A stretch of DNA of 64,000 nucleotides. It comes from Metabacillus litoralis (lineage in GTDB: Bacteria > Bacillota > Bacilli > Bacillales > Bacillaceae). The translations under genes were made by a program, and so were the position numbers. The notes below the pieces were generated by a model, which was given only the letters and a program-made list of their open reading frames with translations, ran no database searches and was not told where the DNA came from. The stretch spans positions 1,489,001 to 1,553,000 of the forward strand of contig NZ_CP033043.1 in assembly GCF_003667825.1 (NCBI RefSeq), given 5' to 3'. Positions within the stretch are counted from its first letter, which is position 1. Every line of letters starts with the position of its first letter. This document shows positions 1 to 64,000 of this stretch, piece after piece.

Positions 1-50
1 CATTTCTTGATTTTAGACATTCGTTCTAAAAGAGCTCATCCTATTTTCTT

Positions 51-2432
51 TTATTTCGTTAATCTATCAATGTCAACCTTTGGCTCTAAAGCATTATTGA
101 CCTGTTCCACAACGATATCTTTTTCCACGTTAAATGTGGCCGTTCCTTTAATATTTTCTGAGGATGCACCTACTCTAACCTCGTATATTCCCTTTTCAAC
201 GATCCATTGATTTTTAGCTTCATCAAAGGATGCTAAATCCATTGCGTCTAGTTCAAATTTAATTAGCTCGCTTTGATTTGCATTTAATTCTTTCGTTTTC
301 GTAAAGTCTCTTAACTCGATTTCTGGTTTTTCTAGTTTTCCATCAGGAGCTGAGATGTAAAGTTGAACAACCTCTTTACCTGCAACATCACCCGTATTTT
401 TAATGTTCGCAAAGACAGTGATGGTATCTTTAAATTTCCCACCTTTGTTTACTCTTATATTGCTATAATCATAGGTTGTATAAGAGAGTCCATATCCAAA
501 TTCATAGGAAGGGGAAACATTAAATGTTGAGTGGTAACGGTAACCGATATAAATATCTTCTTCATAGGTGACTTGTGTTGGATTTTCTGCAGGTGTACCT
601 GGGAAGTTAGATGACGATGGTGTATCACTATATGTTTTAGGGAATGTCGTTGCTAGCTTACCAGATGGATTCACTGCACCTGTTAAAACATCTGCAATGG
701 CATATCCTGCTTCTTGCCCTGGCTGCCATGCTACAAGAATAGAGTCAACTTTATCCTTCCAGCTTTCAACCTCAATTGGACCACCAATATTTAATACAAC
801 TGTAACCTTTTTCCCTGCATTATGATAAATGCTTGAAATGTTTTTAATCATCTCCTGTTCCGTTTCGGTTAACAGATAATCACCCTGAACATTTTGACGA
901 TCAGCAGATTCTCCCGAATTGCGGTCAATTACGATAACAGCTGTATCTGTATCTTCTTGAACCTGATTGATTTCATTGATATCAAGTGGTTTTTCAGGAA
1001 TAATCGGAATTTCTTTACCAAAGTCCTCTCCCCATGGACTAGGCTTAATTTTGTATTCATCTTGCTGCCTTAATGTATTAATATAGTTTTTATAATCTGT
1101 TACTAAGTCCTCCTGCATTTGATACCCGGCTTCATTTAATCCATCAACCAATGAAACAGTGTAGGCTGCATTAACATCACCACTACCAGTTCCACCTTTA
1201 ATGGTCTCTATTTGTGCATTTCCAAAGATTGCTAGCTTATTTTCCTTCTTCAGTGGTAATGCATTATCATCATTTTTTAATAACACCATTCCTTCAGCTC
1301 CTGCTTGTCGAGCAACCTTGGCATGTGCAGCTAGATCAGGAGAATCTGAGTTTGCATAGTTTTTAAATGTAGGAGATTTCACTACAAACTCAAGTATATT
1401 TTTAATATTCCGATCAAGGACGCTTTCATCCAGACTACCATCCTTCACCGCATTTGCTATAGCTGTAGAGCTACTAGGAAAACCTGGCATGATATGATCA
1501 TTACCAGCCCTCATCTGCTCTACTGGATTTGTTCCCGCAAACCAGTCGGTCATTACAAAGCCTTCATAACCCCAGTCGTCTCTTAAAACCGTTGTAAGAA
1601 GATCTGTATTCTGTGAAGCAGGCGTTCCATTTACTAGATTATAAGAACTCATAACCGCCCATGGGTTTGACTCTTTAATTGCAATTTCGAAGCCTTTTAA
1701 ATAAAGCTCTCTTAGTGCTCTTTCTGAAACAATCGTGTCAATTGTAAATCGATTTGTTTCTTGATTGTTAGCTGCAAAATGCTTGATTGTCGCTCCAACA
1801 TCATTTGATTGAACACCATTTACGAGAGCAGCTGTCATTTTACCTGCAACTAAAGGATCCTCTGAAAAATATTCAAAATTTCGCCCATTCAATGGATTGC
1901 GATGTAAGTTTAAAGCAGGTGCAAGTAGAATATCTACACCATATTCTTTGACTTCATTTCCTTGAGCTTTCCCAACTGCTTCAACCATTTTCATGTCCCA
2001 TGTAGATGCAAGATTTGTTGCAATAGGGAATGCAGTCGCATAATAGGTTTTGGTTTCACCTTCTCGAGTTGGGCTAATTCTTAGTCCAGCTGGACCATCC
2101 GCAAAAAACATGGCAGGAATCCCCAATCGTTCAATAGCAGGGGTTCCACCTACTGCACCGGCAACAGCTAGCTTTGGTGCGCCAAACAATCCTGGCATCC
2201 CAACACCTACGACCATTTTCGTCTTTTCATCAAGTGTCATTGCTGCGATTACTGAATCAATCGAAGCAGCATCAATTAGCTTTGGAGCTTCGTTTTGAAC
2301 TTGTACGGTATTTTCTGTGGAATCATTCGCAAAAGTAGTTGTGCTGTATCCAAAGCTACTGACTGCAAACCCAGTAGCAAGTGCTACTGCTAGTAATCTT
2401 TTTTTTCTTGCCTTCTTCATTTTCTTTAACAT
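51..2432 (-). CDS. Secreted glycoside hydrolase family 3 (beta-glucosidase type)
   Basis: The 793-residue product starts with a classic Sec signal peptide (MLKKMKKARKKRLL then a hydrophobic stretch, cleavage probably after TTTFA near residue 35). The GH3 N-terminal barrel follows; the VMTDW motif puts the expected catalytic nucleophile at Asp296, and a KHFAANNQ segment near residue 217 is the usual substrate-binding Lys-His. The C-terminal GH3 domain and a fibronectin-III-like domain (from about residue 680) complete a normal GH3 architecture. Family enzymes release terminal beta-linked sugars from oligosaccharides; the actual substrate cannot be read. The ATG has a GGAGGG box 7-8 nt upstream. 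It lies 99 bp downstream of a close paralogue, so the two are a tandem duplication, probably one transcript. Confidence 0.93.
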   Translation of the reverse strand: MLKKMKKARKKRLLAVALATGFAVSSFGYSTTTFANDSTENTVQVQNEAPKLIDAASIDSVIAAMTLDEKTKMVVGVGMPGLFGAPKLAVAGAVGGTPAIERLGIPAMFFADGPAGLRISPTREGETKTYYATAFPIATNLASTWDMKMVEAVGKAQGNEVKEYGVDILLAPALNLHRNPLNGRNFEYFSEDPLVAGKMTAALVNGVQSNDVGATIKHFAANNQETNRFTIDTIVSERALRELYLKGFEIAIKESNPWAVMSSYNLVNGTPASQNTDLLTTVLRDDWGYEGFVMTDWFAGTNPVEQMRAGNDHIMPGFPSSSTAIANAVKDGSLDESVLDRNIKNILEFVVKSPTFKNYANSDSPDLAAHAKVARQAGAEGMVLLKNDDNALPLKKENKLAIFGNAQIETIKGGTGSGDVNAAYTVSLVDGLNEAGYQMQEDLVTDYKNYINTLRQQDEYKIKPSPWGEDFGKEIPIIPEKPLDINEINQVQEDTDTAVIVIDRNSGESADRQNVQGDYLLTETEQEMIKNISSIYHNAGKKVTVVLNIGGPIEVESWKDKVDSILVAWQPGQEAGYAIADVLTGAVNPSGKLATTFPKTYSDTPSSSNFPGTPAENPTQVTYEEDIYIGYRYHSTFNVSPSYEFGYGLSYTTYDYSNIRVNKGGKFKDTITVFANIKNTGDVAGKEVVQLYISAPDGKLEKPEIELRDFTKTKELNANQSELIKFELDAMDLASFDEAKNQWIVEKGIYEVRVGASSENIKGTATFNVEKDIVVEQVNNALEPKVDIDRLTK

Positions 2433-2531
2433 CTTTTTCCCTCCATTTCAAAACTCACTCAGCTACACTATGAGTCAATTAGATTCTTTATTAACACAAG
2501 AGAGCTAAGCATAGCTCTCTTGTGTTGAAGG

Positions 2532-4868
2532 TTACTTATCAAATTTTGAAAGTCGATCAATTTCAACCTGTGGCTCTAGAACGTCATTAACTTTTTCTAC
2601 TAAAATATCTTGATCTACTTTAAATGAAGCAGTTCCTCTAATATCTTCTGATGAAGCACCAACAAGAACCTCATATGTTCCTTTTTCAACTATCCAAGCA
2701 GATTTTTCTTCATCAAATGAAGCTAGCTCTTTTACATCTAGTTCAAATTTTAGATTTTCTTTCTTACCAGGTCTTAATTCTTTTGTTTTTGTAAATGCTT
2801 TTAGTTCTAACTCTGGCTTTTCAAGCTTTCCATCAGGAGCAGAGACATAGACTTGAACTGCTTCACGGCCCGAAACATCACCTGTATTTTCCACTGTTGC
2901 AAACACGGTAATCTTATCCTTGAATTTTCCATTTCGATTCACTCTTACTTTGTCATAGTCGAAAGTTGTATAAGACAGACCATATCCGAATTCATATGCA
3001 GGTGTCAGGTTAAAGGTAGAATGGTAGCGATAGCCGACGTAAATATCTTCTTCATACGTAAACTCATTATTTTCACCAGGGTAACGATCCGCATATGGAA
3101 GACCTTCATAGTCAACCGGGAATGTTTGCGTAAGTTTACCTGACGGATTCACCTTTCCAGTTAAAACATCTGCCACTGCATTTCCTAATTCTTGGCCTGG
3201 TTGCCATGAAAGAACGATACCATCTACCTTATCTTGCCAACTAACTGTTTCAAGCGGACCCTCAACATTTAGTACGGCAATGACTGGTTTACCTTGAGCT
3301 CGGTATGCAGCAGATACATCTTCAATCATTTTTTGTTTAGATTCTGATAAATAGAAATCCTCTTTTGATCGGTCAGATCCATATGTCCCAAACTCAGATG
3401 ATAAAACAATAATTCCTACATCTGTGCTTTCAGCTGCTGCGATAGCATCCTGTTTTATATCCATCTCCGGAAGTGTTGGGAATGTTGAAACAAAAAAGTT
3501 TCCTGGAGTTTGCTTATACTCATCTGTCTGTCTTAATTCCTCAACATAGGTTTCATATTTCCCTAACAATTCATCATTGATTGTTAATCCTGCATTCTTT
3601 AGTCCTTCAGGAATACCCATTTGATATGGTGCATATACAAGTGCACTTCCACGGCCTCCAGTCATCGTTTCAACAGTAGGAGTCCCAAATAATGAAGCGC
3701 TTACACCATTGTCGATTGGTAAAGCCTTTTCATCATTTTTAAGGAGTACCATCCCATCTGCAGCCGCTTGTCTTGCTAGCTGAGCACCCGCTTCTAGATC
3801 AGGATTATTTGTTGCAACATGCCCTATAAAGGTTGGAGTTTGGATAACCACGTTAAGAATTTCCTTAATATTTCGATCTAGATATTTTTCATCAAGACTA
3901 CCATCATTCACGGCAGCAATCACACGATTAACCTGTGCTATGCTTCCTGGCATCAGAAGATTCGTTCCAGCTTCAATTTGCTTAGCAATGTCTCGTGCAC
4001 CGAACTCCCAATCCGTCATAGCAAATCCTTTAAAGCCCCAATCTTCTCTTAGAACACTTGTTAATAGATCCTTGTTTTCGGTCGCATATGTTCCATTAAT
4101 CATGTTATAAGAATCCATAATGGCCCATGGCTGTGATTCTTTTACTGCTATTTCAAATCCCTTGAGATAGATTTCTCGTAAAGCTCTTTGACTCACAATC
4201 ATATTTCCATTATTGTTTGTTCGTTGATTATAGGCTGCAAAGTGCTTAATTGTTGTTCCAACTCCATTATCTTCCACACCATTTACAAACTCTGATGTCA
4301 TAATACCTGTTACGAGTGGATCCTCTGAGAAATACTCATAATTTCGACCATTTAGTAAATAGCTTTGAATATTCATGCCTGGTGCAAGTAAGAGGTCAAT
4401 ACCATATGCTTTGAGCTCTTCAGAAGTTGCTACACCAACCTTATTTACTAATTCTGTATCCCATGAAGAAGCTAGGACATTTGGAGAAGGGAATTTTGTG
4501 GCATAGAATGTTTGATCTGTACCTTCTCTAGTTGGGTTAATGCGAACCCCCATAGGTCCATCTGCTAAAACAATAGAAGGAATTCCAAGACGAGGAATGG
4601 CTTGAGTTTGTCCAGCTGCCCCAGGAACCTTACTTGATTGTGCTCCGATAATTTCTCCATTAACTGGATCAATCGCCACGGAATTCGCACCAACTACCAT
4701 CGCAGCTTTCTCTGTTAATGTCATGGCTGCTATAACGGCATCAATAGAGGCAGCATCTACTAATTGTGGTGCAGCCTGTTGGTTAACATCCTGAGAAACA
4801 ACTTCTGTTTTACTTCCATTTGCTTTTTGGCTTGAAGCAGCTACCGAATCCATACTCATACCAGACAC
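2532..4868 (-). CDS. Family 3 glycoside hydrolase paralogue with a stop codon in its signal peptide
   Basis: The 778-residue reading frame aligns end to end with its downstream neighbour: GH3 barrel with AMTDW (Asp286 as presumed nucleophile), KHFAAYNQ, GH3 C-domain and FnIII-like tail. The longest intact frame starts at an internal ATG (4868) that has no ribosome binding site. The natural start is the ATG at 4932-4934, preceded by AGGGG, which encodes MLKKWRKK and then hits TAA at 4908-4910; after it the frame continues as RKLVAIALASGVIVSG, the rest of a signal peptide matching the paralogue. So secretion of this copy is probably lost, unless the stop is a sequence error, is read through, or translation restarts (a GTG codon lies just upstream of 4868). 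Catalytic residues look intact. Confidence 0.85.
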   Translation of the reverse strand: MSGMSMDSVAASSQKANGSKTEVVSQDVNQQAAPQLVDAASIDAVIAAMTLTEKAAMVVGANSVAIDPVNGEIIGAQSSKVPGAAGQTQAIPRLGIPSIVLADGPMGVRINPTREGTDQTFYATKFPSPNVLASSWDTELVNKVGVATSEELKAYGIDLLLAPGMNIQSYLLNGRNYEYFSEDPLVTGIMTSEFVNGVEDNGVGTTIKHFAAYNQRTNNNGNMIVSQRALREIYLKGFEIAVKESQPWAIMDSYNMINGTYATENKDLLTSVLREDWGFKGFAMTDWEFGARDIAKQIEAGTNLLMPGSIAQVNRVIAAVNDGSLDEKYLDRNIKEILNVVIQTPTFIGHVATNNPDLEAGAQLARQAAADGMVLLKNDEKALPIDNGVSASLFGTPTVETMTGGRGSALVYAPYQMGIPEGLKNAGLTINDELLGKYETYVEELRQTDEYKQTPGNFFVSTFPTLPEMDIKQDAIAAAESTDVGIIVLSSEFGTYGSDRSKEDFYLSESKQKMIEDVSAAYRAQGKPVIAVLNVEGPLETVSWQDKVDGIVLSWQPGQELGNAVADVLTGKVNPSGKLTQTFPVDYEGLPYADRYPGENNEFTYEEDIYVGYRYHSTFNLTPAYEFGYGLSYTTFDYDKVRVNRNGKFKDKITVFATVENTGDVSGREAVQVYVSAPDGKLEKPELELKAFTKTKELRPGKKENLKFELDVKELASFDEEKSAWIVEKGTYEVLVGASSEDIRGTASFKVDQDILVEKVNDVLEPQVEIDRLSKFDK

Positions 4869-4907
4869 GATTACACCAGACGCTAGTGCAATAGCTACTA
4901 ACTTCCT

Positions 4908-4934
4908 TTACTTCTTTCTCCACTTTTTTAACAT
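4908..4934 (-). other. Nonsense-interrupted signal-peptide start of the second GH3 gene
   Basis: On the minus strand, AGGGG, then ATG (4934-4932), then seven codons for LKKWRKK, then TAA (4910-4908), all in frame with the GH3 gene that begins at 4868. The paralogue has an uninterrupted signal peptide at the equivalent place, so the stop is a recent nonsense change or a sequence error. Confidence 0.85.
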
Positions 4935-5078
4935 TTACTTATCCCCTCACTTCTGTTTAATTCGTTTCCACTCATGAAAACGCTGACAACTTTAGTTTAA
5001 TAGACTTTTCCTCCTAAAAGTTGCTAAAAAGACCTGACTTTTTTGTGGTTATTAGGATTTTTTTGTTCTTTCTAATCT

Positions 5079-5105
5079 AAAAAAAAACGGAGACTTCATC
5101 CGTAT
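5079..5105 (-). terminator. Intrinsic terminator of the response-regulator gene
   Basis: Stem ACGGA (5087-5091) pairs with TCCGT (5099-5103); on the minus strand it is followed by a run of nine T. It sits just after the TAA of the regulator gene. Confidence 0.75.
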
Positions 5106-5106
5106 T

Positions 5107-6675
5107 TTAAAAATGTTCAAATTGTAAATATTTTTGTCGAAAATCCTTTGGTGTTTCACCTGTTTTCTTTTTAAAGACGCGACTAAAATAATTCGGATCA
5201 TTATAGCCACAATTAAAACATATTTCTTTTACACTCTTCTTTGAATGAATCATTTCTTTCTTTGCAAAATTAATTCTCACATCTGTCATATAATCAATAA
5301 AGGTAACTCCCATTTTCTCTTTAAAGATTTTACTAAAATAAAACGGTGTTAGGTTAACATAATCAGCCACTTCTTCTAGTGTTATGTTTTCTTTAAACCT
5401 TCGATCAATAAACTCCTTTGCCTTTTGAATCATTCCTTTCATGTGAGACTTTTTCCATATCACAACCTGCTGTATGGTGTCGAGTAACTTTTCTTTCGCA
5501 ACCTTCCTCAACTCATCAGGTGTACGACAATCTTGTAACACTGTTTTTGACCCGATATTGTATCCATTTTTGTATAAATCACGAGAAATAACTACAAAAA
5601 ACTCCTCAATTGACTGAACAAGCAGTTGTAAATCTCCTTCTGTTTTATGTAGTAAGCTCTCAAAATAAAAATCAAATTCATGAATAACTTTCGATTTTTC
5701 ACCTAATCTTATTTGTTCTAAAAGTTCATTTTCTTTTTCGTAAAGAGATTGTCTTTCTGATATGCCTAGTGAATTTTCGGAAATCATTGCATAAGGTATT
5801 TCACCATCATGTATTTGCTCTAAGGCGATAATCGCTTCGTGATAAGATTTGACAAAGTCTTCACTTTTCGGATACGGCAACCCAATTCCTACTTTCAGGA
5901 TAGTCTCTGAAAATTTCTCATTAAATTGATTGATTACTAATCGACAATACGATTTCGCATATGCTCTAATCTTTGAATCCCGGATTGATTTTTTTACTAG
6001 TATCAATACAGGTACCTTCTCATCAATCATTGGGCCAATAACGACTTCTTTGTCCATTTCTTTTGCCTTGTTCTTTAGCCAGTTGTAGTAAACCTTATTC
6101 ATCTCTTTATCTATTAAGATATTTTTCCCTTTAAATGAAAATAGGATAATAAAGCCTTTAATCGCCTCAATATTTAACAACTTATTCCATTCCTGCAAAT
6201 ACATATCTTCTACTTGTTCCAGTAAGAGCGACGAAAGCCAGCCTGATTCCATAAGAGATAATGCTCTATTGTAGTTATGTTCTATTTCAATCTTCTTCTT
6301 TTGCTCTTCAAGTTCACCTTGTACACGTCTGAGCGCAGCCATCACTTCTTCTTTTATACTTGGTTTCAAAATATACTCTTTTACCCCTTCTTGCATAACC
6401 CCTTTTGCATATTCAAATGTATTAAAGGCAGAAATGACAATAAATTTGATCTCTTTATTTTTCTTACGAATGGCTTTTACTGCCTCTACTCCATCTATCC
6501 CTGGCATCTGTATATCCATTAACATTACGTCCGGACGAAGTTTCTCGGCAAGATCAATAGCAATTCGTCCACTCCTTGCTTCTCCCAAAATAGTTACCTC
6601 AGGCATTTCTGTTTGTATCATTTTTCTTAGCCCTTTTCGTTCCAACTCCTCATCATCAACAATGATTAGACGCAT
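5107..6675 (-). CDS. Response regulator with AraC-type DNA-binding domain (YesN type)
   Basis: The 522-residue protein has an N-terminal receiver domain (acidic patch Asp7-Asp8, phosphoacceptor Asp54 in MLMDIQMPG), a long middle region of about 270 residues and a C-terminal double helix-turn-helix of the AraC/XylS type (about residues 415-515, with the signature ending in YFSRVFKKKTGETPKDFR). YesN-type regulators usually work with a YesM-type histidine kinase and control carbohydrate uptake and polysaccharide degradation. No kinase gene is next to it, so it is an orphan here. The two GH3 genes lie directly downstream on the same strand after a terminator and are plausible targets; this is inference from position. 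Confidence 0.9.
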   Translation of the reverse strand: MRLIIVDDEELERKGLRKMIQTEMPEVTILGEARSGRIAIDLAEKLRPDVMLMDIQMPGIDGVEAVKAIRKKNKEIKFIVISAFNTFEYAKGVMQEGVKEYILKPSIKEEVMAALRRVQGELEEQKKKIEIEHNYNRALSLMESGWLSSLLLEQVEDMYLQEWNKLLNIEAIKGFIILFSFKGKNILIDKEMNKVYYNWLKNKAKEMDKEVVIGPMIDEKVPVLILVKKSIRDSKIRAYAKSYCRLVINQFNEKFSETILKVGIGLPYPKSEDFVKSYHEAIIALEQIHDGEIPYAMISENSLGISERQSLYEKENELLEQIRLGEKSKVIHEFDFYFESLLHKTEGDLQLLVQSIEEFFVVISRDLYKNGYNIGSKTVLQDCRTPDELRKVAKEKLLDTIQQVVIWKKSHMKGMIQKAKEFIDRRFKENITLEEVADYVNLTPFYFSKIFKEKMGVTFIDYMTDVRINFAKKEMIHSKKSVKEICFNCGYNDPNYFSRVFKKKTGETPKDFRQKYLQFEHF

Positions 6676-7149
6676 GGAATTCCACCCCTTTATCTATATT
6701 TTTAAATTTATCTTTTAATTTATGTTTCTCTGTTTTTTTACGCTCAAGAGATTTTTATTGAATCCCATATTAGACAATAGAAAATCACTAGTTCATACGT
6801 TTGGTTTTTTCTGAAAATTTACTATTTTTAATTAAAATTCCTGATAAGTTATGAAAACCCTTCCAAATTACATTTATAAATATCGTCATTCTTTTACAAA
6901 TTTCGTTATTCTATAGAGTTACATAAGGTTAATTCTTGTCATTTTAGAAAAAAGTCAATAAAAAAATACAAGCTATATTAAGCTTGCATTTTTCTTTATT
7001 AGATATTAATTTAGGAAATCCCATACTGTTTAAACGCCGAAATATATCCTCCTGATGGTTATTATTGCGAACTCAGTATTCCATCTTTCATTCATAAATT
7101 AAAGTCTTCTACTTTTGCCTTGTTTTCATTATGATGTTTAAAGATCTGC
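6676..7149. other. Intergenic region with one bidirectional hairpin
   Basis: There is no convincing coding sequence. The part nearest 6675 must hold the promoter of the response regulator. A hairpin built on CAAGCT/AGCTTG at about 6968-6992 has T-rich sequence on both sides and can stop transcription in either direction; it lies about 160 bp downstream of the VWA gene. Confidence 0.5.
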
Positions 7150-7803
7150 CTATTCCTTTCGTGACCGTTGATGATAATCACGTTCAATATCTTCTTTCCA
7201 GCTTCGATCAATTTTCTTCCCACTTCGCAGCTTTACTACGGCCTCGCTGACAGATTCATAATTTAACTGTGTACCGATGTTGTCAGCACGATAGTCAACG
7301 GCAAAGTCTTCATCTATACCAAATTTTGCAGCAGTTGAAATGGCATCAATATTCGCTCCTAGGAAGATGAAGTTCCAACCATATTTCTCTTTTTGCTGTG
7401 ATATCATGTTCTTTATTTTGTCAGGAGTATATTCACGACTGCTATTTTCCATTCCATCTGTTGTAATGACGAATAGCACTTTTTCTGCTCGTTCATCCTC
7501 GCTTGTGTGCTTTTGTACATTGACGATTTTTTGGATGGACATGCCGATTGCATCTAATAATGCAGTTGTTCCTCCTACCTCATAATCCTCTTGGGTCATT
7601 GGAGATATCCCTTTTACATTGATGCGGTCATGCAATAGTTCATAATGATAGTTGAATAGAGCTGTTGTGACGAACGCTTCTCCTTCAGCCTTTTTTTGCT
7701 TGCTTAGCATTGAATTAAACCCACCAATTGTGTCCGTTTCAAGTCCTGCCATTGAACCACTTTTGTCTAAAATAAATACGATTTCCGCTACATTTTTTTT
7801 CAT
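7150..7803 (-). CDS. VWA-domain protein with intact MIDAS motif
   Basis: The 217-residue protein is essentially a single von Willebrand factor A domain. The metal-ion-dependent adhesion site is visible: DKSGS (residues 13-17), a GGTTALLD segment carrying the Thr, and TTDGMENSS carrying the second Asp. There is no signal peptide or membrane segment, so it is cytoplasmic. Similar stand-alone VWA proteins are found in Bacilli, often beside stress or metal-related genes; the ligand is not known. It stands alone here. The ATG follows a GGAGGATAACAAG box. Confidence 0.85.
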   Translation of the reverse strand: MKKNVAEIVFILDKSGSMAGLETDTIGGFNSMLSKQKKAEGEAFVTTALFNYHYELLHDRINVKGISPMTQEDYEVGGTTALLDAIGMSIQKIVNVQKHTSEDERAEKVLFVITTDGMENSSREYTPDKIKNMISQQKEKYGWNFIFLGANIDAISTAAKFGIDEDFAVDYRADNIGTQLNYESVSEAVVKLRSGKKIDRSWKEDIERDYHQRSRKE

Positions 7804-7914
7804 TTCTTGTTATCCTCCGTTTTGTTTTATTTATACATGTAGGATAACAAGATGAGAAAAAGAAGTGGTCGCTTTGGAAGCGACATTTTATTAACCTATT
7901 TAAGAACATTCATA

Positions 7915-8057
7915 TCTTTTAGAGACAAAAAACAACCCACCCTTGAGCTTTGACCGGTAATTGGATGAGTTATTTTACCAAAAATGTTGTATCCCCTTAA
8001 AGGGACCTAGCTATTGTGTGACTGTTTGGTGTTAGAGCACCGAACAGTTCTTTTTAG
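7915..8057 (+). pseudogene. Remnant of a holin-like type I toxin 3' end and terminator
   Basis: From 7915 the plus strand reads SFRDKK in the same codons as the end of the intact toxin at 9952-10038, followed by the same AACCCACCCTTGAGC segment, an ATCCCCTTAA/AGGGA-type segment and the same GACTGTTTGGTG...CACCGAACAGTC hairpin (8020-8049) with a T-run (8050-8055). The TAA stop has become CAA, and there is no toxin start, ribosome binding site or LexA promoter upstream. It is therefore a 5'-truncated relic, in inverted orientation relative to the intact locus 1.9 kb away. Confidence 0.7.
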
Positions 8058-8224
8058 TTTATGCTTATCTACTACTATAATAACTAAAGATTAAATGCTT
8101 GAAAAGTAAAGTAAAAAACAACACGTTGTTATTACTAGCGTATTATTATAGTTTTTTTCAAATATGAAATGAGCACTGTCATAGGTGTTGTTTTGCTTTA
8201 TATCTAGGTTTTTATTATTTATAC

Positions 8225-8566
8225 TTAACCTTTCTTTTTAAATCTATTTCCGGTATTCGAATAAACCAATGCAAACATAATAAGCGATAAAAATAAAATA
8301 AGGCCAATAATAAATATAACTTGGTTTGCTAAGAGCTCACTAAGTGCAAATAATAATAGGCTAAAGCTAATTCCATACATAATTTTCCCCATAAATTTAC
8401 ACATTGCTACTTCATCGTATTGAGCCTTTTCACTATCAGGCATTGTATTATAGCCTGCAAGTAAGGATGCCCCTTTTCCTTTTGAAAGGGTAATAGCAAA
8501 AATGAAGAACGGTATTGAAATAATAAGGCTGGCTACTCCCAAACACGTTACCTCCTTTTCTATCAA
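8225..8566 (-). CDS. DUF3784-type membrane protein
   Basis: This 113-residue protein has three hydrophobic segments (about 9-27, 60-80, 84-104) and the segment SKGKGASLLAGYNTMPDSEKAQYD between the first two, which is the hallmark of the DUF3784 family. Function is unknown for the family. It is 44 bp downstream of the macro-domain gene on the same strand and may be co-transcribed. Both genes lie between an intact and a decayed copy of a type I toxin locus in inverted orientation. Confidence 0.75.
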   Translation of the reverse strand: MIEKEVTCLGVASLIISIPFFIFAITLSKGKGASLLAGYNTMPDSEKAQYDEVAMCKFMGKIMYGISFSLLLFALSELLANQVIFIIGLILFLSLIMFALVYSNTGNRFKKKG

Positions 8567-8610
8567 TTCTTTGTTGTAAAAAAATTAGCGTTTAAAGTTT
8601 ATACGTTTTT

Positions 8611-9615
8611 TTAAGCACCTAATAAAGGCTGATCAAAAGCGAATAGAGCTTCATTAATTTCGTGAATATCATAGTTGTTTTGCTGGATAAAGAATTCAAC
8701 AATTACATCAAATTTACTACTGCGTGACAACGTATAGCCGGCTGCTGACAGCAGATCGTTTGTTTCGACTTCATTAAGCTGTAATGCTATAGCAAAGGCA
8801 ATGGCTGTTTTCTTTTTAGGTACATAATCCGCTGCATTCCTTATTTTTGAAAACAAGCGACGATCTATATTTGCTTTTTTATAAGTTTCAGCATCTGTCA
8901 TTCCTCTTTCATCAATCAGACGCAGCAGACGTTCTGAAAATGACTCATCGAGTTCTTCTATCAAATTTAGTAAGCTATTTTCGATAATGGGCTCGCTTTG
9001 TTTTTCATAAAGCTCTTGTGGTATAGCATCAGACTCATGCAGTTGCTCCATATTATATCGGCGGCTAAATGTGCTCTCTATTTCCTCAACATAATGCTCA
9101 TCAATATATTCATTAATCGATTTAAACAGCTTTTGACTTAATCCGAATGAAGCTTTATCAAAGACTACTAGATACACAAGCATGTCATGATGCAATAAAT
9201 AGCTACTAATGGTTGAAACGGCAATTTGTAAGGCCTCTTCCTTTGGATACCCGTATATGCCAGTTGAAATGAGTGGAAAAGCGACTGACTCACATTGATA
9301 GTTTTTCGCTAGCTCTAGAGAGTGTTCATACGAGCTTTTCAACAGAGTTGCTTCTTGATTGGTGCCACCTTTCCAAATAGGTCCCGGGGTATGAATAATG
9401 TATTTTGCCGGCAACTGAAATCCATCAGTGATGACTGCTTCTCCAACAGGACACCCTCCTATTTTATTACAAGCATGCTTCAACTCATGAATACCAGCAG
9501 CTTGAAAAATCGCTCCACAAACACCTCCACCCATTTTCAAATCCGTGTTTGCAGCATTTACAATCGCATCTACCTTCATCTTAGTTAAATCGTTGCGTAC
9601 AATTTCTAATGGCAT
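8611..9615 (-). CDS. Macro-domain protein with C-terminal helical domain
   Basis: The 334-residue protein begins with a macro domain (residues 1-about 165): DAIVNAANTDLKMGGGVCGAIF and the STGIYGYP loop are the ADP-ribose-binding motifs, with the Asn residues of NAAN expected in catalysis. Family members remove ADP-ribose or acetyl-ADP-ribose adducts. The C-terminal half (about 215-334) is helical, with ERLLRLIDERGMTDAETYKKANIDRRLFSKIRN resembling a Cro-type helix-turn-helix, so it may tether the enzyme to nucleic acid or a partner. The start ATG has GGGAGAC upstream. Co-location with an SOS-linked toxin suggests a stress role, but this is inference. Confidence 0.88.
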   Translation of the reverse strand: MPLEIVRNDLTKMKVDAIVNAANTDLKMGGGVCGAIFQAAGIHELKHACNKIGGCPVGEAVITDGFQLPAKYIIHTPGPIWKGGTNQEATLLKSSYEHSLELAKNYQCESVAFPLISTGIYGYPKEEALQIAVSTISSYLLHHDMLVYLVVFDKASFGLSQKLFKSINEYIDEHYVEEIESTFSRRYNMEQLHESDAIPQELYEKQSEPIIENSLLNLIEELDESFSERLLRLIDERGMTDAETYKKANIDRRLFSKIRNAADYVPKKKTAIAFAIALQLNEVETNDLLSAAGYTLSRSSKFDVIVEFFIQQNNYDIHEINEALFAFDQPLLGA

Positions 9616-9782
9616 GAAGATCGTCTCCCTTTTTCAATTCCTTTTTTATGTAAAATTTGAACGTTTATTAAATGAGCTAGTTCATTTATTCCATACTTCA
9701 TTTTAACACGGGCTTTATTTCTTGATTTAAATCGCTACGAAAAAATAAGAATAAATGGTATTCGTTGTTAAGCTTGAATTAC

Positions 9783-9811
9783 TTTTCATTCTTCTAGTCT
9801 TTGGTTATAAT
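9783..9811 (+). promoter_or_regulatory. Promoter for the antisense RNA
   Basis: TATAAT at 9806-9811 with TTTTCA at 9783-9788, spaced 17 bp. It would start plus-strand transcription near 9818, producing an RNA that runs into the terminator at 9918-9960. Confidence 0.6.
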
Positions 9812-9817
9812 AATACT

Positions 9818-9960
9818 AGAGAAATCATAAACTAAAAAAGACTGTTCGGTGCTCGAACACCAAACAGTCATACAATAGCTAGGTTCCCACTAAGGGGATC
9901 AGCCGATTTTGTAAGATAACTCACCTGTCGCCGGCTAAGCTCAAGGGTGGGTTATTTTTT
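9818..9960 (+). ncRNA. Predicted antisense antitoxin RNA of the type I toxin
   Basis: A consensus promoter (9783-9811) and an intrinsic terminator (AACTCACC at 9918-9925 pairing with GGTGGGTT at 9946-9953, then ATTTTTT) frame a plus-strand RNA of about 140 nt. It is complementary to the last codons and the whole 3' untranslated part of the minus-strand toxin mRNA, whose own terminator is at 9834-9869. This convergent, 3'-overlapping layout is that of txpA/RatA and bsrG/SR4 in Bacillus subtilis. The exact ends are estimates from the sequence. Confidence 0.65.
9834..9869 (-). terminator. Terminator of the type I toxin mRNA
   Basis: GACTGTTCGGTG (9840-9851) pairs with CACCAAACAGTC (9858-9869), one G-U wobble, followed on the minus strand by six T. 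It lies about 85 nt after the toxin stop codon. Confidence 0.75.
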
Positions 9961-10038
9961 GTCTCTAAAAGATATGATGGACAACACCAAACCTGCAAAT
10001 GCCATCATAAGCATTAACGTTTGAAATACTGTCAACAT
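9952..10038 (-). CDS. Holin-like type I toxin, 28 residues
   Basis: The minus strand encodes MLTVFQTLMLMMAFAGLV then LSIISFRDKK and TAA: one membrane helix and a short charged tail, the standard form of the holin-like toxin family (Hol_Tox) of Bacilli. A second ATG two codons earlier (10042-10044) would add MR, but the AAAGGGGG box is better spaced for the ATG at 10036-10038. The leader can fold so that TTACCCC pairs with the GGGGGTGA ribosome binding site, a common brake in type I toxins. A LexA box overlaps its promoter, and an antisense RNA overlaps its 3' end. Expected action is membrane depolarisation or envelope stress under DNA damage; this is family knowledge, not shown here. Confidence 0.8.
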   Translation of the reverse strand: MLTVFQTLMLMMAFAGLVLSIISFRDKK

Positions 10039-10106
10039 ACGCATCACCCCCTTTCCGTACGGGGTAACGCTGACCACCCATGAGTTTACCTAACTATTGC
10101 CTTTCT

Positions 10107-10135
10107 ATTATATCACAACCAAGAACGCTTGTTCT
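10107..10135 (-). promoter_or_regulatory. LexA-controlled toxin promoter
   Basis: On the minus strand TATAAT (10112-10107) is preceded 17 bp upstream by AGAACA (10135-10130). The palindrome GAAC-GCTT-GTTC at 10123-10134 overlaps the -35 box and spacer and matches the Gram-positive LexA consensus GAAC-N4-GTTC exactly. Predicted outcome: repression by LexA, induction in the SOS response. Confidence 0.72.
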
Positions 10136-10277
10136 TATAATCTGCTATTAATTATCTATCTACACATAGAGGAACTAAACTACCTTCTACCCCAACGATT
10201 AACTACTCTTACTCTTCTACAACACTATGTACTTCTTTATCTAGTATATAAACACCATAAAAAATGAAACCTTCCAT

Positions 10278-10300
10278 TATACTTAACCGTATTAAGTATA
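10278..10300. promoter_or_regulatory. Candidate operator palindrome upstream of the membrane-protein gene
   Basis: TATACTTAA and TTAAGTATA form a perfect 9-bp inverted repeat with a 5-bp spacer, 36 bp upstream of the next plus-strand start codon. It has no T-run, so it is more like a repressor site than a terminator. Confidence 0.45.
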
Positions 10301-10336
10301 TAACCATTCCAAAAAAACACATCGAAAGGAGACACT

Positions 10337-12028
10337 ATGGTTAACATCCTTGTCTTTTCTCTTATTATTGGACTTTTAACAGTCGTTTTCATGATTCCTT
10401 TTACAAAACAAAAGCAGGCAAAAAAAGATAAAAAATCGGCTAAAAATAAGCCAAGCGTACGGGTACTTATCATCTTTTCTGTGATTATTATGATCGCAAT
10501 GTTTGCGGTTTACTATTTTACTAATTTAGATCGTAATATTTCTTCATTATGGTTTTTTCTCATCCTTGTTTCTGGATTAGGTATGATCCTTGCAACAGGA
10601 AAGGAAAAGCTACTAAAGGGTCTTGTTTTCTTAGCAAGTCTTGTATTTGGCATTTATCTACTTGTGGCACCAGTTTTTAATGCGGATGAAAAATTCGAAT
10701 ATGTAGAGATGGAAGAATTAGTGGAAATTAAAGCATTTGATGAAAATAAAACCCCTGCTAGCGTTCCACCCCAGTTTGCTAGAAACAAAATGAAAAAGTC
10801 GTTTGGTCAAGTACCGAATACAAGTTATTATGAACTTGGAAATCTACAGGTACAAAAAGTAAATGGAGAATTTGTTTATATTGCACCAGTTGAGTTCTCA
10901 GGATTTTTTAAATGGTTGAATGGTGATGAAACACCTGGTTACTTTACTTTAAGTGCCACTGATTCTTCCGATAATCCAAAGTTTGTCAAATCTGAGATGA
11001 TCTATACACCATCCTCTTATCTTAATAAAAATGTTGAACGTCATATAAGAATGAACTATCCTAAGCATATTTTTTATGGTGATGTTCAATTAGAAATTGA
11101 CGAAGATGGCAAACCATTCTATATCCGTACCTATGGTCAATTTGTTTCAGCTCGTAATGGTTTCGAGGCTGATGGAATTGTCATGGTTGATCCTAAGAGT
11201 GGGGAAACAAAGGATTATAAGCTAGCTGAAGTACCCTCTTTTATTGATGGAGCTGTTTCTCCTGAAGCTGTGAGCTTACAGAACAGCTATTATGGAAATT
11301 ATATACATGGGTTTTGGAATAGTATTTTTGGTAAATCTGATGTGAAGCTACCTTCTGATGAAGGAACGGAAGCAAATGTAAGTCCAATATTTAATGAAGA
11401 TGGTGACATGTATTATTTTACTGACTTTACTAGCCCTAAAGAAGGCGTAGATTCTATGCTGGGGTACTCCCTTACCAATTCTAGAACAGGAAAGGCAACC
11501 TATTATACTGGAAATCTAGAAGCATCGTATATGGATTCCCAAGGTGCGCTTCAAATTATCGAAAAGAAATTTATCGAGAAAAAATGGCATGGTGAAATGC
11601 CGGTTTTATATAATTTTTATGGAGAAGCTAGCTGGTTAACACCTGTTTTGGATTCTAACGGCTTTTTACAAAACTACTTCATTGTGTCTGCTGCCAACCC
11701 AGAAATATCCGTATATGCAGCAACACCTAATCAAGCGCTAAAGCAATATAAAATAGCTCTACAAAAAGGTGGAAGCTCTGTAGATGGTACCTCTAAAGCT
11801 GAAGAAAAAACAGTAACAGGCAAGGTTGTACGTGTTTACAAAGAAAAAGCTGGAGATTTCACGACGACTTCATTTTTATTAGACAATGGCAAAAATTTCG
11901 TGATATCATCTGAAAATTATCCGTTGGCTATTTACTTACAAGAGAATGACTCAGTGGAAATTTCCTATCTAGATACCGGAGAAAGCTTCTTACCAGTTAA
12001 GGAAATGAGTATTGAAGGTTTGGAATAA
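10337..12028 (+). CDS. Membrane protein of unknown function with large extracytoplasmic domain
   Basis: The 563-residue product has three or four N-terminal membrane segments (about 3-22, 45-65, 73-90, 97-115) and then some 450 residues with no membrane segment, rich in beta-type sequence with several FVYIAPVE- and YFIVSAANPEI-like strands. I recognise no catalytic motif. The last 90 residues (from EEKTVTGKVVRVYKEK) look like a small beta-barrel, possibly OB-like. The ATG has GAAAGGAGAC upstream. It is a single-gene unit: a strong terminator follows at 12065-12104 and a palindromic operator candidate lies upstream. Confidence 0.75.
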   Translation: MVNILVFSLIIGLLTVVFMIPFTKQKQAKKDKKSAKNKPSVRVLIIFSVIIMIAMFAVYYFTNLDRNISSLWFFLILVSGLGMILATGKEKLLKGLVFLASLVFGIYLLVAPVFNADEKFEYVEMEELVEIKAFDENKTPASVPPQFARNKMKKSFGQVPNTSYYELGNLQVQKVNGEFVYIAPVEFSGFFKWLNGDETPGYFTLSATDSSDNPKFVKSEMIYTPSSYLNKNVERHIRMNYPKHIFYGDVQLEIDEDGKPFYIRTYGQFVSARNGFEADGIVMVDPKSGETKDYKLAEVPSFIDGAVSPEAVSLQNSYYGNYIHGFWNSIFGKSDVKLPSDEGTEANVSPIFNEDGDMYYFTDFTSPKEGVDSMLGYSLTNSRTGKATYYTGNLEASYMDSQGALQIIEKKFIEKKWHGEMPVLYNFYGEASWLTPVLDSNGFLQNYFIVSAANPEISVYAATPNQALKQYKIALQKGGSSVDGTSKAEEKTVTGKVVRVYKEKAGDFTTTSFLLDNGKNFVISSENYPLAIYLQENDSVEISYLDTGESFLPVKEMSIEGLE

Positions 12029-12064
12029 GCCAGAAATGTTGATACACGTGCGTGAATAAAAATT

Positions 12065-12104
12065 AGGCTGTAGATAAACTCGAATTTATCTACAGCCTTT
12101 TTTA
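12065..12104 (+). terminator. Strong terminator between convergent genes
   Basis: GGCTGTAGATAAA (12066-12078) pairs perfectly with TTTATCTACAGCC (12085-12097), then seven T. The opposite strand also has a T-rich tail, so it can serve the convergent ABC permease gene as well. Confidence 0.9.
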
Positions 12105-12134
12105 TATTAGATTCTAGAATTTTCGACAAAATTC

Positions 12135-12159
12135 GGGAAGTGACAGGCACCACCTTCCC
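12135..12159. repeat. Short extragenic palindrome with GTGACAGGCACC core
   Basis: GGGAAG (12135-12140) pairs with CTTCCC (12154-12159) around TGACAGGCACCAC. Sequences of this type are scattered between genes in Bacillaceae genomes (recalled, not searched). It lies right after the permease stop codon. Confidence 0.4.
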
Positions 12160-12162
12160 CTA

Positions 12163-14754
12163 CTAAATACTCTCCTGCTTCAATCCATCAATAATATTTT
12201 CTTTTTTGATTTTTTGGATGCTGTAGAGCATGGCTAATCCAACGATGACGAATATGATGACGATGACAAAGGCTACGCTCATCCAAGGGACTGCAAAGCC
12301 GTATTCGAAGGTTTGGCGTAGTCCTAGGTACATCAAATACATGACAATGCCGCTGATTGGGAGTCCGTATGTTAATGACTTTATTCCATAGAAAATACTT
12401 TCGTAGTTAATCATTTTATTAAAGCCTTTTGGTGTCATACCGACTGAACGTAGCATGGCAAATTCTCGTTTGCGAAGTGTGATGCTTGTTGAGATCGTAT
12501 TAAAAATATTTGCAATCGATATTAATGAAATCAATGTGATAAATCCGTATGTGAATACTGACAGCATAAGGACCATTTGCTCTTGTTCTTGCCTTCTTTC
12601 ATAAACGTTATAAACATACATATTAGATGAAATAGCTTCATCCAATGCTTTCTGAGTGCCAAGTGGATCAGATGAATTCAGATACAAGTATGGATTCATT
12701 TCGCTCTGTAGTTGCTTATTAGAACGAATAAGATTGTCTAGCGTTTCTTGTGTGACAATGATATCAAGTCCACCTAAACTAGCCGTTTGAACACCCATTG
12801 GAACTTGATCCGTTAACGCACCGATCTTAATACGATTCAAAAATTGCTGATCTCCATTTCCTTCATAATCAAAGGTATGCAAATCTACCATTTGTCCAAT
12901 TTCACCATGAATGGTCTTTTCTTCAATAAATTTTCCAGATTCAGCATCTTCGTATTTTATCTTTTCAATAATAATGGCACTAGGATCGTTGGGATTATCA
13001 AGTTTTTCAACATCTACCTCGATACTGTTGGCGAATTCTTTAAAACTTTCTTGATCTAATCCATGTAACGTTGCGTAATAAGGGTATTTTCCTTCCTTTA
13101 CAACAGAATCATCTTCTTTTGCTAGCTGCTGTATTTCTTTTGAAGCCATTTCTACAGGAATCATAGCATTTACACTCACATCATTTAGCAAAATCGAATC
13201 AGTAACATAGTCAAGGTTTGCCAGTGGTGCTAGGTCCTCCGAATTAACCCCAGATCCATATACCTGAATATCATAGCTAATATCATGTTGAGACAGTTCA
13301 AGTGACTTTTTAATATTGTCCGTAAAAAATGACACAGCTAAAAACAGGACAATACTAATCACTAAAGAAAACACAGTTGCTTGATATCTTCGTTTATTTC
13401 GTTTTAGGTTTTTTAGGCCAATTTCAGCTTCTATCCCAAACAATTTGCGAACAAACTTTGATGTTTTGACAGCTTTTCGTGTTAATTTTACATCCTGTGT
13501 TTGACGAAGTGCATCGATTGCTGACACTTTTGATGCTCTTTTTGCTGGAAGATAGGTTGAGATAAAAATCGTTAAGATAGAAACAACACAAGCAACTAGT
13601 ATCGAAGCCGGTGTAACAATTACCTTTAGTTTTACAGACGTATTAAGCGCGTCGTGTAGATATGAGTTAATAAAAGCAAATGTGACGGCCATCCCGCCAA
13701 TACCTGAAAGAAAGCCAAGTGGAATACTAATGGCCCCAATGATTGCTCCTTCAAAAAATACAGAGTTTCGCTTTTGTTTTTTAGTTGCCCCAACACTCGC
13801 AAGCATACCTAAATGTCTTGAACGTTCTGAAACACTAATGGCAAACGCATTATAAATGAGTGCGACTGAACCAACTATAATAACGGCCATGATTATTCCT
13901 GCAAGCGAGAATAATGTAATAAATAATCCTTCATTTTTCGTTACACCATAAAAGCGAAGCAATTCCGTATTATAACTAATAGATTCAATACCTTGTTGCT
14001 CGGCAAGTTTTTCTGCATGTTTAAAAAGTGAGCCTTTGACCTTCTTTAGCACAACAATTGCATCAGCTTTATCAGCATTGCTCACTACATCTTTATCAAC
14101 ATAGCTTATGATGGTGTAGCCAGGTGCTAATGAATTTTCCCATTTGGGACGTTTAATCTTACCAACGATGGTAAACGTTTCTGTTGATTTTATCTTGAGT
14201 TCTTCAGCTACTCCATTTTCATCTATCGTCAAGCTATAAGACTGGTCAAGACCCTCTTCTTGATTGTGAGTAACACGATTTCCGATATCAAGAGTTAGCT
14301 TGTCTCCAATCTTATATTGTACACTCGCATTCTTATCAATTTCCTCTGATATCACTACTTCGTTTTCAGCTTTTGGTAAACGTCCTTCCGATAACTCAAT
14401 CGGAAACTGCTTGAATGCAGTTGCGTTATATTCCTTTATAAACAAATAAGGCTTACTTTCATTTTTAGAATCTGGAAAGTGTGCATATCCAAGATCTCTA
14501 GATAACATGACCTTATCAGTTTCATTATCCTTTTCAATGGCTTCAAGTTGTTTTGCATTCACATCTTTATATTTAACATGCCATTCACCATTTTGTGAGA
14601 TATTTTCCCTAATGGTCAAATCTAAAAAAGAAACACTTAGGGTTGCAACGGCTGAAATCATGGCAACTGAAATGATCACACCAATAATGGTAACAAGTGT
14701 TCTTCGCTTGTTTTCCTTGAGATGTCGTATTGTTAATTTGTTGATAATGTTCAT
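12163..14754 (-). CDS. ABC transporter permease with two FtsX domains
   Basis: The 863-residue protein has an N-terminal membrane helix, a large extracytoplasmic MacB-like domain, a three-helix FtsX block (about 280-405, including the ASVGATKKQKRNSVFFEGAI segment), a second membrane anchor near 465, a second extracytoplasmic domain and a second FtsX block (about 740-850, with LRSVGMTPKGFNKMINYES). Such permeases do not form classic channels; they act mechanically on peptides or lipoproteins, often in antimicrobial-peptide resistance. Its start overlaps the stop of the ATPase gene by 4 nt, so the two are translationally coupled. The kinase/regulator pair immediately upstream points to induction by an envelope signal. 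Confidence 0.92.
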   Translation of the reverse strand: MNIINKLTIRHLKENKRRTLVTIIGVIISVAMISAVATLSVSFLDLTIRENISQNGEWHVKYKDVNAKQLEAIEKDNETDKVMLSRDLGYAHFPDSKNESKPYLFIKEYNATAFKQFPIELSEGRLPKAENEVVISEEIDKNASVQYKIGDKLTLDIGNRVTHNQEEGLDQSYSLTIDENGVAEELKIKSTETFTIVGKIKRPKWENSLAPGYTIISYVDKDVVSNADKADAIVVLKKVKGSLFKHAEKLAEQQGIESISYNTELLRFYGVTKNEGLFITLFSLAGIIMAVIIVGSVALIYNAFAISVSERSRHLGMLASVGATKKQKRNSVFFEGAIIGAISIPLGFLSGIGGMAVTFAFINSYLHDALNTSVKLKVIVTPASILVACVVSILTIFISTYLPAKRASKVSAIDALRQTQDVKLTRKAVKTSKFVRKLFGIEAEIGLKNLKRNKRRYQATVFSLVISIVLFLAVSFFTDNIKKSLELSQHDISYDIQVYGSGVNSEDLAPLANLDYVTDSILLNDVSVNAMIPVEMASKEIQQLAKEDDSVVKEGKYPYYATLHGLDQESFKEFANSIEVDVEKLDNPNDPSAIIIEKIKYEDAESGKFIEEKTIHGEIGQMVDLHTFDYEGNGDQQFLNRIKIGALTDQVPMGVQTASLGGLDIIVTQETLDNLIRSNKQLQSEMNPYLYLNSSDPLGTQKALDEAISSNMYVYNVYERRQEQEQMVLMLSVFTYGFITLISLISIANIFNTISTSITLRKREFAMLRSVGMTPKGFNKMINYESIFYGIKSLTYGLPISGIVMYLMYLGLRQTFEYGFAVPWMSVAFVIVIIFVIVGLAMLYSIQKIKKENIIDGLKQESI

Positions 14755-15434
14755 GGACGGATCACCTCATCCTTTGCGATCCTTCCGTCCTCAATTGAAA
14801 TCACACGATCAGCTTGTAAGGCAATACGTTCATCATGTGTAATCACAATTAATGTTTGGTTATACGTTTTATTGAACATTTTTAAAAGCTCAATAATTTC
14901 ACCGCTGTTTTTGCTATCTAAATTTCCAGTAGGCTCATCTGCTAGCATAATCGCAGGATTACTGATTAAAGCACGTCCTATGGAAACCCTCTGCTGCTGA
15001 CCACCAGAAAGCTGATTTGGTAAATGGTTTAAGCGATTTTCTAACCCTAATGTACCAATAATCTTCTTTAAATGCTCTGGATCGACCTTATGCTCATCTA
15101 ATAGCATTGGCAGGGTAATATTCTCTTCAACTGTTAAAATCGGAATCAAATTGTAAAACTGATAAATAAGTCCGATTTGTCGTCTTCTAAAAATCGCTAA
15201 TTGTGTTTCATTTAAGCTATAGATATCGGTATTATCTATTAATACCTTTCCGCTAGATGGCCGATCAACACCACCAAGAAGATGAAGTAGAGTTGACTTC
15301 CCTGATCCTGATGGACCAATAATCACGACAAACTCCCCTTTTTTCACAGAAAACGATACATTATCTAGTGCTTTAACTGCTGTGTCTCCTTTGCCATAGA
15401 CCTTAGACAGATTTTCAATTTGTAAAATATTCAT
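14751..15434 (-). CDS. ABC transporter ATP-binding protein, LolD/MacB type
   Basis: This 227-residue ATPase has Walker A GPSGSGKST (about residues 40-48), Q-loop in LIYQFYNLIP, signature LSGGQQQRVSIGRAL, and Walker B IMLADEPTGNLD, all intact. The GNLDS ending is typical of ATPases paired with FtsX permeases. The start is placed at the ATG (15434) that follows GGAGG by about 8 nt; an in-frame ATG five codons upstream is itself part of the ribosome binding site. It overlaps the permease gene by 4 nt. A long palindrome separates it from the kinase gene. Confidence 0.93.
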   Translation of the reverse strand: MNILQIENLSKVYGKGDTAVKALDNVSFSVKKGEFVVIIGPSGSGKSTLLHLLGGVDRPSSGKVLIDNTDIYSLNETQLAIFRRRQIGLIYQFYNLIPILTVEENITLPMLLDEHKVDPEHLKKIIGTLGLENRLNHLPNQLSGGQQQRVSIGRALISNPAIMLADEPTGNLDSKNSGEIIELLKMFNKTYNQTLIVITHDERIALQADRVISIEDGRIAKDEVIRP

Positions 15435-15526
15435 TATGATTTCCTCCATATTTTCATCTTACTGTTAGTTTATCTGCCTAATATGACAATAAAGTGACTA
15501 GCAAAGTGACAATTTATTCACATTGA

Positions 15527-15579
15527 GACGGAGGGTCAGGTTCGTTGTCCCTTTGGGACACGGAACCTGACCCTCCGTC
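15527..15579. repeat. Long extragenic palindrome between kinase and ABC genes
   Basis: A perfect 17-bp arm (15527-15543, core GAGGGTCAGGTTC) pairs with 15563-15579; an inner TGTCCC/GGGACA stem closes on three T, after a 2x2 internal loop. It lies three bases after the kinase stop codon and has no T-run, so it is more like a REP element or an mRNA-stabilising hairpin than a terminator. Confidence 0.7.
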
Positions 15580-15582
15580 CCC

Positions 15583-16587
15583 CTAAATGACTTGTTTATA
15601 AAACTTAATGATGAATGTTGTTCCTTTTCCGATTTCGCTTTTCACTTCAATATCACCATGTTGACTTTTGATAATACTGTGCGCCATTGCTAGTCCTATG
15701 CCGACACTATCTTCTCCTGCATTTTTCCCTCTGTAAAAACGTTTGAAAATATAAGGTAAATCTTCTTTTGGAATACCCTTGCCATTATCAGAGATAATCA
15801 ATTCCGTAAATAGTGCATTTTCTGTAAACGATATGGAAATTTCTCCACCCTCCTGTGTATGCTCCACACAGTTTTTTAAAATATTGATGATTGCCTCTGT
15901 TGTCCAGTTAAAATCACCAATAAATGATACTTCTTTTTCACCAGTTACGTTAAGAGTTTGCTGCTTAATATCCATAGGTACTAAAACAGGCTGAATCGCT
16001 TGTTCTAGTAAGTCAGAAAGTAAAATAGGATCTCTTTTAAAAGGAACTGTTCCAGCGTCAATTTTTGATAGCTTTAATAAAGAGGATACAAGCCACTCAA
16101 TTCGTTCAAGCTGCACACGAATGTTATTTGTGAACTCTTCTCGCTTTGCTTCCTCAAGCTTGGTGTCACCTAAAAGATCTGCCATGACCATCATCGAAGT
16201 TAATGGCGTTTTTAGCTGGTGAGAAATATCTGAAATGGCATTCGTTAGCTTCACTTTATCTTGTTGTAGCAACGAGTGGTGCTCAGACAGCATCAACGTT
16301 ACTTTATATATATCACTCTTTAAAATACTAAGTTCACCTTCATAATTATCACGAACATCCAGACTATAGTCACCGCTTGAAATTTTACGTAAATAGCCCG
16401 ATAGCTTTTCAATTTCCCTGTATCTCCATTTTGTAAAAAATAAACTACAACCAATTAGTAGGACAGAGGTTAGAAAAACCATCGTTGCTGCTAGTCCTGA
16501 AAGCAGGAAAAAAGTAGCGATGGTTGCCAGTAACATTATTGCTACTAAAGCAAGGAGAAAAAATTGAATTTCTTTGTTTCGTAACAT
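15583..16587 (-). CDS. Sensor histidine kinase with short two-helix sensor
   Basis: The product (334 residues from the ATG at 16587) has two membrane helices with almost no extracellular loop (about 6-25 and 30-48), a HAMP-like linker, the phosphoacceptor box SDISHQLKTPLTS, an N box (ILKNCVEHT), and G boxes (DNGKGIP, VGIGLAMAHSI). The small sensor suggests sensing inside the membrane or via the transporter, as in Bacillus antibiotic-sensing systems. The start ATG is one base after the regulator stop codon and has AAGGTTGGTG upstream; the longer frame to 16617 would overlap the regulator and is not preferred. Confidence 0.92.
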   Translation of the reverse strand: MLRNKEIQFFLLALVAIMLLATIATFFLLSGLAATMVFLTSVLLIGCSLFFTKWRYREIEKLSGYLRKISSGDYSLDVRDNYEGELSILKSDIYKVTLMLSEHHSLLQQDKVKLTNAISDISHQLKTPLTSMMVMADLLGDTKLEEAKREEFTNNIRVQLERIEWLVSSLLKLSKIDAGTVPFKRDPILLSDLLEQAIQPVLVPMDIKQQTLNVTGEKEVSFIGDFNWTTEAIINILKNCVEHTQEGGEISISFTENALFTELIISDNGKGIPKEDLPYIFKRFYRGKNAGEDSVGIGLAMAHSIIKSQHGDIEVKSEIGKGTTFIIKFYKQVI

Positions 16588-16588
16588 C

Positions 16589-17278
16589 CTAGTCACCAAC
16601 CTTATAGCCCATGCCACGTATTGTCTTGATAATGGTTGGGTTTTGCGGCTCGTCCTCTAGCTTTTCACGTAATCTTTTTATGTAAACCGTCAATGTATTA
16701 TCATTCACAAAGTCACCTGCAACATCCCAAATTCGATCAAGCAGCTGTGCTCTGGTAAGAACCTGTCCAATATGATTTGCAAAGATCAAAAGAAGGCGGT
16801 ATTCCAACGCAGTAAGGAGCACTTCCTCCCCGTTTTTGTACACCTTTCCTTCTAGTGTATTGATCCGAATAGTTTCGATTTCAAATATATTTTTTGCTTG
16901 CGTTGTTGATTGCTTATTGTAACGGCGAAGCACGGATCGAATTCGAGAGAATAACTCACGAATACGGAACGGCTTTGTTATATAATCATCCGCCCCCATA
17001 TCAAGTCCCATCACCACATTCACTTCATCATCCAAAGCAGTCAAAAAGATTACAGGCTTATCTCCCCGTTTCTTGACTAACTCACATAGCTCGTAACCAC
17101 TTCCATCTGGTAAGGACAAATCAAACAAAAACAAATCTACTTCATTTAATTGCTTTTCAATTACATTTTTCGCCTGCTCAGTATCATAGCAAACAATCGT
17201 TTCATATCCTTCTTGTTTTAATGAGTAATCCAAGCCCATTGCAATTGATTTATCATCCTCGACAAGTAATATTTTCAT
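16589..17278 (-). CDS. OmpR/PhoB-family response regulator
   Basis: The product has a receiver domain with Glu7-Asp8-Asp9 and phosphoacceptor Asp53 (LFLFDLSLPDGSG), the conserved Thr in FLTALDD and Lys in YITKPF, followed by a winged-helix DNA-binding domain (about 130-229) ending in TIIKTIRGMGYKVGD. The ATG at 17278 follows AAAGGTG with good spacing; an upstream GTG is less likely. It is the first gene of the regulator-kinase-ATPase-permease series, and probably activates that series. Confidence 0.93.
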   Translation of the reverse strand: MKILLVEDDKSIAMGLDYSLKQEGYETIVCYDTEQAKNVIEKQLNEVDLFLFDLSLPDGSGYELCELVKKRGDKPVIFLTALDDEVNVVMGLDMGADDYITKPFRIRELFSRIRSVLRRYNKQSTTQAKNIFEIETIRINTLEGKVYKNGEEVLLTALEYRLLLIFANHIGQVLTRAQLLDRIWDVAGDFVNDNTLTVYIKRLREKLEDEPQNPTIIKTIRGMGYKVGD

Positions 17279-17369
17279 ATCTAGCACCTTTATTCTTGTA
17301 TTTTTACAAATGATATTTTAATTTCTCCTATGATAACAATGTACTGAACCCGAGAATAAGCACAAGTGA

Positions 17370-17753
17370 TTATTTTTTCACAATAGCAATGTCTTTATTT
17401 TTTCTGTTTTGAACTTCTTCCATCTTCAGATAAAAGCTTTCCTCTAAATCAATTTCGAAGTAATTTGCAAACTTCGTGATGTACGCAAGACAATCAGCAA
17501 ATTCTTTCCCTAGTTCCTTTTTTATACTGGCTTTCGCTATCCCGAACGCTTGTTCCTCTGGCATTCCATCATTGATCATTGTATTTGTCAAATTGAAGGC
17601 TTTGCGTAATTCCTCCGCTATTTCTGCAACTTCTGTCGTTAGTAGCATGTAATTATTTAATAGTGATGACTTTGTTCTTTCGTAATCATCTGTTTTAATT
17701 TGCCAATTCATTTCCTCTTGGTATTGTTTTGAAAACTCTTGTAGTTTTTTCAT
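17370..17753 (-). CDS. MazG-like nucleotide pyrophosphohydrolase
   Basis: The 127-residue all-alpha protein shows the MazG pattern: LTTEVAEIAEELRKAF (the EVxEx helix that binds Mg2+) and, about 45 residues on, KKELGKEFADCLAYITKFAN (the ExxD helix). The family hydrolyses (d)NTPs to monophosphates and pyrophosphate, as a house-cleaning activity. The substrate is not readable. It stands alone between the two-component system and the HAD gene, and is preceded by GAGGAACAAAC. Confidence 0.8.
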   Translation of the reverse strand: MKKLQEFSKQYQEEMNWQIKTDDYERTKSSLLNNYMLLTTEVAEIAEELRKAFNLTNTMINDGMPEEQAFGIAKASIKKELGKEFADCLAYITKFANYFEIDLEESFYLKMEEVQNRKNKDIAIVKK

Positions 17754-17968
17754 GTTTGTTCCTCTTTTATTCTTTAGTTTATAAAACCTATTTTAAGACA
17801 AATCAGATGCTCAAGCCAACACTAGAATAAGAGTATATTATTTTATTTAGCAACTTCCTAAACAAAAAAACACCTCGCTCTTCTCCTTATAAGAAAAACG
17901 AAGTGAATATATTAGCGAATTGATATGTTGTTTAGTTCATGGCTGGTTCATAAACATTTTCTAGTAAA

Positions 17969-18676
17969 TCACGAATTTTCACTAAACAAATGTAACAGCT
18001 CTTTAGCACTATGTACCTCATAATCAGGTGTATAGGCAGCGCCTGCTGGTAACCCCTTCTTTCGATGATTCATCCAGATCGCCTGCCAGCCTGCTTGCTT
18101 TGCTCCAATAATATCCTTTTCAAAATTGTCCCCGATATATACCGTTTTGCTTTGATCAAGACCCATCTTCTGTTCAATAAACTCAAACACTTCCCGTTTC
18201 GGTTTCGCATGCCCAATACTTCCAGAAATAAACGTCTGTTCTGCAGGTATCCAGCGATTAAGACCGAGCTGGTCAATTTTCATGGCTTGATGTTTTTCTT
18301 CACCGTTCGTAAGAATCCCAAGCTGTTTCCCATCTCTGTAAAGAAGATTCAGTAGCTCTTCAACTTCCGGAAACAGTGTAATATTATTTTGTTCAGCAAC
18401 ATATGTTTCATGAAAAATAGCCGCCTTTTCCGTATCAATCGGAATGTTAAAGTCCTTACAGGCAGCAATTATTCGACCGGTTTGCCATTCAAATTGAGAA
18501 ATTTCACCGGTTTCACTTTTATCGAATAAGATCTCACTATATTTTCGACTAGCTTTATATAATTGATCGATTTCCTCATCTGATAAAGCTACTTGAAGCA
18601 GCTTCCTTACCGTTTTATGAAAAGATTGTGCTTGGTCGTAAAGTGTATCATCGACGTCAAAAATATATGTATTCAT
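17969..18676 (-). CDS. HAD-family hydrolase (YjjG/phosphatase type)
   Basis: The product of 235 residues begins MNTYIFDVDDTLYDQ, which holds HAD motif I (DxDDT). Motif II is LTNGEEKH, motif III the Lys of GHAKPKREVF, and motif IV IGDNFEKDIIGA; a helical cap lies between motifs I and II. Family members dephosphorylate small metabolites, often nucleotides. The frame stays open upstream to 18946, but that extension is repeat-derived low-complexity sequence; the ATG at 18676 has GGAG 10 nt before it and starts at the canonical N-terminus. Confidence 0.88.
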   Translation of the reverse strand: MNTYIFDVDDTLYDQAQSFHKTVRKLLQVALSDEEIDQLYKASRKYSEILFDKSETGEISQFEWQTGRIIAACKDFNIPIDTEKAAIFHETYVAEQNNITLFPEVEELLNLLYRDGKQLGILTNGEEKHQAMKIDQLGLNRWIPAEQTFISGSIGHAKPKREVFEFIEQKMGLDQSKTVYIGDNFEKDIIGAKQAGWQAIWMNHRKKGLPAGAAYTPDYEVHSAKELLHLFSENS

Positions 18677-19370
18677 TTTTACAGCGCTCCTTTTGTTTTG
18701 ACAATCATACTGATTATGAGAATTAAAACGAGGGGTCATTCTTAAACGGGTTCGGTTTTGAAGTACTAAATTAGAAATAACCGGACTAATCAAATTAACA
18801 CTTAAATTAACCGACAATTTGATTAGTAAAAGCGCTTGGAATTGTGTCTCCAAGTATTTTGCACTTGGTACTTGTGTTTTCGCTAAAATTTGAAAAATAA
18901 AAGTAAAAATTCCGTTTAAATCGGGAAAAATCAACATTCCACACAAAATAAGGGGAGTTTTTTCGCTTATATGAACCTAATCCCCAAATTTAGCTTAAAA
19001 TATAGAAGTTAACCGGAATATTTCCGCCTATATCGGCAATTTAAGCACCTACTATATACCTTAACCGGAATTTCTCCGCCTATCAATTCCCTGAATAACC
19101 TTTCTACTAAATTTTCTAACTTAAATATTCAAAGCCCTACCACTTTCAGGACATGAATCCTAATTAATTTAGTAACACTAACTTTTGACATCTTGTTGGA
19201 AGGAATTCGAGGTATGGTGCAAAAATTTTGATAAGTAACAAAAAGATTCAGTCCAATTCATTTTGTGAATTGGACTGCTAATTTGTATCTGGATTAAGTT
19301 TTTGTACTCGAAAACCGAGCTGGCTATTCATACACCCATCGCTTTTATGTTCTATTTAAATTTTCTATCG
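18677..19370. repeat. Non-coding stretch with TTAACCGGAAT repeats and a terminator
   Basis: Two near-identical units, TTAACCGGAATATTTCCGCC (from 19009) and TTAACCGGAATTTCTCCGCC (from 19061), lie 52 bp apart, with weaker related pieces (ACCGGACTAATC, TTAACCGACAAT) at 18780-18830. They look like decayed dispersed repeats. A perfect 12-bp hairpin, CAGTCCAATTCA/TGAATTGGACTG at 19249-19277, ends the minus-strand gene that stops at 19371. No gene is supported here. Confidence 0.55.
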
Positions 19371-19673
19371 TTAATTATTATTCTTAGTTTTAAGAAAATA
19401 AATTTCCTTCTCTAGTTTATTAACTTTGTCAGCAATAAATTCATATTCATTCATTCTTTGCTCGTTTGTTAATTCAAACTGACTACCAACACCATCAAGT
19501 TTTGCATCAATCTTGTCAAAACGATTGTGCATTTCAGTTTTGAATTGTGTCATATCTATTTTTAAACTCTTTAAATCTTTGTTCACGTCAGTTTTAAATT
19601 GAGTCATATCTAATTTCATATTCTTTAAATCTTTGTTCATTTCAGTGAGTAGGTTAAGAATTTTTTCATCCAT
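19371..19673 (-). CDS. Coiled-coil protein with internal repeat
   Basis: The 100-residue protein is predicted to be almost fully helical. Two copies of a repeat of about 18 residues (NKDLKNMKLDMTQFKTDV and NKDLKSLKIDMTQFKTEM) with heptad spacing form a coiled coil, followed by a short linker and a second charged helix (ADKVNKLEKEIYFLKTK). There is no signal peptide or membrane segment. I do not recognise a function. GAGGTG precedes the ATG. It lies about 140 bp downstream of a decayed toxin leader that retains a LexA-box promoter, so its transcription may respond to DNA damage; this is inference. Confidence 0.65.
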   Translation of the reverse strand: MDEKILNLLTEMNKDLKNMKLDMTQFKTDVNKDLKSLKIDMTQFKTEMHNRFDKIDAKLDGVGSQFELTNEQRMNEYEFIADKVNKLEKEIYFLKTKNNN

Positions 19674-19736
19674 TATATCACCTCTACCTGATATTATAAT
19701 ATAAATTTGTCAGCTTTTGTTTACTACTTCAGATTA

Positions 19737-19836
19737 AATAAATCATTACATAAGCATCATACTCCTTTTTATGTTGGGTAAAGATGACCACCCATGATCA
19801 TATCTATATTTTACCATAAAACAGGAACGTTTGTTC
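19737..19836 (-). pseudogene. Decayed SOS toxin locus: LexA promoter, leader and four-codon stub
   Basis: GAAC-GTTT-GTTC at 19825-19836 and TAAAAT at 19813-19808 (minus strand) match the LexA box and -10 of the intact toxin at 10107-10135. The leader keeps CATGGGTGGTCA and TTACCC, and a ribosome binding site AAGGAG. The reading frame, however, is only ATG ATG CTT ATG TAA, matching the LMLMM part of the intact toxin, with the rest lost. Confidence 0.65.
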
Positions 19837-19937
19837 TTGTTTATTTAAAAAATTATCAAAAATTCATTTACATAAACTTTTTAAATAAAAGTTGAAATGC
19901 TATGATAATCTTGGAAATCCATTATTTGGGGGCAATC

Positions 19938-20333
19938 ATGAAAAAAACGGTTAAAGTTGTTGCTGCAATCATTGAAAATGAGAAAAAGGAAATTCTTTGT
20001 GCTTTAAGATCACCGGAAATGGCTATGCCAAATATGTGGGAGTTTCCAGGTGGAAAAGTTGAAAAAGACGAAGACATTTATTCTGCTTTAGTGAGAGAGA
20101 TTAAAGAGGAGCTAAACTGTAAGATTGAAACAGTAGATTTGTTTCATGACAATATACATGAATATGAAACCTTTATTATCAATTTAATTGCGATTAAATG
20201 TAGAATTATTGATGGAACACCAACACCTAGTGAGCATTCAACTCTTCTATGGTTGAAAAGAGAAAATCTTAAGTCTTTGAAATGGGCACCAGCTGATGTT
20301 CCCGCAGTTGAGAAACTGATGAGTGAAATCTAA
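19938..20333 (+). CDS. Nudix hydrolase, MutT/8-oxo-dGTP diphosphatase type
   Basis: The product of 131 residues has a complete Nudix box, GGKVEKDEDIYSALVREIKEEL (G39, E45, R53, E54, E57, E58), in the MutT context NMWEFPGGKVE. MutT-type enzymes remove oxidised dGTP from the nucleotide pool; some relatives act on CTP or 5-methyl-CTP. The start is the ATG at 19938, after TTGGGGGCAATC; the frame is open 12 codons further upstream without a good ribosome binding site. A deleted copy of the same gene lies at 25224-25363. Confidence 0.88.
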   Translation: MKKTVKVVAAIIENEKKEILCALRSPEMAMPNMWEFPGGKVEKDEDIYSALVREIKEELNCKIETVDLFHDNIHEYETFIINLIAIKCRIIDGTPTPSEHSTLLWLKRENLKSLKWAPADVPAVEKLMSEI

Positions 20334-20473
20334 CTATATTTTTCAACTATAAAGTATGGATTGAGGGTATTCCTCTAGTCTGAACAAAATATAATTTCAC
20401 ATACTTGTTTTCTACGTTTAAGAATTTCAACTCGATCAGAATAAGTAAACTATGATTCCTCTAAAGTTTTTTA

Positions 20474-20872
20474 TTACCTCCACACATTAGACAACTGCTG
20501 AAATCGAGGTGTTATGATAAACAGTGTTTCTTCTCTTCCATATTCCTCCACTATATTTGGAACTAATTCTACTAGTATATCACTGATCGAATTGATCTCC
20601 ACTTGTAGATTTATAGGTGAAACGTTTTGGAGCATCGTGTACATTTCATTTGTTTCGTCGGCGTTTCGGTAGAGGATGGAAAGGAACTCTTTTTGTTCAG
20701 TTTTATTTTGGTGGGCATTAATCGATGCTCTGGCATATTGCTGCATTTCGGTTAATAGAAGAGAGAGCCGGCGGGCGATCGCGTTTGGCTCTCTTATTTC
20801 TGTAAAGTGATGGTAGAGTTTTGTGTTGGCTTCATAGCTTTTTTGTTCGAGCTTTTGTAAATGAGTTTTCAT
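20474..20872 (-). CDS. Small helical protein in the molybdopterin oxidoreductase operon
   Basis: The 132-residue protein is mostly helical (LEQKSYEANTKLYHHFTE, ARRLSLLLTEMQQYARASINAH) and soluble. I do not recognise the family. It begins 12 bp after the stop of the molybdopterin oxidoreductase gene on the same strand, so it is the last gene of that three-gene unit, and could be a subunit or maturation factor. GAGTGATTTC precedes the ATG. The C-terminus (ETLFIITPRFQQLSNVWR) has no metal-binding residues. Confidence 0.65.
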   Translation of the reverse strand: MKTHLQKLEQKSYEANTKLYHHFTEIREPNAIARRLSLLLTEMQQYARASINAHQNKTEQKEFLSILYRNADETNEMYTMLQNVSPINLQVEINSISDILVELVPNIVEEYGREETLFIITPRFQQLSNVWR

Positions 20873-20883
20873 GAAATCACTCC

Positions 20884-23124
20884 TTATTTCTTTTCTAGTA
20901 ATTTTTCAACTTTACAGGCGCCAGCTTTAAAACGCGGCTGCTTGGATACTTGATCCCAAATATCGACCGTAAGGATATTAGCAGCTTCTTCCTCCGTTAA
21001 TGCTCCATAATGAAACGGGATGAACACCGAACCTGGCATGACCGAGTCTACAATTCTTGCAAGTACGCTAATTGAACCTCGTTTGGTCGTAATTCTAACA
21101 TAGTCACCTGTTTCTAATGATAGTGTTTTAGCGTCAATAGGATGAATTTCTGCATACGCTTCTGGGGCTGCCATTTGTAAAATTGGTGCTCTCCCTGTTT
21201 TCGTTCGTGTATGCCAGTGATACACCAATCGACCGTTGTTTAAGGAAAATGGATATTCTTCATTAGGATGCTCTGGTGCTGGAGTCCAATGAAATCCGTA
21301 AAGGATAGCTCGCCCATTAGCCTCTAGATCTTTAAACTCTTTTCTCGTTCTTGCTCTTCCTGTTTCTAGTAATTTTCCATAAGAGTGAGCATCATCCACA
21401 TTTGTATGAAAATGACCATCCGTATACAAACGCTTTTTTCCTAGTGGGTAGTGCTCATTACACGGCCATTGGATACCGCCAAGCTCCTCCATTTTCTCAT
21501 AAGTCATGCCAGACATATCACAGGGACGCCCCTTTGAGATAAGCTTCCATTCATTGAATGCTTCTTCAGGAGTTTGATAAGTTATTAGAGGTTTCCCGTG
21601 TCGGTCTCTAAGATTCATACGTCTGGAAAACTCTAGCAGCAATTCAAAATCTGATGGCAGTCCGCTCGGAGCTGGAACCGCCTTTCTGAGTACATTTACC
21701 CTTCGCTCTAAATTCGTCATCGTCCCTTCCTTTTCACCCCAAAGAGCTGTTGGCAGTACGAGATCGGCTAGTTCTGCTGTTTCACTTAAGAACGGATCTT
21801 GGACAACGAGAAATACTTTTTTTAACAGCTTGATGACCCGGTCACGATTCGGCAGGGTCACGACTGGATTTGTTGCCATAACCCACATCATTTGGATCGT
21901 TCCGTTTTCTATGAGTTCTAGCATGTTCATGATATGAGTGACAGGACCAACAGGAAGTGTACCGTACGGAAGATTCCACAACTCCTCCATTTCTCGTATA
22001 TGATTAGGGTTGGAAGAGTTACGGTAGCCTGGATAAAACGCGGCACCACCTACTTCTCGGTTAGACATGGCACTTGGCTGTCCGTCCTGCTGAAACGGAC
22101 CGGAACCAGGTTTACCTATTTTCCCCATAATCAAGTGCATCGAATTGACTAAAGTGGCTGCCGGAGTAGCATCCATGCTTTGATAAACTCCTTGTAACAG
22201 AAGTGTCAAGGTCGACTGCGATGTACCTATTAATCTTGCACACTCGTATAGCTCTTCTTTTGATACACCCGTAATGCTCTCTACTACTTCCGGTCGGTAT
22301 GCTACGACTGTATTTCTTAAGCTATCAAAACCAATTGTGTGTTTTTCAATAAAGCTACTATCAATCCAACCATGAGTAATGAGTAAGTGAATGATACCAT
22401 TTAGTAAAGCAACATTCGTTCCACTTTTAGGATAGAGAGATAAATCAGCAAAACGCTGCGTAAGAGTCTGACGCGGATCAATGACAATTAGCTTCGTACC
22501 ATTATTTCTTTTAGCTTCGAGAACTCTTTCCCACATAACTGTATTCGTTTCGCTCATATTAAGACCAATAATGACAATCACTTCTGTACGATCAATGTCC
22601 TCCATGCAGGCTGGAGGTCCGTCTGAACCAAACGATTGAATAAGCGACCACTCGGCGGTAGCCGTACAAAGACGGGTATTAGCATCGATGTTATGCATAC
22701 CTAAGCCTGCCTTCATTACTTTGGCAATCGTATAATATTCTTCTAAATATGCCTGTCCGGTATGATAAAAGCCGAGGCTTTTGGGGCCAACTTGACGGAC
22801 GAGCTCCGTCGTTTTTTCAACTAATAGAGCTAAAGCGTCATCCCATGAGGCTTTTACTAACACCCCTTGCTTATTACGAATAAGTGGGCTCGTTAATCGA
22901 TCTGTACTGTTATTGGCCCACCATTGATTTTCTCCCTTAGGTCCTAGTCTTCCTTGGTTAGTGGGATATTGCTTATTTCCTTTTATGCCTACGATTTGGT
23001 CGTCTTTTACTGCCACAAAGCAACCACAGCCGTTGGAGCATATATTACAGGTCGAATACACCCATCGATCAATTTCACCTTGTGTATAAACGTTCAGATC
23101 CTCTCTGCTGTTTTTCCATGCCAT
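20884..23124 (-). CDS. Molybdopterin oxidoreductase, nitrate reductase/formate dehydrogenase type
   Basis: This 746-residue protein has the full MopB fold: N-terminal Fe-S segment (C26, C29, C33, with an extra C35), molybdopterin domains II/III, and the C-terminal MopB-binding barrel (from about 630, GDYVRITTKRGSISVLARI). It has no Tat signal, so is cytoplasmic, as assimilatory nitrate reductases are. Oddly, the usual fourth Fe-S cysteine in the GRLCxKG motif is Gly61 (GRLGPKG). RLCTATAEW at about residue 150 carries a Cys that could be the Mo ligand, as in nitrate reductase relatives. The substrate cannot be set from sequence. It is flanked in one operon by a 74-residue and a 132-residue protein; no electron-transfer subunit is adjacent. 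Confidence 0.85.
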   Translation of the reverse strand: MAWKNSREDLNVYTQGEIDRWVYSTCNICSNGCGCFVAVKDDQIVGIKGNKQYPTNQGRLGPKGENQWWANNSTDRLTSPLIRNKQGVLVKASWDDALALLVEKTTELVRQVGPKSLGFYHTGQAYLEEYYTIAKVMKAGLGMHNIDANTRLCTATAEWSLIQSFGSDGPPACMEDIDRTEVIVIIGLNMSETNTVMWERVLEAKRNNGTKLIVIDPRQTLTQRFADLSLYPKSGTNVALLNGIIHLLITHGWIDSSFIEKHTIGFDSLRNTVVAYRPEVVESITGVSKEELYECARLIGTSQSTLTLLLQGVYQSMDATPAATLVNSMHLIMGKIGKPGSGPFQQDGQPSAMSNREVGGAAFYPGYRNSSNPNHIREMEELWNLPYGTLPVGPVTHIMNMLELIENGTIQMMWVMATNPVVTLPNRDRVIKLLKKVFLVVQDPFLSETAELADLVLPTALWGEKEGTMTNLERRVNVLRKAVPAPSGLPSDFELLLEFSRRMNLRDRHGKPLITYQTPEEAFNEWKLISKGRPCDMSGMTYEKMEELGGIQWPCNEHYPLGKKRLYTDGHFHTNVDDAHSYGKLLETGRARTRKEFKDLEANGRAILYGFHWTPAPEHPNEEYPFSLNNGRLVYHWHTRTKTGRAPILQMAAPEAYAEIHPIDAKTLSLETGDYVRITTKRGSISVLARIVDSVMPGSVFIPFHYGALTEEEAANILTVDIWDQVSKQPRFKAGACKVEKLLEKK

Positions 23125-23126
23125 AC

Positions 23127-23351
23127 CTAATCCCCCTTAGTTTTTTTCTGTAAAATTTCAGTTATTTGCTGGTACGAAGGATACGTTGGATATGGTTTGA
23201 TCGGTCGATAAGGAGAAAAGGGTGGCATATGAGGAGTTTCAGCTGAGTAGATCGGCAGGTCATTTCGAGGGATATTTGTTTCTGTTCTAAAGGGCGGAAA
23301 AATGAGTTGATCTAGCTGTAACTTCTTATTTTTTTCAGATAGTGGCTCCAT
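23127..23351 (-). CDS. Small proline-rich protein upstream of the molybdopterin enzyme
   Basis: This 74-residue protein has no cysteine and no membrane segment; its middle is proline- and tyrosine-rich (MPPFSPYRPIKPYPTYPSYQ), suggesting an extended chain that wraps on a partner. It ends two bases before the start of the oxidoreductase gene, so the two are probably translationally coupled and the products may bind each other. I do not recognise a family. Confidence 0.6.
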   Translation of the reverse strand: MEPLSEKNKKLQLDQLIFPPFRTETNIPRNDLPIYSAETPHMPPFSPYRPIKPYPTYPSYQQITEILQKKTKGD

Positions 23352-23442
23352 ATCGTTTTCCCCTTCCGTTTTTGCTTATGTATATTCTTTGTGGTTATGA
23401 GATAGAAGCATCTGAATGAATGATTTTTCATATTTGATATAT

Positions 23443-23483
23443 AAAAAGGATCATCAGTCTATAGCAGACTAATGATCCTTTTT
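23443..23483 (-). terminator. Strong bidirectional terminator after uppS
   Basis: AAAAAGGATCAT...AGTCT pairs with AGACT...ATGATCCTTTTT around ATAGC; T-runs occur on both strands. It separates the uppS-like gene from the molybdopterin operon. Confidence 0.85.
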
Positions 23484-23565
23484 ACTCATTTAAGTTTGGT
23501 CTTGGTATTAAAGGCAGAAGCGTGCAACAGTAAGCGCAATTATTTCCTACTCAGCATTCACTGCC

Positions 23566-24336
23566 TTATATTCCGCCATACCGTCTTTTTCGTTGCCCGT
23601 ATTCTTTTAAGGCATGTAGAAATTCATCCTCAGAAAAATCCGGCCAAAGAACATCTGTAAACCAAAACTCTGTGTAGGCTAACTGCCAGAGCAGGAAATT
23701 ACTTAGGCGCTTTTCCCCTCCTGTTCGAATAAGAAGATCAGGATCTTTTAGACCAGTTGTATAGAGATATTTTGAAAACTGCTGCTCATCCAGCTCATCG
23801 AGTGATAATTTTTCATCGTTTAGATCTGTGAACATTTTTTTCATAGCTTTTAGAATTTCGTGTCTACTACCATAGTTGAGCGCAATATTCAGCTGAAGCC
23901 CGTCATTATCCTTTGTGCGGTCAATCGCATACTGAACGGCTTCACGTGTATGTGCTGGGAGATTTTCCATATCACCGATTGCCTCAATGCGTACATTATT
24001 AGCTATAAGCTCTGGTAGATATATAGACAAAAACTCCTTTGGAAGCCTTAATAATGAGTCTACCTCTACCTTTGGTCGTTTCCAGTTTTCCGTGGAAAAT
24101 GTATAAAGTGTTAAAACCTTCACCTTGCATTTGACTGCAATCTTAACGATTTTAACGACAGTTGATACTCCTTCTTTATGACCTGCTACTCGTGGCATTC
24201 CACGATTTCCCGCCCAACGTCCGTTTCCGTCCATAATGATCGCAACATGGTCTGGCGTATGAAGGTTTAATGTATCTTCTTCTAGATTATTAAAGGGTTT
24301 TTCTAATTGTTTACTATTGAGAAAAGGAATTTTCAT
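23566..24336 (-). CDS. Isoprenyl transferase (UppS family)
   Basis: The product of 256 residues carries the cis-prenyltransferase signatures: HVAIIMDGNGRWA (catalytic Asp36), the GHKEG loop, TLYTFSTENWKRP, NYGSRHEI and DLLIRTGGEKRLSNFLLWQLAYTE. These enzymes add isopentenyl units to farnesyl diphosphate to make undecaprenyl diphosphate, the cell-wall lipid carrier. The main Bacillus uppS lies in the frr-cdsA-dxr cluster; those genes are absent here, so this is probably an additional copy. ATG 24336 is preceded by AGGAGGTGG; the frame extends to 24381, where it would overlap the HTH gene. Confidence 0.9.
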   Translation of the reverse strand: MKIPFLNSKQLEKPFNNLEEDTLNLHTPDHVAIIMDGNGRWAGNRGMPRVAGHKEGVSTVVKIVKIAVKCKVKVLTLYTFSTENWKRPKVEVDSLLRLPKEFLSIYLPELIANNVRIEAIGDMENLPAHTREAVQYAIDRTKDNDGLQLNIALNYGSRHEILKAMKKMFTDLNDEKLSLDELDEQQFSKYLYTTGLKDPDLLIRTGGEKRLSNFLLWQLAYTEFWFTDVLWPDFSEDEFLHALKEYGQRKRRYGGI

Positions 24337-24358
24337 TGAAATTTTCCACCTCCTGTTA

Positions 24359-24580
24359 TTATTCCTCATTATCCTGGTCACTTTTGTATTCTAAAATATC
24401 ACCGGGTTGACATTCTAATGCCTTACAAATGGCATTTAAAGTTGATAAGCGAACCGCTTTGGCCTTTCCGTTTTTCAATATAGAAAGATTCGCCATGGTG
24501 ATCCCTACTCTCTCTGATAGTTCCGTAACACTCATTTTTCTTTTCGCTAACATCACATCAATATTTATAATAATTGCCAT
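24359..24580 (-). CDS. Cro/C1-type HTH regulator, YozG-like
   Basis: This 73-residue protein is a single helix-turn-helix domain (KMSVTELSERVGITMANLSILKNGKAKAVRLSTLNAICKALECQPGDILEY), the compact form that is nearly always found beside a DUF2975 membrane protein, as with yozG/yoaS in Bacillus subtilis. It begins 11 bp after the DUF2975 gene on the same strand, so the pair is co-transcribed and probably self-regulated. Confidence 0.88.
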   Translation of the reverse strand: MAIIINIDVMLAKRKMSVTELSERVGITMANLSILKNGKAKAVRLSTLNAICKALECQPGDILEYKSDQDNEE

Positions 24581-24591
24581 TGTTGTTCACC

Positions 24592-25092
24592 TCAGACCGT
24601 TAAATCATTTTCTGATTTTATATGAATAGCTTCTTGTAATAGTCTTTGGAGTACGGCGGCAAAGACTGCGATAACCATTGATGCCCCAATAATGACCATT
24701 CCGATTAAGATGAGGCCTGGTGCGTCGTCCCACTCGGATATGATGTAGACAAACGGTAGGTTTACCACATAAAAACCACTTATGGTGATGGCGCATTTTT
24801 TTATCTTCTTAAGAGCTTTTACAGATAAATCCGAAAAAGCTAGGTTTTGATCAATATAACTCAATAGCCTTAAAGCTTGATACAACGCTATGTAAAACGG
24901 TATCGCCGATAAATACATCAAAAATAAAATACTAAATACAATATAAGCCAACTCAGAACCCATTTTTACTTGCTCGATTGCTTCAGTTGCTATCTGAGGT
25001 AATAAAAAGATACACAATGCAAGAACAGGAATCCCCATAAAAATAACAGCCGTTTTTAAAAAGAATGTTGATCCGCGTTTCATAAAAAGCAC
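24592..25092 (-). CDS. DUF2975 membrane protein, YoaS-like
   Basis: The 166-residue protein has four membrane segments (about 11-30, 45-68, 93-118, 123-147) with the pattern of the DUF2975 family and a charged amphipathic stretch (DQNLAFSDLSVKALKKIKK) between helices two and three. It is the partner of the downstream HTH protein. Function is unknown; the pair may be a membrane sensor and its regulator. GAGGTGC lies upstream of the start. Confidence 0.85.
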   Translation of the reverse strand: MLFMKRGSTFFLKTAVIFMGIPVLALCIFLLPQIATEAIEQVKMGSELAYIVFSILFLMYLSAIPFYIALYQALRLLSYIDQNLAFSDLSVKALKKIKKCAITISGFYVVNLPFVYIISEWDDAPGLILIGMVIIGASMVIAVFAAVLQRLLQEAIHIKSENDLTV

Positions 25093-25223
25093 CTCACTGT
25101 TTTGTTGTCATGTTGAAATTTAACACAAATTTTATCGTTTTACAATAAATATTTATTTAAAAATATGTATTTTTTACTGTTAAACCCTATATCAGAGGGA
25201 AATAAACTTGTATGGGGCATATC

Positions 25224-25363
25224 ATGAATAACGAATAAAGTTGTTGCTGCCATTATCGAAAATGATCAAATTGAAATTCAATGTGTTTTTAGATCGTCGG
25301 AAATGGCACCGGATGATGTTCCAACCGTTGAGAAATTGACTGTGGAGGTTACTTCTTTATAAC
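25224..25363 (+). pseudogene. Internally deleted copy of the Nudix gene
   Basis: The reading KVVAAIIENDQIEIQC then VFRSSEM joins directly to APDDVPTVEKLTVEV. This matches the start (KVVAAIIENEKKEILCALRSPEM) and end (APADVPAVEKLMSEI) of the Nudix gene at 19938-20333, with about 90 residues including the Nudix box missing. The intact gene has GAAATGG at both deletion edges and the junction here keeps one copy, so the deletion ran between short direct repeats. A frameshift also separates the ATG (25224) from the rest. It is not functional. Confidence 0.82.
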
Positions 25364-25676
25364 CTTTCTTTATACATTATTTTAGAGAACACCTGATAAG
25401 GTTCCAGTGAAATAGGACAATGTCACCCATTGTCCCTAGTTAAAACATGTTTATATAACCTTACCCATTTCAAAAGGTATACCAAAATTTAATCAATCAA
25501 CTGAAATACCATTAGAGCAGTGGTGGTGGTGGCATTTAGACAAAATAATCTCCCCTTACAAAATGCCTTTCTCATGATGTAAAAATACTATTTTACTTGT
25601 ATTTAAAAAAGTTTCTATTCCAAAAAAACCTCACAAGTTGAGATAACAACTTTGTGAGGTTTTACCTAATTACTTA
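25364..25676 (-). terminator. Gene-free stretch with the frl operon terminator
   Basis: The only clear feature is a hairpin at 25625-25663 (AAAACCTCACAA/TTTGTGAGGTTTT arms), with a run of T on the minus strand, just after the last frlB-like stop codon. It ends the frl operon. The rest of the stretch shows no gene. Confidence 0.8.
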
Positions 25677-26690
25677 TTAAAACGGAACCTTCTTATAATA
25701 CCTTCTCGTTGTAAGTGGATGATTTCGCTCCTTCTCAAGGTGGCAGCTTACTCGTTCAAGTAAAGTGGCCAACACAATTGGAGAAACTAAATGTCTTAAT
25801 TCTGACGAGATTCCTTCTAGTTCGTAGTCCTTCGTATCAAATACAGTAAGCTCCTTAGAATAGTTCTCGGCAAATCGTTGAACCCGTTCGGTAAGCGTTC
25901 GAGATTTGTCTTCTCCTTTTAAGAGGATGATGCTTGTATCTTCTTCTACTAATTCTAGTGTCCCATGGAAAAAATCAGATGCATGAACAGGTCGGGTTTT
26001 GATCCATTGCATTTCTTCTAGAATACACATAGCATAATAATAGGTTTGACCCCAGTCTACACCAGTTCCCGAAAGAATATGATAGGGTGTTTCTTTATGT
26101 TTACTCGCAAAAGCTGCAGCACGGTTTTCGGTAGCTTCCTTTACCTTCAATAATGCAGCTGGTAGCTGTTTCATTTCTTCACCAAATCGATGATACTCTG
26201 GTAATTCATTCCGTTTATACATTAACCTGAAAGCTATGAGATAGGATTGAATATAAAAAGATTCACAGGATGTATCATCTTCGGCAAAATTCACAAATGT
26301 ATAATCGGTCATGGTTGCTAACGGAGTATTTCCATGACCAACCAGGCTAATCGTTGTTGCTCCCTTTTCCTTACAAAAGCTTGCCACTTCAACTGTTTCT
26401 TTTGTTGTGCCAGATAACGAAGCTAGAATCACTAATGATTTTTCAGTCAAATGCTTGTGATCCATATGCATTAATTCTGAAGATATTTCAGTATAAACAG
26501 GCAAAGTTGAGTTATTTTTCAGGATATACTCGGCAGCAAACATTAAAATAGCTGCTCCACCTGTACCAACGAAAAAGACATTATCAATTCCTTGCTCGAC
26601 AATCCCATCAATGGCTTGATTCATTTCATCCTGTAGCGACAGTGCACCGTTTTGTATGTTCAAAAATCTTTCAACATCAAAGTTGAACAT
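25677..26690 (-). CDS. frlB: SIS-domain sugar deglycase, FrlB-like (copy 1)
   Basis: The 337-residue protein has two SIS (sugar isomerase) domains: VFFVGTGGAAILMFAAEY with SLSGTTKETVEVA in the first, and HVASDFFHGTLELVEEDTS in the second, where the Glu is the expected general base. FrlB-type deglycases split fructosamine 6-phosphates (Amadori products bound to amino acids) into glucose 6-phosphate and the free amine. It is the last gene of the frl cluster and 12 bp after its paralogue, with which it shares length and motif order. Two copies may serve different amine moieties; this is inference. Confidence 0.82.
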   Translation of the reverse strand: MFNFDVERFLNIQNGALSLQDEMNQAIDGIVEQGIDNVFFVGTGGAAILMFAAEYILKNNSTLPVYTEISSELMHMDHKHLTEKSLVILASLSGTTKETVEVASFCKEKGATTISLVGHGNTPLATMTDYTFVNFAEDDTSCESFYIQSYLIAFRLMYKRNELPEYHRFGEEMKQLPAALLKVKEATENRAAAFASKHKETPYHILSGTGVDWGQTYYYAMCILEEMQWIKTRPVHASDFFHGTLELVEEDTSIILLKGEDKSRTLTERVQRFAENYSKELTVFDTKDYELEGISSELRHLVSPIVLATLLERVSCHLEKERNHPLTTRRYYKKVPF

Positions 26691-26702
26691 CCATGCTCCT
26701 CC

Positions 26703-27716
26703 TTAATAGTCCATTTTACGGTAGTATCTTCTAATATCTAACGAATGATCTCTTTCTCGCTCAAGATAGACACTAATTCGACCTGTTAGGGCCCAGTTTA
26801 CATTGATTGCGACATGCTTTCGGAATTCTTCACTAATTCCTGGTAGTGCATAATCCTTTGTATCAAGAATAAAGAGCTCATTCGTAATTTTATCTGCAAA
26901 ACGTTCAACTCTTTCAGCTAACGGACGAGTTTCATCTTCTCCTTTAAAAATGATCATACTTGTATCTTCTTCTACGAGTTCTAGTGTGCCATGGAAAAAT
27001 TCTGCTGCATGAATGGATTTTGATTTAATCCACTGCATTTCCTCTAATATGCACATGGCGTAAGAATACGTATTACCCCACAGATTTCCTGCACCTACTA
27101 GCATATGATACTTTGTATCTTTGTGGCGGATCGCAAATTGCTCAGCTCTTGAATCAAATTCCTCCATTGCCTGAGCCAGTGCTTCTGGTAAGGCGGCAAG
27201 CTCGTTTGCAAACTTCTCATATTGTGGAAACTCATTTTGGTTGTGAATAAAACGAAATGTTAATAATTGTAGGTGAAGAAAGAATGTGTCAAATGAATGT
27301 TTTTCATGTCCTGTTGAAATTCGATAATCTACAACATCTCCTAGTGGTGTATCTGGTAAGGCAACTAATCCAATCGTTGTTGCTCCTTTTTCTTTACAAA
27401 ATTCTGCAGCAGCTACCGTTTCCTTTGTTGTTCCTGTTACGGAAGCGAAGATACAAACAGAATCCTTTGTAAGATGACGGTTATTCATAACAAGAAGCTC
27501 AGCCGCAATTTCTGCATGCACTTCAATCGATGAATTTGATTTAAAAATATATTCATATGGAAGCATCATCGCAATCGTACCGCCTGAGCCAATTAGAAAG
27601 ATGTTTTTGAACCCTTTATTTGTAATCTCATCTACAATATTCTCAATTTCTTCTCTTTTAGAAAGTCCTACTGTCCCTACTAATTCTACAAACTGATCTT
27701 TATCAAATTTCAACAT
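26703..27716 (-). CDS. frlB: SIS-domain sugar deglycase, FrlB-like (copy 2)
   Basis: The product is 337 residues, the same length as the next gene and clearly its paralogue. It has FLIGSGGTIAMMLPYEY and SVTGTTKETVAAA in the first SIS domain and HAAEFFHGTLELVEEDTSM in the second. The expected reaction is deglycation of fructosamine 6-phosphates made by the FrlD-like kinase of the same cluster. It lies 16 bp after the MFS gene and belongs to the operon. Sequence divergence from copy 1 is mainly in the N-terminal sugar-facing loops, which suggests a difference in substrate. Confidence 0.82.
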   Translation of the reverse strand: MLKFDKDQFVELVGTVGLSKREEIENIVDEITNKGFKNIFLIGSGGTIAMMLPYEYIFKSNSSIEVHAEIAAELLVMNNRHLTKDSVCIFASVTGTTKETVAAAEFCKEKGATTIGLVALPDTPLGDVVDYRISTGHEKHSFDTFFLHLQLLTFRFIHNQNEFPQYEKFANELAALPEALAQAMEEFDSRAEQFAIRHKDTKYHMLVGAGNLWGNTYSYAMCILEEMQWIKSKSIHAAEFFHGTLELVEEDTSMIIFKGEDETRPLAERVERFADKITNELFILDTKDYALPGISEEFRKHVAINVNWALTGRISVYLERERDHSLDIRRYYRKMDY

Positions 27717-27732
27717 GATGATTCCTCCATAT

Positions 27733-28944
27733 CTATTTGTTTTTTAATGATATTGCCTTTATATAATGAAGCCTTTGATATGTCACAAAACATATCAGTG
27801 CAAATCCACCTATTCCTACACATGATAAGAAGAAAACAACTGGACCAAAGGAATCAAACACGATTCCTCCAAACAATGGACCAAGGGTTCGCCCAACATT
27901 TGCTGAGCCATTCACAATACCTTGATACATCCCTTTTTTACCCGACGGAGCTAAATAATCGGCAATCGCAGGAACCAATGGAAAAATGAGAATTTCTCCT
28001 ATTGTCATAATCACCATCGAGATCAGAAAGCCATGATAAAAGCTGCTTTGTGAAAGTAGCGTGAAGGAGATCATGTAAAAAAGCACACCAGCAGTTAATT
28101 GCCACATCCACGAAATGTTTTTCCGTAGCATATACCATTGAATAACTGGCTGTAGCAAGATAATGACGACGCCATTTATTGTCCAAATCAAGCTATACGA
28201 TGCTAGGGTAAAGCCAATTTGAAGCATATAGCTGGATATCGTTGTTTGCCATTGGTTGTAAATAACCCAGCAAAACATAAATCCTAAGCACAAGAGAATG
28301 AGTGCTGAAAGATTATTTGATTTATAAAATTGGATAGGCTGTTGGTCCTGAGAATGCTGCTCTTTAGTCGATTGGTTGTTGTGATTTGGTTCATCAAGCA
28401 GAGTCAAGACAATCAAAAGAAAAATGATATAGGTGAGGGCATTTACCCAAAAAACATAACGAAAATCAAACCCTGCTACGATTCCCCCTAATGCGGTACC
28501 TACAGCAACACCAATATTTAAAATAAGGTAGATAAGATGAAAGCTTTTACTTCCCCCTTCTTCCCATACATTGCCTGCAAGAGCATAGATTGGAGGAAAG
28601 AGCGAACCTATGCTTACTCCTAAGAGAATCATGGCGGTGATATACCATGGCCATGATAAGCCTACCGAAATAAACAGGAGGAGAATGACAGAAGATATCC
28701 CACCGTAAAGAAGCGTTCTCTTTGCTCGGATTCGGTCAAATAAAAAGCCTCCTAGAAAGCTACCAACAATTTCAGCTGCAGAATGGAGCATTAAGACAAA
28801 TCCTGCTTCAGATAATGTACGATTCATGCCATGTGTGATATAAATCGTGTGTAAGGGCCAAAGAAATGCCATTCCTGTTGAGTTAATCAGCATGGCAACC
28901 AACAAAACCTTCAGATTTCTTGGATAAGACCTCCAAAATGTCAT
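27733..28944 (-). CDS. MFS transporter within the frl cluster
   Basis: This 403-residue protein has about 12 membrane segments and the MFS loop motif GGFLFDRIRAKRTLLYGG between helices two and three (DRxxxKR). The central cytoplasmic loop (about 190-205) is glutamine-rich. MFS members of this type export or import small solutes. In the frl cluster it may take up free or aminoacyl sugars, or export by-products such as the released amine; the sequence does not decide. It is 17 bp upstream of the frlB copies and 36 bp downstream of the epimerase-like gene. Confidence 0.85.
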   Translation of the reverse strand: MTFWRSYPRNLKVLLVAMLINSTGMAFLWPLHTIYITHGMNRTLSEAGFVLMLHSAAEIVGSFLGGFLFDRIRAKRTLLYGGISSVILLLFISVGLSWPWYITAMILLGVSIGSLFPPIYALAGNVWEEGGSKSFHLIYLILNIGVAVGTALGGIVAGFDFRYVFWVNALTYIIFLLIVLTLLDEPNHNNQSTKEQHSQDQQPIQFYKSNNLSALILLCLGFMFCWVIYNQWQTTISSYMLQIGFTLASYSLIWTINGVVIILLQPVIQWYMLRKNISWMWQLTAGVLFYMISFTLLSQSSFYHGFLISMVIMTIGEILIFPLVPAIADYLAPSGKKGMYQGIVNGSANVGRTLGPLFGGIVFDSFGPVVFFLSCVGIGGFALICFVTYQRLHYIKAISLKNK

Positions 28945-28979
28945 AAAAGGAACCCTCTTTTTTTAGGTAGCAGGCTAGC

Positions 28980-29813
28980 CTATTTAAGGTATGGATCTAA
29001 TGTCCGTAAAGATTGTTCAATAGCAGCATTTGGATTCTGTAAATACTGCGCTGACGTAAACTCTAGCGTTAATGCTCCTTCGTAATGATATTCTGCTAAT
29101 GTTGCCATATAGTTTTCTAATGGCAGAACACCATCTCCCCAGGATAGGTGCCCAGTAGGATTTCCATCGATAAAGTGGATATGAACAAAGTCATCTTTTA
29201 ACTCTTTAAAATAGCTACTCAAATCCTCCTTCTCTACAGCTAAAGGAATCGTATCTACCATTCCTTTTAAGAATGGTGATGAAATGGAATTCAGCATTTC
29301 TTTTAAATCGGCTAAAGTACAAATTAAGTTTGACTCTACCTTTTGTAATGGTTCAAGGGCCAACAAAATCCCTTTCTTTTCTGCATAAGCTGTCAGTTTT
29401 TCCAATGAATCTCTTGCTCTTTTAAGCGCCTCACTTCTCCCTTCGTTGCGATAGCCCCAACCAGCTGTCACTAAAACCATAGGAGCTTCTAATTGGTTCG
29501 CTACATCAATTGACTTTTTAAAATAAGAGATGCTTCTTTCACGCATTACTGTTTCTTTGGCGGCAAGATTAATTGGATACATACATTGCTCTGGGGTAAA
29601 ACAAACAACCTCTAGTGATCTTCTTTCAATTTCTTTTTTGATTTGTTGAATATCTGATCCATTCATATCCTCCACATAACAATGTGGTGCAGCGCCCCAA
29701 ACCTCAATTTTTTGAAACTGATATTTTTCCATAGCATCTAAAAAATACTCGAACGGATAGTGTAGATAGTGAAAATTCATTCCGGTAAGTTGCGATCTTT
29801 TCATTTTTGTCAT
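28980..29813 (-). CDS. Sugar epimerase/isomerase of the TIM-barrel family, FrlC-like
   Basis: The product of about 277 residues is a xylose-isomerase-like TIM barrel (AP_endonuc_2 family): LALEPLQKVESNLICT, MVDTIPLAV, HIHFIDGNPTGHLSWGDG and LTLEFTSAQY hold the metal-binding Glu, Asp and His residues. In E. coli FrlC epimerises psicoselysine to fructoselysine, which feeds the deglycase. The Bacillus subtilis frl operon lacks this gene, so this cluster probably handles a wider range of substrates. The ATG at 29813 follows GGAGGG; the longer frame starts inside the ribosome-binding region. An FrlR-type operator lies 48 bp upstream. Confidence 0.78.
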   Translation of the reverse strand: MTKMKRSQLTGMNFHYLHYPFEYFLDAMEKYQFQKIEVWGAAPHCYVEDMNGSDIQQIKKEIERRSLEVVCFTPEQCMYPINLAAKETVMRERSISYFKKSIDVANQLEAPMVLVTAGWGYRNEGRSEALKRARDSLEKLTAYAEKKGILLALEPLQKVESNLICTLADLKEMLNSISSPFLKGMVDTIPLAVEKEDLSSYFKELKDDFVHIHFIDGNPTGHLSWGDGVLPLENYMATLAEYHYEGALTLEFTSAQYLQNPNAAIEQSLRTLDPYLK

Positions 29814-29860
29814 AACATCCCTCCTTCTCATGCACATAGTTTAGAGTATTTTTTTTTACT

Positions 29861-29874
29861 TTGGTATATACCAA
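29861..29874. promoter_or_regulatory. Third FrlR-type operator, inside the operon
   Basis: TTGGTATATACCAA is a perfect palindrome with the same TGGTATATACCA core found at 33975-34000 and 34844-34867. It lies between the frlM-like and epimerase genes, suggesting a second controlled promoter. Confidence 0.75.
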
Positions 29875-29940
29875 TTGAGGTAGTACTTTTTTGCAATAAC
29901 GAAAGCGAATAGAAGAGGAGTAATAGATACTCCCTTTCTA

Positions 29941-30768
29941 TCATCCCTTGACCCCACCTGCTGAAATGCCTCGTACAAATTGCTTTTGAAACATGATATA
30001 AGCAATAACCATTGGCAACGCTGATATCGCCAAGCCCGCTAACTGTATACCAAAGTTTGTATTTAGTTGACTTCGTAAATTCATCAGTCCAACAGGTATT
30101 GTACGAAGACTTGAGTCCTCTATAAAAACAAGAGCAAACATAAATTCATTCCATACGAACATCCCTGTTAAAAGAGCAGCTGATGCGATAATGGGCTTCC
30201 CCATCGGTAGAATAATATGCCAAAATACCTTCCAGCTGTTACAGCCATCAATGATTGCTGATTCCTCCAGCTCCTTAGGAATGGAAAGGAAATAAGACCT
30301 CATAAGAAAAATGGCAAATGGTAGCTGAAACGCTACATATGGTAGAATTAAGGCTCCATACGTATTATATAGACCAACTGCTTGGAGCAATTTATAAAGT
30401 GGTAATAAGCTTACCTGTGGAGCAAGCATTAATCCACTAAGGATGATCACAAGCAACATGTTTTGGCCTTTAAACTGAAAACGACTTAATCCATAAGCAG
30501 CCATCGCCCCCAAAAGTAAGATGATACTGACGGATACAATTGTCACAAAAACACTATTAAAGAAAAAATCTCCCACCCCTGCATCCCAAGCAGCTTTGTA
30601 GTTCCCCCAAAGCCATTCCTCTGGAAGTGACCATGTATTTAAAAAGAAATCTCTGTTTGATTTAAGACCACTTAAGCAAAGCCAGATAAGGGGAAAGATA
30701 ATAACGAAAGAAAAAATCCCAAACCATACGATAACAGCAAGTTGAAAGATTCGATTTTTAATCGTCAT
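29941..30768 (-). CDS. frlM: Sugar ABC transporter permease, FrlM-like
   Basis: The 275-residue MalG-type permease has six membrane segments and the EAA loop (ELEESAIIDGCNSWKVFWHIILPMGKP) that docks the shared ATPase. With the FrlN-like permease and the FrlO-like binding protein it forms an importer for fructosamines. No ATPase gene is in the cluster; Bacillus sugar importers of this class commonly share the MsmX ATPase. It starts 8 bp after frlN, with GGAGGTG upstream. Confidence 0.85.
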   Translation of the reverse strand: MTIKNRIFQLAVIVWFGIFSFVIIFPLIWLCLSGLKSNRDFFLNTWSLPEEWLWGNYKAAWDAGVGDFFFNSVFVTIVSVSIILLLGAMAAYGLSRFQFKGQNMLLVIILSGLMLAPQVSLLPLYKLLQAVGLYNTYGALILPYVAFQLPFAIFLMRSYFLSIPKELEESAIIDGCNSWKVFWHIILPMGKPIIASAALLTGMFVWNEFMFALVFIEDSSLRTIPVGLMNLRSQLNTNFGIQLAGLAISALPMVIAYIMFQKQFVRGISAGGVKG

Positions 30769-30776
30769 TGTCGTTA

Positions 30777-31661
30777 CTACACCTCCTTACCTGTTTTTCC
30801 AATTTTCATTTGTATCAGTGATAAGGTTAACGTAATAACAAATATAACTGTGCCAATCGTAGAGGCGTAGCCCATCTCGTCATTTCGAAAAGCCGATCTA
30901 TAAAGCATTGTTCCCAGTACTTCGGTTGAACGCCCTGGTCCTCCGAATGTCATGACGTACACTTCATCAAACACCTTAAATGCTCCAATGACAGTAATCA
31001 CACTTCCAACAAGAATCATTTCTCGTATTTGAGGCAATGTGATGTGAAAGAAAGATTTTATCCTAGAAGCCCCATCGATCATCGCTGCTTCATAATATTC
31101 ATCTGGTATTTTTTGCATGGCAATTAAGAATAGCATCGTCATATAACCGGTATATTGCCATTGAGAAACGGCAACGACTGCATAAATCGCGGTTTTACTA
31201 TCTCCAAGCCATGAATGAGTCCATTCTGAGAGACCAATTGCCTCTAATGTTCCATTTACAAGCCCCACCTCTGGATTGTAGAGAAGCTGCCAAAGCAATC
31301 CTACTACCGCTATCGAAATAACAGAGGGGATAAAAAAGACTGTACGGAAAAATGGTTGAAATCTACGAATCAATTTATCTTCTAAAATGGCGGCAATAAT
31401 AATTCCTAAGCCTACTTGAAAAATGAGAGATATGATCGCATATAAGGCATTGTTTTTTAATGCCGTGTAAAACACAGGATCTTTAAATAATCTTAGATAG
31501 TAATCAAAACCAACAAAGACCTTCTCTGTACCAAATGAATTCCATCGAAAAAAGCTATTGTAAAGATTTAAAATGATCGGTAAAAACACCATACATACGA
31601 CGATCAGCAATGCAGGTAAAATGTATAATAATGCTGTTCGACTACTTCGATAATTTTTCAT
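30777..31661 (-). CDS. frlN: Sugar ABC transporter permease, FrlN-like
   Basis: This MalF-type permease of about 294 residues has six membrane segments and an EAA loop (DEYYEAAMIDGASRIKSFFHITLPQIRE). It pairs with the FrlM-like permease 8 bp downstream. The ATG at 31661 has GGAGGGG 5 nt upstream; a GTG one codon earlier is too close to it. A stable stem-loop sits between this gene and the binding-protein gene, which would let the binding protein be made in excess. Confidence 0.85.
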   Translation of the reverse strand: MKNYRSSRTALLYILPALLIVVCMVFLPIILNLYNSFFRWNSFGTEKVFVGFDYYLRLFKDPVFYTALKNNALYAIISLIFQVGLGIIIAAILEDKLIRRFQPFFRTVFFIPSVISIAVVGLLWQLLYNPEVGLVNGTLEAIGLSEWTHSWLGDSKTAIYAVVAVSQWQYTGYMTMLFLIAMQKIPDEYYEAAMIDGASRIKSFFHITLPQIREMILVGSVITVIGAFKVFDEVYVMTFGGPGRSTEVLGTMLYRSAFRNDEMGYASTIGTVIFVITLTLSLIQMKIGKTGKEV

Positions 31662-31679
31662 CACGTCCCCTCCAGGAGG

Positions 31680-31708
31680 GGGTAAACAGTAAGGGCTACT
31701 GCTTACCC
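31680..31708 (-). promoter_or_regulatory. mRNA stem-loop between binding protein and permease genes
   Basis: GGGTAAACAGTA (31680-31691) and TACTGCTTACCC (31697-31708) form a 12-bp stem (one G-U pair on the minus-strand RNA) with a 5-nt loop and no T-run. Such hairpins behind solute-binding protein genes block 3' exonucleases and raise expression of the upstream gene. Confidence 0.7.
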
Positions 31709-31716
31709 TTTAGCTT

Positions 31717-33006
31717 TTATTCCACTTCACTTTGAACTTCTTTTGCTACTTTCTGAACTTCTTTTATAATTTCTTCAGGTGATTTTGATCCATCTAACAA
31801 TAATTGGATATTGGATAAATACACATCAGCAACCTTTGCGTGTACATCTGTATCAAGCCATTCTGCCATTCCTTCTGCTTTTTTCATCGTATCAACACCC
31901 TCAACTACTTGTTGCAGGGCAGTATCTGGGTTCGTTGCTCCATCAATTGGACTCGGCCAGCCAATTTGTTCTGCCAGTTTAATCGCATTTTCTTTACTGG
32001 TTAAAAACTTTAAGAATTTGATCGCTTCCTCTGGATGCTCTGTTTTAGACGAAACGATAAATCCATCTGGTGCGCCCGTTATAAAGTTTTGATTACCCTT
32101 TCCTTCTGAAATCGCTGGCATTTGGAAGAAGCCCCAGTTTCCTGACAAGCTATCTTCAACATTTTGAAATTCCTCTAACTCCACATACATCATGGCTCCT
32201 TCTCCTGTAAAGAAATACTGCTTTGCCATATCATGTGAGCTAGAGTTCACATTGTCCATTAAATAGCCCTTTTGGTTTAGTTCTGCAAACATTTCCATTG
32301 CTTTTACATACCCTGGATCTGTAAATTCTCCTGAACGAGGATTATAATCATTCATTCTTACATCCTGAGCGACCATTTTCTGATTAAGACCAGTTAAATA
32401 GTGAATCGCTGCCCACGGACTTTCGTTACCTAAAATAATTGGAGTTTCTCCGCCTTGTTTGAGTGTTTCTAGGACATTCATAAATTCATCCCATGTCTGA
32501 GGTGCTTGTAGATTGTATTTATCGAAGATTTCCTTGTTGTATACAAAGAACTTGCCGTTGAATCGAAGAGGTATACCATAGTTTTTGTCATCAGATGAAA
32601 ATGGTTGAAGTGAAGCTGGAATAAAGCTATCCTTCCATGCAGGATCTTCCTCTAAATAAGGAGTTAAGTCTAAGGCTGCCCCGGCACGAACAAATTTCCT
32701 TGCAAACTCTCCTGACCATGAAAACATAATATCGGGTACTTCATTACCACCTAATATAACCCGTAGCTTATCTTTAATCGGTTCGTCTGCGATCGCTTCC
32801 ATATCAATTTTAATATCAGGATTTTGTTCCTCAAATTCCTTGACTACTTCTTCAAAATATGGAGCATATTCAGGCTGCGGCCACTTGTGCAAAAATTTCA
32901 AGACTGTTTTTCCTTCTGCTTCACCTGATGAAGAATTAGAACATCCCGTAAGCAAAAGGACAAAAATTAGCATGGCAACTCCTAGCGTCTTTGTCATTTT
33001 TCTCAT
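31717..33006 (-). CDS. frlO: Extracellular sugar-binding lipoprotein, FrlO-like
   Basis: The 429-residue protein has a lipoprotein signal (hydrophobic stretch, then LLTGC with lipidated Cys22) and a solute-binding fold of the family-1 type (MalE/UgpB). It captures the substrate outside the cell for the FrlN/FrlM permeases. A typical hinge pattern is visible (GIPLRFNGKFFVYNKEIFDKYNL, TGAPDGFIVSSKTEHPEEAIKFLKFL). AAGGAGGGTC lies before the ATG. It is the third gene of the frl cluster. Confidence 0.87.
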   Translation of the reverse strand: MRKMTKTLGVAMLIFVLLLTGCSNSSSGEAEGKTVLKFLHKWPQPEYAPYFEEVVKEFEEQNPDIKIDMEAIADEPIKDKLRVILGGNEVPDIMFSWSGEFARKFVRAGAALDLTPYLEEDPAWKDSFIPASLQPFSSDDKNYGIPLRFNGKFFVYNKEIFDKYNLQAPQTWDEFMNVLETLKQGGETPIILGNESPWAAIHYLTGLNQKMVAQDVRMNDYNPRSGEFTDPGYVKAMEMFAELNQKGYLMDNVNSSSHDMAKQYFFTGEGAMMYVELEEFQNVEDSLSGNWGFFQMPAISEGKGNQNFITGAPDGFIVSSKTEHPEEAIKFLKFLTSKENAIKLAEQIGWPSPIDGATNPDTALQQVVEGVDTMKKAEGMAEWLDTDVHAKVADVYLSNIQLLLDGSKSPEEIIKEVQKVAKEVQSEVE

Positions 33007-33112
33007 GTATTGACCCTCCTTATTTCATGTTTTCTAAGTCAGACTCATTCCGTTTTATTGACCACCTCCTATAGAATGAAACGATTTATTTTTTCTCTCT
33101 AAAAGAGAGTTT

Positions 33113-33955
33113 TTAATAAATTAGTCCATGACCAAATGCACCATCTACTAAACATGTTTTGGCTGCAAATTCAGCGCCTTTTTCAAGACTTGTTTTGATA
33201 AGGTCAGCTTGAGAAATGATCGTTTTCTCTTTTTTACCTTTTAAATAATGTAAGATAAAGGCCGTAAAGAAGGAATCTCCTGCACCTAATGTATCAACCG
33301 GCTTTACAAAATGTGGCTTCTGCTTGTAAAAGTTCTCCCCATCATATACCACTGATCCTCGCGAGCCCATCGTACCAATACTTAATCTACTTCCATAGGA
33401 ATGGGCCTTAATTAGAAGTGCTTCAACTTCTTCCTCAGACAGTTGACCGCACGACAACAAGCTAATATCAACATCCTTACAAACCGTTTTTAATTTCTGA
33501 TCTGTATATTCATTGGAAAAATCATAGGATAAGAGAACACCAGCTTCCTTGATTTTATGCAATTCAGCATCCATATCGCTATATACGCTACTATGTGCTA
33601 TTTCAAATGTTTTGATATATTCGATGTCATCCTCCAAAAGAACAACAGGATGATCTTTTTGAATGCCGCCATCATTACCGCCGATAAACACTCGATCACC
33701 ATCTACTAAATCAACTGCAGCATATCCATTTTCACCTTTATGCTGACGACAATGAGCTATATCAATTTCTAAGCTTTTAAGAGTTTTTATAATATGATTT
33801 GCTGCAGCATCATCACCAAACACCCCAAGATAGGCTGCATCCACTCCCAATTGCTTTGCATAAACACTAAAGTTCAATGCATTACCACCAGGATACATCG
33901 TTCGCTTGTAAACATATTTATCTACTACATTATCACCAACACCAATCACTCTCAT
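33113..33955 (-). CDS. frlD: PfkB-family fructosamine kinase, FrlD-like
   Basis: This 280-residue ribokinase-family enzyme has the N-terminal GDNVVDKYVYK and GGNALNFSVYAKQLG segments and the C-terminal signature DTLGAGDSFFTAFILHYL with the catalytic Asp. In this cluster it is expected to phosphorylate imported fructosamines at carbon 6, giving the substrate for the FrlB-like deglycases. It is the first structural gene; an FrlR-type operator lies 20 bp upstream of the start. The length fits Bacillus subtilis FrlD. Confidence 0.83.
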   Translation of the reverse strand: MRVIGVGDNVVDKYVYKRTMYPGGNALNFSVYAKQLGVDAAYLGVFGDDAAANHIIKTLKSLEIDIAHCRQHKGENGYAAVDLVDGDRVFIGGNDGGIQKDHPVVLLEDDIEYIKTFEIAHSSVYSDMDAELHKIKEAGVLLSYDFSNEYTDQKLKTVCKDVDISLLSCGQLSEEEVEALLIKAHSYGSRLSIGTMGSRGSVVYDGENFYKQKPHFVKPVDTLGAGDSFFTAFILHYLKGKKEKTIISQADLIKTSLEKGAEFAAKTCLVDGAFGHGLIY

Positions 33956-33974
33956 GAGTAGCCCCCCTGGAAAA

Positions 33975-34000
33975 CATTAAATGGTATATACCATTTAATG
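33975..34000. promoter_or_regulatory. FrlR-type operator upstream of frlD
   Basis: A perfect 26-bp palindrome with core AAATGGTATATACCATTT lies between the regulator stop codon and the frlD start. Confidence 0.85.
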
Positions 34001-34023
34001 TGAGATCATACCTAAAATGAAGA

Positions 34024-34761
34024 TCATTTTAGGTTTAATTCTGAGTAAAATTTAACAATATCACTTCTTGTTAATGACGTAGAGAATTCAATTTCCTTGT
34101 CGTTTCGATCAAAGGCAACCGCTTCCCGGAAAATACAAGGACTCTCAGAACGTATTTTTAAGAGTTTACTTTCATTTTCATCAGAAAACGTAACTCTCAT
34201 AAATTCTTTTGCCTTTACAAGTTTAATTCCAAATTCATTCTCTAATACGTTATATAATGAAATATCATTTGTGATAAGGCTCTTAATATTTTGACAATAC
34301 TGTTCTGGAATAAAAGATTCCTCTATTGCAATTGGTCGGTCGTTTACTAAACGAAGACGTTTTACAGTAAACAGCTCTTCCCCTTCAGGAAGCTGCAGTT
34401 TTTCTGCTAAAAATGGTGTAGCTTTCGAATGTCCTATTGATAGTACCTGTGTACTGGGAGTTAGCCCTTTTCCTAGCATATCGTTCGTAAAACTGTTAAA
34501 CGTAATAAAATCCATTTGAATTTTATTATTTGAAACAAAGCTACCTGCCCCAACTCGACGCTCAACAAGTCCTTCTCTTTCTAATGCTGACAAAGTATGT
34601 CTTGCGGTCATTCTACTAATCCCATATTGAGCCGCTAAATCACGTTCTGAAGGCAGCTTATCGCCATGCTTTAGCTTCCCTATTTCGATCTCTTCGACTA
34701 TTTTTTCTTTAAGTTGTTTATAAAACGGAGCTGATTCCTCGTTTCCTAGCAATTTTTTCAT
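34024..34761 (-). CDS. frlR: GntR-family regulator with UTRA domain, FrlR-like
   Basis: The 245-residue protein has an N-terminal winged helix (KLPSERDLAAQYGISRMTARHTLSALEREGLVERRVGAGSFV) and a C-terminal UTRA ligand-binding domain (about 85-240). HutC-subfamily GntR regulators bind palindromic sites and are released by a sugar phosphate; here three TGGTATATACCA palindromes occur in the cluster, one upstream of this gene. The expected effector is a fructosamine 6-phosphate or related compound (inference). Confidence 0.87.
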   Translation of the reverse strand: MKKLLGNEESAPFYKQLKEKIVEEIEIGKLKHGDKLPSERDLAAQYGISRMTARHTLSALEREGLVERRVGAGSFVSNNKIQMDFITFNSFTNDMLGKGLTPSTQVLSIGHSKATPFLAEKLQLPEGEELFTVKRLRLVNDRPIAIEESFIPEQYCQNIKSLITNDISLYNVLENEFGIKLVKAKEFMRVTFSDENESKLLKIRSESPCIFREAVAFDRNDKEIEFSTSLTRSDIVKFYSELNLK

Positions 34762-34843
34762 AAGACATTTCCTACTTCCTCCAAGTAATAATCAATATCA
34801 TTATATATGATAGTGAGTTACTTCTTGCAAATAAAGCCTTGGG

Positions 34844-34867
34844 TTATAATGGTATATACCATTATAA
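34844..34867. promoter_or_regulatory. FrlR-type operator upstream of frlR
   Basis: A perfect 24-bp palindrome with core TAATGGTATATACCATTA lies 83 bp upstream of the frlR start, consistent with autoregulation. A TTGCAA and TATATA pair downstream of it forms a possible promoter. Confidence 0.82.
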
Positions 34868-34927
34868 GTAATTTTGAAAACAATTAAGATTTATCCTATG
34901 ATGAAGTTAGTAGGACAACCAAACAAT

Positions 34928-34942
34928 TTAAGCGCTTACATA
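34928..34942 (-). promoter_or_regulatory. Possible CcpA (cre) site
   Basis: The minus strand reads ATGTAAGCGCTTAAA, close to the cre consensus TGNAANCGNNNNCN but lacking its final C. It is upstream of frlR; carbon-catabolite control would suit a sugar operon. This is a weak call. Confidence 0.3.
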
Positions 34943-35076
34943 ATCAGCGAAATAATTTTTGTGTTGCTTTTGTTATTATTAGAATAGTCTAAATCTTTTT
35001 GGCTGTCAATTAGATAAAAGGTAAAACCATTCCTCTTTTTACGACATTATTTGCTTTTTTCAGATCAAGGGTGTTG

Positions 35077-35757
35077 TCATTCCTCGTCTTCTATCTCCAT
35101 CTTTTTAAGACAATTATCAATAATACTTTTATCAATTCCATTTACTAACTGGTACTTTTCTTTATAAATGGTTACGATGGCATTTTTTATTTCATCCTTA
35201 CTTCGTTTATTAATGTCTAAATTCTTAATAAAAAGATCTAGTGGTATATCTCCCATTTCATCATGTAAGGCAGGTTGTAGATATGGTATTTCATCACATT
35301 TTTCATAGCCATTTCTAGAGAAAAATTGATATCTTTTAAGACAATCTTGCTTTTCTTTTTCGGTGTGTACCATTTCTGGTGTTTCTGTTTCTAAGAAAAT
35401 GGCTTTCATTGTTGAGTTTCCTGCTAGAAGGGCATCTTTGTTTAACAATTCTTCTATCTTCAATAATGTTTTTGAGCCTAGTCCTTTATTACGGATTTCA
35501 GGATTCGTCACAATATATACAATGAAGCCTGCATTTATTTTTGCAAAATAGTGTCCTGTAGCAAACGAAGCCAGCTGGTTACCTTTAAGCCCTACTAAGA
35601 AATGATAATTATTTGGTCTTTTTGTATATTGCAAGCCTCTTAAAAAGGTTTGATGTGGTTCTCGCACTTCGATTGGAAACGCCTGATCGTATAATTTCAT
35701 AGCAGATTCATAGTGTTCTAATGATTCTTCTGTTATTTCAACCCAATTTATTGTCAT
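35077..35757 (-). CDS. GNAT-family N-acetyltransferase
   Basis: The product of about 226 residues has a GNAT core: strand ...FIVYIVTNPEIRNKGLGSKTLLKIEELL holds motif A (the RNKGLGSK acetyl-CoA pyrophosphate loop), and YQFFSRNGYEKCDEIPY is the family C-terminal motif. The C-terminal 60 residues extend beyond the minimal fold. The substrate is unknown. ATG 35757 is preferred over the longer frame because AAGG lies upstream of it. Confidence 0.8.
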   Translation of the reverse strand: MTINWVEITEESLEHYESAMKLYDQAFPIEVREPHQTFLRGLQYTKRPNNYHFLVGLKGNQLASFATGHYFAKINAGFIVYIVTNPEIRNKGLGSKTLLKIEELLNKDALLAGNSTMKAIFLETETPEMVHTEKEKQDCLKRYQFFSRNGYEKCDEIPYLQPALHDEMGDIPLDLFIKNLDINKRSKDEIKNAIVTIYKEKYQLVNGIDKSIIDNCLKKMEIEDEE

Positions 35758-35808
35758 AATAAAACCAACCTTCAATTAACAAATTTCAATCTTAGTGATA
35801 TGACTATT

Positions 35809-36210
35809 TTATTTTATTGCTATGTAAATTTCAATTTGACCATCAGGGTAATATTTTTCAAAATCATATGAGTAAGCTCGATCTAATTTTCCTCTCTCCT
35901 CACGTTCCCATATCTCTTTCCATGTATTAAGTATTCCATATTCGTTCGATGAATCTACTTTAAAAATTTCATATTTACTGGTGTTTGAAATGTTAATCCC
36001 AGAATCGTGATCACTACTACCTTCTATAGCAACGCTTAACGAATAATCACCTTTATAGTCACTTTCGTATTGATAATACAGACCATATGTAACTATGTCT
36101 TGATTATTCAAAAGACCCGATGCTTCTTTCCACATTTCTGTAATCTTCTGCATAATAGTTTCATCTTTAAAATTATTCGTTCTGATTGTATTAATAATCA
36201 TTAGGTTCAA
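35809..36210 (-). CDS. GyrI-like/effector-binding domain protein
   Basis: This soluble protein (about 133 residues from TTG 36210) has the pattern of the small GyrI-like/AraC effector-binding fold: a segment WKEASGLLNNQD, alternating strands (YGLYYQYESDY..YSLSVAIEGS), SKYEIFKVDSS, then WKEIWER..LDRAYSYDFEKYYPDGQIEIYIAIK. Such stand-alone domains bind small ligands. A TTG start 7 nt after GAGGAG is favoured; an ATG three codons on lacks spacing. It is on its own, 33 bp from the GNAT gene. Confidence 0.7.
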   Translation of the reverse strand: MNLMIINTIRTNNFKDETIMQKITEMWKEASGLLNNQDIVTYGLYYQYESDYKGDYSLSVAIEGSSDHDSGINISNTSKYEIFKVDSSNEYGILNTWKEIWEREERGKLDRAYSYDFEKYYPDGQIEIYIAIK

Positions 36211-36456
36211 TAGAATTACTCCTCTCAAATCGTTCCTTTCATATATTCAACAAAACCCAGTTTTTTCCTCCCGTATTTTATTTTTAATTTAAGCTCTTTA
36301 CATAGATCTTCAAGTTTAATAAGAAATTACAGCAATATCAATAATTCGATTCTTTTCTAGCACAAAATTGTTTAATTTTCGAATAAATTGCGTTATAACA
36401 AGTATATTCCCTTTTTTATTTGTAGAATGACAACGAAGAGTTAAAGGAGTTTATTC

Positions 36457-37044
36457 ATGAACAAAAAAAATAATACATTCCGATTGGTTCTATTAGGAAT
36501 GCTTACTGCCATTATCATTATTCAAACATCAATTCCTTTTTTAGGATATATCCCAATAGGACCTCTTAGCTTGACGATTATTCAGGTAACGGTCATTATC
36601 GCAGCGATCGTCCTCGGAACAAAGGAAGGAGCCATCATAGGCGGGATTTGGGGAATGATTACATTCATCAGGGCATTTGTCGCTCCGACAAGCGTAATAG
36701 CACCCATTGTATTCACGAATCCGCTTGTGTCCGTCTTACCCCGAATTTTAATTGGTGTAGTTGCTGCATATGTGTTCCACAAAATGCTTAGCAAAAAGCT
36801 CAATGAAACAGTAAGAATGAGTATTGCCGGTGTGCTGGGATCTTTAACAAATACTGTTTTAGTGCTTGGATTGATTTATTTATTTTACCGAGAGCCATAT
36901 GCAAACTTCTTGGAGTTAGACATGGAGCAGCTCTTGCCTGCGCTTATGACCATTGTAGCGACAAATGGAATAACTGAAGCGTTTATTTCAGGATTATTGA
37001 CGCCGATTATTTCAAAACCTTTATTAAAATTGATAAAGAAATAA
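36457..37044 (+). CDS. ECF transporter S component
   Basis: The 195-residue protein has about six hydrophobic segments, and the N-terminal motif MLTAIIIIQTSIPFLGYIPIGPLSLTIIQVTVIIAAIVLG followed by GAIIGGIWGM is typical of vitamin-binding S components of energy-coupling factor transporters. The S component binds the vitamin and docks on the shared EcfA/A'/T module encoded elsewhere. A PanT (pantothenate) or FolT-like role is possible; I see no riboswitch upstream that would name the substrate. AAAGGAG lies before the ATG. Confidence 0.85.
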   Translation: MNKKNNTFRLVLLGMLTAIIIIQTSIPFLGYIPIGPLSLTIIQVTVIIAAIVLGTKEGAIIGGIWGMITFIRAFVAPTSVIAPIVFTNPLVSVLPRILIGVVAAYVFHKMLSKKLNETVRMSIAGVLGSLTNTVLVLGLIYLFYREPYANFLELDMEQLLPALMTIVATNGITEAFISGLLTPIISKPLLKLIKK

Positions 37045-37058
37045 CTCACCTAGCTGCT

Positions 37059-37103
37059 AAAGACTTCCTTCAAATTTATCTGTTAAGTTTGATGGAAGTC
37101 TTT
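37059..37103 (+). terminator. Terminator after the ECF S-component gene
   Basis: AAAGACTTCC (37059-37068) pairs with GGAAGTCTTT (37094-37103), extended by a looser CAAA/TTTG pairing, then T-rich sequence. Confidence 0.75.
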
Positions 37104-37263
37104 TATTTTGGTTGATACCGGTGAAAAGAAAGATTTATTTTGAAGTCCCTGGTTTTGCTATCAACATTAGTTGTTAATGAAAGTTATAGATTGAATGAAC
37201 TATTAGTGGCATACTGTCTCGATACTATTAGAATCAAGAACTGTCGTAATGACAGCTGCTAAG

Positions 37264-37554
37264 CTAATGTGCTTTTTTATTTTTCAGCTCTAAAAGTACA
37301 GGTGCAATATTTAGTAAGATAGAAACAATTGTTAAAAACCACAAAGCCTTTTCCATAGTAGGTACAACATCCAATAAAGCAGACCAATCCTCAGCTTTTA
37401 CCCAATTAGATACAAGACTATGTTCTGCACAGAGTGTTAATGCTGTAAATGATAAACCTATTGCCATCGCAAGCTTGTAATCTTTTCCTGTATTATACAG
37501 ATAAAGATTTATAAACGTTGCTACTATGGCAATAAGCCCTAATATTAACCACAT
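37264..37554 (-). CDS. Small three-helix membrane protein
   Basis: This 96-residue protein has hydrophobic stretches at about 2-20, 28-46 and 70-90, and an acidic loop (WVKAEDWSALLDVVPTMEKA). I do not recognise a family. It stands alone on the minus strand, preceded by GGAGGCATC. Confidence 0.6.
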   Translation of the reverse strand: MWLILGLIAIVATFINLYLYNTGKDYKLAMAIGLSFTALTLCAEHSLVSNWVKAEDWSALLDVVPTMEKALWFLTIVSILLNIAPVLLELKNKKAH

Positions 37555-37635
37555 AATGATGCCTCCATTTATCTAAAAATATATATCTACTAAAAGGTCC
37601 AGTTATCCTATTTTGAAACCTGGCCGTATAAACAA

Positions 37636-37678
37636 AAAAGCAACTATCCTTATTCAACAAAAGCGCTTTGATTGAGGA
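37636..37678 (+). repeat. Dispersed hairpin repeat, copy 1
   Basis: TTCAACAAAAGCGCTTTGATTGAGG, core AGCGCTTTGATTG (37662-37674), 27 nt after the stop of the minus-strand GNAT gene. One of twelve copies in the same orientation. Confidence 0.6.
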
Positions 37679-37704
37679 AAATTAATCTTGAACGAAATCA
37701 ACCG

Positions 37705-38151
37705 TTAGTTAATTAATTTCTTTTCAAGAATTATTTTATGTAACCCTTTTTTGTCAGTATAGGTATCAATGACATCAAACCCATTTTTAATATTCAATAC
37801 TAACATATTATGCCATTTATTCATTGTTTTTGTTTGAACAACACTATATCCATTTTCCTTTAAATATTGATGTTGTTTTTCCATTAACTCAGAAGCAATA
37901 CCGTGTTTTCTGTAATAAGTGTCCACCCCACCTAACCAACTATAAAATCTTTTATTGTCAAGTTCATATCCAATCTTATATCCAATAACTTTCGTACCAG
38001 TCATCGCCGTAATAACCAATAATTTAGGCTTATTTTTCATCTTGTTAATCAAATTATCAGTTGTACCAAAAATAGCTATATGTAATTCTATAATTCCTTC
38101 TAAAACATCATCATCTGGTATTGAACTAAAAATGGAGTAATCAAATTTCAA
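37705..38151 (-). CDS. GNAT-family N-acetyltransferase
   Basis: The 148-residue protein matches the GNAT fold: YSWLGGVDTYYRKHGIASELMEKQHQYLKENGY has the RKHGIAS acetyl-CoA loop, and NKWHNMLVLNIKNGFDVIDTY the C-terminal segment. The substrate is unknown. It is the first gene of a series of small minus-strand genes each followed by a hairpin repeat. Confidence 0.82.
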   Translation of the reverse strand: MKFDYSIFSSIPDDDVLEGIIELHIAIFGTTDNLINKMKNKPKLLVITAMTGTKVIGYKIGYELDNKRFYSWLGGVDTYYRKHGIASELMEKQHQYLKENGYSVVQTKTMNKWHNMLVLNIKNGFDVIDTYTDKKGLHKIILEKKLIN

Positions 38152-38436
38152 TTGTTTTCCTCCTTCCTATCTTTAGTTTAAAAATTTTTTTCAGATATAG
38201 CGATAAACCAGAAAATAGGAGGAGGGAAAAAGCTATAATGCCATCACTAGGAAGAAAACTCCTATAATAAAACTAATTAAAAGTTCCAATAAACCCACTT
38301 CCCTACACAATTTTTATAATTAATTACGATCACCACTCCTAAAAGTTTCGTTATTAAATTATCCTGCTTCGTTCATTTAAAGGTAACTCATCATTATTTC
38401 ATTCTAAATGGCCTTCTCCAATCTGGTTCTAACATT
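38152..38436. other. Gene-free stretch before hairpin repeat 2
   Basis: No gene is supported. The part next to 38152 carries the ribosome binding site of the 37705 gene. The ATGGCCTTCTCCAAT module at 38408-38422 belongs to the repeat that follows. Confidence 0.4.
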
Positions 38437-38480
38437 AAAAAGCACTTACCTATATTTCAAGATAAGCGCTTTGATTAAGG
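38437..38480 (+). repeat. Dispersed hairpin repeat, copy 2
   Basis: AAGCACTTACC and AAGCGCTTTGATT, 22 nt after the GNAT stop codon. Preceded by the partner motif ATGGCCTTCTCCAAT (38408-38422), also found near 43340, 45010 and 45585. Works as a terminator on the minus strand. Confidence 0.6.
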
Positions 38481-38501
38481 ATAATAGAAGATAGAAAAAA
38501 G

Positions 38502-38975
38502 TTAATTACATCTCTTTTTATAAAAAATAAGCGTTGCGTTATCGTTTAACTTCTTGGTTATGCCTGTTTTTTTATAGCCAATTTTTTCATACAAATAACA
38601 ATTTCTTTCTTCCTCTAATAATGTGGCTAATTCCCAAGAAGTAGCTTGGGGGAACATATCTTCAATTAGTTGAATTGCCTTCTGTGCAATTCCTTTTCCT
38701 TGATAAGTTGGTAGAATGAACATTGGGCTAATCCAAAACTGTGTCTCCTCATTGGTAAAAATGCAAATAGCGCCTACAAGTTTATTATCAGCTACTATTT
38801 TATAAAAACCACCATCAGGTCTATTAATTCTTGATACTACTTTTTCAATACTTTCATTTGCTGGATTAGATTCATAATCTTTATACTTATCCAATAATGG
38901 CATAAAGGCTTCAACTTGAATATCAAAAATTTCTTTGGCGTTATTGGCAGTTGCTTTTTCTAATATAACTTTCAT
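38502..38975 (-). CDS. GNAT-family N-acetyltransferase
   Basis: The 157-residue GNAT has ISPMFILPTYQGKGIAQKAIQLIEDMFP with the QGKGIAQ acetyl-CoA loop, and RNCYLYEKIGYKKTGITKK as C-terminal motif. The N-terminus (VILEKATANNAKEIFDIQVEAF) matches the usual strand-1/helix-1 of GNATs. The substrate is unknown. Confidence 0.85.
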   Translation of the reverse strand: MKVILEKATANNAKEIFDIQVEAFMPLLDKYKDYESNPANESIEKVVSRINRPDGGFYKIVADNKLVGAICIFTNEETQFWISPMFILPTYQGKGIAQKAIQLIEDMFPQATSWELATLLEEERNCYLYEKIGYKKTGITKKLNDNATLIFYKKRCN

Positions 38976-39055
38976 TACAACACCAGCTCTCTGAATGTTA
39001 ACTATTAAATAATATTCAACACTTACTCTTTACTCACGTATCATTGAACTCATTG

Positions 39056-39553
39056 TCATTCTTTTCCGCTAACCTCTAAAATATTTAAACCCTCTGATAC
39101 CTCTGGTGCTTCAAAAAACCTTGTAACATGAATAAACACCTCTACCGTGTCAAAAGCTGCTCTTTCGGGTTGTTCGTTTCGCCTTTGTTCAATTTGACGT
39201 AAGCATTGCTCGTTATTCAAATTAAGGAAAAGTAGTTGATGACTTGCATTGACCTCTGACGCCATATCCAAAAACCACTTTCGCAGTTTTTGAGTGTTAG
39301 CTGGGAAATCCATCACGACATCTGTACCGACACTTAATATATTTTGGACATGCTTTTTCACCAACGGCTTGAGCTGCGCAGAAAATTTTAGATAGTCCTC
39401 AAATGATGTGATCTGATTGGGATAAAGAGATGAAAGCCAATCATCCTCAGACAACAGTACAGCATGTTTATCTATCGCCAATTGTTTTGATTTAGTTGAT
39501 TTTCCAGCTCCCATTTTTCCACAGAAAAAATATAGCGTCCCCAATCGTGTCAT
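39056..39553 (-). CDS. P-loop kinase-like protein (zeta-toxin/AAA_33 type)
   Basis: The 165-residue protein has a Walker A P-loop (CGKMGAGKST, about residues 11-20), a DDW segment (SEDDWLSSLYP) as in small-molecule kinases, VVMDFPANT (Walker B-like) and a lid helix with RRNEQPERAAFD (CLRQIEQRRNEQP). This fits P-loop kinases that phosphorylate antibiotics or nucleosides, or zeta toxins, but the target is not readable. It has no adjacent antitoxin, so a toxin role is not supported. Confidence 0.8.
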   Translation of the reverse strand: MTRLGTLYFFCGKMGAGKSTKSKQLAIDKHAVLLSEDDWLSSLYPNQITSFEDYLKFSAQLKPLVKKHVQNILSVGTDVVMDFPANTQKLRKWFLDMASEVNASHQLLFLNLNNEQCLRQIEQRRNEQPERAAFDTVEVFIHVTRFFEAPEVSEGLNILEVSGKE

Positions 39554-40347
39554 TTAATTACCCCCTGTGCTTATTTTGGTTTAGGCCTTTTATTTCGTTA
39601 GTTCCCTGTAGACATTCTTCTTTTATTAAAATTTAGACGTTAAGATTTATCTATGAATTTATTTATTCTACCAATTACAGGCATATTCCTTTTTAATTAA
39701 CCTGCACCCGTTAGTTAAACAAGAAATTAGTAATGAACAAAAATACCAGAATGCATACAAAAAAAGCCAACTTAGTATGTTGACTTTTGTTTCCCGCTTA
39801 TTGTGTAGCTTTAAAATAAAATTTGATCATTAACACCCTGAAAATCCACATTTTACGTCAAATTAAATGAACCTGTTTTGAAAAAAAGATTGATCAAAAC
39901 GGGTCCATTCACTATGAAGCACTATACAATTTTCAAAAAAATGTTTGATCATTTTCTGTCTGCAATCCTCAACAATCGCGCTTTTATTGTTGAGGATGGA
40001 TATTGAATTAACGCACTCTTTAGTGCAATAAGAAATATTGCTTGTTACAAGGTTCATTAACTTTGACCTCTTTATCATTTATCCATTTAAGAGATGGGGC
40101 TTTCATTCGTCCAAGTATTTAAACGCTACTCCATTTGGTACAACCATCATGAGCTCTCGATTCTCAAATAAATCATTTTATCTTTGCCCCAATCTTATAA
40201 ACTATAAAAACCTCGAAAGGCAAATAGCCAGTCAAGGTATGATAACAATATCATTTTAATTAGAAGTATCAACTACTTCATCTACTGATTTATCGGAGAG
40301 AATTTCATCATTCTTTTATATAATCTTTCTAATACAATAAGGCTAAT
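39554..40347. other. Long non-coding stretch with repeat debris
   Basis: It contains a minus-strand terminator at about 39763-39788 (GTTGACTTTT-type hairpin with T-run), a module like TAACCTGCACCCGTTAG (39698-39720), the perfect hairpin repeat at 39965-39997, and ACCTCGAAAGGCAAATAGCC (40204-40223), which resembles ACCTAGAAAGGCATTTAGCC at 47120. Short open frames here overlap the repeats and lack ribosome binding sites. This looks like debris of lost cassettes. Confidence 0.5.
39965..39997 (+). repeat. Dispersed hairpin repeat, copy 3 (perfect stem)
   Basis: ATCCTCAACAAT (39965-39976) and ATTGTTGAGGAT (39986-39997) form a perfect 12-bp stem around the conserved loop CGCGCTTTT. Confidence 0.75.
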
Positions 40348-40665
40348 TTAAAGTAACTCCACTCCAACTTGTTTATAAAATTTAACTTTTAGTCTCTCTT
40401 CTTCGCCCACATACATTACCATAGCTTTATCATCTTTTTTTATACTTGTTACATTATTAAAATCACCTGTAAATACTATAGAATCTTTAAATGTAATACT
40501 TAGACTACTCGTTTGCTTATATACATCTAAAGTTAAAATCACCTTGAAATTTTGGTCATCTTTGAAAGTATAAATTAATTCTCCATCATCTATATTGCCT
40601 GTTATACTCACCGGCTCACTTTGAAAAAGTTCTAATAGATCATATTCATCATACTTTATAAACAT
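40348..40665 (-). CDS. Probable immunity protein of the first LXG toxin
   Basis: The 105-residue protein is mainly beta-stranded (SVTGNIDDGELIYTFKDDQNFKVILTLDVYK and later strands) and soluble. I do not recognise the family by motif. It starts 21 bp after the stop codon of the LXG toxin gene on the same strand, where cognate immunity genes of LXG toxins always lie. Its function is therefore inferred as neutralisation of the C-terminal toxin domain. Confidence 0.65.
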   Translation of the reverse strand: MFIKYDEYDLLELFQSEPVSITGNIDDGELIYTFKDDQNFKVILTLDVYKQTSSLSITFKDSIVFTGDFNNVTSIKKDDKAMVMYVGEEERLKVKFYKQVGVELL

Positions 40666-40686
40666 TCGTATTCATCCCTTTATTAA

Positions 40687-42284
40687 TTATTTCGGTATAA
40701 CTGTGATAACATCGCCTGCTTCATTTATAATTACTTTGACATCCTGTGCATCATGAACAAACGTTCCGCTTCTATTACCAGGTATCTTTTTCGTATTCAT
40801 TATAGCGTCTTCAATAACTGAAGGTGGAATATTTCTTGGGTCAACATATTTTTTGATAAAGTCACTAAATTCTTTTGTTTGTGGTTTATAACCTAATTCT
40901 TCAGCTTTTTTAATTGCTCTACTTGTTAAAGTAGCTTTCACTTCAGGAGTATCAGGTGCCATTCTTTCCAAAGCATGCTGAGAATACTTTCTTCCATTTA
41001 TTACTCCTCCGCCTTTTGACATTCTCCAACCTATTTCACCTGCACCTTTAGAAACATCCTTACTAAATTGTTTTTTCACAATGTTGTTTATAGACTTTTT
41101 AATAATATTCTTTGGGCTCACTACAGTTTCTAGTATTGCTAAAGGAGTTCCTTCAAAAAAGGTGTCTAATTCTTCTGCACCACCTACTCTATCTGGTGGT
41201 ATCTTATTTACCTTCTCACGAACATTCCCAAATACTCTGATGATTAGACCATTTCCATATACATAATAGTCACCAGTGTACTCTCCCATTTCATCAATAA
41301 CATTTACAACTTCTTTGGGTTCCTCTTGAATTGCTTCAAATTCTTCTTTTGTGAGTTTTACACCTTCATGGTTTTCTCTATCTTCCACTACAGGTCTAGA
41401 ACCAAACCTAATATAATTTAACATTGCATAATTCAATTGTTCATCTAATCTCAGCTCTAATCCAGTTACTGGATCAAATCCGTATCTGGCACGAAGTAAA
41501 TCATGATAACCAGAGAATTCAGCCAAATCAAACTCATCATGATTCCCATTACCTTCGTATCTTGTATTGGTTTGGATTCCCATTTCCTCAAGCTCTTTAT
41601 TTTTTAGCCGAAGGTAGTTATCCGTATGAAACTTTACTCCTCCTTGAAGCTGATAGATTTCACTCGTACGAAAAGCTTCTGCATCAAACGAAATTGGTTG
41701 TATTCTTACTCCTGTTGAAGTGGCATCTTGTAATGCCTGAAACAAGGCTCGTGCATTGTCCTGTTCATAGATGGAATACATATATTCATTGAGTAATTCT
41801 TGATCGATCCTCTCAACAGCTTCTATTGTTTCATTTGTGCATCTTCCATGTTTGCCTGAAAGTCTGAGGTGGAAAATACTTGTAAGGAAAGTATATCATT
41901 TATTTTTTGGAAGATGCTATTTAGTTCACTTCTATATTGATCGACCATATCGGCCGCTTGTCTTTCACTTTTACTTAATTCATCTTCTAAAAAGCTGCTA
42001 TGTACAACCGTATCTGCACCTAACTTTTCACTCATTAATTTATCCTTTACTCCATCAAAAAACGCAATTTGACAATCTATTAGTAAAAACCAGGCATCTA
42101 TGACTTCCATATGAGCCTTATAAAACCCTTTTATCGCATCGGCACCTTGCCCGATAAATGAGTCTAGTTGGGCAATCGCTTGAAACGTTTTTTGTAAGGT
42201 TTCTAGCTGTATTCGTAGTTTTGCGTAATCATTTGATCTTTGATCCATCGTATCGACTAGAGCCTGTGAATCAAGTACTCTCAA
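40687..42284 (-). pseudogene. Frameshifted LXG polymorphic toxin (DUF4258-like C-terminal domain)
   Basis: The gene starts with TTG at 42284 and encodes an LXG secretion domain (VDTMDQRSNDYAKLRIQLETLQ, helical, about 150 residues) matching the intact second copy. A 10-bp deletion near 41831 (the tract TTTCTCTATT is missing relative to 48735-48750) brings a TAG at 41823-41825, and the rest continues in another frame (40687-41781) as linker plus a C-terminal domain of about 120 residues (NGRKYSQHALERM...VHDAQDVKVIINEAGDVITVIPK), with the look of a BECR-fold RNase (DUF4258-like). The immunity gene follows. As it stands, secretion and toxin parts are uncoupled. Confidence 0.82.
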
Positions 42285-42649
42285 ATTCTTCTACCTCAAA
42301 TCCTCAACCGTTCATTCTCATGGCTATTGAATCATTGTGCTTTTTCTAACATTTTTCACCCAAACAAGCACGTTTTCAAGATACAATTCAGATAGCTATT
42401 TGTTTACATACTTTTGCATTATAAATGAACGATTTAGGAAAAATAAGGTAAAAATTAACTAAAATGCAAAAGTAACCCTATTATATTCCTGAATAAAAAT
42501 ACTCAATAATCACAAAAATTTCACTATAAGATGCATATGTTATATTCAAGAACAGCGCTTTTATTGTTGCGCATTAATATATATATTTATCTCTTAATTG
42601 CTTAGCGTTATGAGAGGGCTTAACTCATTGTTATTCCCTCCCTAAAACG
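42285..42649. repeat. Upstream flank shared by both LXG genes, ending at hairpin repeat 4
   Basis: From the start codon to the hairpin repeat at 42543-42572 this stretch matches 49202-49490 closely, including ACAATTCAGATAGCTATTTG, a conserved non-coding block and the AAAAATACTCAATAATCACA segment. It must hold the LXG promoter. No gene is seen. The small chaperone genes (Lap type) found before many LXG genes are absent. Confidence 0.75.
42543..42572 (+). repeat. Dispersed hairpin repeat, copy 4
   Basis: TTCAAGAACAGCGCTTTTAT then TGTTG, 78 nt after the stop codon of the minus-strand membrane protein gene; imperfect stem TTCAA.../...TTG. It marks the end of the LXG duplication. Confidence 0.65.
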
Positions 42650-43108
42650 TTATTTAGGATTTAATGTAATATATTCTCCTGTATATGGATCAAATTGAAA
42701 ATGGATTATTACCTCACCTTTAATCCCTTTTATAGAATAATAAAGTTTATCATTATTATCACTTATAGTTTTAGAATGATTTTCTATTATTTCCACTTCT
42801 TCTTTTTCCTTAATAGTACCTTGTGATTCTGAATAGGTAAATTCAGGTTTAGTTGTAATATAAATTATAGGGACACATATCAACAAGATAATAGAAATAT
42901 ATGTTGTAATTTTACTCATAAATGACTTAGAAAGATCTAAGTCAACTATTGTGAAAAACATCCCAATAATTACTGTACTTAATATTGGTATTAAGGTATT
43001 AAACATTGTTATATAAACATATTTTTGTGAGTTCAAATTTAAGAAAAGTAATTCAAGAACTCCAATTAACACTACTAAAAAAATAATAATCAGCCTCTTT
43101 GCTCTCAC
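42650..43108 (-). CDS. Membrane protein with three helices and a C-terminal soluble domain
   Basis: The 152-residue protein has three hydrophobic segments (about 6-25, 33-55, 67-87) and then 65 mostly charged residues with FQFDPYTGEYITLNPK at the end. I recognise no family. It stands upstream of the first LXG toxin but is separated from it by the repeat, so it is not part of the toxin operon. Confidence 0.6.
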   Translation of the reverse strand: MRAKRLIIIFLVVLIGVLELLFLNLNSQKYVYITMFNTLIPILSTVIIGMFFTIVDLDLSKSFMSKITTYISIILLICVPIIYITTKPEFTYSESQGTIKEKEEVEIIENHSKTISDNNDKLYYSIKGIKGEVIIHFQFDPYTGEYITLNPK

Positions 43109-43439
43109 TCGATCACTTCCACCAATAAAATTCTTTTAAATAACTTACATACAAAATGTCTATTCCTTATTATTTTAGAGGTTTCAGAAATTTTAATATA
43201 TATCAGTTTTAATGGAATAAGAACCATTACTTTCCTTTATGAATCTTATTTGTTGATAAGTAACCTGCTACATATAGCAAAAGAAGAGATAACCTCTATT
43301 TAAACCAGTTATTCTTAGATGTAAGAACTCAGTCCCTAACAAACTGGCCTTAACATGAAAAAGCACTTACCTTTATTTTCAAGATAAGCGCTTTGTAGGA
43401 GATCATTTGTTGTTTGAACACTAATTAGTCACCTAACCC
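43109..43439. other. Gene-free stretch with hairpin repeat 5
   Basis: There is no gene. The partner motif CTGGCCTTAACATGAAAAAG (43344-43363) runs into hairpin repeat 5. Confidence 0.4.
43357..43405 (+). repeat. Dispersed hairpin repeat, copy 5
   Basis: AAAAAGCACTTACC pairs with GATAAGCGCTTT; on the minus strand it is a hairpin followed by TTTTTC, so it works as a terminator for the small gene ending at 43440. Confidence 0.65.
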
Positions 43440-43538
43440 TTAACTTCTCTTTTTAAAGATTTCCCTAGTAAAACCTATAATACAAATTAATATCAGAAAA
43501 GGTAAAACGATAGGAAATAAATAACCAACTAAGTTCAC
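43440..43538 (-). CDS. Small membrane peptide, 32 residues
   Basis: A GTG start (43538-43536) follows GGAGGAAAAGTT with good spacing and encodes MNLVGYLFPIVLPFLILICI then IGFTREIFKKRS: one strongly hydrophobic helix and a basic tail. An open frame to 43622 exists, but it runs into the hairpin repeat and lacks a ribosome binding site. The form is that of small membrane toxins or regulators; no family is recognised. A terminator-type hairpin repeat follows. Confidence 0.45.
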   Translation of the reverse strand: MNLVGYLFPIVLPFLILICIIGFTREIFKKRS

Positions 43539-43614
43539 AACTTTTCCTCCACTCATATTAGTTTGTATATGATATGAAGTTGTCCTATGTTTAATGACAC
43601 CGTTAATTGGTTTC

Positions 43615-43643
43615 CTCGACAACAGCGCTTTTATTGTTGAAGT
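43615..43643 (+). repeat. Dispersed hairpin repeat, copy 6
   Basis: CTCGACAACAGCGCTTTTAT then TGTTGAAG, 38 nt after the stop codon of the GNAT gene; stem CAACA/TGTTG around the GCGCTTTTAT loop. Confidence 0.65.
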
Positions 43644-43680
43644 TCATAGATAATTTTACTTTGTAAGAAACATAGCTAAT

Positions 43681-44136
43681 CTATCTTCGCAAAATCATTT
43701 GATCAGTTTCAGTAAACCCTAGTGTTTGGTATAGTTTTCTTGCATTATCACTTGCTAATAATCGGATTGTATGAATTTCTCTTTTAGAAAACCACTTTAA
43801 CACTTCATCTGTTAACTTACTTGCATAACCTTGATTTCTAAATTCAGGATCTACATATACATCTCCAATAAATCCGTACTGGTCTTCTTTATAAAAGCAA
43901 TATGGAATATCATCCTTAATAAAAGCTCCAGCACAAGCAATTATTTCATTATTTTGTTCAATAACAAAGTGAATTGCTTTATCTAATATATATAAATCTT
44001 TATATGTCTTTTCAACTACCTGAACAAAATTAGCTTTAAGAAGATCTTCCATACCCACTTCTTTAAACATTTTCTGTTTTAGGAGTGTTATTGAAGGAAT
44101 ATCTATAAAAGTTGCAGCTCTTATCACTTTAATCAC
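43681..44136 (-). CDS. GNAT-family N-acetyltransferase
   Basis: The 151-residue protein carries the GNAT motifs: YGFIGDVYVDPEFRNQGYASKLTDEVLKWF with the RNQGYAS acetyl-CoA loop and ARKLYQTLGFTETDQMILR at the C-terminus. The substrate is unknown. It is followed by hairpin repeat copy 6. Confidence 0.85.
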   Translation of the reverse strand: MIKVIRAATFIDIPSITLLKQKMFKEVGMEDLLKANFVQVVEKTYKDLYILDKAIHFVIEQNNEIIACAGAFIKDDIPYCFYKEDQYGFIGDVYVDPEFRNQGYASKLTDEVLKWFSKREIHTIRLLASDNARKLYQTLGFTETDQMILRR

Positions 44137-44296
44137 CTACTTAAATAGAATCTGTATCAGTTCATTTCTTCATTTCCTCTTAGAATTATTCTATCTATGA
44201 TACAGAATATCCTGTGCTTTCATCATTTAATAGGCACACCTCAACATGAAATGCATCTCTACTTTTGAAGATCACTAATGATTGAATTTTACTTCT

Positions 44297-44330
44297 TTCA
44301 TAAACGCGCTTCTTTTTGTGGAAGATCAGC
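44297..44330 (+). repeat. Dispersed hairpin repeat, copy 7 (degenerate)
   Basis: TTTCATAAACGCGCTTCTTT then TTGTGGAAGATC, 61 nt after the stop codon of the 44391 gene; diverged core. Confidence 0.5.
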
Positions 44331-44390
44331 ATTTTTGTTGCTGTAGATGATTGATGTATTAACGCCCCTTTTAGTTTAACAACTATTATT

Positions 44391-44897
44391 TCACCCACTA
44401 TGTATTTCAAAGCAGAAATATCCGAATGGTATATGATCAGCTGTTAATTCCATTTCTTTTTTTGCAATTTCCATCATTATGGGGAGAATTTCTCTTAATT
44501 TCTCCTTATATTGTTCAAGAGCAATTTTAAATGACCTTACATCTTCTTTTTGACATAGAGGATATAATATTGAACCTAACCTAAAATCATTATGTACTCT
44601 TGATGTATCTGGAACATTAAGACAATCTATAATATGTTCCTCCTGAATTTTCTCGTCAAACCAATCTCTACATTCTATAAAAAATATATATTCTTCAAAC
44701 TCAATTTGCATATCCAATAGTTCATTGATATAAAATGGTGTGATTCTTATATAATCTGTAGTTGAATTTGCATTAATAATTTCATCTAAAATACACTTTA
44801 AATCTGTAATCGTCGGGAAATATCTATATTTCCCGTTATAGTAAGAAGTGTTGTGGTAAACTATTTCATTAATCTTGCCATCTTGTTTATTTAACAT
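44391..44897 (-). CDS. Protein of unknown function, candidate orphan immunity protein
   Basis: The 168-residue soluble protein has a strand-rich first half (KYRYFPTITDLKCILDEIINANSTTDYIRITPFYINELLDMQIEFEEYIFFIEC) and a helical second half (EDVRSFKIALEQYKEKLREILPIMMEIAKKEME). I do not recognise a family. Size, acidity and location in a toxin-immunity-rich region fit an immunity protein left without its toxin; that is inference only. Confidence 0.55.
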   Translation of the reverse strand: MLNKQDGKINEIVYHNTSYYNGKYRYFPTITDLKCILDEIINANSTTDYIRITPFYINELLDMQIEFEEYIFFIECRDWFDEKIQEEHIIDCLNVPDTSRVHNDFRLGSILYPLCQKEDVRSFKIALEQYKEKLREILPIMMEIAKKEMELTADHIPFGYFCFEIHSG

Positions 44898-45092
44898 TTC
44901 ACTTCACCTACTTTTCAGTCCAATTAATGTTATCACTTCTTCCACTTAACTCTCCGTTCAGTTTAAGTGTAATTCACATACACTTATCACACTTTCATTT
45001 TAATTGACCTTCTCCAATATGGCTCTTACCATAAGAACGACACGAATCCTACACATTTGCATCCTATAGTTCAATAAGAACTAATCTACACT

Positions 45093-45512
45093 TTAAAGAG
45101 TAATTAATGGTAAATAGTTTGATAAAACTTCAACAACATCATCGGATGTCATAAATACATAGTGCTTCACATCATCTTGGTAATCCCACTTCCCACACCC
45201 CTCTTTCTTAAACCAATTAAGATAAGAAGAATTTTTAACTTTGAATAGTGACCAATTACTATAAAATTCACCTCCATACTCCTTATCTAAATCGCGTAAT
45301 GTCTGATACAAATCTCCTTCATCGGTGTTTCTATAAGATAAAACTCCACTGTCGAAATTAAATGCTATTGTTTTATCATCTCCTGTTTCAAATAGTAAAG
45401 TAAGACCATTTTTATTATCAATTAGACTTTGTAAATAAATCCTCTTAGGGAAACTATGTACTGGTTCCCATCTTTCCCAAATCTCTTTCATACTTAAATT
45501 AACCTCACTCAT
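45093..45512 (-). CDS. Protein of unknown function, candidate orphan immunity protein
   Basis: The 139-residue acidic, aromatic-rich soluble protein has strands such as LTLLFETGDDKTIAFNFDSGVLSYRNTDEGD and two WF segments. The pattern (FDSGVLSYRNTDEGD..., SSYLNWFKKEGCGKW) resembles small immunity-type proteins of contact or LXG systems in Bacilli, but I cannot name a family. No toxin gene is adjacent. Confidence 0.55.
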   Translation of the reverse strand: MSEVNLSMKEIWERWEPVHSFPKRIYLQSLIDNKNGLTLLFETGDDKTIAFNFDSGVLSYRNTDEGDLYQTLRDLDKEYGGEFYSNWSLFKVKNSSYLNWFKKEGCGKWDYQDDVKHYVFMTSDDVVEVLSNYLPLITL

Positions 45513-45613
45513 TAACTTTTTTAATTATTTTATCACTCCATCTTGAAGTAAACTCCGTTACACCTCTTTACAATTACAATTTTATTCTAATTGATCTTCA
45601 GCAAAATGGCCTT

Positions 45614-45651
45614 AATGAAAAAGAGCACAAATTACTGTGCTCTTTTTCATT
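45614..45651 (-). terminator. Terminator after the recombinase gene
   Basis: AATGAAAAAGAGCACA (45614-45629) pairs perfectly with TGTGCTCTTTTTCATT (45636-45651), 10 bp after the recombinase stop codon. It can act in both directions. It is preceded by the AATGGCCTTAATG module of the dispersed repeats. Confidence 0.85.
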
Positions 45652-45661
45652 AAATATCTTT

Positions 45662-46551
45662 TTAAAAGTATTGATTATAGAACTGATGCCTTAGCTTTCC
45701 ACTTAACTGAGCATAAACCCTGGTTGTTTCACTTTTTTCATGTCCAAGTAGACTTTGTATAACATCAAGTGGAGCACCATTATTCAACATATGTGTAGCA
45801 TAGCTATGCCTAAGTTGATGGGGGTGAATCGTTTTATTAATTCCTGCACGATTGGATATTCTTTTTATAATATATCTCATTAAATCGATACTCATTCGAT
45901 GCTGTGGCTTCCTTTCAGTAACAAATAACGCTTGATCAGTATCTACTCTTTCATCTAAGTACCTTTTTAGCCAAATATCACACTTTACATTAAAATACAC
46001 TTCTCTTTCTTTATCACCTTTACCACGAACCACAACTGACTGGCTATGAAAATCTACATCATCACGATTAAGTTTTATAACCTCACCTATACGACATCCT
46101 GTAGAATACATAAACTCAAATAATGCCTTTTCCATTGAAGTAAGACAAGATTCCCGTAAGAGTTCAATTTCTTGTTCAGAAAGGAACTTAGGTATTCGTT
46201 TCCCTTGTTTCGGCTCTTTAATTTTAGTTGTGGATTCTTCACTATGATCCCTTCGCCATGAGCCCAATTAAATATGGATTTGAGAAATCTTATTCTATGT
46301 CCTAAGCTAGAAGGCTTTAAATGACTTCCTTTTTCAACCAGATATTCTTTCAATATATCCGTGGTAAAGTTAGTTATGTCCATATCACCAAAACATCTCA
46401 TTAGCACATATAGTTGATATTTGTAATTTTGCATTGTAAGGACTGAATAACCTTCAATCCTTTTATCAGATTCATATTTTCTCCATGCTTCAGATAATAG
46501 CAATCTATCCACACTCCTACCATTTATTGAGTTTTTTAGAATTATGGACAT
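45662..46551 (-). pseudogene. Tyrosine recombinase, frameshifted
   Basis: Two overlapping frames together make one XerC/D-like recombinase of about 295 residues. The first (46551 down) has the SAM-like N-terminal domain (YKYQLYVLMRCFGDMDITNFT...RIRFLKSIFNWAHGEGI.VKNP). The second holds the catalytic domain: Arg in STGCRIGEVIKLNRDD, Lys in RGKGDKEREV, HxxR as HPHQLRHSYATHM, His in LLGHEKSETT and Tyr in TRVYAQLS. The join lies near 46220-46235, where NP in one frame should continue as TKIKEPKQGKRIP in the other. As read it is non-functional; a single-base error would restore it. A 22-bp sequence beside its start recurs at 55637. Confidence 0.85.
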
Positions 46552-46553
46552 TG

Positions 46554-46575
46554 ATTACTAGTTTTATTCAACAAA
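46554..46575 (+). repeat. 22-bp direct repeat next to the recombinase, left copy
   Basis: This segment (core ACTAGTTTTATTCAACAAA) is identical to 55637-55658, which directly precedes hairpin repeat 11. It lies three bases outside the recombinase start codon and could be an attachment-site core. Confidence 0.5.
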
Positions 46576-46646
46576 CGTGGAAATTAACATAAAAATAATT
46601 AATCATACACCTAATCTTTAAGGTTTAGATACAATTGTTGAATCTC

Positions 46647-46958
46647 TTATTTGATATTGCGCAAGTACAATACCCACCAAACAAATAGAAACATAAAACC
46701 TATCAAGGTAAAAATAGACCACATAGCACCTTGTTGTATCTGATTAACTAAATGTTCAAATTCGTTAATTCCTTCTGCTCTACCAATACTATTGACTAGC
46801 CAAATTATAGGAACTGAAAAAGTAATAAATATGGCTACAATGGACAAGCCCTTGTTAACCCTTTTTAGCACACTAAATATTGCAGCAACTAAAGTTATTA
46901 ATAAAAATAAGTAGTATACTACCAAAAACCATGCAGGCAAGGTTTCCCAATTGTTCAT
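46647..46958 (-). CDS. Small three-helix membrane protein
   Basis: The 103-residue protein has hydrophobic segments at about 9-30, 39-57 and 80-99 and a short polar loop (NSIGRAEGINEFEHLVNQIQ). No family is recognised. It is separated from the SMI1/KNR4 gene by hairpin repeat copy 8. Confidence 0.6.
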   Translation of the reverse strand: MNNWETLPAWFLVVYYLFLLITLVAAIFSVLKRVNKGLSIVAIFITFSVPIIWLVNSIGRAEGINEFEHLVNQIQQGAMWSIFTLIGFMFLFVWWVLYLRNIK

Positions 46959-47053
46959 TTTTCCCCTCCTTAGTCTTTGTTAACATTCAATCTGTAAACT
47001 ATCCTTGAATTTTTTTCCTAATTTTAACATATAAACATAGTCAAAAACGTAAA

Positions 47054-47101
47054 ATAAGCACCTTTCCTTGTTCCAGAAAGGCGCTTCTATTGTTGAAGAT
47101 C
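47054..47101 (+). repeat. Dispersed hairpin repeat, copy 8
   Basis: AAGCACCTTTCC pairs with GAAAGGCGCTT, followed by CTATTGTTGAAGAT; 58 nt after the immunity stop codon, works as a minus-strand terminator. Confidence 0.7.
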
Positions 47102-47158
47102 ATTTTATAAAGTAAACAAACCTAGAAAGGCATTTAGCCTACCAAAGTTTGTTATTTA

Positions 47159-47593
47159 TTAGTTCAAAAAAGTCGGTAACTGTTTTAACCATTCTTCAAA
47201 GTTATTAGCTTCTTTATCTACATTAGTTTCTTCATGTGAATAATAGTAAACTCCTGAGTTTGGACACTCATTGGATAGAAGGCAGAAGTAATCACCATTA
47301 CCTATACCATAAAATGGGATTAATTCTTCCTTCCATCCCCCCTGTTTCATTTCATAGTCATAGGTAAATTCAATAGTGTCATTTCCATTTGTATTTCCAT
47401 TGGAAACATTTAAGATATCTCCTGGAAACGAATATTCAGACATTAATTCAATAAAAAATTTAAATTCAGATGGAAATAAACATCCAAACTTTTTTTCGAT
47501 ATTTTCCCAATCACTTGCCAAAGGAATATCTAAATTTCCTAATTCTTTATCTAATAAACCATCTAATAATTTTGCAATCTCATCTCTTGTCAC
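47159..47593 (-). CDS. SMI1/KNR4 (SUKH) immunity protein, YobK-like
   Basis: The 144-residue protein shows the SUKH pattern: WENIEKKFGCLFPSEFKFFIELMSEYSFPGDIL near the N-terminus, IPFYGIGNGDYFCLL in the middle, and ...NNFEEWLKQLP at the end. SUKH-1 proteins neutralise nuclease toxins. The gene starts 15 bp after the stop codon of an LXG toxin with an HNH-type C-terminus, the same pairing as YobL/YobK in Bacillus subtilis. Confidence 0.88.
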   Translation of the reverse strand: MTRDEIAKLLDGLLDKELGNLDIPLASDWENIEKKFGCLFPSEFKFFIELMSEYSFPGDILNVSNGNTNGNDTIEFTYDYEMKQGGWKEELIPFYGIGNGDYFCLLSNECPNSGVYYYSHEETNVDKEANNFEEWLKQLPTFLN

Positions 47594-47608
47594 TTACTTT
47601 TCCTCCTT

Positions 47609-49201
47609 TTAAATCCCTTCTCCTGGTAGTATATATCCTTTTCCTCTTTCTTTATAGTGTTCTCTAATCTCCTTTGCTCTTTGAGAAGGAGTTAACTGGG
47701 AAGGTTTTTCATGACGTGTATGATTTCCTCCACCTCTATGAGTTCTTTGCTCTAATTCATCTAATATCCCACCATTTTTAACAGGGACTTGTTGCCTATG
47801 GTGTGCTTCTATATTTTTATCACCATGGGTCATTTTAGTTGTTGGTCCTTTTCCTTGACGCATTCTTATGACTTCTTCAATTGTTTTTGGCTCATATCTT
47901 ACAGGTGGAATAGACATAGGTGGGTCTGGATTTGGATAATTGGATGGGCTTAGCTTGGCATCACCCTTACCAACTTGCTTTTTCACAATGTTATTTATAG
48001 ACTTTTTGATGAAAGTCTTTGGTCTCATTACATATTCTAGTATTGCTAAAGGTGTTCCTTCAAAAAAGGTATCTAATTCTTTTCCTCCACCTACTCTATC
48101 TGGTGGTATCTTATCTACCTTCTCACGAACATTCCCAAATACTCTGATAGTTAGACCATTTCCATATACATAATAGTCACCACTATATTCTTTCATTTCA
48201 TCAATAACATTTACAATTTCTACAGGATCCTGTTGAATTGCTTCAAATTCTTCTTTTGTGAGTTTTACAGCTTCATGGTTTTCTCTATCTTCCACGACAG
48301 GTCTAGAACCAAACCTAATATACGTTAACAATGCATAATTCAATCGTTCATCTAATCTCAGCTCTAATCCAGTTACTGGATCAAATCCGTATCTGGCACG
48401 AAGTATATCATAATAACCAGAAAACTCAGCCAAATTAAACTCATCATGATTCCCATTAGCTTCGTATCTTGTATTGGTTTGGATTCCCATTTCCTCAAGC
48501 TCTTTATTTTTCAGCCGAAGGTAGGTATCCGTATGAAACTTTGCTCCTCCTTGAAGCTGATAGATTTCACTCGCACGAAAGGCTTTTGCATCAAAGGAAA
48601 TGGGTTGTATTCTTACTCCTGTAGTAGTGGCATCTCGTAATGCCTGAAACAAGGCTTGTGCATTGTCCTGTTCATAGATGGAATACATATATTCATTGAG
48701 TAACTCTTGATCGACCCTCTCAACAACTTCTATTGTTTTTTCTCTATTCATTTGTGCATCTTCCAAGTTTACCTGAAAGTCTGAGGTGGAAAATACTTGT
48801 AAGGAAAGTATATCATTTATTTTTTGGAAGATGCTATTTAGTTCACTTCTATATTGATCGGCCATATCGGCCGCTTGTCTTTCACTTTTACTTAATTCAT
48901 CTTCTAAAAAGCTGCTATGTACAACCGTATCTGCACCTAACTTTTCACTGACTAATTTATGCTTTACTCCTTCAAAAAACGCAATTTGACAATCTATTAA
49001 TAAAAACAAGGCATCTATGACTTCCATATGAGCCTTATAAAACCCTTTTATCGCATCGGCACCTTGCCCGACAAATGAGTCTAGTTGGACAATCACTTGA
49101 AACGTTTTTTGTAAGGTTTCTAGCTGTGATCGTAGTTTTGCGTAATCATTTGATCGTTGATCCATCGTATCGACTAGCGACTGTGAATCAAGTACTCTCA
49201 A
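47609..49201 (-). CDS. LXG polymorphic toxin with HNH/EndoVII-type nuclease domain, YobL-like
   Basis: The 530-residue protein starts with TTG (GAGGTGAGG upstream). Residues 1-about 200 are the helical LXG domain (MRVLDSQSLVDTMDQRSNDY), which addresses the protein to the type VII (Ess/Yuk) secretion system. A linker (about 200-410) is nearly identical to that of the first LXG gene. The C-terminal 110 residues are unique: KMTHGDKNIEAHHRQQVPVKNGGILDELEQRTHRGGGNHTRHEKP has the His pattern of a HNH/EndoVII nuclease. Its immunity gene follows directly. The target would be nucleic acid in a competing cell. Confidence 0.9.
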   Translation of the reverse strand: MRVLDSQSLVDTMDQRSNDYAKLRSQLETLQKTFQVIVQLDSFVGQGADAIKGFYKAHMEVIDALFLLIDCQIAFFEGVKHKLVSEKLGADTVVHSSFLEDELSKSERQAADMADQYRSELNSIFQKINDILSLQVFSTSDFQVNLEDAQMNREKTIEVVERVDQELLNEYMYSIYEQDNAQALFQALRDATTTGVRIQPISFDAKAFRASEIYQLQGGAKFHTDTYLRLKNKELEEMGIQTNTRYEANGNHDEFNLAEFSGYYDILRARYGFDPVTGLELRLDERLNYALLTYIRFGSRPVVEDRENHEAVKLTKEEFEAIQQDPVEIVNVIDEMKEYSGDYYVYGNGLTIRVFGNVREKVDKIPPDRVGGGKELDTFFEGTPLAILEYVMRPKTFIKKSINNIVKKQVGKGDAKLSPSNYPNPDPPMSIPPVRYEPKTIEEVIRMRQGKGPTTKMTHGDKNIEAHHRQQVPVKNGGILDELEQRTHRGGGNHTRHEKPSQLTPSQRAKEIREHYKERGKGYILPGEGI

Positions 49202-49533
49202 AACCTCACCTCATCTCCTCAACCGTTCATTCTCAATGCAATTGAATCATTGTACTTATTTCTAATACTCTTCACCCAAACCAGCACATCTTCAAGATAC
49301 AATTCAGATAGCTATTTGTTTACATACTTATGCATTATAAATGAACGATTTAGGAAAAATAAGGTAAAAATTAACTAAATTGTAAAAGTAACCCTACTAT
49401 ATTCCTGAATAAAAATACTCAATAATCACAATAATTTTACTATAAGACGCATATGTTATATTCAAGAACAGCGCTTCTATTCGGAAGATCGCACTTGAAC
49501 TAAAGCTCCCGTTCGTGAAGTATCACTATTCCT
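49202..49533. repeat. Upstream flank shared by both LXG genes, ending at hairpin repeat 9
   Basis: It matches 42285-42572 in order and sequence. The likeness ends at the hairpin repeat (49459-49490), beyond which the two loci differ. Confidence 0.75.
49459..49490 (+). repeat. Dispersed hairpin repeat, copy 9
   Basis: TTCAAGAACAGCGCTTCTATT then CGGAAGATC, 44 nt after the stop codon of the next minus-strand membrane gene. Confidence 0.6.
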
Positions 49534-49860
49534 TTAATTAAAGTTTTCATTGTAAATTTGTATCCATTTCTTTCGTTTCAGAAATAAGGCTGTAATCAAA
49601 ACGGCTTCACCTACAACTAATAAACCGATACCTAACACTAACCCTCCAAAAAATAGAAATTCATTTACACCCCAAGCGAAGAAGAACCAGCCTATGATTG
49701 CACATACACCTAATGCTAAGTTAATTGTTCCTGCAATTAAGGTTTGGGGTAAAAACAATCCTGTTTTTCTAATCATAGTCGAACCATATTTAAAACTTAC
49801 AAAAGTCGCTACAATCATATAAATAATATATATAGTCATCGCAATATCTATTTCATTCAT
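49534..49860 (-). CDS. Small membrane protein
   Basis: The product of about 108 residues has three hydrophobic segments (about 5-22, 40-62, 67-93) and a basic C-terminal tail (KRKKWIQIYN). No family is recognised. ATG 49860 has GGAGTGGGG upstream. It is followed by hairpin repeat 9. Confidence 0.6.
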   Translation of the reverse strand: MNEIDIAMTIYIIYMIVATFVSFKYGSTMIRKTGLFLPQTLIAGTINLALGVCAIIGWFFFAWGVNEFLFFGGLVLGIGLLVVGEAVLITALFLKRKKWIQIYNENFN

Positions 49861-50028
49861 ATACCCCACTCCTTTTTTTAGATTTTACCATATAAATCCA
49901 TAATTCTTATTAAAGATTACTGCTTCGTTAACGCAATAAGAAAATGCGTCTAGCTATTTAGTTTAATTTAGGTCATGATTATGCCAAAATTTCGTTTCAA
50001 CTTAGTTTTAATGAAATATTTAATGTTC

Positions 50029-50817
50029 TCAAGATTTAACCTCGATATTTAATTCAGCTACTGAATATAATACTGCTTTTCCGGCCATCTTTACTCGAGT
50101 ATCCTTATGTTTACAATAAAGAGTTCCACCTCTACTTGATAATTGTCTAGCAACCATTTCCTTTTTTTCTAGCCTCTTTGCCCAAAACGGAATTAAGCTA
50201 CAGTGTAAGGAACCTGTTACGGGATCTTCATTTACTTTTAGCTTAGGGAAAAAACCTCGGGAGACAAAATCATAATCACTTCCTTCGGCCGTAACACAAA
50301 CACCCAATCCTTCCGGCAATGCTTCTAATATGGCAAAGTCAGGGGATACGTTTCTAACTTCTTCCTCGGACTCTAGTATGAATAATAGATCTCTATTTAG
50401 GTATGTTTCTTTTGGTACAATTCCCAAAGCGTTAATCATTTGGTCAGTAGCAGAAATTTCTTCTGAAAGAACGGAAGGGAAATCCAGTTCATACAAATCA
50501 TCTTGTTTCTTTACAGTTAACTTTCCACTGATTGTATTGAACTTTACACTCTCTAATTGCATTTCATAGTAATTTAGAATGATAAATGCTGTTGCTAACG
50601 TTGCGTGCCCACAAAGGTTAATCTCTCCTCCAGGTGTAAACCATCTCAGCCCATAATGTGCTCCTTCTTTTACTGTAAATGCTGTTTCCGATAGGTTATT
50701 CTCAATTGCTATACTCTGCATAAGTTCATCTGAAATCCATTCATCCATAAGACATACTCCCGCTGGATTTCCTTCAAAAACCTTATCTGCAAAAGCATCG
50801 ACTACAAAGTATTTCAT
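50029..50817 (-). CDS. PhzF-family isomerase/epimerase
   Basis: The product of 262 residues has the PhzF hallmarks: VDAFADKVFEGNPAGVCLMD, ETAFTV with catalytic Glu near residue 45, RWFTPGGEINLCGHATLATA and VTGSLHCSLIPFWA. PhzF proteins are two-domain isomerases acting on small aromatic or amino acid substrates; the substrate is unknown. ATG 50817 follows GGAGGG. It is divergent from a MocR regulator whose boxes lie between them, and is probably its target. Confidence 0.88.
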   Translation of the reverse strand: MKYFVVDAFADKVFEGNPAGVCLMDEWISDELMQSIAIENNLSETAFTVKEGAHYGLRWFTPGGEINLCGHATLATAFIILNYYEMQLESVKFNTISGKLTVKKQDDLYELDFPSVLSEEISATDQMINALGIVPKETYLNRDLLFILESEEEVRNVSPDFAILEALPEGLGVCVTAEGSDYDFVSRGFFPKLKVNEDPVTGSLHCSLIPFWAKRLEKKEMVARQLSSRGGTLYCKHKDTRVKMAGKAVLYSVAELNIEVKS

Positions 50818-50831
50818 TTCATTTCCCTCCA

Positions 50832-50909
50832 AGTGTTATAATGTGTTTGCTAAATTAATGGTAGTTTATACCTGTTTATATATAACACTCAACGCTCGAG
50901 TATAACACT
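50832..50909. promoter_or_regulatory. Intergenic MocR boxes
   Basis: TATAACACT occurs at 50881-50889 and 50901-50909 as direct repeats 20 bp apart, and inverted at 50832-50840 (AGTGTTATA). Direct repeats two helical turns apart are the usual binding arrangement of MocR regulators. Confidence 0.6.
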
Positions 50910-50924
50910 TAAAGGAGAAAAATC

Positions 50925-52400
50925 ATGCATATTGAAATTCAACGTAATTCTGACGTTTCAATAACGAAACAAATATACCTTTCGATTCTCGACCATATCC
51001 GTTCAGATCTCTTAGAAGAAGAGCTACAATTACCTTCTGTACGCGAACTCTCAAAACAACTTGGAGTAAGTTTAGTTACTGTAGTAAAGGCCTATCAAAA
51101 GCTAGAACAAGAGGGATTTATAACTTCAGTTCAAGGGAAAGGAACGTTTATTAGGAAGACGAAAATGGAAGAAACAAGTAAAGAAGGAACTCATTCATAT
51201 GATTGGCAACTTTCTGTTCAGGATTATTTACCTAGGTCTCAATTTGCTCGTTTTCACCAAGTCCCTGAAAAAATCCATCTTTCGTCTTCAATGATAGATC
51301 CTGGTCTTCTACCAAATCGATACTTAGAGCAAGAAATTCACAAGATGCTTTCTGAAAACCCAAAAGTTCTCTCACAGTACGGAGAAATCCAAGGAGATAA
51401 AGCGCTTAGGCAAGCAATGGTTGAGTATTTACAGAGGATGGATCTACCAACCTCTCCTGATAATATTTTAGTTACTAGTGGTTCACAACAAGGAATTGAC
51501 CTAATTGCTCGTACTTTTGTAGGTCCAGGTGATGTAGTAGTCATGGAAGCCCCAACTTATCCAGGAGCTATTGATGTGTTTCGTGGGAGAGGTGCTACTA
51601 TTCTTACCGTTGCTGTTGATAGCGATGGAATGAGAGTAGATTTACTCCAAAATTTGTTTGATAAATATAGTCCAAAAATCATTTATACAGTACCTACGTT
51701 CCATAATCCCACTGGTGCTATCATGCCCACCAAACGCCGAAGACAAATTCTTGAAATTGCTAAAAGTACGCAGTGTTTAGTGATTGAGGATGACCCATGT
51801 AGTGAAATATATTTTGAAAGAAAGCCTCCAGCATCAATGAAAAGTCTAGACAAAGACGGTCATGTTATTTACTTGAAAGGCTTAAGCAAAATATTAGCTC
51901 CAGGTTGTAGAATTGGAATATTAGCTGCTTCTGGTTCTATATTCAGACGTTTATTAGCTGCGAAGGCGAATACCGACTTAGGTAGTCCTTTACTTACCCA
52001 AAAAGCAATCATTCCATTTATTACTTCAAAAAGAATGATGGATCATCTAAAGAAATTAAGAACAGCTCTAAAGATAAGGCGCGATCTTGTTCTGGCAATT
52101 CTCACACTACATTCTCCTGAAGAAGTTTCTTGGTTCATACCAGAAGGAGGATTAAACATATGGCTAACTCTTCCTTCTTGGATTAATACAGATCACTTCT
52201 TAATGGAAGCTAAAAAAGAACAAATTACTTTTTTACCTGGCTCAGCTTGTTACCCTACCGAGCAGGAAAATCATCATTTACGATTAAGCTTTTCTTATGT
52301 GAATGAACAGCAATTAAGACAAGGGGTGACAACTATTTGTAACCTGCTTCAATCCGCAATTGATTTAAAAACAAGTCAGGATAGCTCATCACATTTTTGA
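50925..52400 (+). CDS. MocR-family regulator (GntR HTH fused to aminotransferase)
   Basis: The 491-residue protein has a GntR winged helix (ELQLPSVRELSKQLGVSLVTVVKAYQKLEQEGFITSVQGKGTFI, about 35-80) and an aspartate-aminotransferase fold with PLP motifs: NILVTSGSQQGIDLIART, PTFHNPTGAIMP and the Schiff-base Lys in VIYLKGLSKILAPGCRIG. MocR proteins sense PLP, vitamin or amino-acid derivatives and do not usually act as transaminases. The divergent PhzF gene is the likely target. ATG 50925 follows AAAGGAG. Confidence 0.9.
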   Translation: MHIEIQRNSDVSITKQIYLSILDHIRSDLLEEELQLPSVRELSKQLGVSLVTVVKAYQKLEQEGFITSVQGKGTFIRKTKMEETSKEGTHSYDWQLSVQDYLPRSQFARFHQVPEKIHLSSSMIDPGLLPNRYLEQEIHKMLSENPKVLSQYGEIQGDKALRQAMVEYLQRMDLPTSPDNILVTSGSQQGIDLIARTFVGPGDVVVMEAPTYPGAIDVFRGRGATILTVAVDSDGMRVDLLQNLFDKYSPKIIYTVPTFHNPTGAIMPTKRRRQILEIAKSTQCLVIEDDPCSEIYFERKPPASMKSLDKDGHVIYLKGLSKILAPGCRIGILAASGSIFRRLLAAKANTDLGSPLLTQKAIIPFITSKRMMDHLKKLRTALKIRRDLVLAILTLHSPEEVSWFIPEGGLNIWLTLPSWINTDHFLMEAKKEQITFLPGSACYPTEQENHHLRLSFSYVNEQQLRQGVTTICNLLQSAIDLKTSQDSSSHF

Positions 52401-52772
52401 TAACAAGTCTAATTTGATTGTTACTGTTCTAAAAAATAAAACTCCAGTTTTTAGTTTTATTAAAGGTCAAGAAAACAATGGAAGTCTTTTATAACGAATT
52501 TTTCTATGTAATGTTACACATTATAAAGGATAAAACAAGAAGGATAGGGAGAGCAGTGAACATATCTGCTTTACCTATCCTTTTCTGTGCTACAAATGAC
52601 CTCATTCACCAAAACAATCGACCTTGGGTGTTGCGCGCTTTTATTGTTGAAGATCGACATAAATAAAATTAACTAGTTAACTGTCCTTTTGCCTGAACAC
52701 CCTACAATAATATGAATAAAAAACACCCCCTTATCTATTTCATGAAAATAAACAAGGGGAAGAATACATTAC
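52401..52772. other. Gene-free stretch with hairpin repeat 10 and the secDF terminator
   Basis: No gene is supported; an open frame over the repeat has no ribosome binding site. It contains repeat 10 (52629-52655) and a minus-strand terminator at 52719-52759 (CCCCTT/AAGGGG stem with AT extension and a T-run). Confidence 0.6.
52629..52655 (+). repeat. Dispersed hairpin repeat, copy 10
   Basis: GTTGCGCGCTTTTATTGTTG then AAGATC; core GCGCTTTTATTGTTGAAG fully conserved, left arm lost. Confidence 0.65.
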
Positions 52773-55028
52773 TTAAACAAGTGGTTTGTCAGTATCATAT
52801 TTCTCTTTTTCCTTATAGAATACAATGTTACCTTTTTTTAGTTTCATTGATTTAATATCAAACCAAAGCTGCGACGCAATAAATAATGAAGAGTACGTTC
52901 CAGCTATTAATCCAATTAATAAAGCCAATGAAAAACCACTAATGGATTCACTTCCAAAAATATATAGGGCAAAAGCAGTCATTAATACGGTTAAAACAGT
53001 ATTAATCGAACGAGATAGTGTTTGTTGTAAACTTATATTTACAATTGATTGCAGCTCTTGTACAGAATTGATTAATTTAACCTCCCTTAAATGTTCTTTA
53101 ATTCTGTCAAAAGTCACAATTGTATCATTGATCGAGTACCCAATAATTGTGAGAACTGCTGCTATAAAATATAAATTTACTTCTACTTGTAAAAAACTAA
53201 ACACAAATATCGTTAGTAAAGCATCGTGAAATAAAGCGACAACGGCTGTTAATGCAAAACTTAGCTCATATCGAATAGTCAAATATATAACTATCCCAAA
53301 TGATGCTACTATTATTGCCTTTATAGCATTTTTCACTAATTCGTTTCCAACTATTGGTGACACTACATTAACATTAGGTTCTGAACCATATTCACTTTTG
53401 AAAGTATCTTTAATCTTTTCTACCTCACTCTGATTTATATCACCCTTAATTACGGCAACTCCTATATTGTCTTTCTTTCCTGAAATTGTAATATCTGGAT
53501 CGTAATTTAAATTCCTAAATTCCGTTTTTAATCTATTTGTATCCATTGTATTATCTGAAATTACTTCGACTCTCGTGCCACTGGTAAAGTCTATACCTAA
53601 GTTAAGACCATTTAAAATAAATGAAAATATACCTATCGAAAAAACAAGCAGCGAAATACTGTAGAAAAACTTTCGGTATTTTACAAAGTCCAGTTTTCTT
53701 TTAGAATTTGTTACATACTGACTTGCTCTAACATTTAATATTTCGAGTCGTTTTAATGCCACTCCAAGTATTAAAACTTTCCCCTTTAAAATATTGCTTT
53801 TTAAGAGAAGCCCCAATAAGATTCTAGAACCCCATACGGCTGTTAAAAAGCTTATTAGTATACTAATAATTAACATTGTCGCAAAACCTTTTACACCACT
53901 TGTTCCAAAAGTAAATAGTACTAATCCAACCAATATAGTAGTTAAATTTGCATCTAGGATTGTAATAAAGGCTCTTCGAGTTCCTGCACGGAATGCATTT
54001 TCAAGGCTTTTCCCTACTGCTAATTCATCTTTCATTCTTTCGAACGTAATAATATTAGCATCTACCGCCATACCAACACCTAAAATTAAAGCAGCTATTC
54101 CAGGTAATGTTAATACACCATTCATCCAATCAAAAATCAAAAGAATCATGTAAATATAGGCACATAAAGTAAATGTTGAAATTAAACCAGAAATCCCATA
54201 ATAACCTACCATGAATAGAAATACTAAACTTATTCCTATTATTCCAGCTAATATCGTTTTGCTTAATGCATCATCCCCAAAATGTGCACCAACTGACTGT
54301 GAATAAATCTCTGATAATTTTACTGGTAAACTTCCCGCATTTAACATTGATGCTAATTCATTAGCTTCTTTTAATGTAAAATCACCTTCGATTATTACAT
54401 TGTCATCTGATAGTGTTTCCTTAACTTGAGGTGCCGAGATTATACGCTGTTTTTGTTTGGGCTTTTGTTGTTCTTCCTTAAAATTTAATCCATCTTCATA
54501 ATCCAACCAAATGGCAAGTATATTGTTCGGGTAAACATTATTGGACAAATCACTAGTTATATCCTTAAATTTATTTGGATCCTTTAATTTAATACTCACA
54601 ATTGGTTTATTAAATTGATCAAAAGAGAGCTTAGCTGATTCAATTTCGCTTCCATCTAACATTAGTTGATCATTTATATCTCTAAAAGTTAAATGAGCTT
54701 CTGTTGACAACATCCTTCTGGCAGATGCCTGATCTTTAACACCTGCTAGTTGCACACGGATTCGGTCTGAACCCTCAGCTTGTATATTTGGTTCAGATAC
54801 CCCTAAAACATTTACACGATTATTTAAAGCACTTATAGTGTTCTTTAAAACATCTTCATCAATATCATCATATTTATTAATAGGTTCAACCTTATATAAA
54901 ACCTCAAAGCCACCCTGTAAATCCAATCCAAGTTTTAAACGGTTTAATACTTGGTCAGATGTTGTTCCTATGGCTAATCCTAACGCTATAATTATTAAAA
55001 ATAACCATATTACTTTTGTGAGTTTCAA
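52773..55028 (-). CDS. secDF: SecDF protein-export membrane protein (accessory copy)
   Basis: The 751-residue protein fuses SecD (about 1-415) and SecF (about 445-751). It has 12 membrane segments, the SecD N-terminal KLGLDLQGGFEVLYKV, the large extracytoplasmic P1 region, RND-type proton-relay segments (GVGMAVDANIITFERMKDEL and IIGYSINDTIVTFDRIKEHL) and typical SecF features. SecDF uses proton flow to pull exported proteins off the SecYEG channel. The usual chromosomal neighbours (recJ, spoVB) are absent, and the gene sits between repeats in an accessory region, so it is probably a second copy. It is preceded by a 117-residue membrane protein and followed by a terminator. Confidence 0.85.
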   Translation of the reverse strand: MKLTKVIWLFLIIIALGLAIGTTSDQVLNRLKLGLDLQGGFEVLYKVEPINKYDDIDEDVLKNTISALNNRVNVLGVSEPNIQAEGSDRIRVQLAGVKDQASARRMLSTEAHLTFRDINDQLMLDGSEIESAKLSFDQFNKPIVSIKLKDPNKFKDITSDLSNNVYPNNILAIWLDYEDGLNFKEEQQKPKQKQRIISAPQVKETLSDDNVIIEGDFTLKEANELASMLNAGSLPVKLSEIYSQSVGAHFGDDALSKTILAGIIGISLVFLFMVGYYGISGLISTFTLCAYIYMILLIFDWMNGVLTLPGIAALILGVGMAVDANIITFERMKDELAVGKSLENAFRAGTRRAFITILDANLTTILVGLVLFTFGTSGVKGFATMLIISILISFLTAVWGSRILLGLLLKSNILKGKVLILGVALKRLEILNVRASQYVTNSKRKLDFVKYRKFFYSISLLVFSIGIFSFILNGLNLGIDFTSGTRVEVISDNTMDTNRLKTEFRNLNYDPDITISGKKDNIGVAVIKGDINQSEVEKIKDTFKSEYGSEPNVNVVSPIVGNELVKNAIKAIIVASFGIVIYLTIRYELSFALTAVVALFHDALLTIFVFSFLQVEVNLYFIAAVLTIIGYSINDTIVTFDRIKEHLREVKLINSVQELQSIVNISLQQTLSRSINTVLTVLMTAFALYIFGSESISGFSLALLIGLIAGTYSSLFIASQLWFDIKSMKLKKGNIVFYKEKEKYDTDKPLV

Positions 55029-55049
55029 TTAGTTTCCTCCTAATCCAAA

Positions 55050-55403
55050 TTAGAATCTATGATTGATTAAATTTGGATTATAGAAAAACCTAGATTTGTA
55101 TTTGATAGGGGTTAGGAGCTCCTTTAACTTTTCATAGTAGATATGTAATTGAAAAAAACGATTTATTTTTATTACATAACAATAAATCACAAGTGTTATT
55201 AGGATATTAAAATAAATTTGGGGAAAATTCAGCTTATCATTTGGAGAATTAATTGTGAATGTATTAATTTGATCAAATATTGTATTTGTTGAAAACTCTG
55301 TTTTAATTTGATCGTTGTATTCTTTAGGATTATGAAGAGCAGACCACTGGTTTGTTGATAAAAACATTACTAAAATAAGGAGAATCTTCACTATATTGTA
55401 CAT
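55050..55403 (-). CDS. Small membrane protein upstream of secDF
   Basis: The 117-residue protein has an N-terminal hydrophobic segment (about 5-20) and a second near residues 66-84 (IYFNILITLVIYCYVIKI), so two membrane helices or a signal peptide and one helix, then a basic tail (KLKELLTPIKYKSRFFYN). No family is recognised; it is not YajC. It ends 21 bp before the secDF start, so the two are likely to be one transcript and functionally linked. Confidence 0.6.
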   Translation of the reverse strand: MYNIVKILLILVMFLSTNQWSALHNPKEYNDQIKTEFSTNTIFDQINTFTINSPNDKLNFPQIYFNILITLVIYCYVIKINRFFQLHIYYEKLKELLTPIKYKSRFFYNPNLINHRF

Positions 55404-55636
55404 AAGATTATCCTCCCATTAAATTAGTATCTATCAATTATAACTCAACTCAAATTTTTTAGTAAGTAATTACAAGGATAATTATTCCAAACTAACTAAA
55501 ATTTGTATCGAATCAATTTAAAATCCGAGTGTATCCTAAGTTTCTTAATGCATATCTCACTCTATAATTTCAGCTACACTCCTAAGAAAATTAGCTGGGT
55601 TTTAATATTATATCTAATTATTTTATTTATACATTC

Positions 55637-55658
55637 ATTACTAGTTTTATTCAACAAA
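55637..55658 (+). repeat. 22-bp direct repeat, right copy
   Basis: Identical to 46554-46575 beside the recombinase start; here it directly abuts hairpin repeat 11. The two copies bracket 9.1 kb that includes the second LXG locus, PhzF/MocR and secDF. Confidence 0.5.
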
Positions 55659-55668
55659 TGCGAAAAAA

Positions 55669-55716
55669 CAAAACACCTTTCGTTGTTCAGAAAGGCGCTT
55701 TTATTGTGGAAGATCA
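55669..55716 (+). repeat. Dispersed hairpin repeat, copy 11
   Basis: AAAACACCTTTCG pairs with GAAAGGCGCTTTT, followed by ATTGTGGAAGATC. Works as a minus-strand terminator. Confidence 0.65.
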
Positions 55717-56079
55717 ATCTAAAATATTCAATCCCTATTTATGTTACAGCACACTCTGTGGAATTTCATTTCAACTTTTCTAAGATGGTTGAACGATTAT
55801 TCTAGTTGTAAATCATGACGATTAAACAAAGAAAGAACATCCGAAAGCTCCATTTTCTCTATTTAAAGGATTCTTTTTTTATTGAGATGCTCTTTGTTGC
55901 GTTTGGAATTGTTATTATTAATAAAAGAAAGATAAGAGACGGACTTGTATTAAATGCCCCTCTTCTGTAGTTAATGATTGATTTTGTATATATAAATAAA
56001 AGGGTCGTAGCAGCAACCCTCTTTTCTCTACTTCTTTAGCTCGATTACTAAAAATTGCATCTAATAATTAACTATGTTT

Positions 56080-56778
56080 CTAGTTATTAAGTTGCTTATC
56101 ATTAACGTACATTAGATAATTTTCTGCTTCAGTAAACTTTTCTCTTAAATTATTTGGAATCTTATCTGTATCTTCTGGATTTTTCATTCCACTTTGCGCC
56201 ATTATTTGTTCGTATGTTATCAGAGTATTTATGTAATGATCATATTCTGAAGCAGTCAAAACCTCTACACTTAATTCTTGCTCGTTTAACTTATCAAAGT
56301 AAGGTTGAATTTGATATAGCACGTCCCTTAAACTGTACATTTCTGAAATTGGGATTTGAGAGTAATCGATATTACCATACCCATTTCCATATTTAAGTTT
56401 AGCAGTAGTAATCTTTGTTAATAAATCTTTAAAATGAAGGTATTCTTCTTTTTCTAACTCTCCTTGTGCCTGTGATATCTTTGCATCCAGAAGCAAATAT
56501 CCTTCCATAGTAGCACTTGATATATGCTTTTTAATATTTTCAAACGAACCATAAAATTGATCAGCAAGAAATGATTGGTAAGCCCAAGCACTAGTTGGAA
56601 TTATGAGTAAAATTGCAATAGCACAAGTAACTAAATTTCCCCTTAGAATATCTGTTACTTTGCTTACCAGTGATTTTTTATATAATTTTTCCTTATAAGG
56701 GATACTAAATATAATATTGTCATCAAAATCGTACTCTTGTGCTATTTTATTCAGGGTATTCCTAATTTTTTGTTCCAT
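56080..56778 (-). CDS. Anti-sigma-factor-like membrane protein with DUF3600 domain
   Basis: The product of about 232 residues has a short cytoplasmic N-terminus (MEQKIRNTLNKIAQEYDF), one membrane helix (about 50-68) and an extracytoplasmic helical domain (SFENIKKHISSATMEGYLLLDAKISQAQGELEKEEYLHFKDLLTKI), typical of DUF3600, annotated as a negative effector of ECF sigma factors. It overlaps the sigma gene by 17 nt. ATG 56778 follows AGGCGGTGG; the GTG three codons earlier is less likely. Expected role: hold the sigma factor until an envelope signal arrives. Confidence 0.82.
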   Translation of the reverse strand: MEQKIRNTLNKIAQEYDFDDNIIFSIPYKEKLYKKSLVSKVTDILRGNLVTCAIAILLIIPTSAWAYQSFLADQFYGSFENIKKHISSATMEGYLLLDAKISQAQGELEKEEYLHFKDLLTKITTAKLKYGNGYGNIDYSQIPISEMYSLRDVLYQIQPYFDKLNEQELSVEVLTASEYDHYINTLITYEQIMAQSGMKNPEDTDKIPNNLREKFTEAENYLMYVNDKQLNN

Positions 56779-57340
56779 AACTTCCACCGCCTATCCCCAT
56801 ATATTCTTCATAACTCAATAAGTTCCTTAATTTCTGTCTAGCTTTATAGAGTCTAGATTTTACCGTCCCTTCACTAATATCCAGCATTTTACTTATCTCT
56901 GTAATAGATAAATCTTGAAAATAATAAAGAATGATAACAATTCTTAATTTTACGCTTAATTGATTTATACATTGATATATTTCCTTAGTCTCTTCATCAA
57001 TAATATTCCTAATTTCTGGAGTTTCATTGTTTGTTACCCCATTTTTCTTTGAAAAGTAAGCTATATATTTCTTCTTTCTCAACATTTTTATTGAACAATT
57101 GACCACAATTTTGTTAAACCATGTTTTAAATGATGCTTTACTAGGATCATACCGACCAATAGATTTATAAGCTTCAAACAAGGCTTCTTGAACTGCATCT
57201 TGTGCCATCCCATAATCATATAAAAATAAATAAGCTGTCCTTCTTGATTGTAAAATATAAGGTTTAAATAACTCATTAAATGCTATTTCATCTCCTGATT
57301 TTATACGTTTTATTAAAGCTCTCTCATTCAATAAATTCAC
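56762..57340 (-). CDS. ECF-type RNA polymerase sigma factor
   Basis: The 192-residue protein has sigma region 2 (DEIAFNELFKPYI...GMAQDAVQEALFEAYKSIGRYDPSKASFKTWFNKIVVNCSIKMLRKKK, about 15-95) and region 4 (YYFQDLSITEISKMLDISEGTVKSRLYKARQKLRNLL, about 140-175). No region 3 or other extension is present. It is paired with the overlapping DUF3600 anti-sigma gene. A GGAGGTG box precedes the start. Its target promoters cannot be told from this window. Confidence 0.92.
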   Translation of the reverse strand: MNLLNERALIKRIKSGDEIAFNELFKPYILQSRRTAYLFLYDYGMAQDAVQEALFEAYKSIGRYDPSKASFKTWFNKIVVNCSIKMLRKKKYIAYFSKKNGVTNNETPEIRNIIDEETKEIYQCINQLSVKLRIVIILYYFQDLSITEISKMLDISEGTVKSRLYKARQKLRNLLSYEEYMGIGGGSYGTKN

Positions 57341-57455
57341 CTCCTGTTTTTTTATTTCAATACCTTATTACCATTTCATAGCAAATTGGTTCACTTTTTC
57401 GTTAAGCTTTATCATATTTTTTAATTATTTTGTCTATGTTCTGCTTAAACTAAAT

Positions 57456-57503
57456 TAAGCACCTTTCCCTAGTTCCAGAAAGGCGCTTTTATTGTTGAAG
57501 ATT
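57456..57503 (+). repeat. Dispersed hairpin repeat, copy 12
   Basis: AAGCACCTTTCCC pairs with GAAAGGCGCTT; core GCGCTTTTATTGTTGAAG fully conserved; 53 nt after the lipoprotein stop codon. Followed by the ATTGAATTAACGCACCCGTT module also seen near 39999. Confidence 0.7.
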
Positions 57504-57555
57504 GTTATTGAATTAACGCACCCGTTACTTACCAGAATATCAAATTAACTCACAA

Positions 57556-58074
57556 TTACTCCCGTTTCTTTAACCATTGTTTTACTTTTTTATCCATCTC
57601 TTTTTGTAACCCCCCTATATTCCCACTTTCTTGTTTAGCCAATTTTAAGTATTTTTTAGGAAACATTTTTTCTAGAGAGGACTGATATAAACTACCGTCT
57701 TGTGGTTCAATGTATTCAATAACAGAATAATTTTCTTCTTTTTTACTTAATTGAATTACGGCAGGTAATGAATGACCAGATTGTTCTTCTATTCCAGTAG
57801 ATTTATTAAAACCAGCATAAAAAGACCACATATAGACGCTTATGACCCCATCCAACTCGTTCGTGCCATATACTTTGTGGACTTCAAATTGCTTTTCTGT
57901 ATCAGAAAACGAGCTTGAGTTTTTTTGGATAATGTAATCGGAAATGACCTTATCCATTTCTTCGGTAATATGTTTATCCCCATCTTGTAAGTTAAGTTCA
58001 TTCCCGCTACAACCAGCTAAGAATAATACTCCAAATAATAAAGATAAAATACTTGATTTGAATGTATTCCTCAA
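57556..58074 (-). CDS. Lipoprotein of unknown function
   Basis: The 172-residue protein has a lipoprotein signal peptide (lipobox LAGC, lipidated Cys22). The mature part begins SGNELNLQDGDKHITEEMDKVISDYI and includes a strand-rich middle (VISVYMWSFYAGFNKSTGIEEQSGHSLPAVIQLSKKEENYSVIEYIEPQDGSLYQ) and a C-terminal helix (LQKEMDKKVKQWLKKRE). It lies just upstream of the sigma factor gene on the opposite side of repeat 12. I do not recognise a specific family. Confidence 0.75.
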   Translation of the reverse strand: MRNTFKSSILSLLFGVLFLAGCSGNELNLQDGDKHITEEMDKVISDYIIQKNSSSFSDTEKQFEVHKVYGTNELDGVISVYMWSFYAGFNKSTGIEEQSGHSLPAVIQLSKKEENYSVIEYIEPQDGSLYQSSLEKMFPKKYLKLAKQESGNIGGLQKEMDKKVKQWLKKRE

Positions 58075-58244
58075 AATTTCATTCCTCCCGATATAAAATG
58101 TTTTTTATTATGTGTAAAGTATAAATGTCTTCTTGTGCTAACCTGCCCCTTTAGTCGAATAAGAAAAGGATTGCCGCAGCAACCCCTGGTATTCAACTCA
58201 AGCAACCGTAAGTGAAAAAAAGTAACTTATTTTCCAAGGCATTA

Positions 58245-58676
58245 TTAAATATTCTTTAAATCCTTTTTTAAGTAATAATGCTTAAATTCTCTACCCACAT
58301 TATCTATACTTCCGAACACTTGATAACCATTCTTTTTATAGAAATCTAATGCTTGAAAACTCAAAGTATCTACTTTTATGAAATCACATTCTTTTTCCAA
58401 AGCGATTTTTTCAAGCTCTGATAATAATTTAGTTCCATACCCTGATTTTCTTATGTCCTCATCTAACATAAAGGTATGAATCTCCAACCAATTCCAACAT
58501 AACTCACTAAGGATGCCACCACGAACAGTGCCGTTATCATCCTTAAGAAATAGACAGATTTCTTCATATCTACCTCCCAAATCTTTTGGAAAGTGCTTTA
58601 AATTAAACCTGTAAAGTTGATCGTCAATATGTTGTTTATCCTTATTATTTAATTCCTTACTAATATGAAGTGTCAT
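58245..58676 (-). CDS. GNAT-family N-acetyltransferase
   Basis: The 143-residue protein shows GNAT features: LEIHTFMLDEDIRKSGYGTKLLSELEKIALEKECDFIKVDTLSFQALDFYKKNGYQVFGSIDN, with RKSGYGT as the acetyl-CoA loop and FYKKNGY as C-terminal motif. The N-terminus (DKQHIDDQLYRFNLKHFPKDLGGRYEEICLFLKD) fits small streptothricin-like or general GNATs. The substrate is unknown. Confidence 0.83.
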   Translation of the reverse strand: MTLHISKELNNKDKQHIDDQLYRFNLKHFPKDLGGRYEEICLFLKDDNGTVRGGILSELCWNWLEIHTFMLDEDIRKSGYGTKLLSELEKIALEKECDFIKVDTLSFQALDFYKKNGYQVFGSIDNVGREFKHYYLKKDLKNI

Positions 58677-58981
58677 TGGACATTTCTCCTATTGTATCGT
58701 TTTATATAATAATTCTGGAAATAAATGTTTAATACCTTCTTTTCTCACTAAACATTTCCGATAGTTTAAGTGAATTTATTCACAATCTTAAAGTTGTTGT
58801 TCCACATTCTGCTGATTGCGGAATAAAAAAATCCTGCATATCAATACAGGAATTACAATCAAACTTTGTTTTAAATTATCGAACTTTTTTACAAATTATC
58901 AGACTTTATTTTAAATCAACATATTGAATTAAAGCCATACTAAGAAATCACCTTCTATTTTCTATTTCGCGTATGCTTGAA
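58677..58981 (-). terminator. Intergenic stretch with the map terminator
   Basis: TCCTG (58832-58836) and CAGGA (58847-58851) form a hairpin with a T-run on the minus strand, about 130 bp after the methionine aminopeptidase stop codon. Nothing else is seen. Confidence 0.6.
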
Positions 58982-59731
<750 letters not shown>

Positions 59732-59974
59732 TCACTTATTTGATTAGTATTTTAATTAAATTCTAGCATAAAACGTGTGCTTTGCTGAACATGACAGGTA
59801 CACACTTAAATTACCCTTACTTAATTAGTAAGCTCCTGCTTAAAGAATACAAACATTTTAAAGATGTACAACCAACATCTGTATGCAACAAAAGTAGTTT
59901 TTTTGTAACAAAACAAGAAAATATATCCATTACATCATATGATTGTTATTCTTGTAATTAGAAAGGAGGCAAAT

Positions 59975-60415
59975 ATGAAATTAAACTTTATTTGGGATAA
60001 GGAACGTGCCATTGATGAAGTTGAGATTATAGCAAATCCAGTTAATAAAGAGAAGCTATTTTCACTTAAAGATGGATTAAGTTCAAACACCACTTTACAT
60101 GTTCAGAATCCTAAGAACCATAGAAAACTTACTATAGATATTCAACAAGTTGAAGTGATTCACTCTCTAGGACACTTATCTAAACTAGCTTTAGTTAATA
60201 ATGAAGAATATCTGCTACAGAAGCGACTAAAAGAGTTACGAGCATTAGAGGCAAATGGACTTTATAGAATAAACAATTCAACTATTTTAAACCTCTCTCA
60301 AGTTACATCTTTTAGGTCTGGTGACTTTGCAAGATTAGAGGTATTTACAAAAAGCAATAAAAAATATTTAGTTAGTAGGCATTATGCAAAATTGATAAAG
60401 GAGAGATTAGCATGA
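59975..60415 (+). CDS. LytTR-family DNA-binding regulator
   Basis: The product of 146 residues carries a C-terminal LytTR domain (IDIQQVEVIHSLGHLSKLALVNNEEYLLQKRLKELRALEANGLYRINNSTILNLSQVTSF...RHYAKLIKERL) but no receiver domain. ATG 59975 has AAAGGAGGC upstream; the frame is open to 59939 without support. It overlaps the downstream DUF3021 gene by 4 nt. Pairs of stand-alone LytTR and DUF3021 membrane proteins are common in Bacilli; the membrane partner probably holds the regulator in check. Confidence 0.88.
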   Translation: MKLNFIWDKERAIDEVEIIANPVNKEKLFSLKDGLSSNTTLHVQNPKNHRKLTIDIQQVEVIHSLGHLSKLALVNNEEYLLQKRLKELRALEANGLYRINNSTILNLSQVTSFRSGDFARLEVFTKSNKKYLVSRHYAKLIKERLA

Positions 60416-60825
60416 TAACTCATTTAAGACAAAGTTTTACCCAAACAGCATTAGGAAGTATTTTATGGGTGTTTTTATTAAGTACGATCGTATATCAAGG
60501 GCTGGATATACCATTTCATTATGTGTGGAATTTAATTTCGATCGGTGTGATTTCAGGAATAATATTCGGTATTATTTACCCTTATTTATGGGGGTATGCA
60601 ACTTTTAAGGCACAAACGAATATTATCTTGAGTACATTAATAAATTCATTTGGTAGTTTATTAGCTGTATATTTATTTTCAACTGACATGTTTCATTTAA
60701 TAAAAGGATATACATTATTATTTATTCTATTAACCTTAGTAGGACATATTATTGCATTTTATTTCTATTCAAAATACCAGAATAAAAAATTAGCAAACAC
60801 TCTGAATAAATTTTCGAAAAAATAA
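60412..60825 (+). CDS. DUF3021 membrane protein
   Basis: The 137-residue protein has four membrane segments (about 15-34, 42-62, 74-92, 97-117) in the DUF3021 pattern. It is translationally coupled to the LytTR gene (4-nt overlap). Its role is inferred as a partner or inhibitor of the LytTR regulator. Confidence 0.87.
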   Translation: MITHLRQSFTQTALGSILWVFLLSTIVYQGLDIPFHYVWNLISIGVISGIIFGIIYPYLWGYATFKAQTNIILSTLINSFGSLLAVYLFSTDMFHLIKGYTLLFILLTLVGHIIAFYFYSKYQNKKLANTLNKFSKK

Positions 60826-60869
60826 TCTAATCTTCCTTTTTCAATCGTCATTTCTATAAACAATCTCAT

Positions 60870-60901
60870 GACAGAATTCATCTTTCACGAAGAATTCTGT
60901 C
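60870..60901 (+). terminator. Terminator after the LytTR-DUF3021 operon
   Basis: GACAGAATTC (60870-60879) pairs with GAATTCTGTC (60892-60901), then TAATTTT. Confidence 0.7.
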
Positions 60902-61016
60902 TAATTTTCCTATCACTTCGGGGAACAACGTTATCCTATCCATTCAACCTTAAAATCCTTTGTAAACTAACGGACCAGTTAGGAAAAGAAGTTTACTAGG
61001 AAGATTCTCTTAATCA

Positions 61017-61982
61017 TTAAAATTTAAGTAAAACTTTCCCTTCATAATTACGGCTTTCAATTAATTTATGTGCTGCGGCTGCATCTTTTAAATGAAATAT
61101 TTCTGCTATCGGGAGTGAAAGCTGTTTTGAATTAAATAGTTCTATTACTTTTTCTGCAACTGGTGCCAATCGTAATGGATTATGTTTTCTAGTTGTACCT
61201 AAGCTAAATCCTTTAATATTTCGACAACTACTGTGAACATCACTTGTTTTAATAAGACCTGTTTTCCCACTACTATTTCCAAATTGCACAAGAGTGCCAT
61301 ATAATGCTAAGCAATCTAAGCTCTTGCTTGTAACATCACCAGCGACCGAATCAAAGATAATGTTCGCACCTTGATTATTTGTTATCTTAAATACTTCCTC
61401 TACAAATGTTTCATAAGTACAAACAATACTAGCCCCTAATTTCTTTACATAATTTTCTTTGTCTTTCTTACCAACTGTTCCAATAATATGCTGTACACCT
61501 GATAATCTAGCTAATTGCACAAGCATCGAACCTACTCCACCAGCAGCACTATGTATCACAATGGTGTCTGTTTTTTTCACTTGTCCAATTTCATGTAAAA
61601 GCATATACGATAAGATTGATACAGTCGGCATTGCAGCAGCCTGTTCAAAAGAAAGAGTGTCAGGAATTTTAAACACTAATTTTTCATTTGCACTCACATA
61701 TTCTGCATATGAACCACCTTTTGGAAAAGCAATAACACGGTCTCCTATTGAAAAAGGTGAATCCGGAGCAACCTCTACAATTGTCCCTGCAGTATCTAAA
61801 CCCAATATTAAAGGGAAATTTCCTTTTCCTTTATTTCCAATTCTTTTTTTAATATCGGCATAATTCACACTTGTATATGCTACTTTTATTAAACATTCTG
61901 CATCTCCAATTTTAGGTATTTCAATTTCCGAATATGAAAGTACATCTGCATCACCAAATTCACTTTGAATGATAGCTTTCAT
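61017..61982 (-). CDS. Zinc-free quinone oxidoreductase-type dehydrogenase (MDR superfamily)
   Basis: The 321-residue protein is a medium-chain dehydrogenase/reductase: GDAECLIKVAYTSVNYADIKKRIG, LGLDTAGTIVEV, and a Rossmann fold with VIHSAAGGVGSMLVQLARLSG for NADPH. There are no structural-zinc cysteines, so it belongs to the quinone oxidoreductase (QOR) branch. The gene stands alone. The substrate is not readable. Confidence 0.88.
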   Translation of the reverse strand: MKAIIQSEFGDADVLSYSEIEIPKIGDAECLIKVAYTSVNYADIKKRIGNKGKGNFPLILGLDTAGTIVEVAPDSPFSIGDRVIAFPKGGSYAEYVSANEKLVFKIPDTLSFEQAAAMPTVSILSYMLLHEIGQVKKTDTIVIHSAAGGVGSMLVQLARLSGVQHIIGTVGKKDKENYVKKLGASIVCTYETFVEEVFKITNNQGANIIFDSVAGDVTSKSLDCLALYGTLVQFGNSSGKTGLIKTSDVHSSCRNIKGFSLGTTRKHNPLRLAPVAEKVIELFNSKQLSLPIAEIFHLKDAAAAHKLIESRNYEGKVLLKF

Positions 61983-62104
61983 TTTTAATCCCCCTAGTAT
62001 TTTACCTTTAATGAACGATCTAACTCTAAGTATCTACAGTGCAGTAACCATGATCTGTTGTCTTATTAGTACCGTTTGTAAAAGATCAATTAACATTTCT
62101 CCTA

Positions 62105-63327
62105 TTATTCAAACCGCTTTAAATAATTTGGAGAGGACACTTCCCGAATAAAAATTATTGCATCATAGTGATATTGTGGAAAAATAACCATTGGAGAAAG
62201 ACCCAAAAATCCAGATTCCAATAACCTCCATTTTCTATTGAACCACATTTTTCTATCGGTACTTTGACATTGTACATTCAATGGAAGAAATAAGTCTGAT
62301 TCTGATGTTTCATAAAGTAATGACTCTAAATGATGATAATGATTTTTTTTCATACTATCTATCTCTAATTCAACACGTAATTGTGTTGCAAATTCACCAC
62401 TCCCAGCATAAAGACCAATTGCATAAAAGTCTTCAGGGTACTTTCTTTGTAGCCAATACCCAACAGATTTAATTCCTAATAATTTTGCAGTCAGGGGTCG
62501 TTTTTTCGTATATGAAAATTGTGAGCCCATACAATGATTTTCTCATTTTTATAGTAGTAATTCATAAGCCATTCTAAATTCTGAAACATATTAAATCCTC
62601 TTTGAATTCCAGAGGAAAGATAACCTTTTAAATTCACCTGTAACCATTGCAACCTATTTTGCATCCCCCGTTGAATTAATAGAAGCATCCTTTGTTTTTC
62701 GTGATTCGTGCAGTTTTTAAGTTTGATATCTATTAATTTTAATACACCTTCATATTCTTGAATAACAGCCTTCATTCTCTTTTTTAAAGGTTTTGTTACC
62801 TTTACCAACATTTCAGAGTCCAATTCAAAATATAGTTCTTCAACTCTTCTGATTGATTCATATAGCTCATAATCCGTATTAATTTTTATCCAATCTAACA
62901 TATGTTTAGATGTTAAAGGATAAGTAGGCTGGGGATCCATTCCACTTAGTTTTATAGATTGAGCCCATTCCTCAGAAAACAGTGGTTTCATTTCTTCATT
63001 ATGGTAAATATCCAATAAGCTACTTTGGATTCGTTTCTCAGGGGATTCGTCGCTTAAAAATTGTTTGCACAGAGCTGCTTCTAAAAGTCCGCTTTCAAGT
63101 ACAACAACGTTAAACCCGTGATATTGATGTAAATAACGGATTACATCATTTTTGATTGTGAAATAGTCCGCTATTCCGTGTGAATTTTCACCAAGAAGAA
63201 TAATTCGCTTATCTTTTATAAAGCGGTCTATAAATGAAAAGTCATTATTTGTGTTTATTTCAAAAGCAGTTCTTTTAATTTGTTCTTTCCAACGACTTCT
63301 CGTATTTTCTCTGAAAAAATTCATCAT
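62105..63327 (-). pseudogene. Erythromycin esterase-family gene, frameshifted in an A6 tract
   Basis: The frame from 63327 gives LLGENSHGIADYF (the conserved Glu-His of the family) and VVVLESGLLEAALCKQFL, and ends at KIIVWAHNFHIRKNDP. The remainder (62105-62530 in another frame) continues RPLTAKLLGIKSVGYWLQRKYPEDFYAIGLYAGSGEF. The switch falls at a T6 tract at 62501-62506 (A6 on the coding strand); one more A would restore a single protein of about 405 residues. The family (EreA/EreB, and SuccA-like relatives) opens macrolide lactones or has other esterase activity. As read, the gene is broken; a homopolymer sequencing error is possible. Confidence 0.82.
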
Positions 63328-63686
63328 TTACTTCCCCATTTTAAAATTACTGCATTGTTTAATATTCATGAAATTTACTATAACTCACCTAAATTATTGT
63401 ATTCTATTATCTTTGTTTATAACTTAAAGTGATAAAGATAAAGGTTCTAACTATTCTCAAAAGCTTAATTTCACGATCCAGTCTTTTTACATATTCATCT
63501 ATTACTTCATCACGATTCCTACCATCATTTTTCATTCTTTTTGAATTGGGTGTGATTTAATTTATTTGTGCTACGTTATTGAATAAATTGTTAGTCTTCC
63601 AACTGTAAATTTATGTTAAAATGAGACTTAGAAAAAGTAATAATATCAAACTTGTTAATAGTGTGTTCATAGAGGGGTAATGAAAA
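63328..63686. other. Gene-free stretch
   Basis: It must hold the divergent promoters of the esterase-like gene and of the small lipoprotein gene. I see no other feature. Confidence 0.4.
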
Positions 63687-63839
63687 TTGAAAAAATTGTC
63701 TACGTTAGTTTTAATTTTTGTATTTTTAATAGGCTGTTCAGGAAATAAAGGAAAGTTTGAATTCGTAGGAAATTCCATGCTACCAACTATTAAAAACCAA
63801 CAAACAGTAATTGTTGATTTGAATTATATGCTATATTGA
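63687..63839 (+). CDS. Short lipoprotein with a signal-peptidase-like SMLPT box
   Basis: A TTG start nine bases after AGAGGGG opens a 50-codon frame: LKKLSTLVLIFVFLIGC (lipobox LIGC, lipidated residue 17), then FVGNSMLPTIKNQQTVIVDL. GNSMLPT is the active-site Ser box of type I signal peptidases (Ser30 here). The frame stops at TGA 63837 after NYMLY, before any catalytic Lys or other box. It is either a truncated relic of a longer lipoprotein or a small functional protein. The lipoprotein start is well supported; an active protease is not. Confidence 0.5.
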   Translation: MKKLSTLVLIFVFLIGCSGNKGKFEFVGNSMLPTIKNQQTVIVDLNYMLY

Positions 63840-63877
63840 ATCGATTAGATAATCGGTATTATTTATTAGAGTAAAAA

Positions 63878-64000
63878 CTATATGTCCCCTAACATGGAAT
63901 CTAACTCTTTAAAATTTTCTGCAAGCCATAGCATTTCCTTTGCAAATCGTTTTGGAGGTCCTTTATGCTGATCCATGCTTGAATTTATCCACCATGTACT
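63878..64000 (-). CDS. 3' end of an unidentified gene (partial)
   Basis: From the right edge the minus strand reads STWWINSSMDQHKGPPKRFA then KEMLWLAENFKELDSMLGDI and TAG (63880-63878). It is an open frame of 40 codons cut by the window edge, soluble and helical at the end. I do not recognise the family. Confidence 0.5.
   Translation of the reverse strand, partial: STWWINSSMDQHKGPPKRFAKEMLWLAENFKELDSMLGDI

Follow-up and report, generated by a model that had tools for sequence, protein, structure and literature searches.

The window, as the whole 64,000-nt stretch of Metabacillus litoralis DNA analysed here is called, harbours between 37.6 and 57.5 kb a run of small minus-strand genes, a broken tyrosine recombinase and twelve copies of a short repeat (Table 1). 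That all twelve share one orientation, as a preliminary description had it, was borne out: the sequence model touches 12 of the 12 reported places in a single orientation throughout, most weakly at 43.38 and 44.3 kb. With the 18-nt core, 7 copies were found at three mismatches or fewer (0.11 expected from shuffles), all on the plus strand in the spelling of the core used in that description. The 44.3-kb locus comprises two overlapping partial copies, one with a weak model match (E=0.8), and the copy named earlier has a profile score of 24.8. Nine of the twelve follow the stop of a minus-strand gene, as stated before, at about 16–75 nt past the stop in the open reading frame (ORF) table, and the remaining three (39.97, 52.64 and 55.69 kb) are not closely behind such a stop. 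The array continues beyond 57.5 kb, with model matches extending as far as 1,563,086 in genome coordinates, 10 kb outside the window.

Table 1. Putative recombination sites, cassette cargo and recombinase parts in the window.
Feature	Position	Strand	Basis or remark
Recombination site, last in array	37649..37683	-	model E≤1.4e-5; profile
GNAT acetyltransferase, cassette cargo	37705..38151	-	Pfam
Recombination site with terminator hairpin	38452..38486	-	model E=0.008; profile; terminator match
GNAT acetyltransferase, cassette cargo	38502..38975	-	Pfam
Recombination site, both arms perfectly complementary	39964..39998	-	model E≤1.4e-5; core match; profile
Recombination site, first LXG toxin unit start	42541..42575	-	model E≤1.4e-5; profile
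Marginal half site with terminator hairpin	43375..43395	-	model E=0.075; terminator match
Recombination site; 3′ bound of unit common to G016	43611..43645	-	model E≤1.4e-5; alignment
GNAT acetyltransferase, cassette cargo	43681..44136	-	Pfam; unit recurs in G016
Two overlapping partial sites; 5′ bound of unit common to G016	44292..44353	-	profile, alignment
Tyrosine recombinase, catalytic part, 201 aa	45662..46267	-	sequence search, tree, alignment
Tyrosine recombinase, N-terminal part, other frame, 154 aa	46087..46551	-	
Recombination site with terminator hairpin and T-rich tail	47067..47101	-	model E≤1.4e-5; profile
SUKH (SMI1/KNR4) immunity-type protein, cargo	47159..47593	-	Pfam
LXG polymorphic toxin, cargo	47609..49201	-	Pfam
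Recombination site, upstream arm partly lost; second LXG toxin unit start	49458..49489	-	model E=7e-4
Recombination site, downstream arm degenerate	52621..52655	-	model E=9e-4; profile
Recombination site with terminator hairpin	55681..55715	-	model E≤1.4e-5; profile; terminator match
ECF sigma factor and DUF3600 partner, cargo	56080..57340	-	Pfam
Recombination site	57469..57503	-	hexamer 57483–57488; model E≤1.4e-5; core match, profile

The consensus of the repeat is TCTTCARCAAW-MR-AAGCGC-NNTTCTTGAA, in which an upstream arm (TCTTCARCAAW) and an inverted downstream arm (NTTTCTTGAANAAG) enclose the hexamer AAGCGC; position 7 of the core is variable and tied to neither the upstream nor the downstream unit. 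Judged from its sequence and breakpoints, the Metabacillus repeat is a recombination site. The secondary modules noted earlier do recur: upstream of some cores, at a distance of 34 nt, lies a second inverted-arm site, and downstream of some, at 40–46 nt, lies the other module. The perfect hairpin claimed for copy 3 is visible directly in the sequence, yet the data do not call for a folded hairpin with the core in the loop. Stems of at least 11 pairs that start in the core were found at 53 of 134 sites (2 when the downstream sequence was shuffled once per site), with a T-rich tail in 39 of the 53, and the array holds 14 terminator-like matches versus 7.4 in shuffles. Promoter-like matches in the array were not enriched (73 versus 96 in shuffles), and no Rfam model matched there at its gathering score. 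The arms outside the stem, read by eye, are conserved at hairpin-less sites as well.

The 5.23-Mb Metabacillus genome has 45 model matches at E<0.01, every one of them within three islands that make up about 3% of the chromosome (150 of 5,990 first-look candidates were scored, and weak sites elsewhere are possible); the same holds for 21 of 21 core matches at two mismatches or fewer. The even spread behind ordinary genes that the preliminary description considered fatal to its reading was thus not found, nor was the genome-wide placement of hairpin plus T-run behind genes that marks intrinsic terminators. Over eight stretches in three genomes, 164 of 165 profile sites (173 hits minus 8 lower-scoring overlapping hits) agree in orientation with their own stretch, and for sites scoring >22 all 134 point in one direction per stretch; the 31 of 165 scoring ≤22 are excluded from the crossover, hairpin and interval-ORF counts. 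A strict 27-nt pattern had no match in the named genome collection, from which close relatives of the window genome are possibly absent, and a 62-nt query had none in the phage collection. At two mismatches or fewer, the Metabacillus core pattern matches 152 of 397 Bacillales genomes at one to five places each, against 24 in the window genome; since matches per genome are few and the reversed pattern likewise matches many of the 397, those outside are probably mostly background.

To assess movement of the units, we took homologous stretches measuring 250 nt or more and counted an end as lying at a site when no more than 25 nt separated the two. For three Metabacillus genomes, each compared with itself and with the others, this held in both copies for 50 of 384 alignment ends, as against 0.06 for shifted sites (maximum 2 in 200 shifts). 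Most ends (297 of 384) were at a site in neither copy, therefore the arrays decay and rearrange by other routes as well. The core's 3′ edge is where upstream bodies end, and the upstream arm is where downstream bodies start; over the 110 nt checked on each side of a site, the interval +24 to +83 contained no end of an upstream body, and upstream of −24 there was no start of a downstream one. Pairs with only the upstream unit in common (21 pairs, 33 sites) agree to +1 and not from +9; where it is the downstream unit alone that is shared (35 pairs, 41 sites), agreement begins at +9 and is lacking at 0/+1. These comparisons locate the exchange between +1 and +9, inside the AAGCGC hexamer or at its border. 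For example, the 57.48-kb site and one at genome position 1,804,860 have a common upstream gene and arm and diverge directly after GCGC, and homology between the units at 42.55 and 49.47 kb terminates at the 49.47-kb site. Type II and III satellite sites showed no breakpoint peak.

A few whole units recur elsewhere with sites at both ends. In four Metabacillus alignments, three of them between genomes and one between two contigs of genome G003, both copies are bounded by sites at either end, and the GNAT unit at 43627–44327 of the window recurs in genome G016. An absence of gene-plus-repeat movements, which would have told against the earlier reading, is therefore not what was seen: copies of units were found in other genomes and on other replicons, bounded at identical bases of the repeat.

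In Gottfriedia, analogous arrays with other arms and cores bear the same breakpoint signature: 22 of 233 alignment ends are at a site in both copies, versus 0.125 (maximum 2) for shifted sites. This count leaves out same-genome pairs of >98% identity, ends at most 60 nt from a stretch border (7 of 240), sites with >3 mismatches and second (b) sites. A first test on few stretches had been weak (3 of 194 ends in both copies versus 0.03) and became clear with more sequence, whereas an intermediate one that kept short alignments was discarded because the composite repeat inflates counts. In five Gottfriedia alignments, one between species and four within a genome, both copies are likewise bounded by sites at either end. 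The core hexamers differ by lineage (AAGCGC, GCGCCA, GCATGC/GCATCA and GGGTGC). The ends of attC R boxes read RYYYAAC/GTTRRRY; the Gottfriedia arms, AACTAAC/GTTAGTT, seem by eye to match them at 6 of 7 positions each, and the Metabacillus consensus is without such ends. As the lineages differ in both arms and core hexamer, cassettes may fall into compatibility groups.

As to cargo, the 75 site-to-site intervals contain 106 sense and 21 antisense ORFs. The Pfam matches of 20 window proteins included neither a transposase nor a reverse transcriptase, and neither is present in the 25 families listed out of 56 for the 85 of 106 cassette ORFs that entered the family analysis. A group II intron reverse transcriptase lies inside the CP053689 array, and Tn554-like elements lie near G016 arrays.

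The broken recombinase reported in mid-array was recovered at 45662–46551 as two overlapping minus-strand frames; six residues that we take to be the catalytic ones are present in its catalytic part. This piece sits in a Xer-like clade with 100/100 support, which occurs in 83 of 397 genomes (43 of 136 genera sampled) and whose proteins have 279–280 aa; intact homologues of the kind sought earlier are found, for example, in genomes G013 and G008. All five clade members compared fail the integron integrase model TIGR02249 (93–101 bits, cut-off 265), on which host XerC and XerD score 148 bits. NF040815 (XerA-type) is the best NCBIfam model for four of the five (202–221 bits; its cut-off of 220 is passed by one of five), and PDB 4a8e is the best solved relative of both members queried. 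Aligned to XerC/XerD, the clade has no inserted block in the catalytic domain; IntI is described as carrying an insertion there (PMC8138268).

Clade members adjoin such sites more often than chance allows. A site (three mismatches or fewer) is within 260–300 nt of 10 of 31 clade genes (sets of 11 and 21, five with a site in each and one gene in both) and the same kind of site is near three of five further fragments; by comparison, 110.5 kb of non-array DNA contained no such site, and shuffled DNA had 0.0027 per kb. The other 21 genes have no nearby site. Clade and palindromic sites occur together in 31 of the 397 genomes (odds ratio 3.1, Fisher p=3.7e-5, kinship ignored), 52 of the 83 clade-bearing genomes have no palindromic site, and 22 of the 69 site-bearing genomes outside Gottfriedia and its family have the clade. 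At two Gottfriedia loci the recombinase gene heads the array, divergent from the cassettes (intact in G280:C17, broken in G459:C31); other clade genes are inside arrays or away from them, and the window copy runs along the cassette direction, opposite to the Gottfriedia arrangement. The clade-associated arms of other genera, TTSAACTAA/TTAGTTSAA, differ from those of the window. Within Metabacillus the link between clade and sites is weak: G013 and G008 have no core match at two mismatches or fewer, and no clade member was found at E≤1e-30 in G003 and G016, two of the three site-richest Metabacillus genomes; because of this last absence the enzyme acting on the sites of the window is only inferred. 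The clade of the broken copy is supported, indirectly, as its family. The Tn554-like tnpA/B/C recombinases beside three G016 arrays were rejected as candidates, since the three compared copies are near-identical transposon copies.

Units are thus arrayed in fixed orientation, confined to islands and moved between replicons and species, with breakpoints in the hexamer region. Most probably, the window region is one of three mobile gene cassette arrays moved by a tyrosine recombinase at the hexamer, and the integron-like layout proposed earlier is supported in that arrays keep one orientation and units move with ends at the site. A cassette would consist of a 5′ module, often with a terminator, one to a few genes and a 3′ half-site, neighbours being joined via arm, hexamer and inverted arm. 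The recombinase would pair two sites and exchange strands in the hexamer, which for that reason must be nearly the same in every cassette, and single units would be inserted, deleted or swapped with orientation unchanged. An incoming cassette may often bring a hairpin whose 5′ strand starts in the hexamer, so that the new junction would rebuild a terminator that shields the cassette from its neighbour. Such insulation, circular cassettes as intermediates and a duplex rather than a folded single-strand substrate are plausible features of the process.

A wider form of the terminator alternative raised at the outset takes the repeats for conserved intrinsic terminators and nothing more, located behind genes gained by horizontal transfer and disseminated through ordinary homologous recombination. 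The core-starting stems with their T-rich tails and the excess of terminator-like matches fit it, and its factual part stands, as many sites do overlap a terminator hairpin; terminators, however, leave unit exchange unexplained, as they do the arms kept outside the stem, the alignment ends at sites with breakpoints in the hexamer region and the lack of any E<0.01 site outside the three islands. This reading is very improbable. A further proposal is that class C group II introns or insertion sequences targeting terminators or attC-like hairpins made the repeated flanks. The units move with ends at the hexamer and neither enzyme type was found in the 20 window proteins or the 25 listed cassette families, so despite the reverse transcriptase in the CP053689 array and the Tn554-like elements near G016 arrays we give it hardly any credence.

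The movers may instead be host XerC/XerD or the XerS-like protein, as proposed of XerC/XerD for the dif modules of Acinetobacter plasmids, and the clade recombinase a passenger. Hits taken from score and length as XerD and XerC are present in 21 of 21 genomes of the genus, in G003 and G016 the arrays are large although the clade recombinase is absent, and a 6-bp central region suits Xer sites. However, clade genes adjoin sites far above chance and head two Gottfriedia arrays, the arms are, we presume, unlike the B. subtilis dif site, and dif modules come in two orientations whereas the cassette sites keep to one per stretch; host Xer action is accordingly unlikely. A true integron remnant, that is, a CALIN whose attC sites fold as single strands and are recombined by an IntI elsewhere, appears improbable: none of the five clade members compared passes the integrase model, and the hexamer varies little on either side of the crossover, which is what exchange between duplexes calls for. 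The layout, the fixed orientation, the small unrelated cargo, the composite imperfect palindrome and the R-box-like Gottfriedia arms would suit it, and a few CALIN are reported from Firmicutes (PMC9024848).

Returning to cassette arrays moved at the hexamer, we lean towards a gene-capture system of the Bacillales' own, independent of integrons, with a dedicated Xer/XerA-like clade, self-insulated cassettes and duplex two-arm sites. If so, single-gene capture arrays arose more than once, with a second, separately built system in spore formers; it would account for the islands of these genomes in which genes for acetyltransferases, immunity proteins and membrane peptides change fast, and would make available for testing a new site-specific recombinase whose core is short and defined. 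No published description of such arrays was found among the matches listed, which exclude bioRxiv preprints and cover subscription papers sparsely.

Several known systems are comparable. The tandem tyrosine recombinases of G006:C21, which we take to resemble a RIT (recombinase-trio) element, lie about 4 kb from two such sites; they were set aside as the enzyme, being about 30% identical to the clade and linked to an array at that locus only. XerA-type recombinases, the best model and structure relatives of most clade members compared, resolve chromosome dimers, whereas the clade paralogues here accompany cassette sites. The pdif/dif modules of Acinetobacter plasmids likewise place gene modules between short two-arm sites (PMC13141974), yet these come in C and D forms and are ascribed to host XerC/XerD, while arrays of the Metabacillus/Gottfriedia type occur on chromosomes as well as plasmids, all in one orientation. 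Integrons were extremely rare in Firmicutes in a 2022 survey, which reports a single complete one and a few CALIN (PMC9024848). Like integrons and CALIN, the present arrays hold small unrelated genes in one orientation with a recombination site after each unit, exchange units between replicons and, at two Gottfriedia loci, have a divergent tyrosine recombinase at the head. Unlike them, they have two inverted arms around a near-constant hexamer, terminators at the cassette 5′ end and a Xer/XerA-like recombinase far below the IntI model. The system is thus integron-like in its working yet fails IntI membership, having a different site and probably a different enzyme.

The repeats, first noticed as twelve same-orientation copies in the window, conform to the consensus TCTTCARCAAW-MR-AAGCGC-NNTTCTTGAANAAG (from 165 sites on eight stretches of three Metabacillus genomes), in which two inverted arms flank a nearly constant hexamer. 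Some AAGCGC sites are accompanied by a second site of like build, with core CGGGTGC, 34 nt upstream, and some by a third (AAGGCCAG) 40–46 nt downstream, so that the fullest repeats exceed 100 nt. The window covers positions 1,489,001-1,553,000 of a 5.23-Mb single-contig genome, in which the core was matched 21 times at up to two mismatches, in three clusters. A count of core matches across genomes gave 24 for this one, 26 for G003 and 19 for G016, the latter two being genomes of the same genus. A site model gave 45 matches (E<0.01), all within three islands. Its 35 training sites match by construction; the telling result is that nothing beyond the islands was matched at E<0.01, and among the best 150 of 5,990 candidates, which were those scored, the next-best match (E=0.013) lies outside them at genome position 1,664,338. 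The sole plasmid record matched by a 62-nt form of the repeat was pB218 of Metabacillus sp. B2-18. A probable insertion sequence is present in three identical copies of 1.8 kb, tandem repeats occur downstream of the array, and a BsrG family RNA (type I toxin-antitoxin) lies far from it. G016 harbours four Tn554-like recombinases with equal scores; the three copies compared are near-identical tnpA/B/C elements adjoining cassette arrays.

Coordinates of islands, aligned units and other elements
Feature	Location	Strand	Remark
First site cluster	window's genome, 1.003-1.011 Mb	plus
Second site cluster	window's genome, 1.526-1.563 Mb	minus
Third site cluster (island C)	window's genome, 1.700-1.809 Mb	minus
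Alignment with sites at both ends	G016 chromosome 2,710,848-2,712,191; G003 contig C2 81,963-83,305		98.8% identity
Alignment with sites at both ends	window 43,627-44,327; G016 2,674,092-2,674,788		86% identity
Broken clade recombinase	window 45662-46551	minus
LXG toxin unit, first	window 40687-42284		two ORFs
LXG toxin unit, second	window 47609-49201		one 530-aa ORF
BsrG family RNA	window 9844-10107	minus	78.8 bits
Identical 1.8-kb copies	window's genome, 1,711,891; 1,780,511; 1,836,952		two within island C
Tandem repeats	window's genome, 1,581,720-1,582,557; 1,603,995-1,604,665
Tn554-like recombinases	G016 C1:2717466; C1:4025485; C2:16681; C2:244006
Four tandem tyrosine recombinases	G006:C21:15176-18276; G280:C14:355226-359324		~30% identity to array clade

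Alignment of the Metabacillus arrays with one another yielded 192 homologous stretches 250 nt or longer. Of their 384 ends, 50 have a site no more than 25 nt away in both copies; shifting the site positions in 200 rounds gave a mean of 0.06 and a maximum of 2 (for at least one copy, 87 versus 8 expected). Where a body includes the upstream gene, it mostly stops at the core's 3′ edge; where it includes the downstream gene, it mostly begins within the upstream arm. In pairs sharing only the upstream unit (n=21, from 33 distinct sites and hence partly non-independent), variable bases agree through +1 and are unlinked from +9, while pairs sharing only the downstream unit (n=35, likewise from 41 sites) show the reverse, being linked from +9 and unlinked through +1; positions 3–8 are nearly constant, and position 7, which varies, is linked to neither side. 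In four alignments, both copies carry a site at each end (two are tabulated). As read from these alignments, the pattern is that expected as the trace of site-specific exchange of single cassettes.

Across six stretches, 75 intervals of no more than 2.6 kb were sorted by their sense ORFs of 60 aa or longer: 27 contain exactly one, 20 two, 12 three or more and 16 none; the unit is therefore often, not always, one gene. Nine of the 20 window proteins scanned against Pfam matched no family. Among the remainder are three GNAT acetyltransferases, an AAA kinase-like protein, two LXG toxin units accompanied by a SUKH immunity-type protein, a PhzF-like protein plus a GntR/aminotransferase regulator, and an ECF sigma factor together with DUF3600. 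The two LXG units, 6.9 kb apart and each preceded by a recombination site, are 88–97% identical over long stretches. The 85 cassette ORFs of G003 and G016 matched 56 Pfam families, six ORFs matching the GNAT model PF00583.

An analogous palindrome, TTSAACTAA-N(7-9)-TTAGTTSAA, was found in 81 of the 397 Bacillales genomes, and its reversal in about ten; ten genomes of one family, mainly Gottfriedia, have 10 to 62 copies each. By eye, the Gottfriedia arrays consist of unidirectional small genes, a site, a terminator-like hairpin and a second site. Alignment ends coincide with a site in both copies in 22 of 233 cases, against 0.125 expected (maximum 2), and five alignments, one interspecies and four intragenomic, have sites at both ends of both copies. 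Plasmid CP053689.1, filed as Arthrobacter citreus NEB 577, matches these arrays and carries a spore protein gene; judged by its content, it is a Bacillales plasmid that belongs with Gottfriedia. Its array contains a group II intron reverse transcriptase.

The preliminary description had named conserved intrinsic terminators as the simplest alternative. For many copies this reading stands: 53 of 134 sites have a hairpin of at least 11 pairs downstream of the core (2 with shuffled sequence), 39 of them with a T-rich tail, and this hairpin is clearly under selection. As a sufficient explanation it does not hold; the arm is still conserved, as judged by eye, at sites that lack the hairpin.

For site-specific exchange, the candidate enzymes are a clade of Xer-like tyrosine recombinases. 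The window gene is split into N-terminal and catalytic pieces in different frames, the latter holding the catalytic residues, and the gene's 3′ end recurs in degraded form in the third island. Intact relatives occur in two genomes of the genus, G013 (78% identity) and G008 (69%), and Gottfriedia members are 65–68% identical to the G013 protein. A Gottfriedia query (E≤1e-60; fragments and broken genes counted) found matches in 83 of the 397 genomes, spread over 43 of 136 genera. The tree, in which several outgroups are long-branched and deeper joins unsure, groups the members, window piece included, in one fully supported clade, with XerC, XerD, XerS and the other sampled recombinases outside. 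Ten of 31 clade genes have a site (up to three mismatches) no farther than 260–300 nt away, against none in 110.5 kb of DNA outside the arrays. Genomes with both the clade and palindromes number 31 (16.9 expected; p=3.7e-5, kinship ignored), and nine of the 11 genomes with at least five palindromes harbour the clade. At two array heads (G280:C17 and G459:C31, the latter gene broken) a clade gene is transcribed away from the array. Judged by eye, sites near clade genes, where their direction is readable, run opposite to the recombinase. No recognisable site was found near 21 of the 31 clade genes and no palindrome in 52 of the 83 clade genomes; such members may use other arms in other genera or have a different role. 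Runs of four tandem tyrosine recombinases were also seen in G006 and G280. G003 and G016 lack the clade and the window's genome has only broken copies, G013 and G008 have the clade and no AAGCGC sites, and the window copy is oriented in the cassette direction. The enzyme of the AAGCGC sites may therefore be a diverged or lost clade member, or a host Xer protein.

The arrays resemble integrons in layout, orientation and unit exchange, and in two cases the recombinase heads the array, but the clade recombinase fails the IntI model (93–101 bits against 265) and is without the IntI-type insertion. As for attC features, the R-box ends RYYYAAC/GTTRRRY are absent from the Metabacillus consensus, and by eye the Gottfriedia arms agree with them at 6 of 7 positions. 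The arrays are integron-like in working and not necessarily integrons. From the dif modules of Acinetobacter they differ by their fixed orientation, and there is a fair chance that the cassette arrays constitute an independent system.
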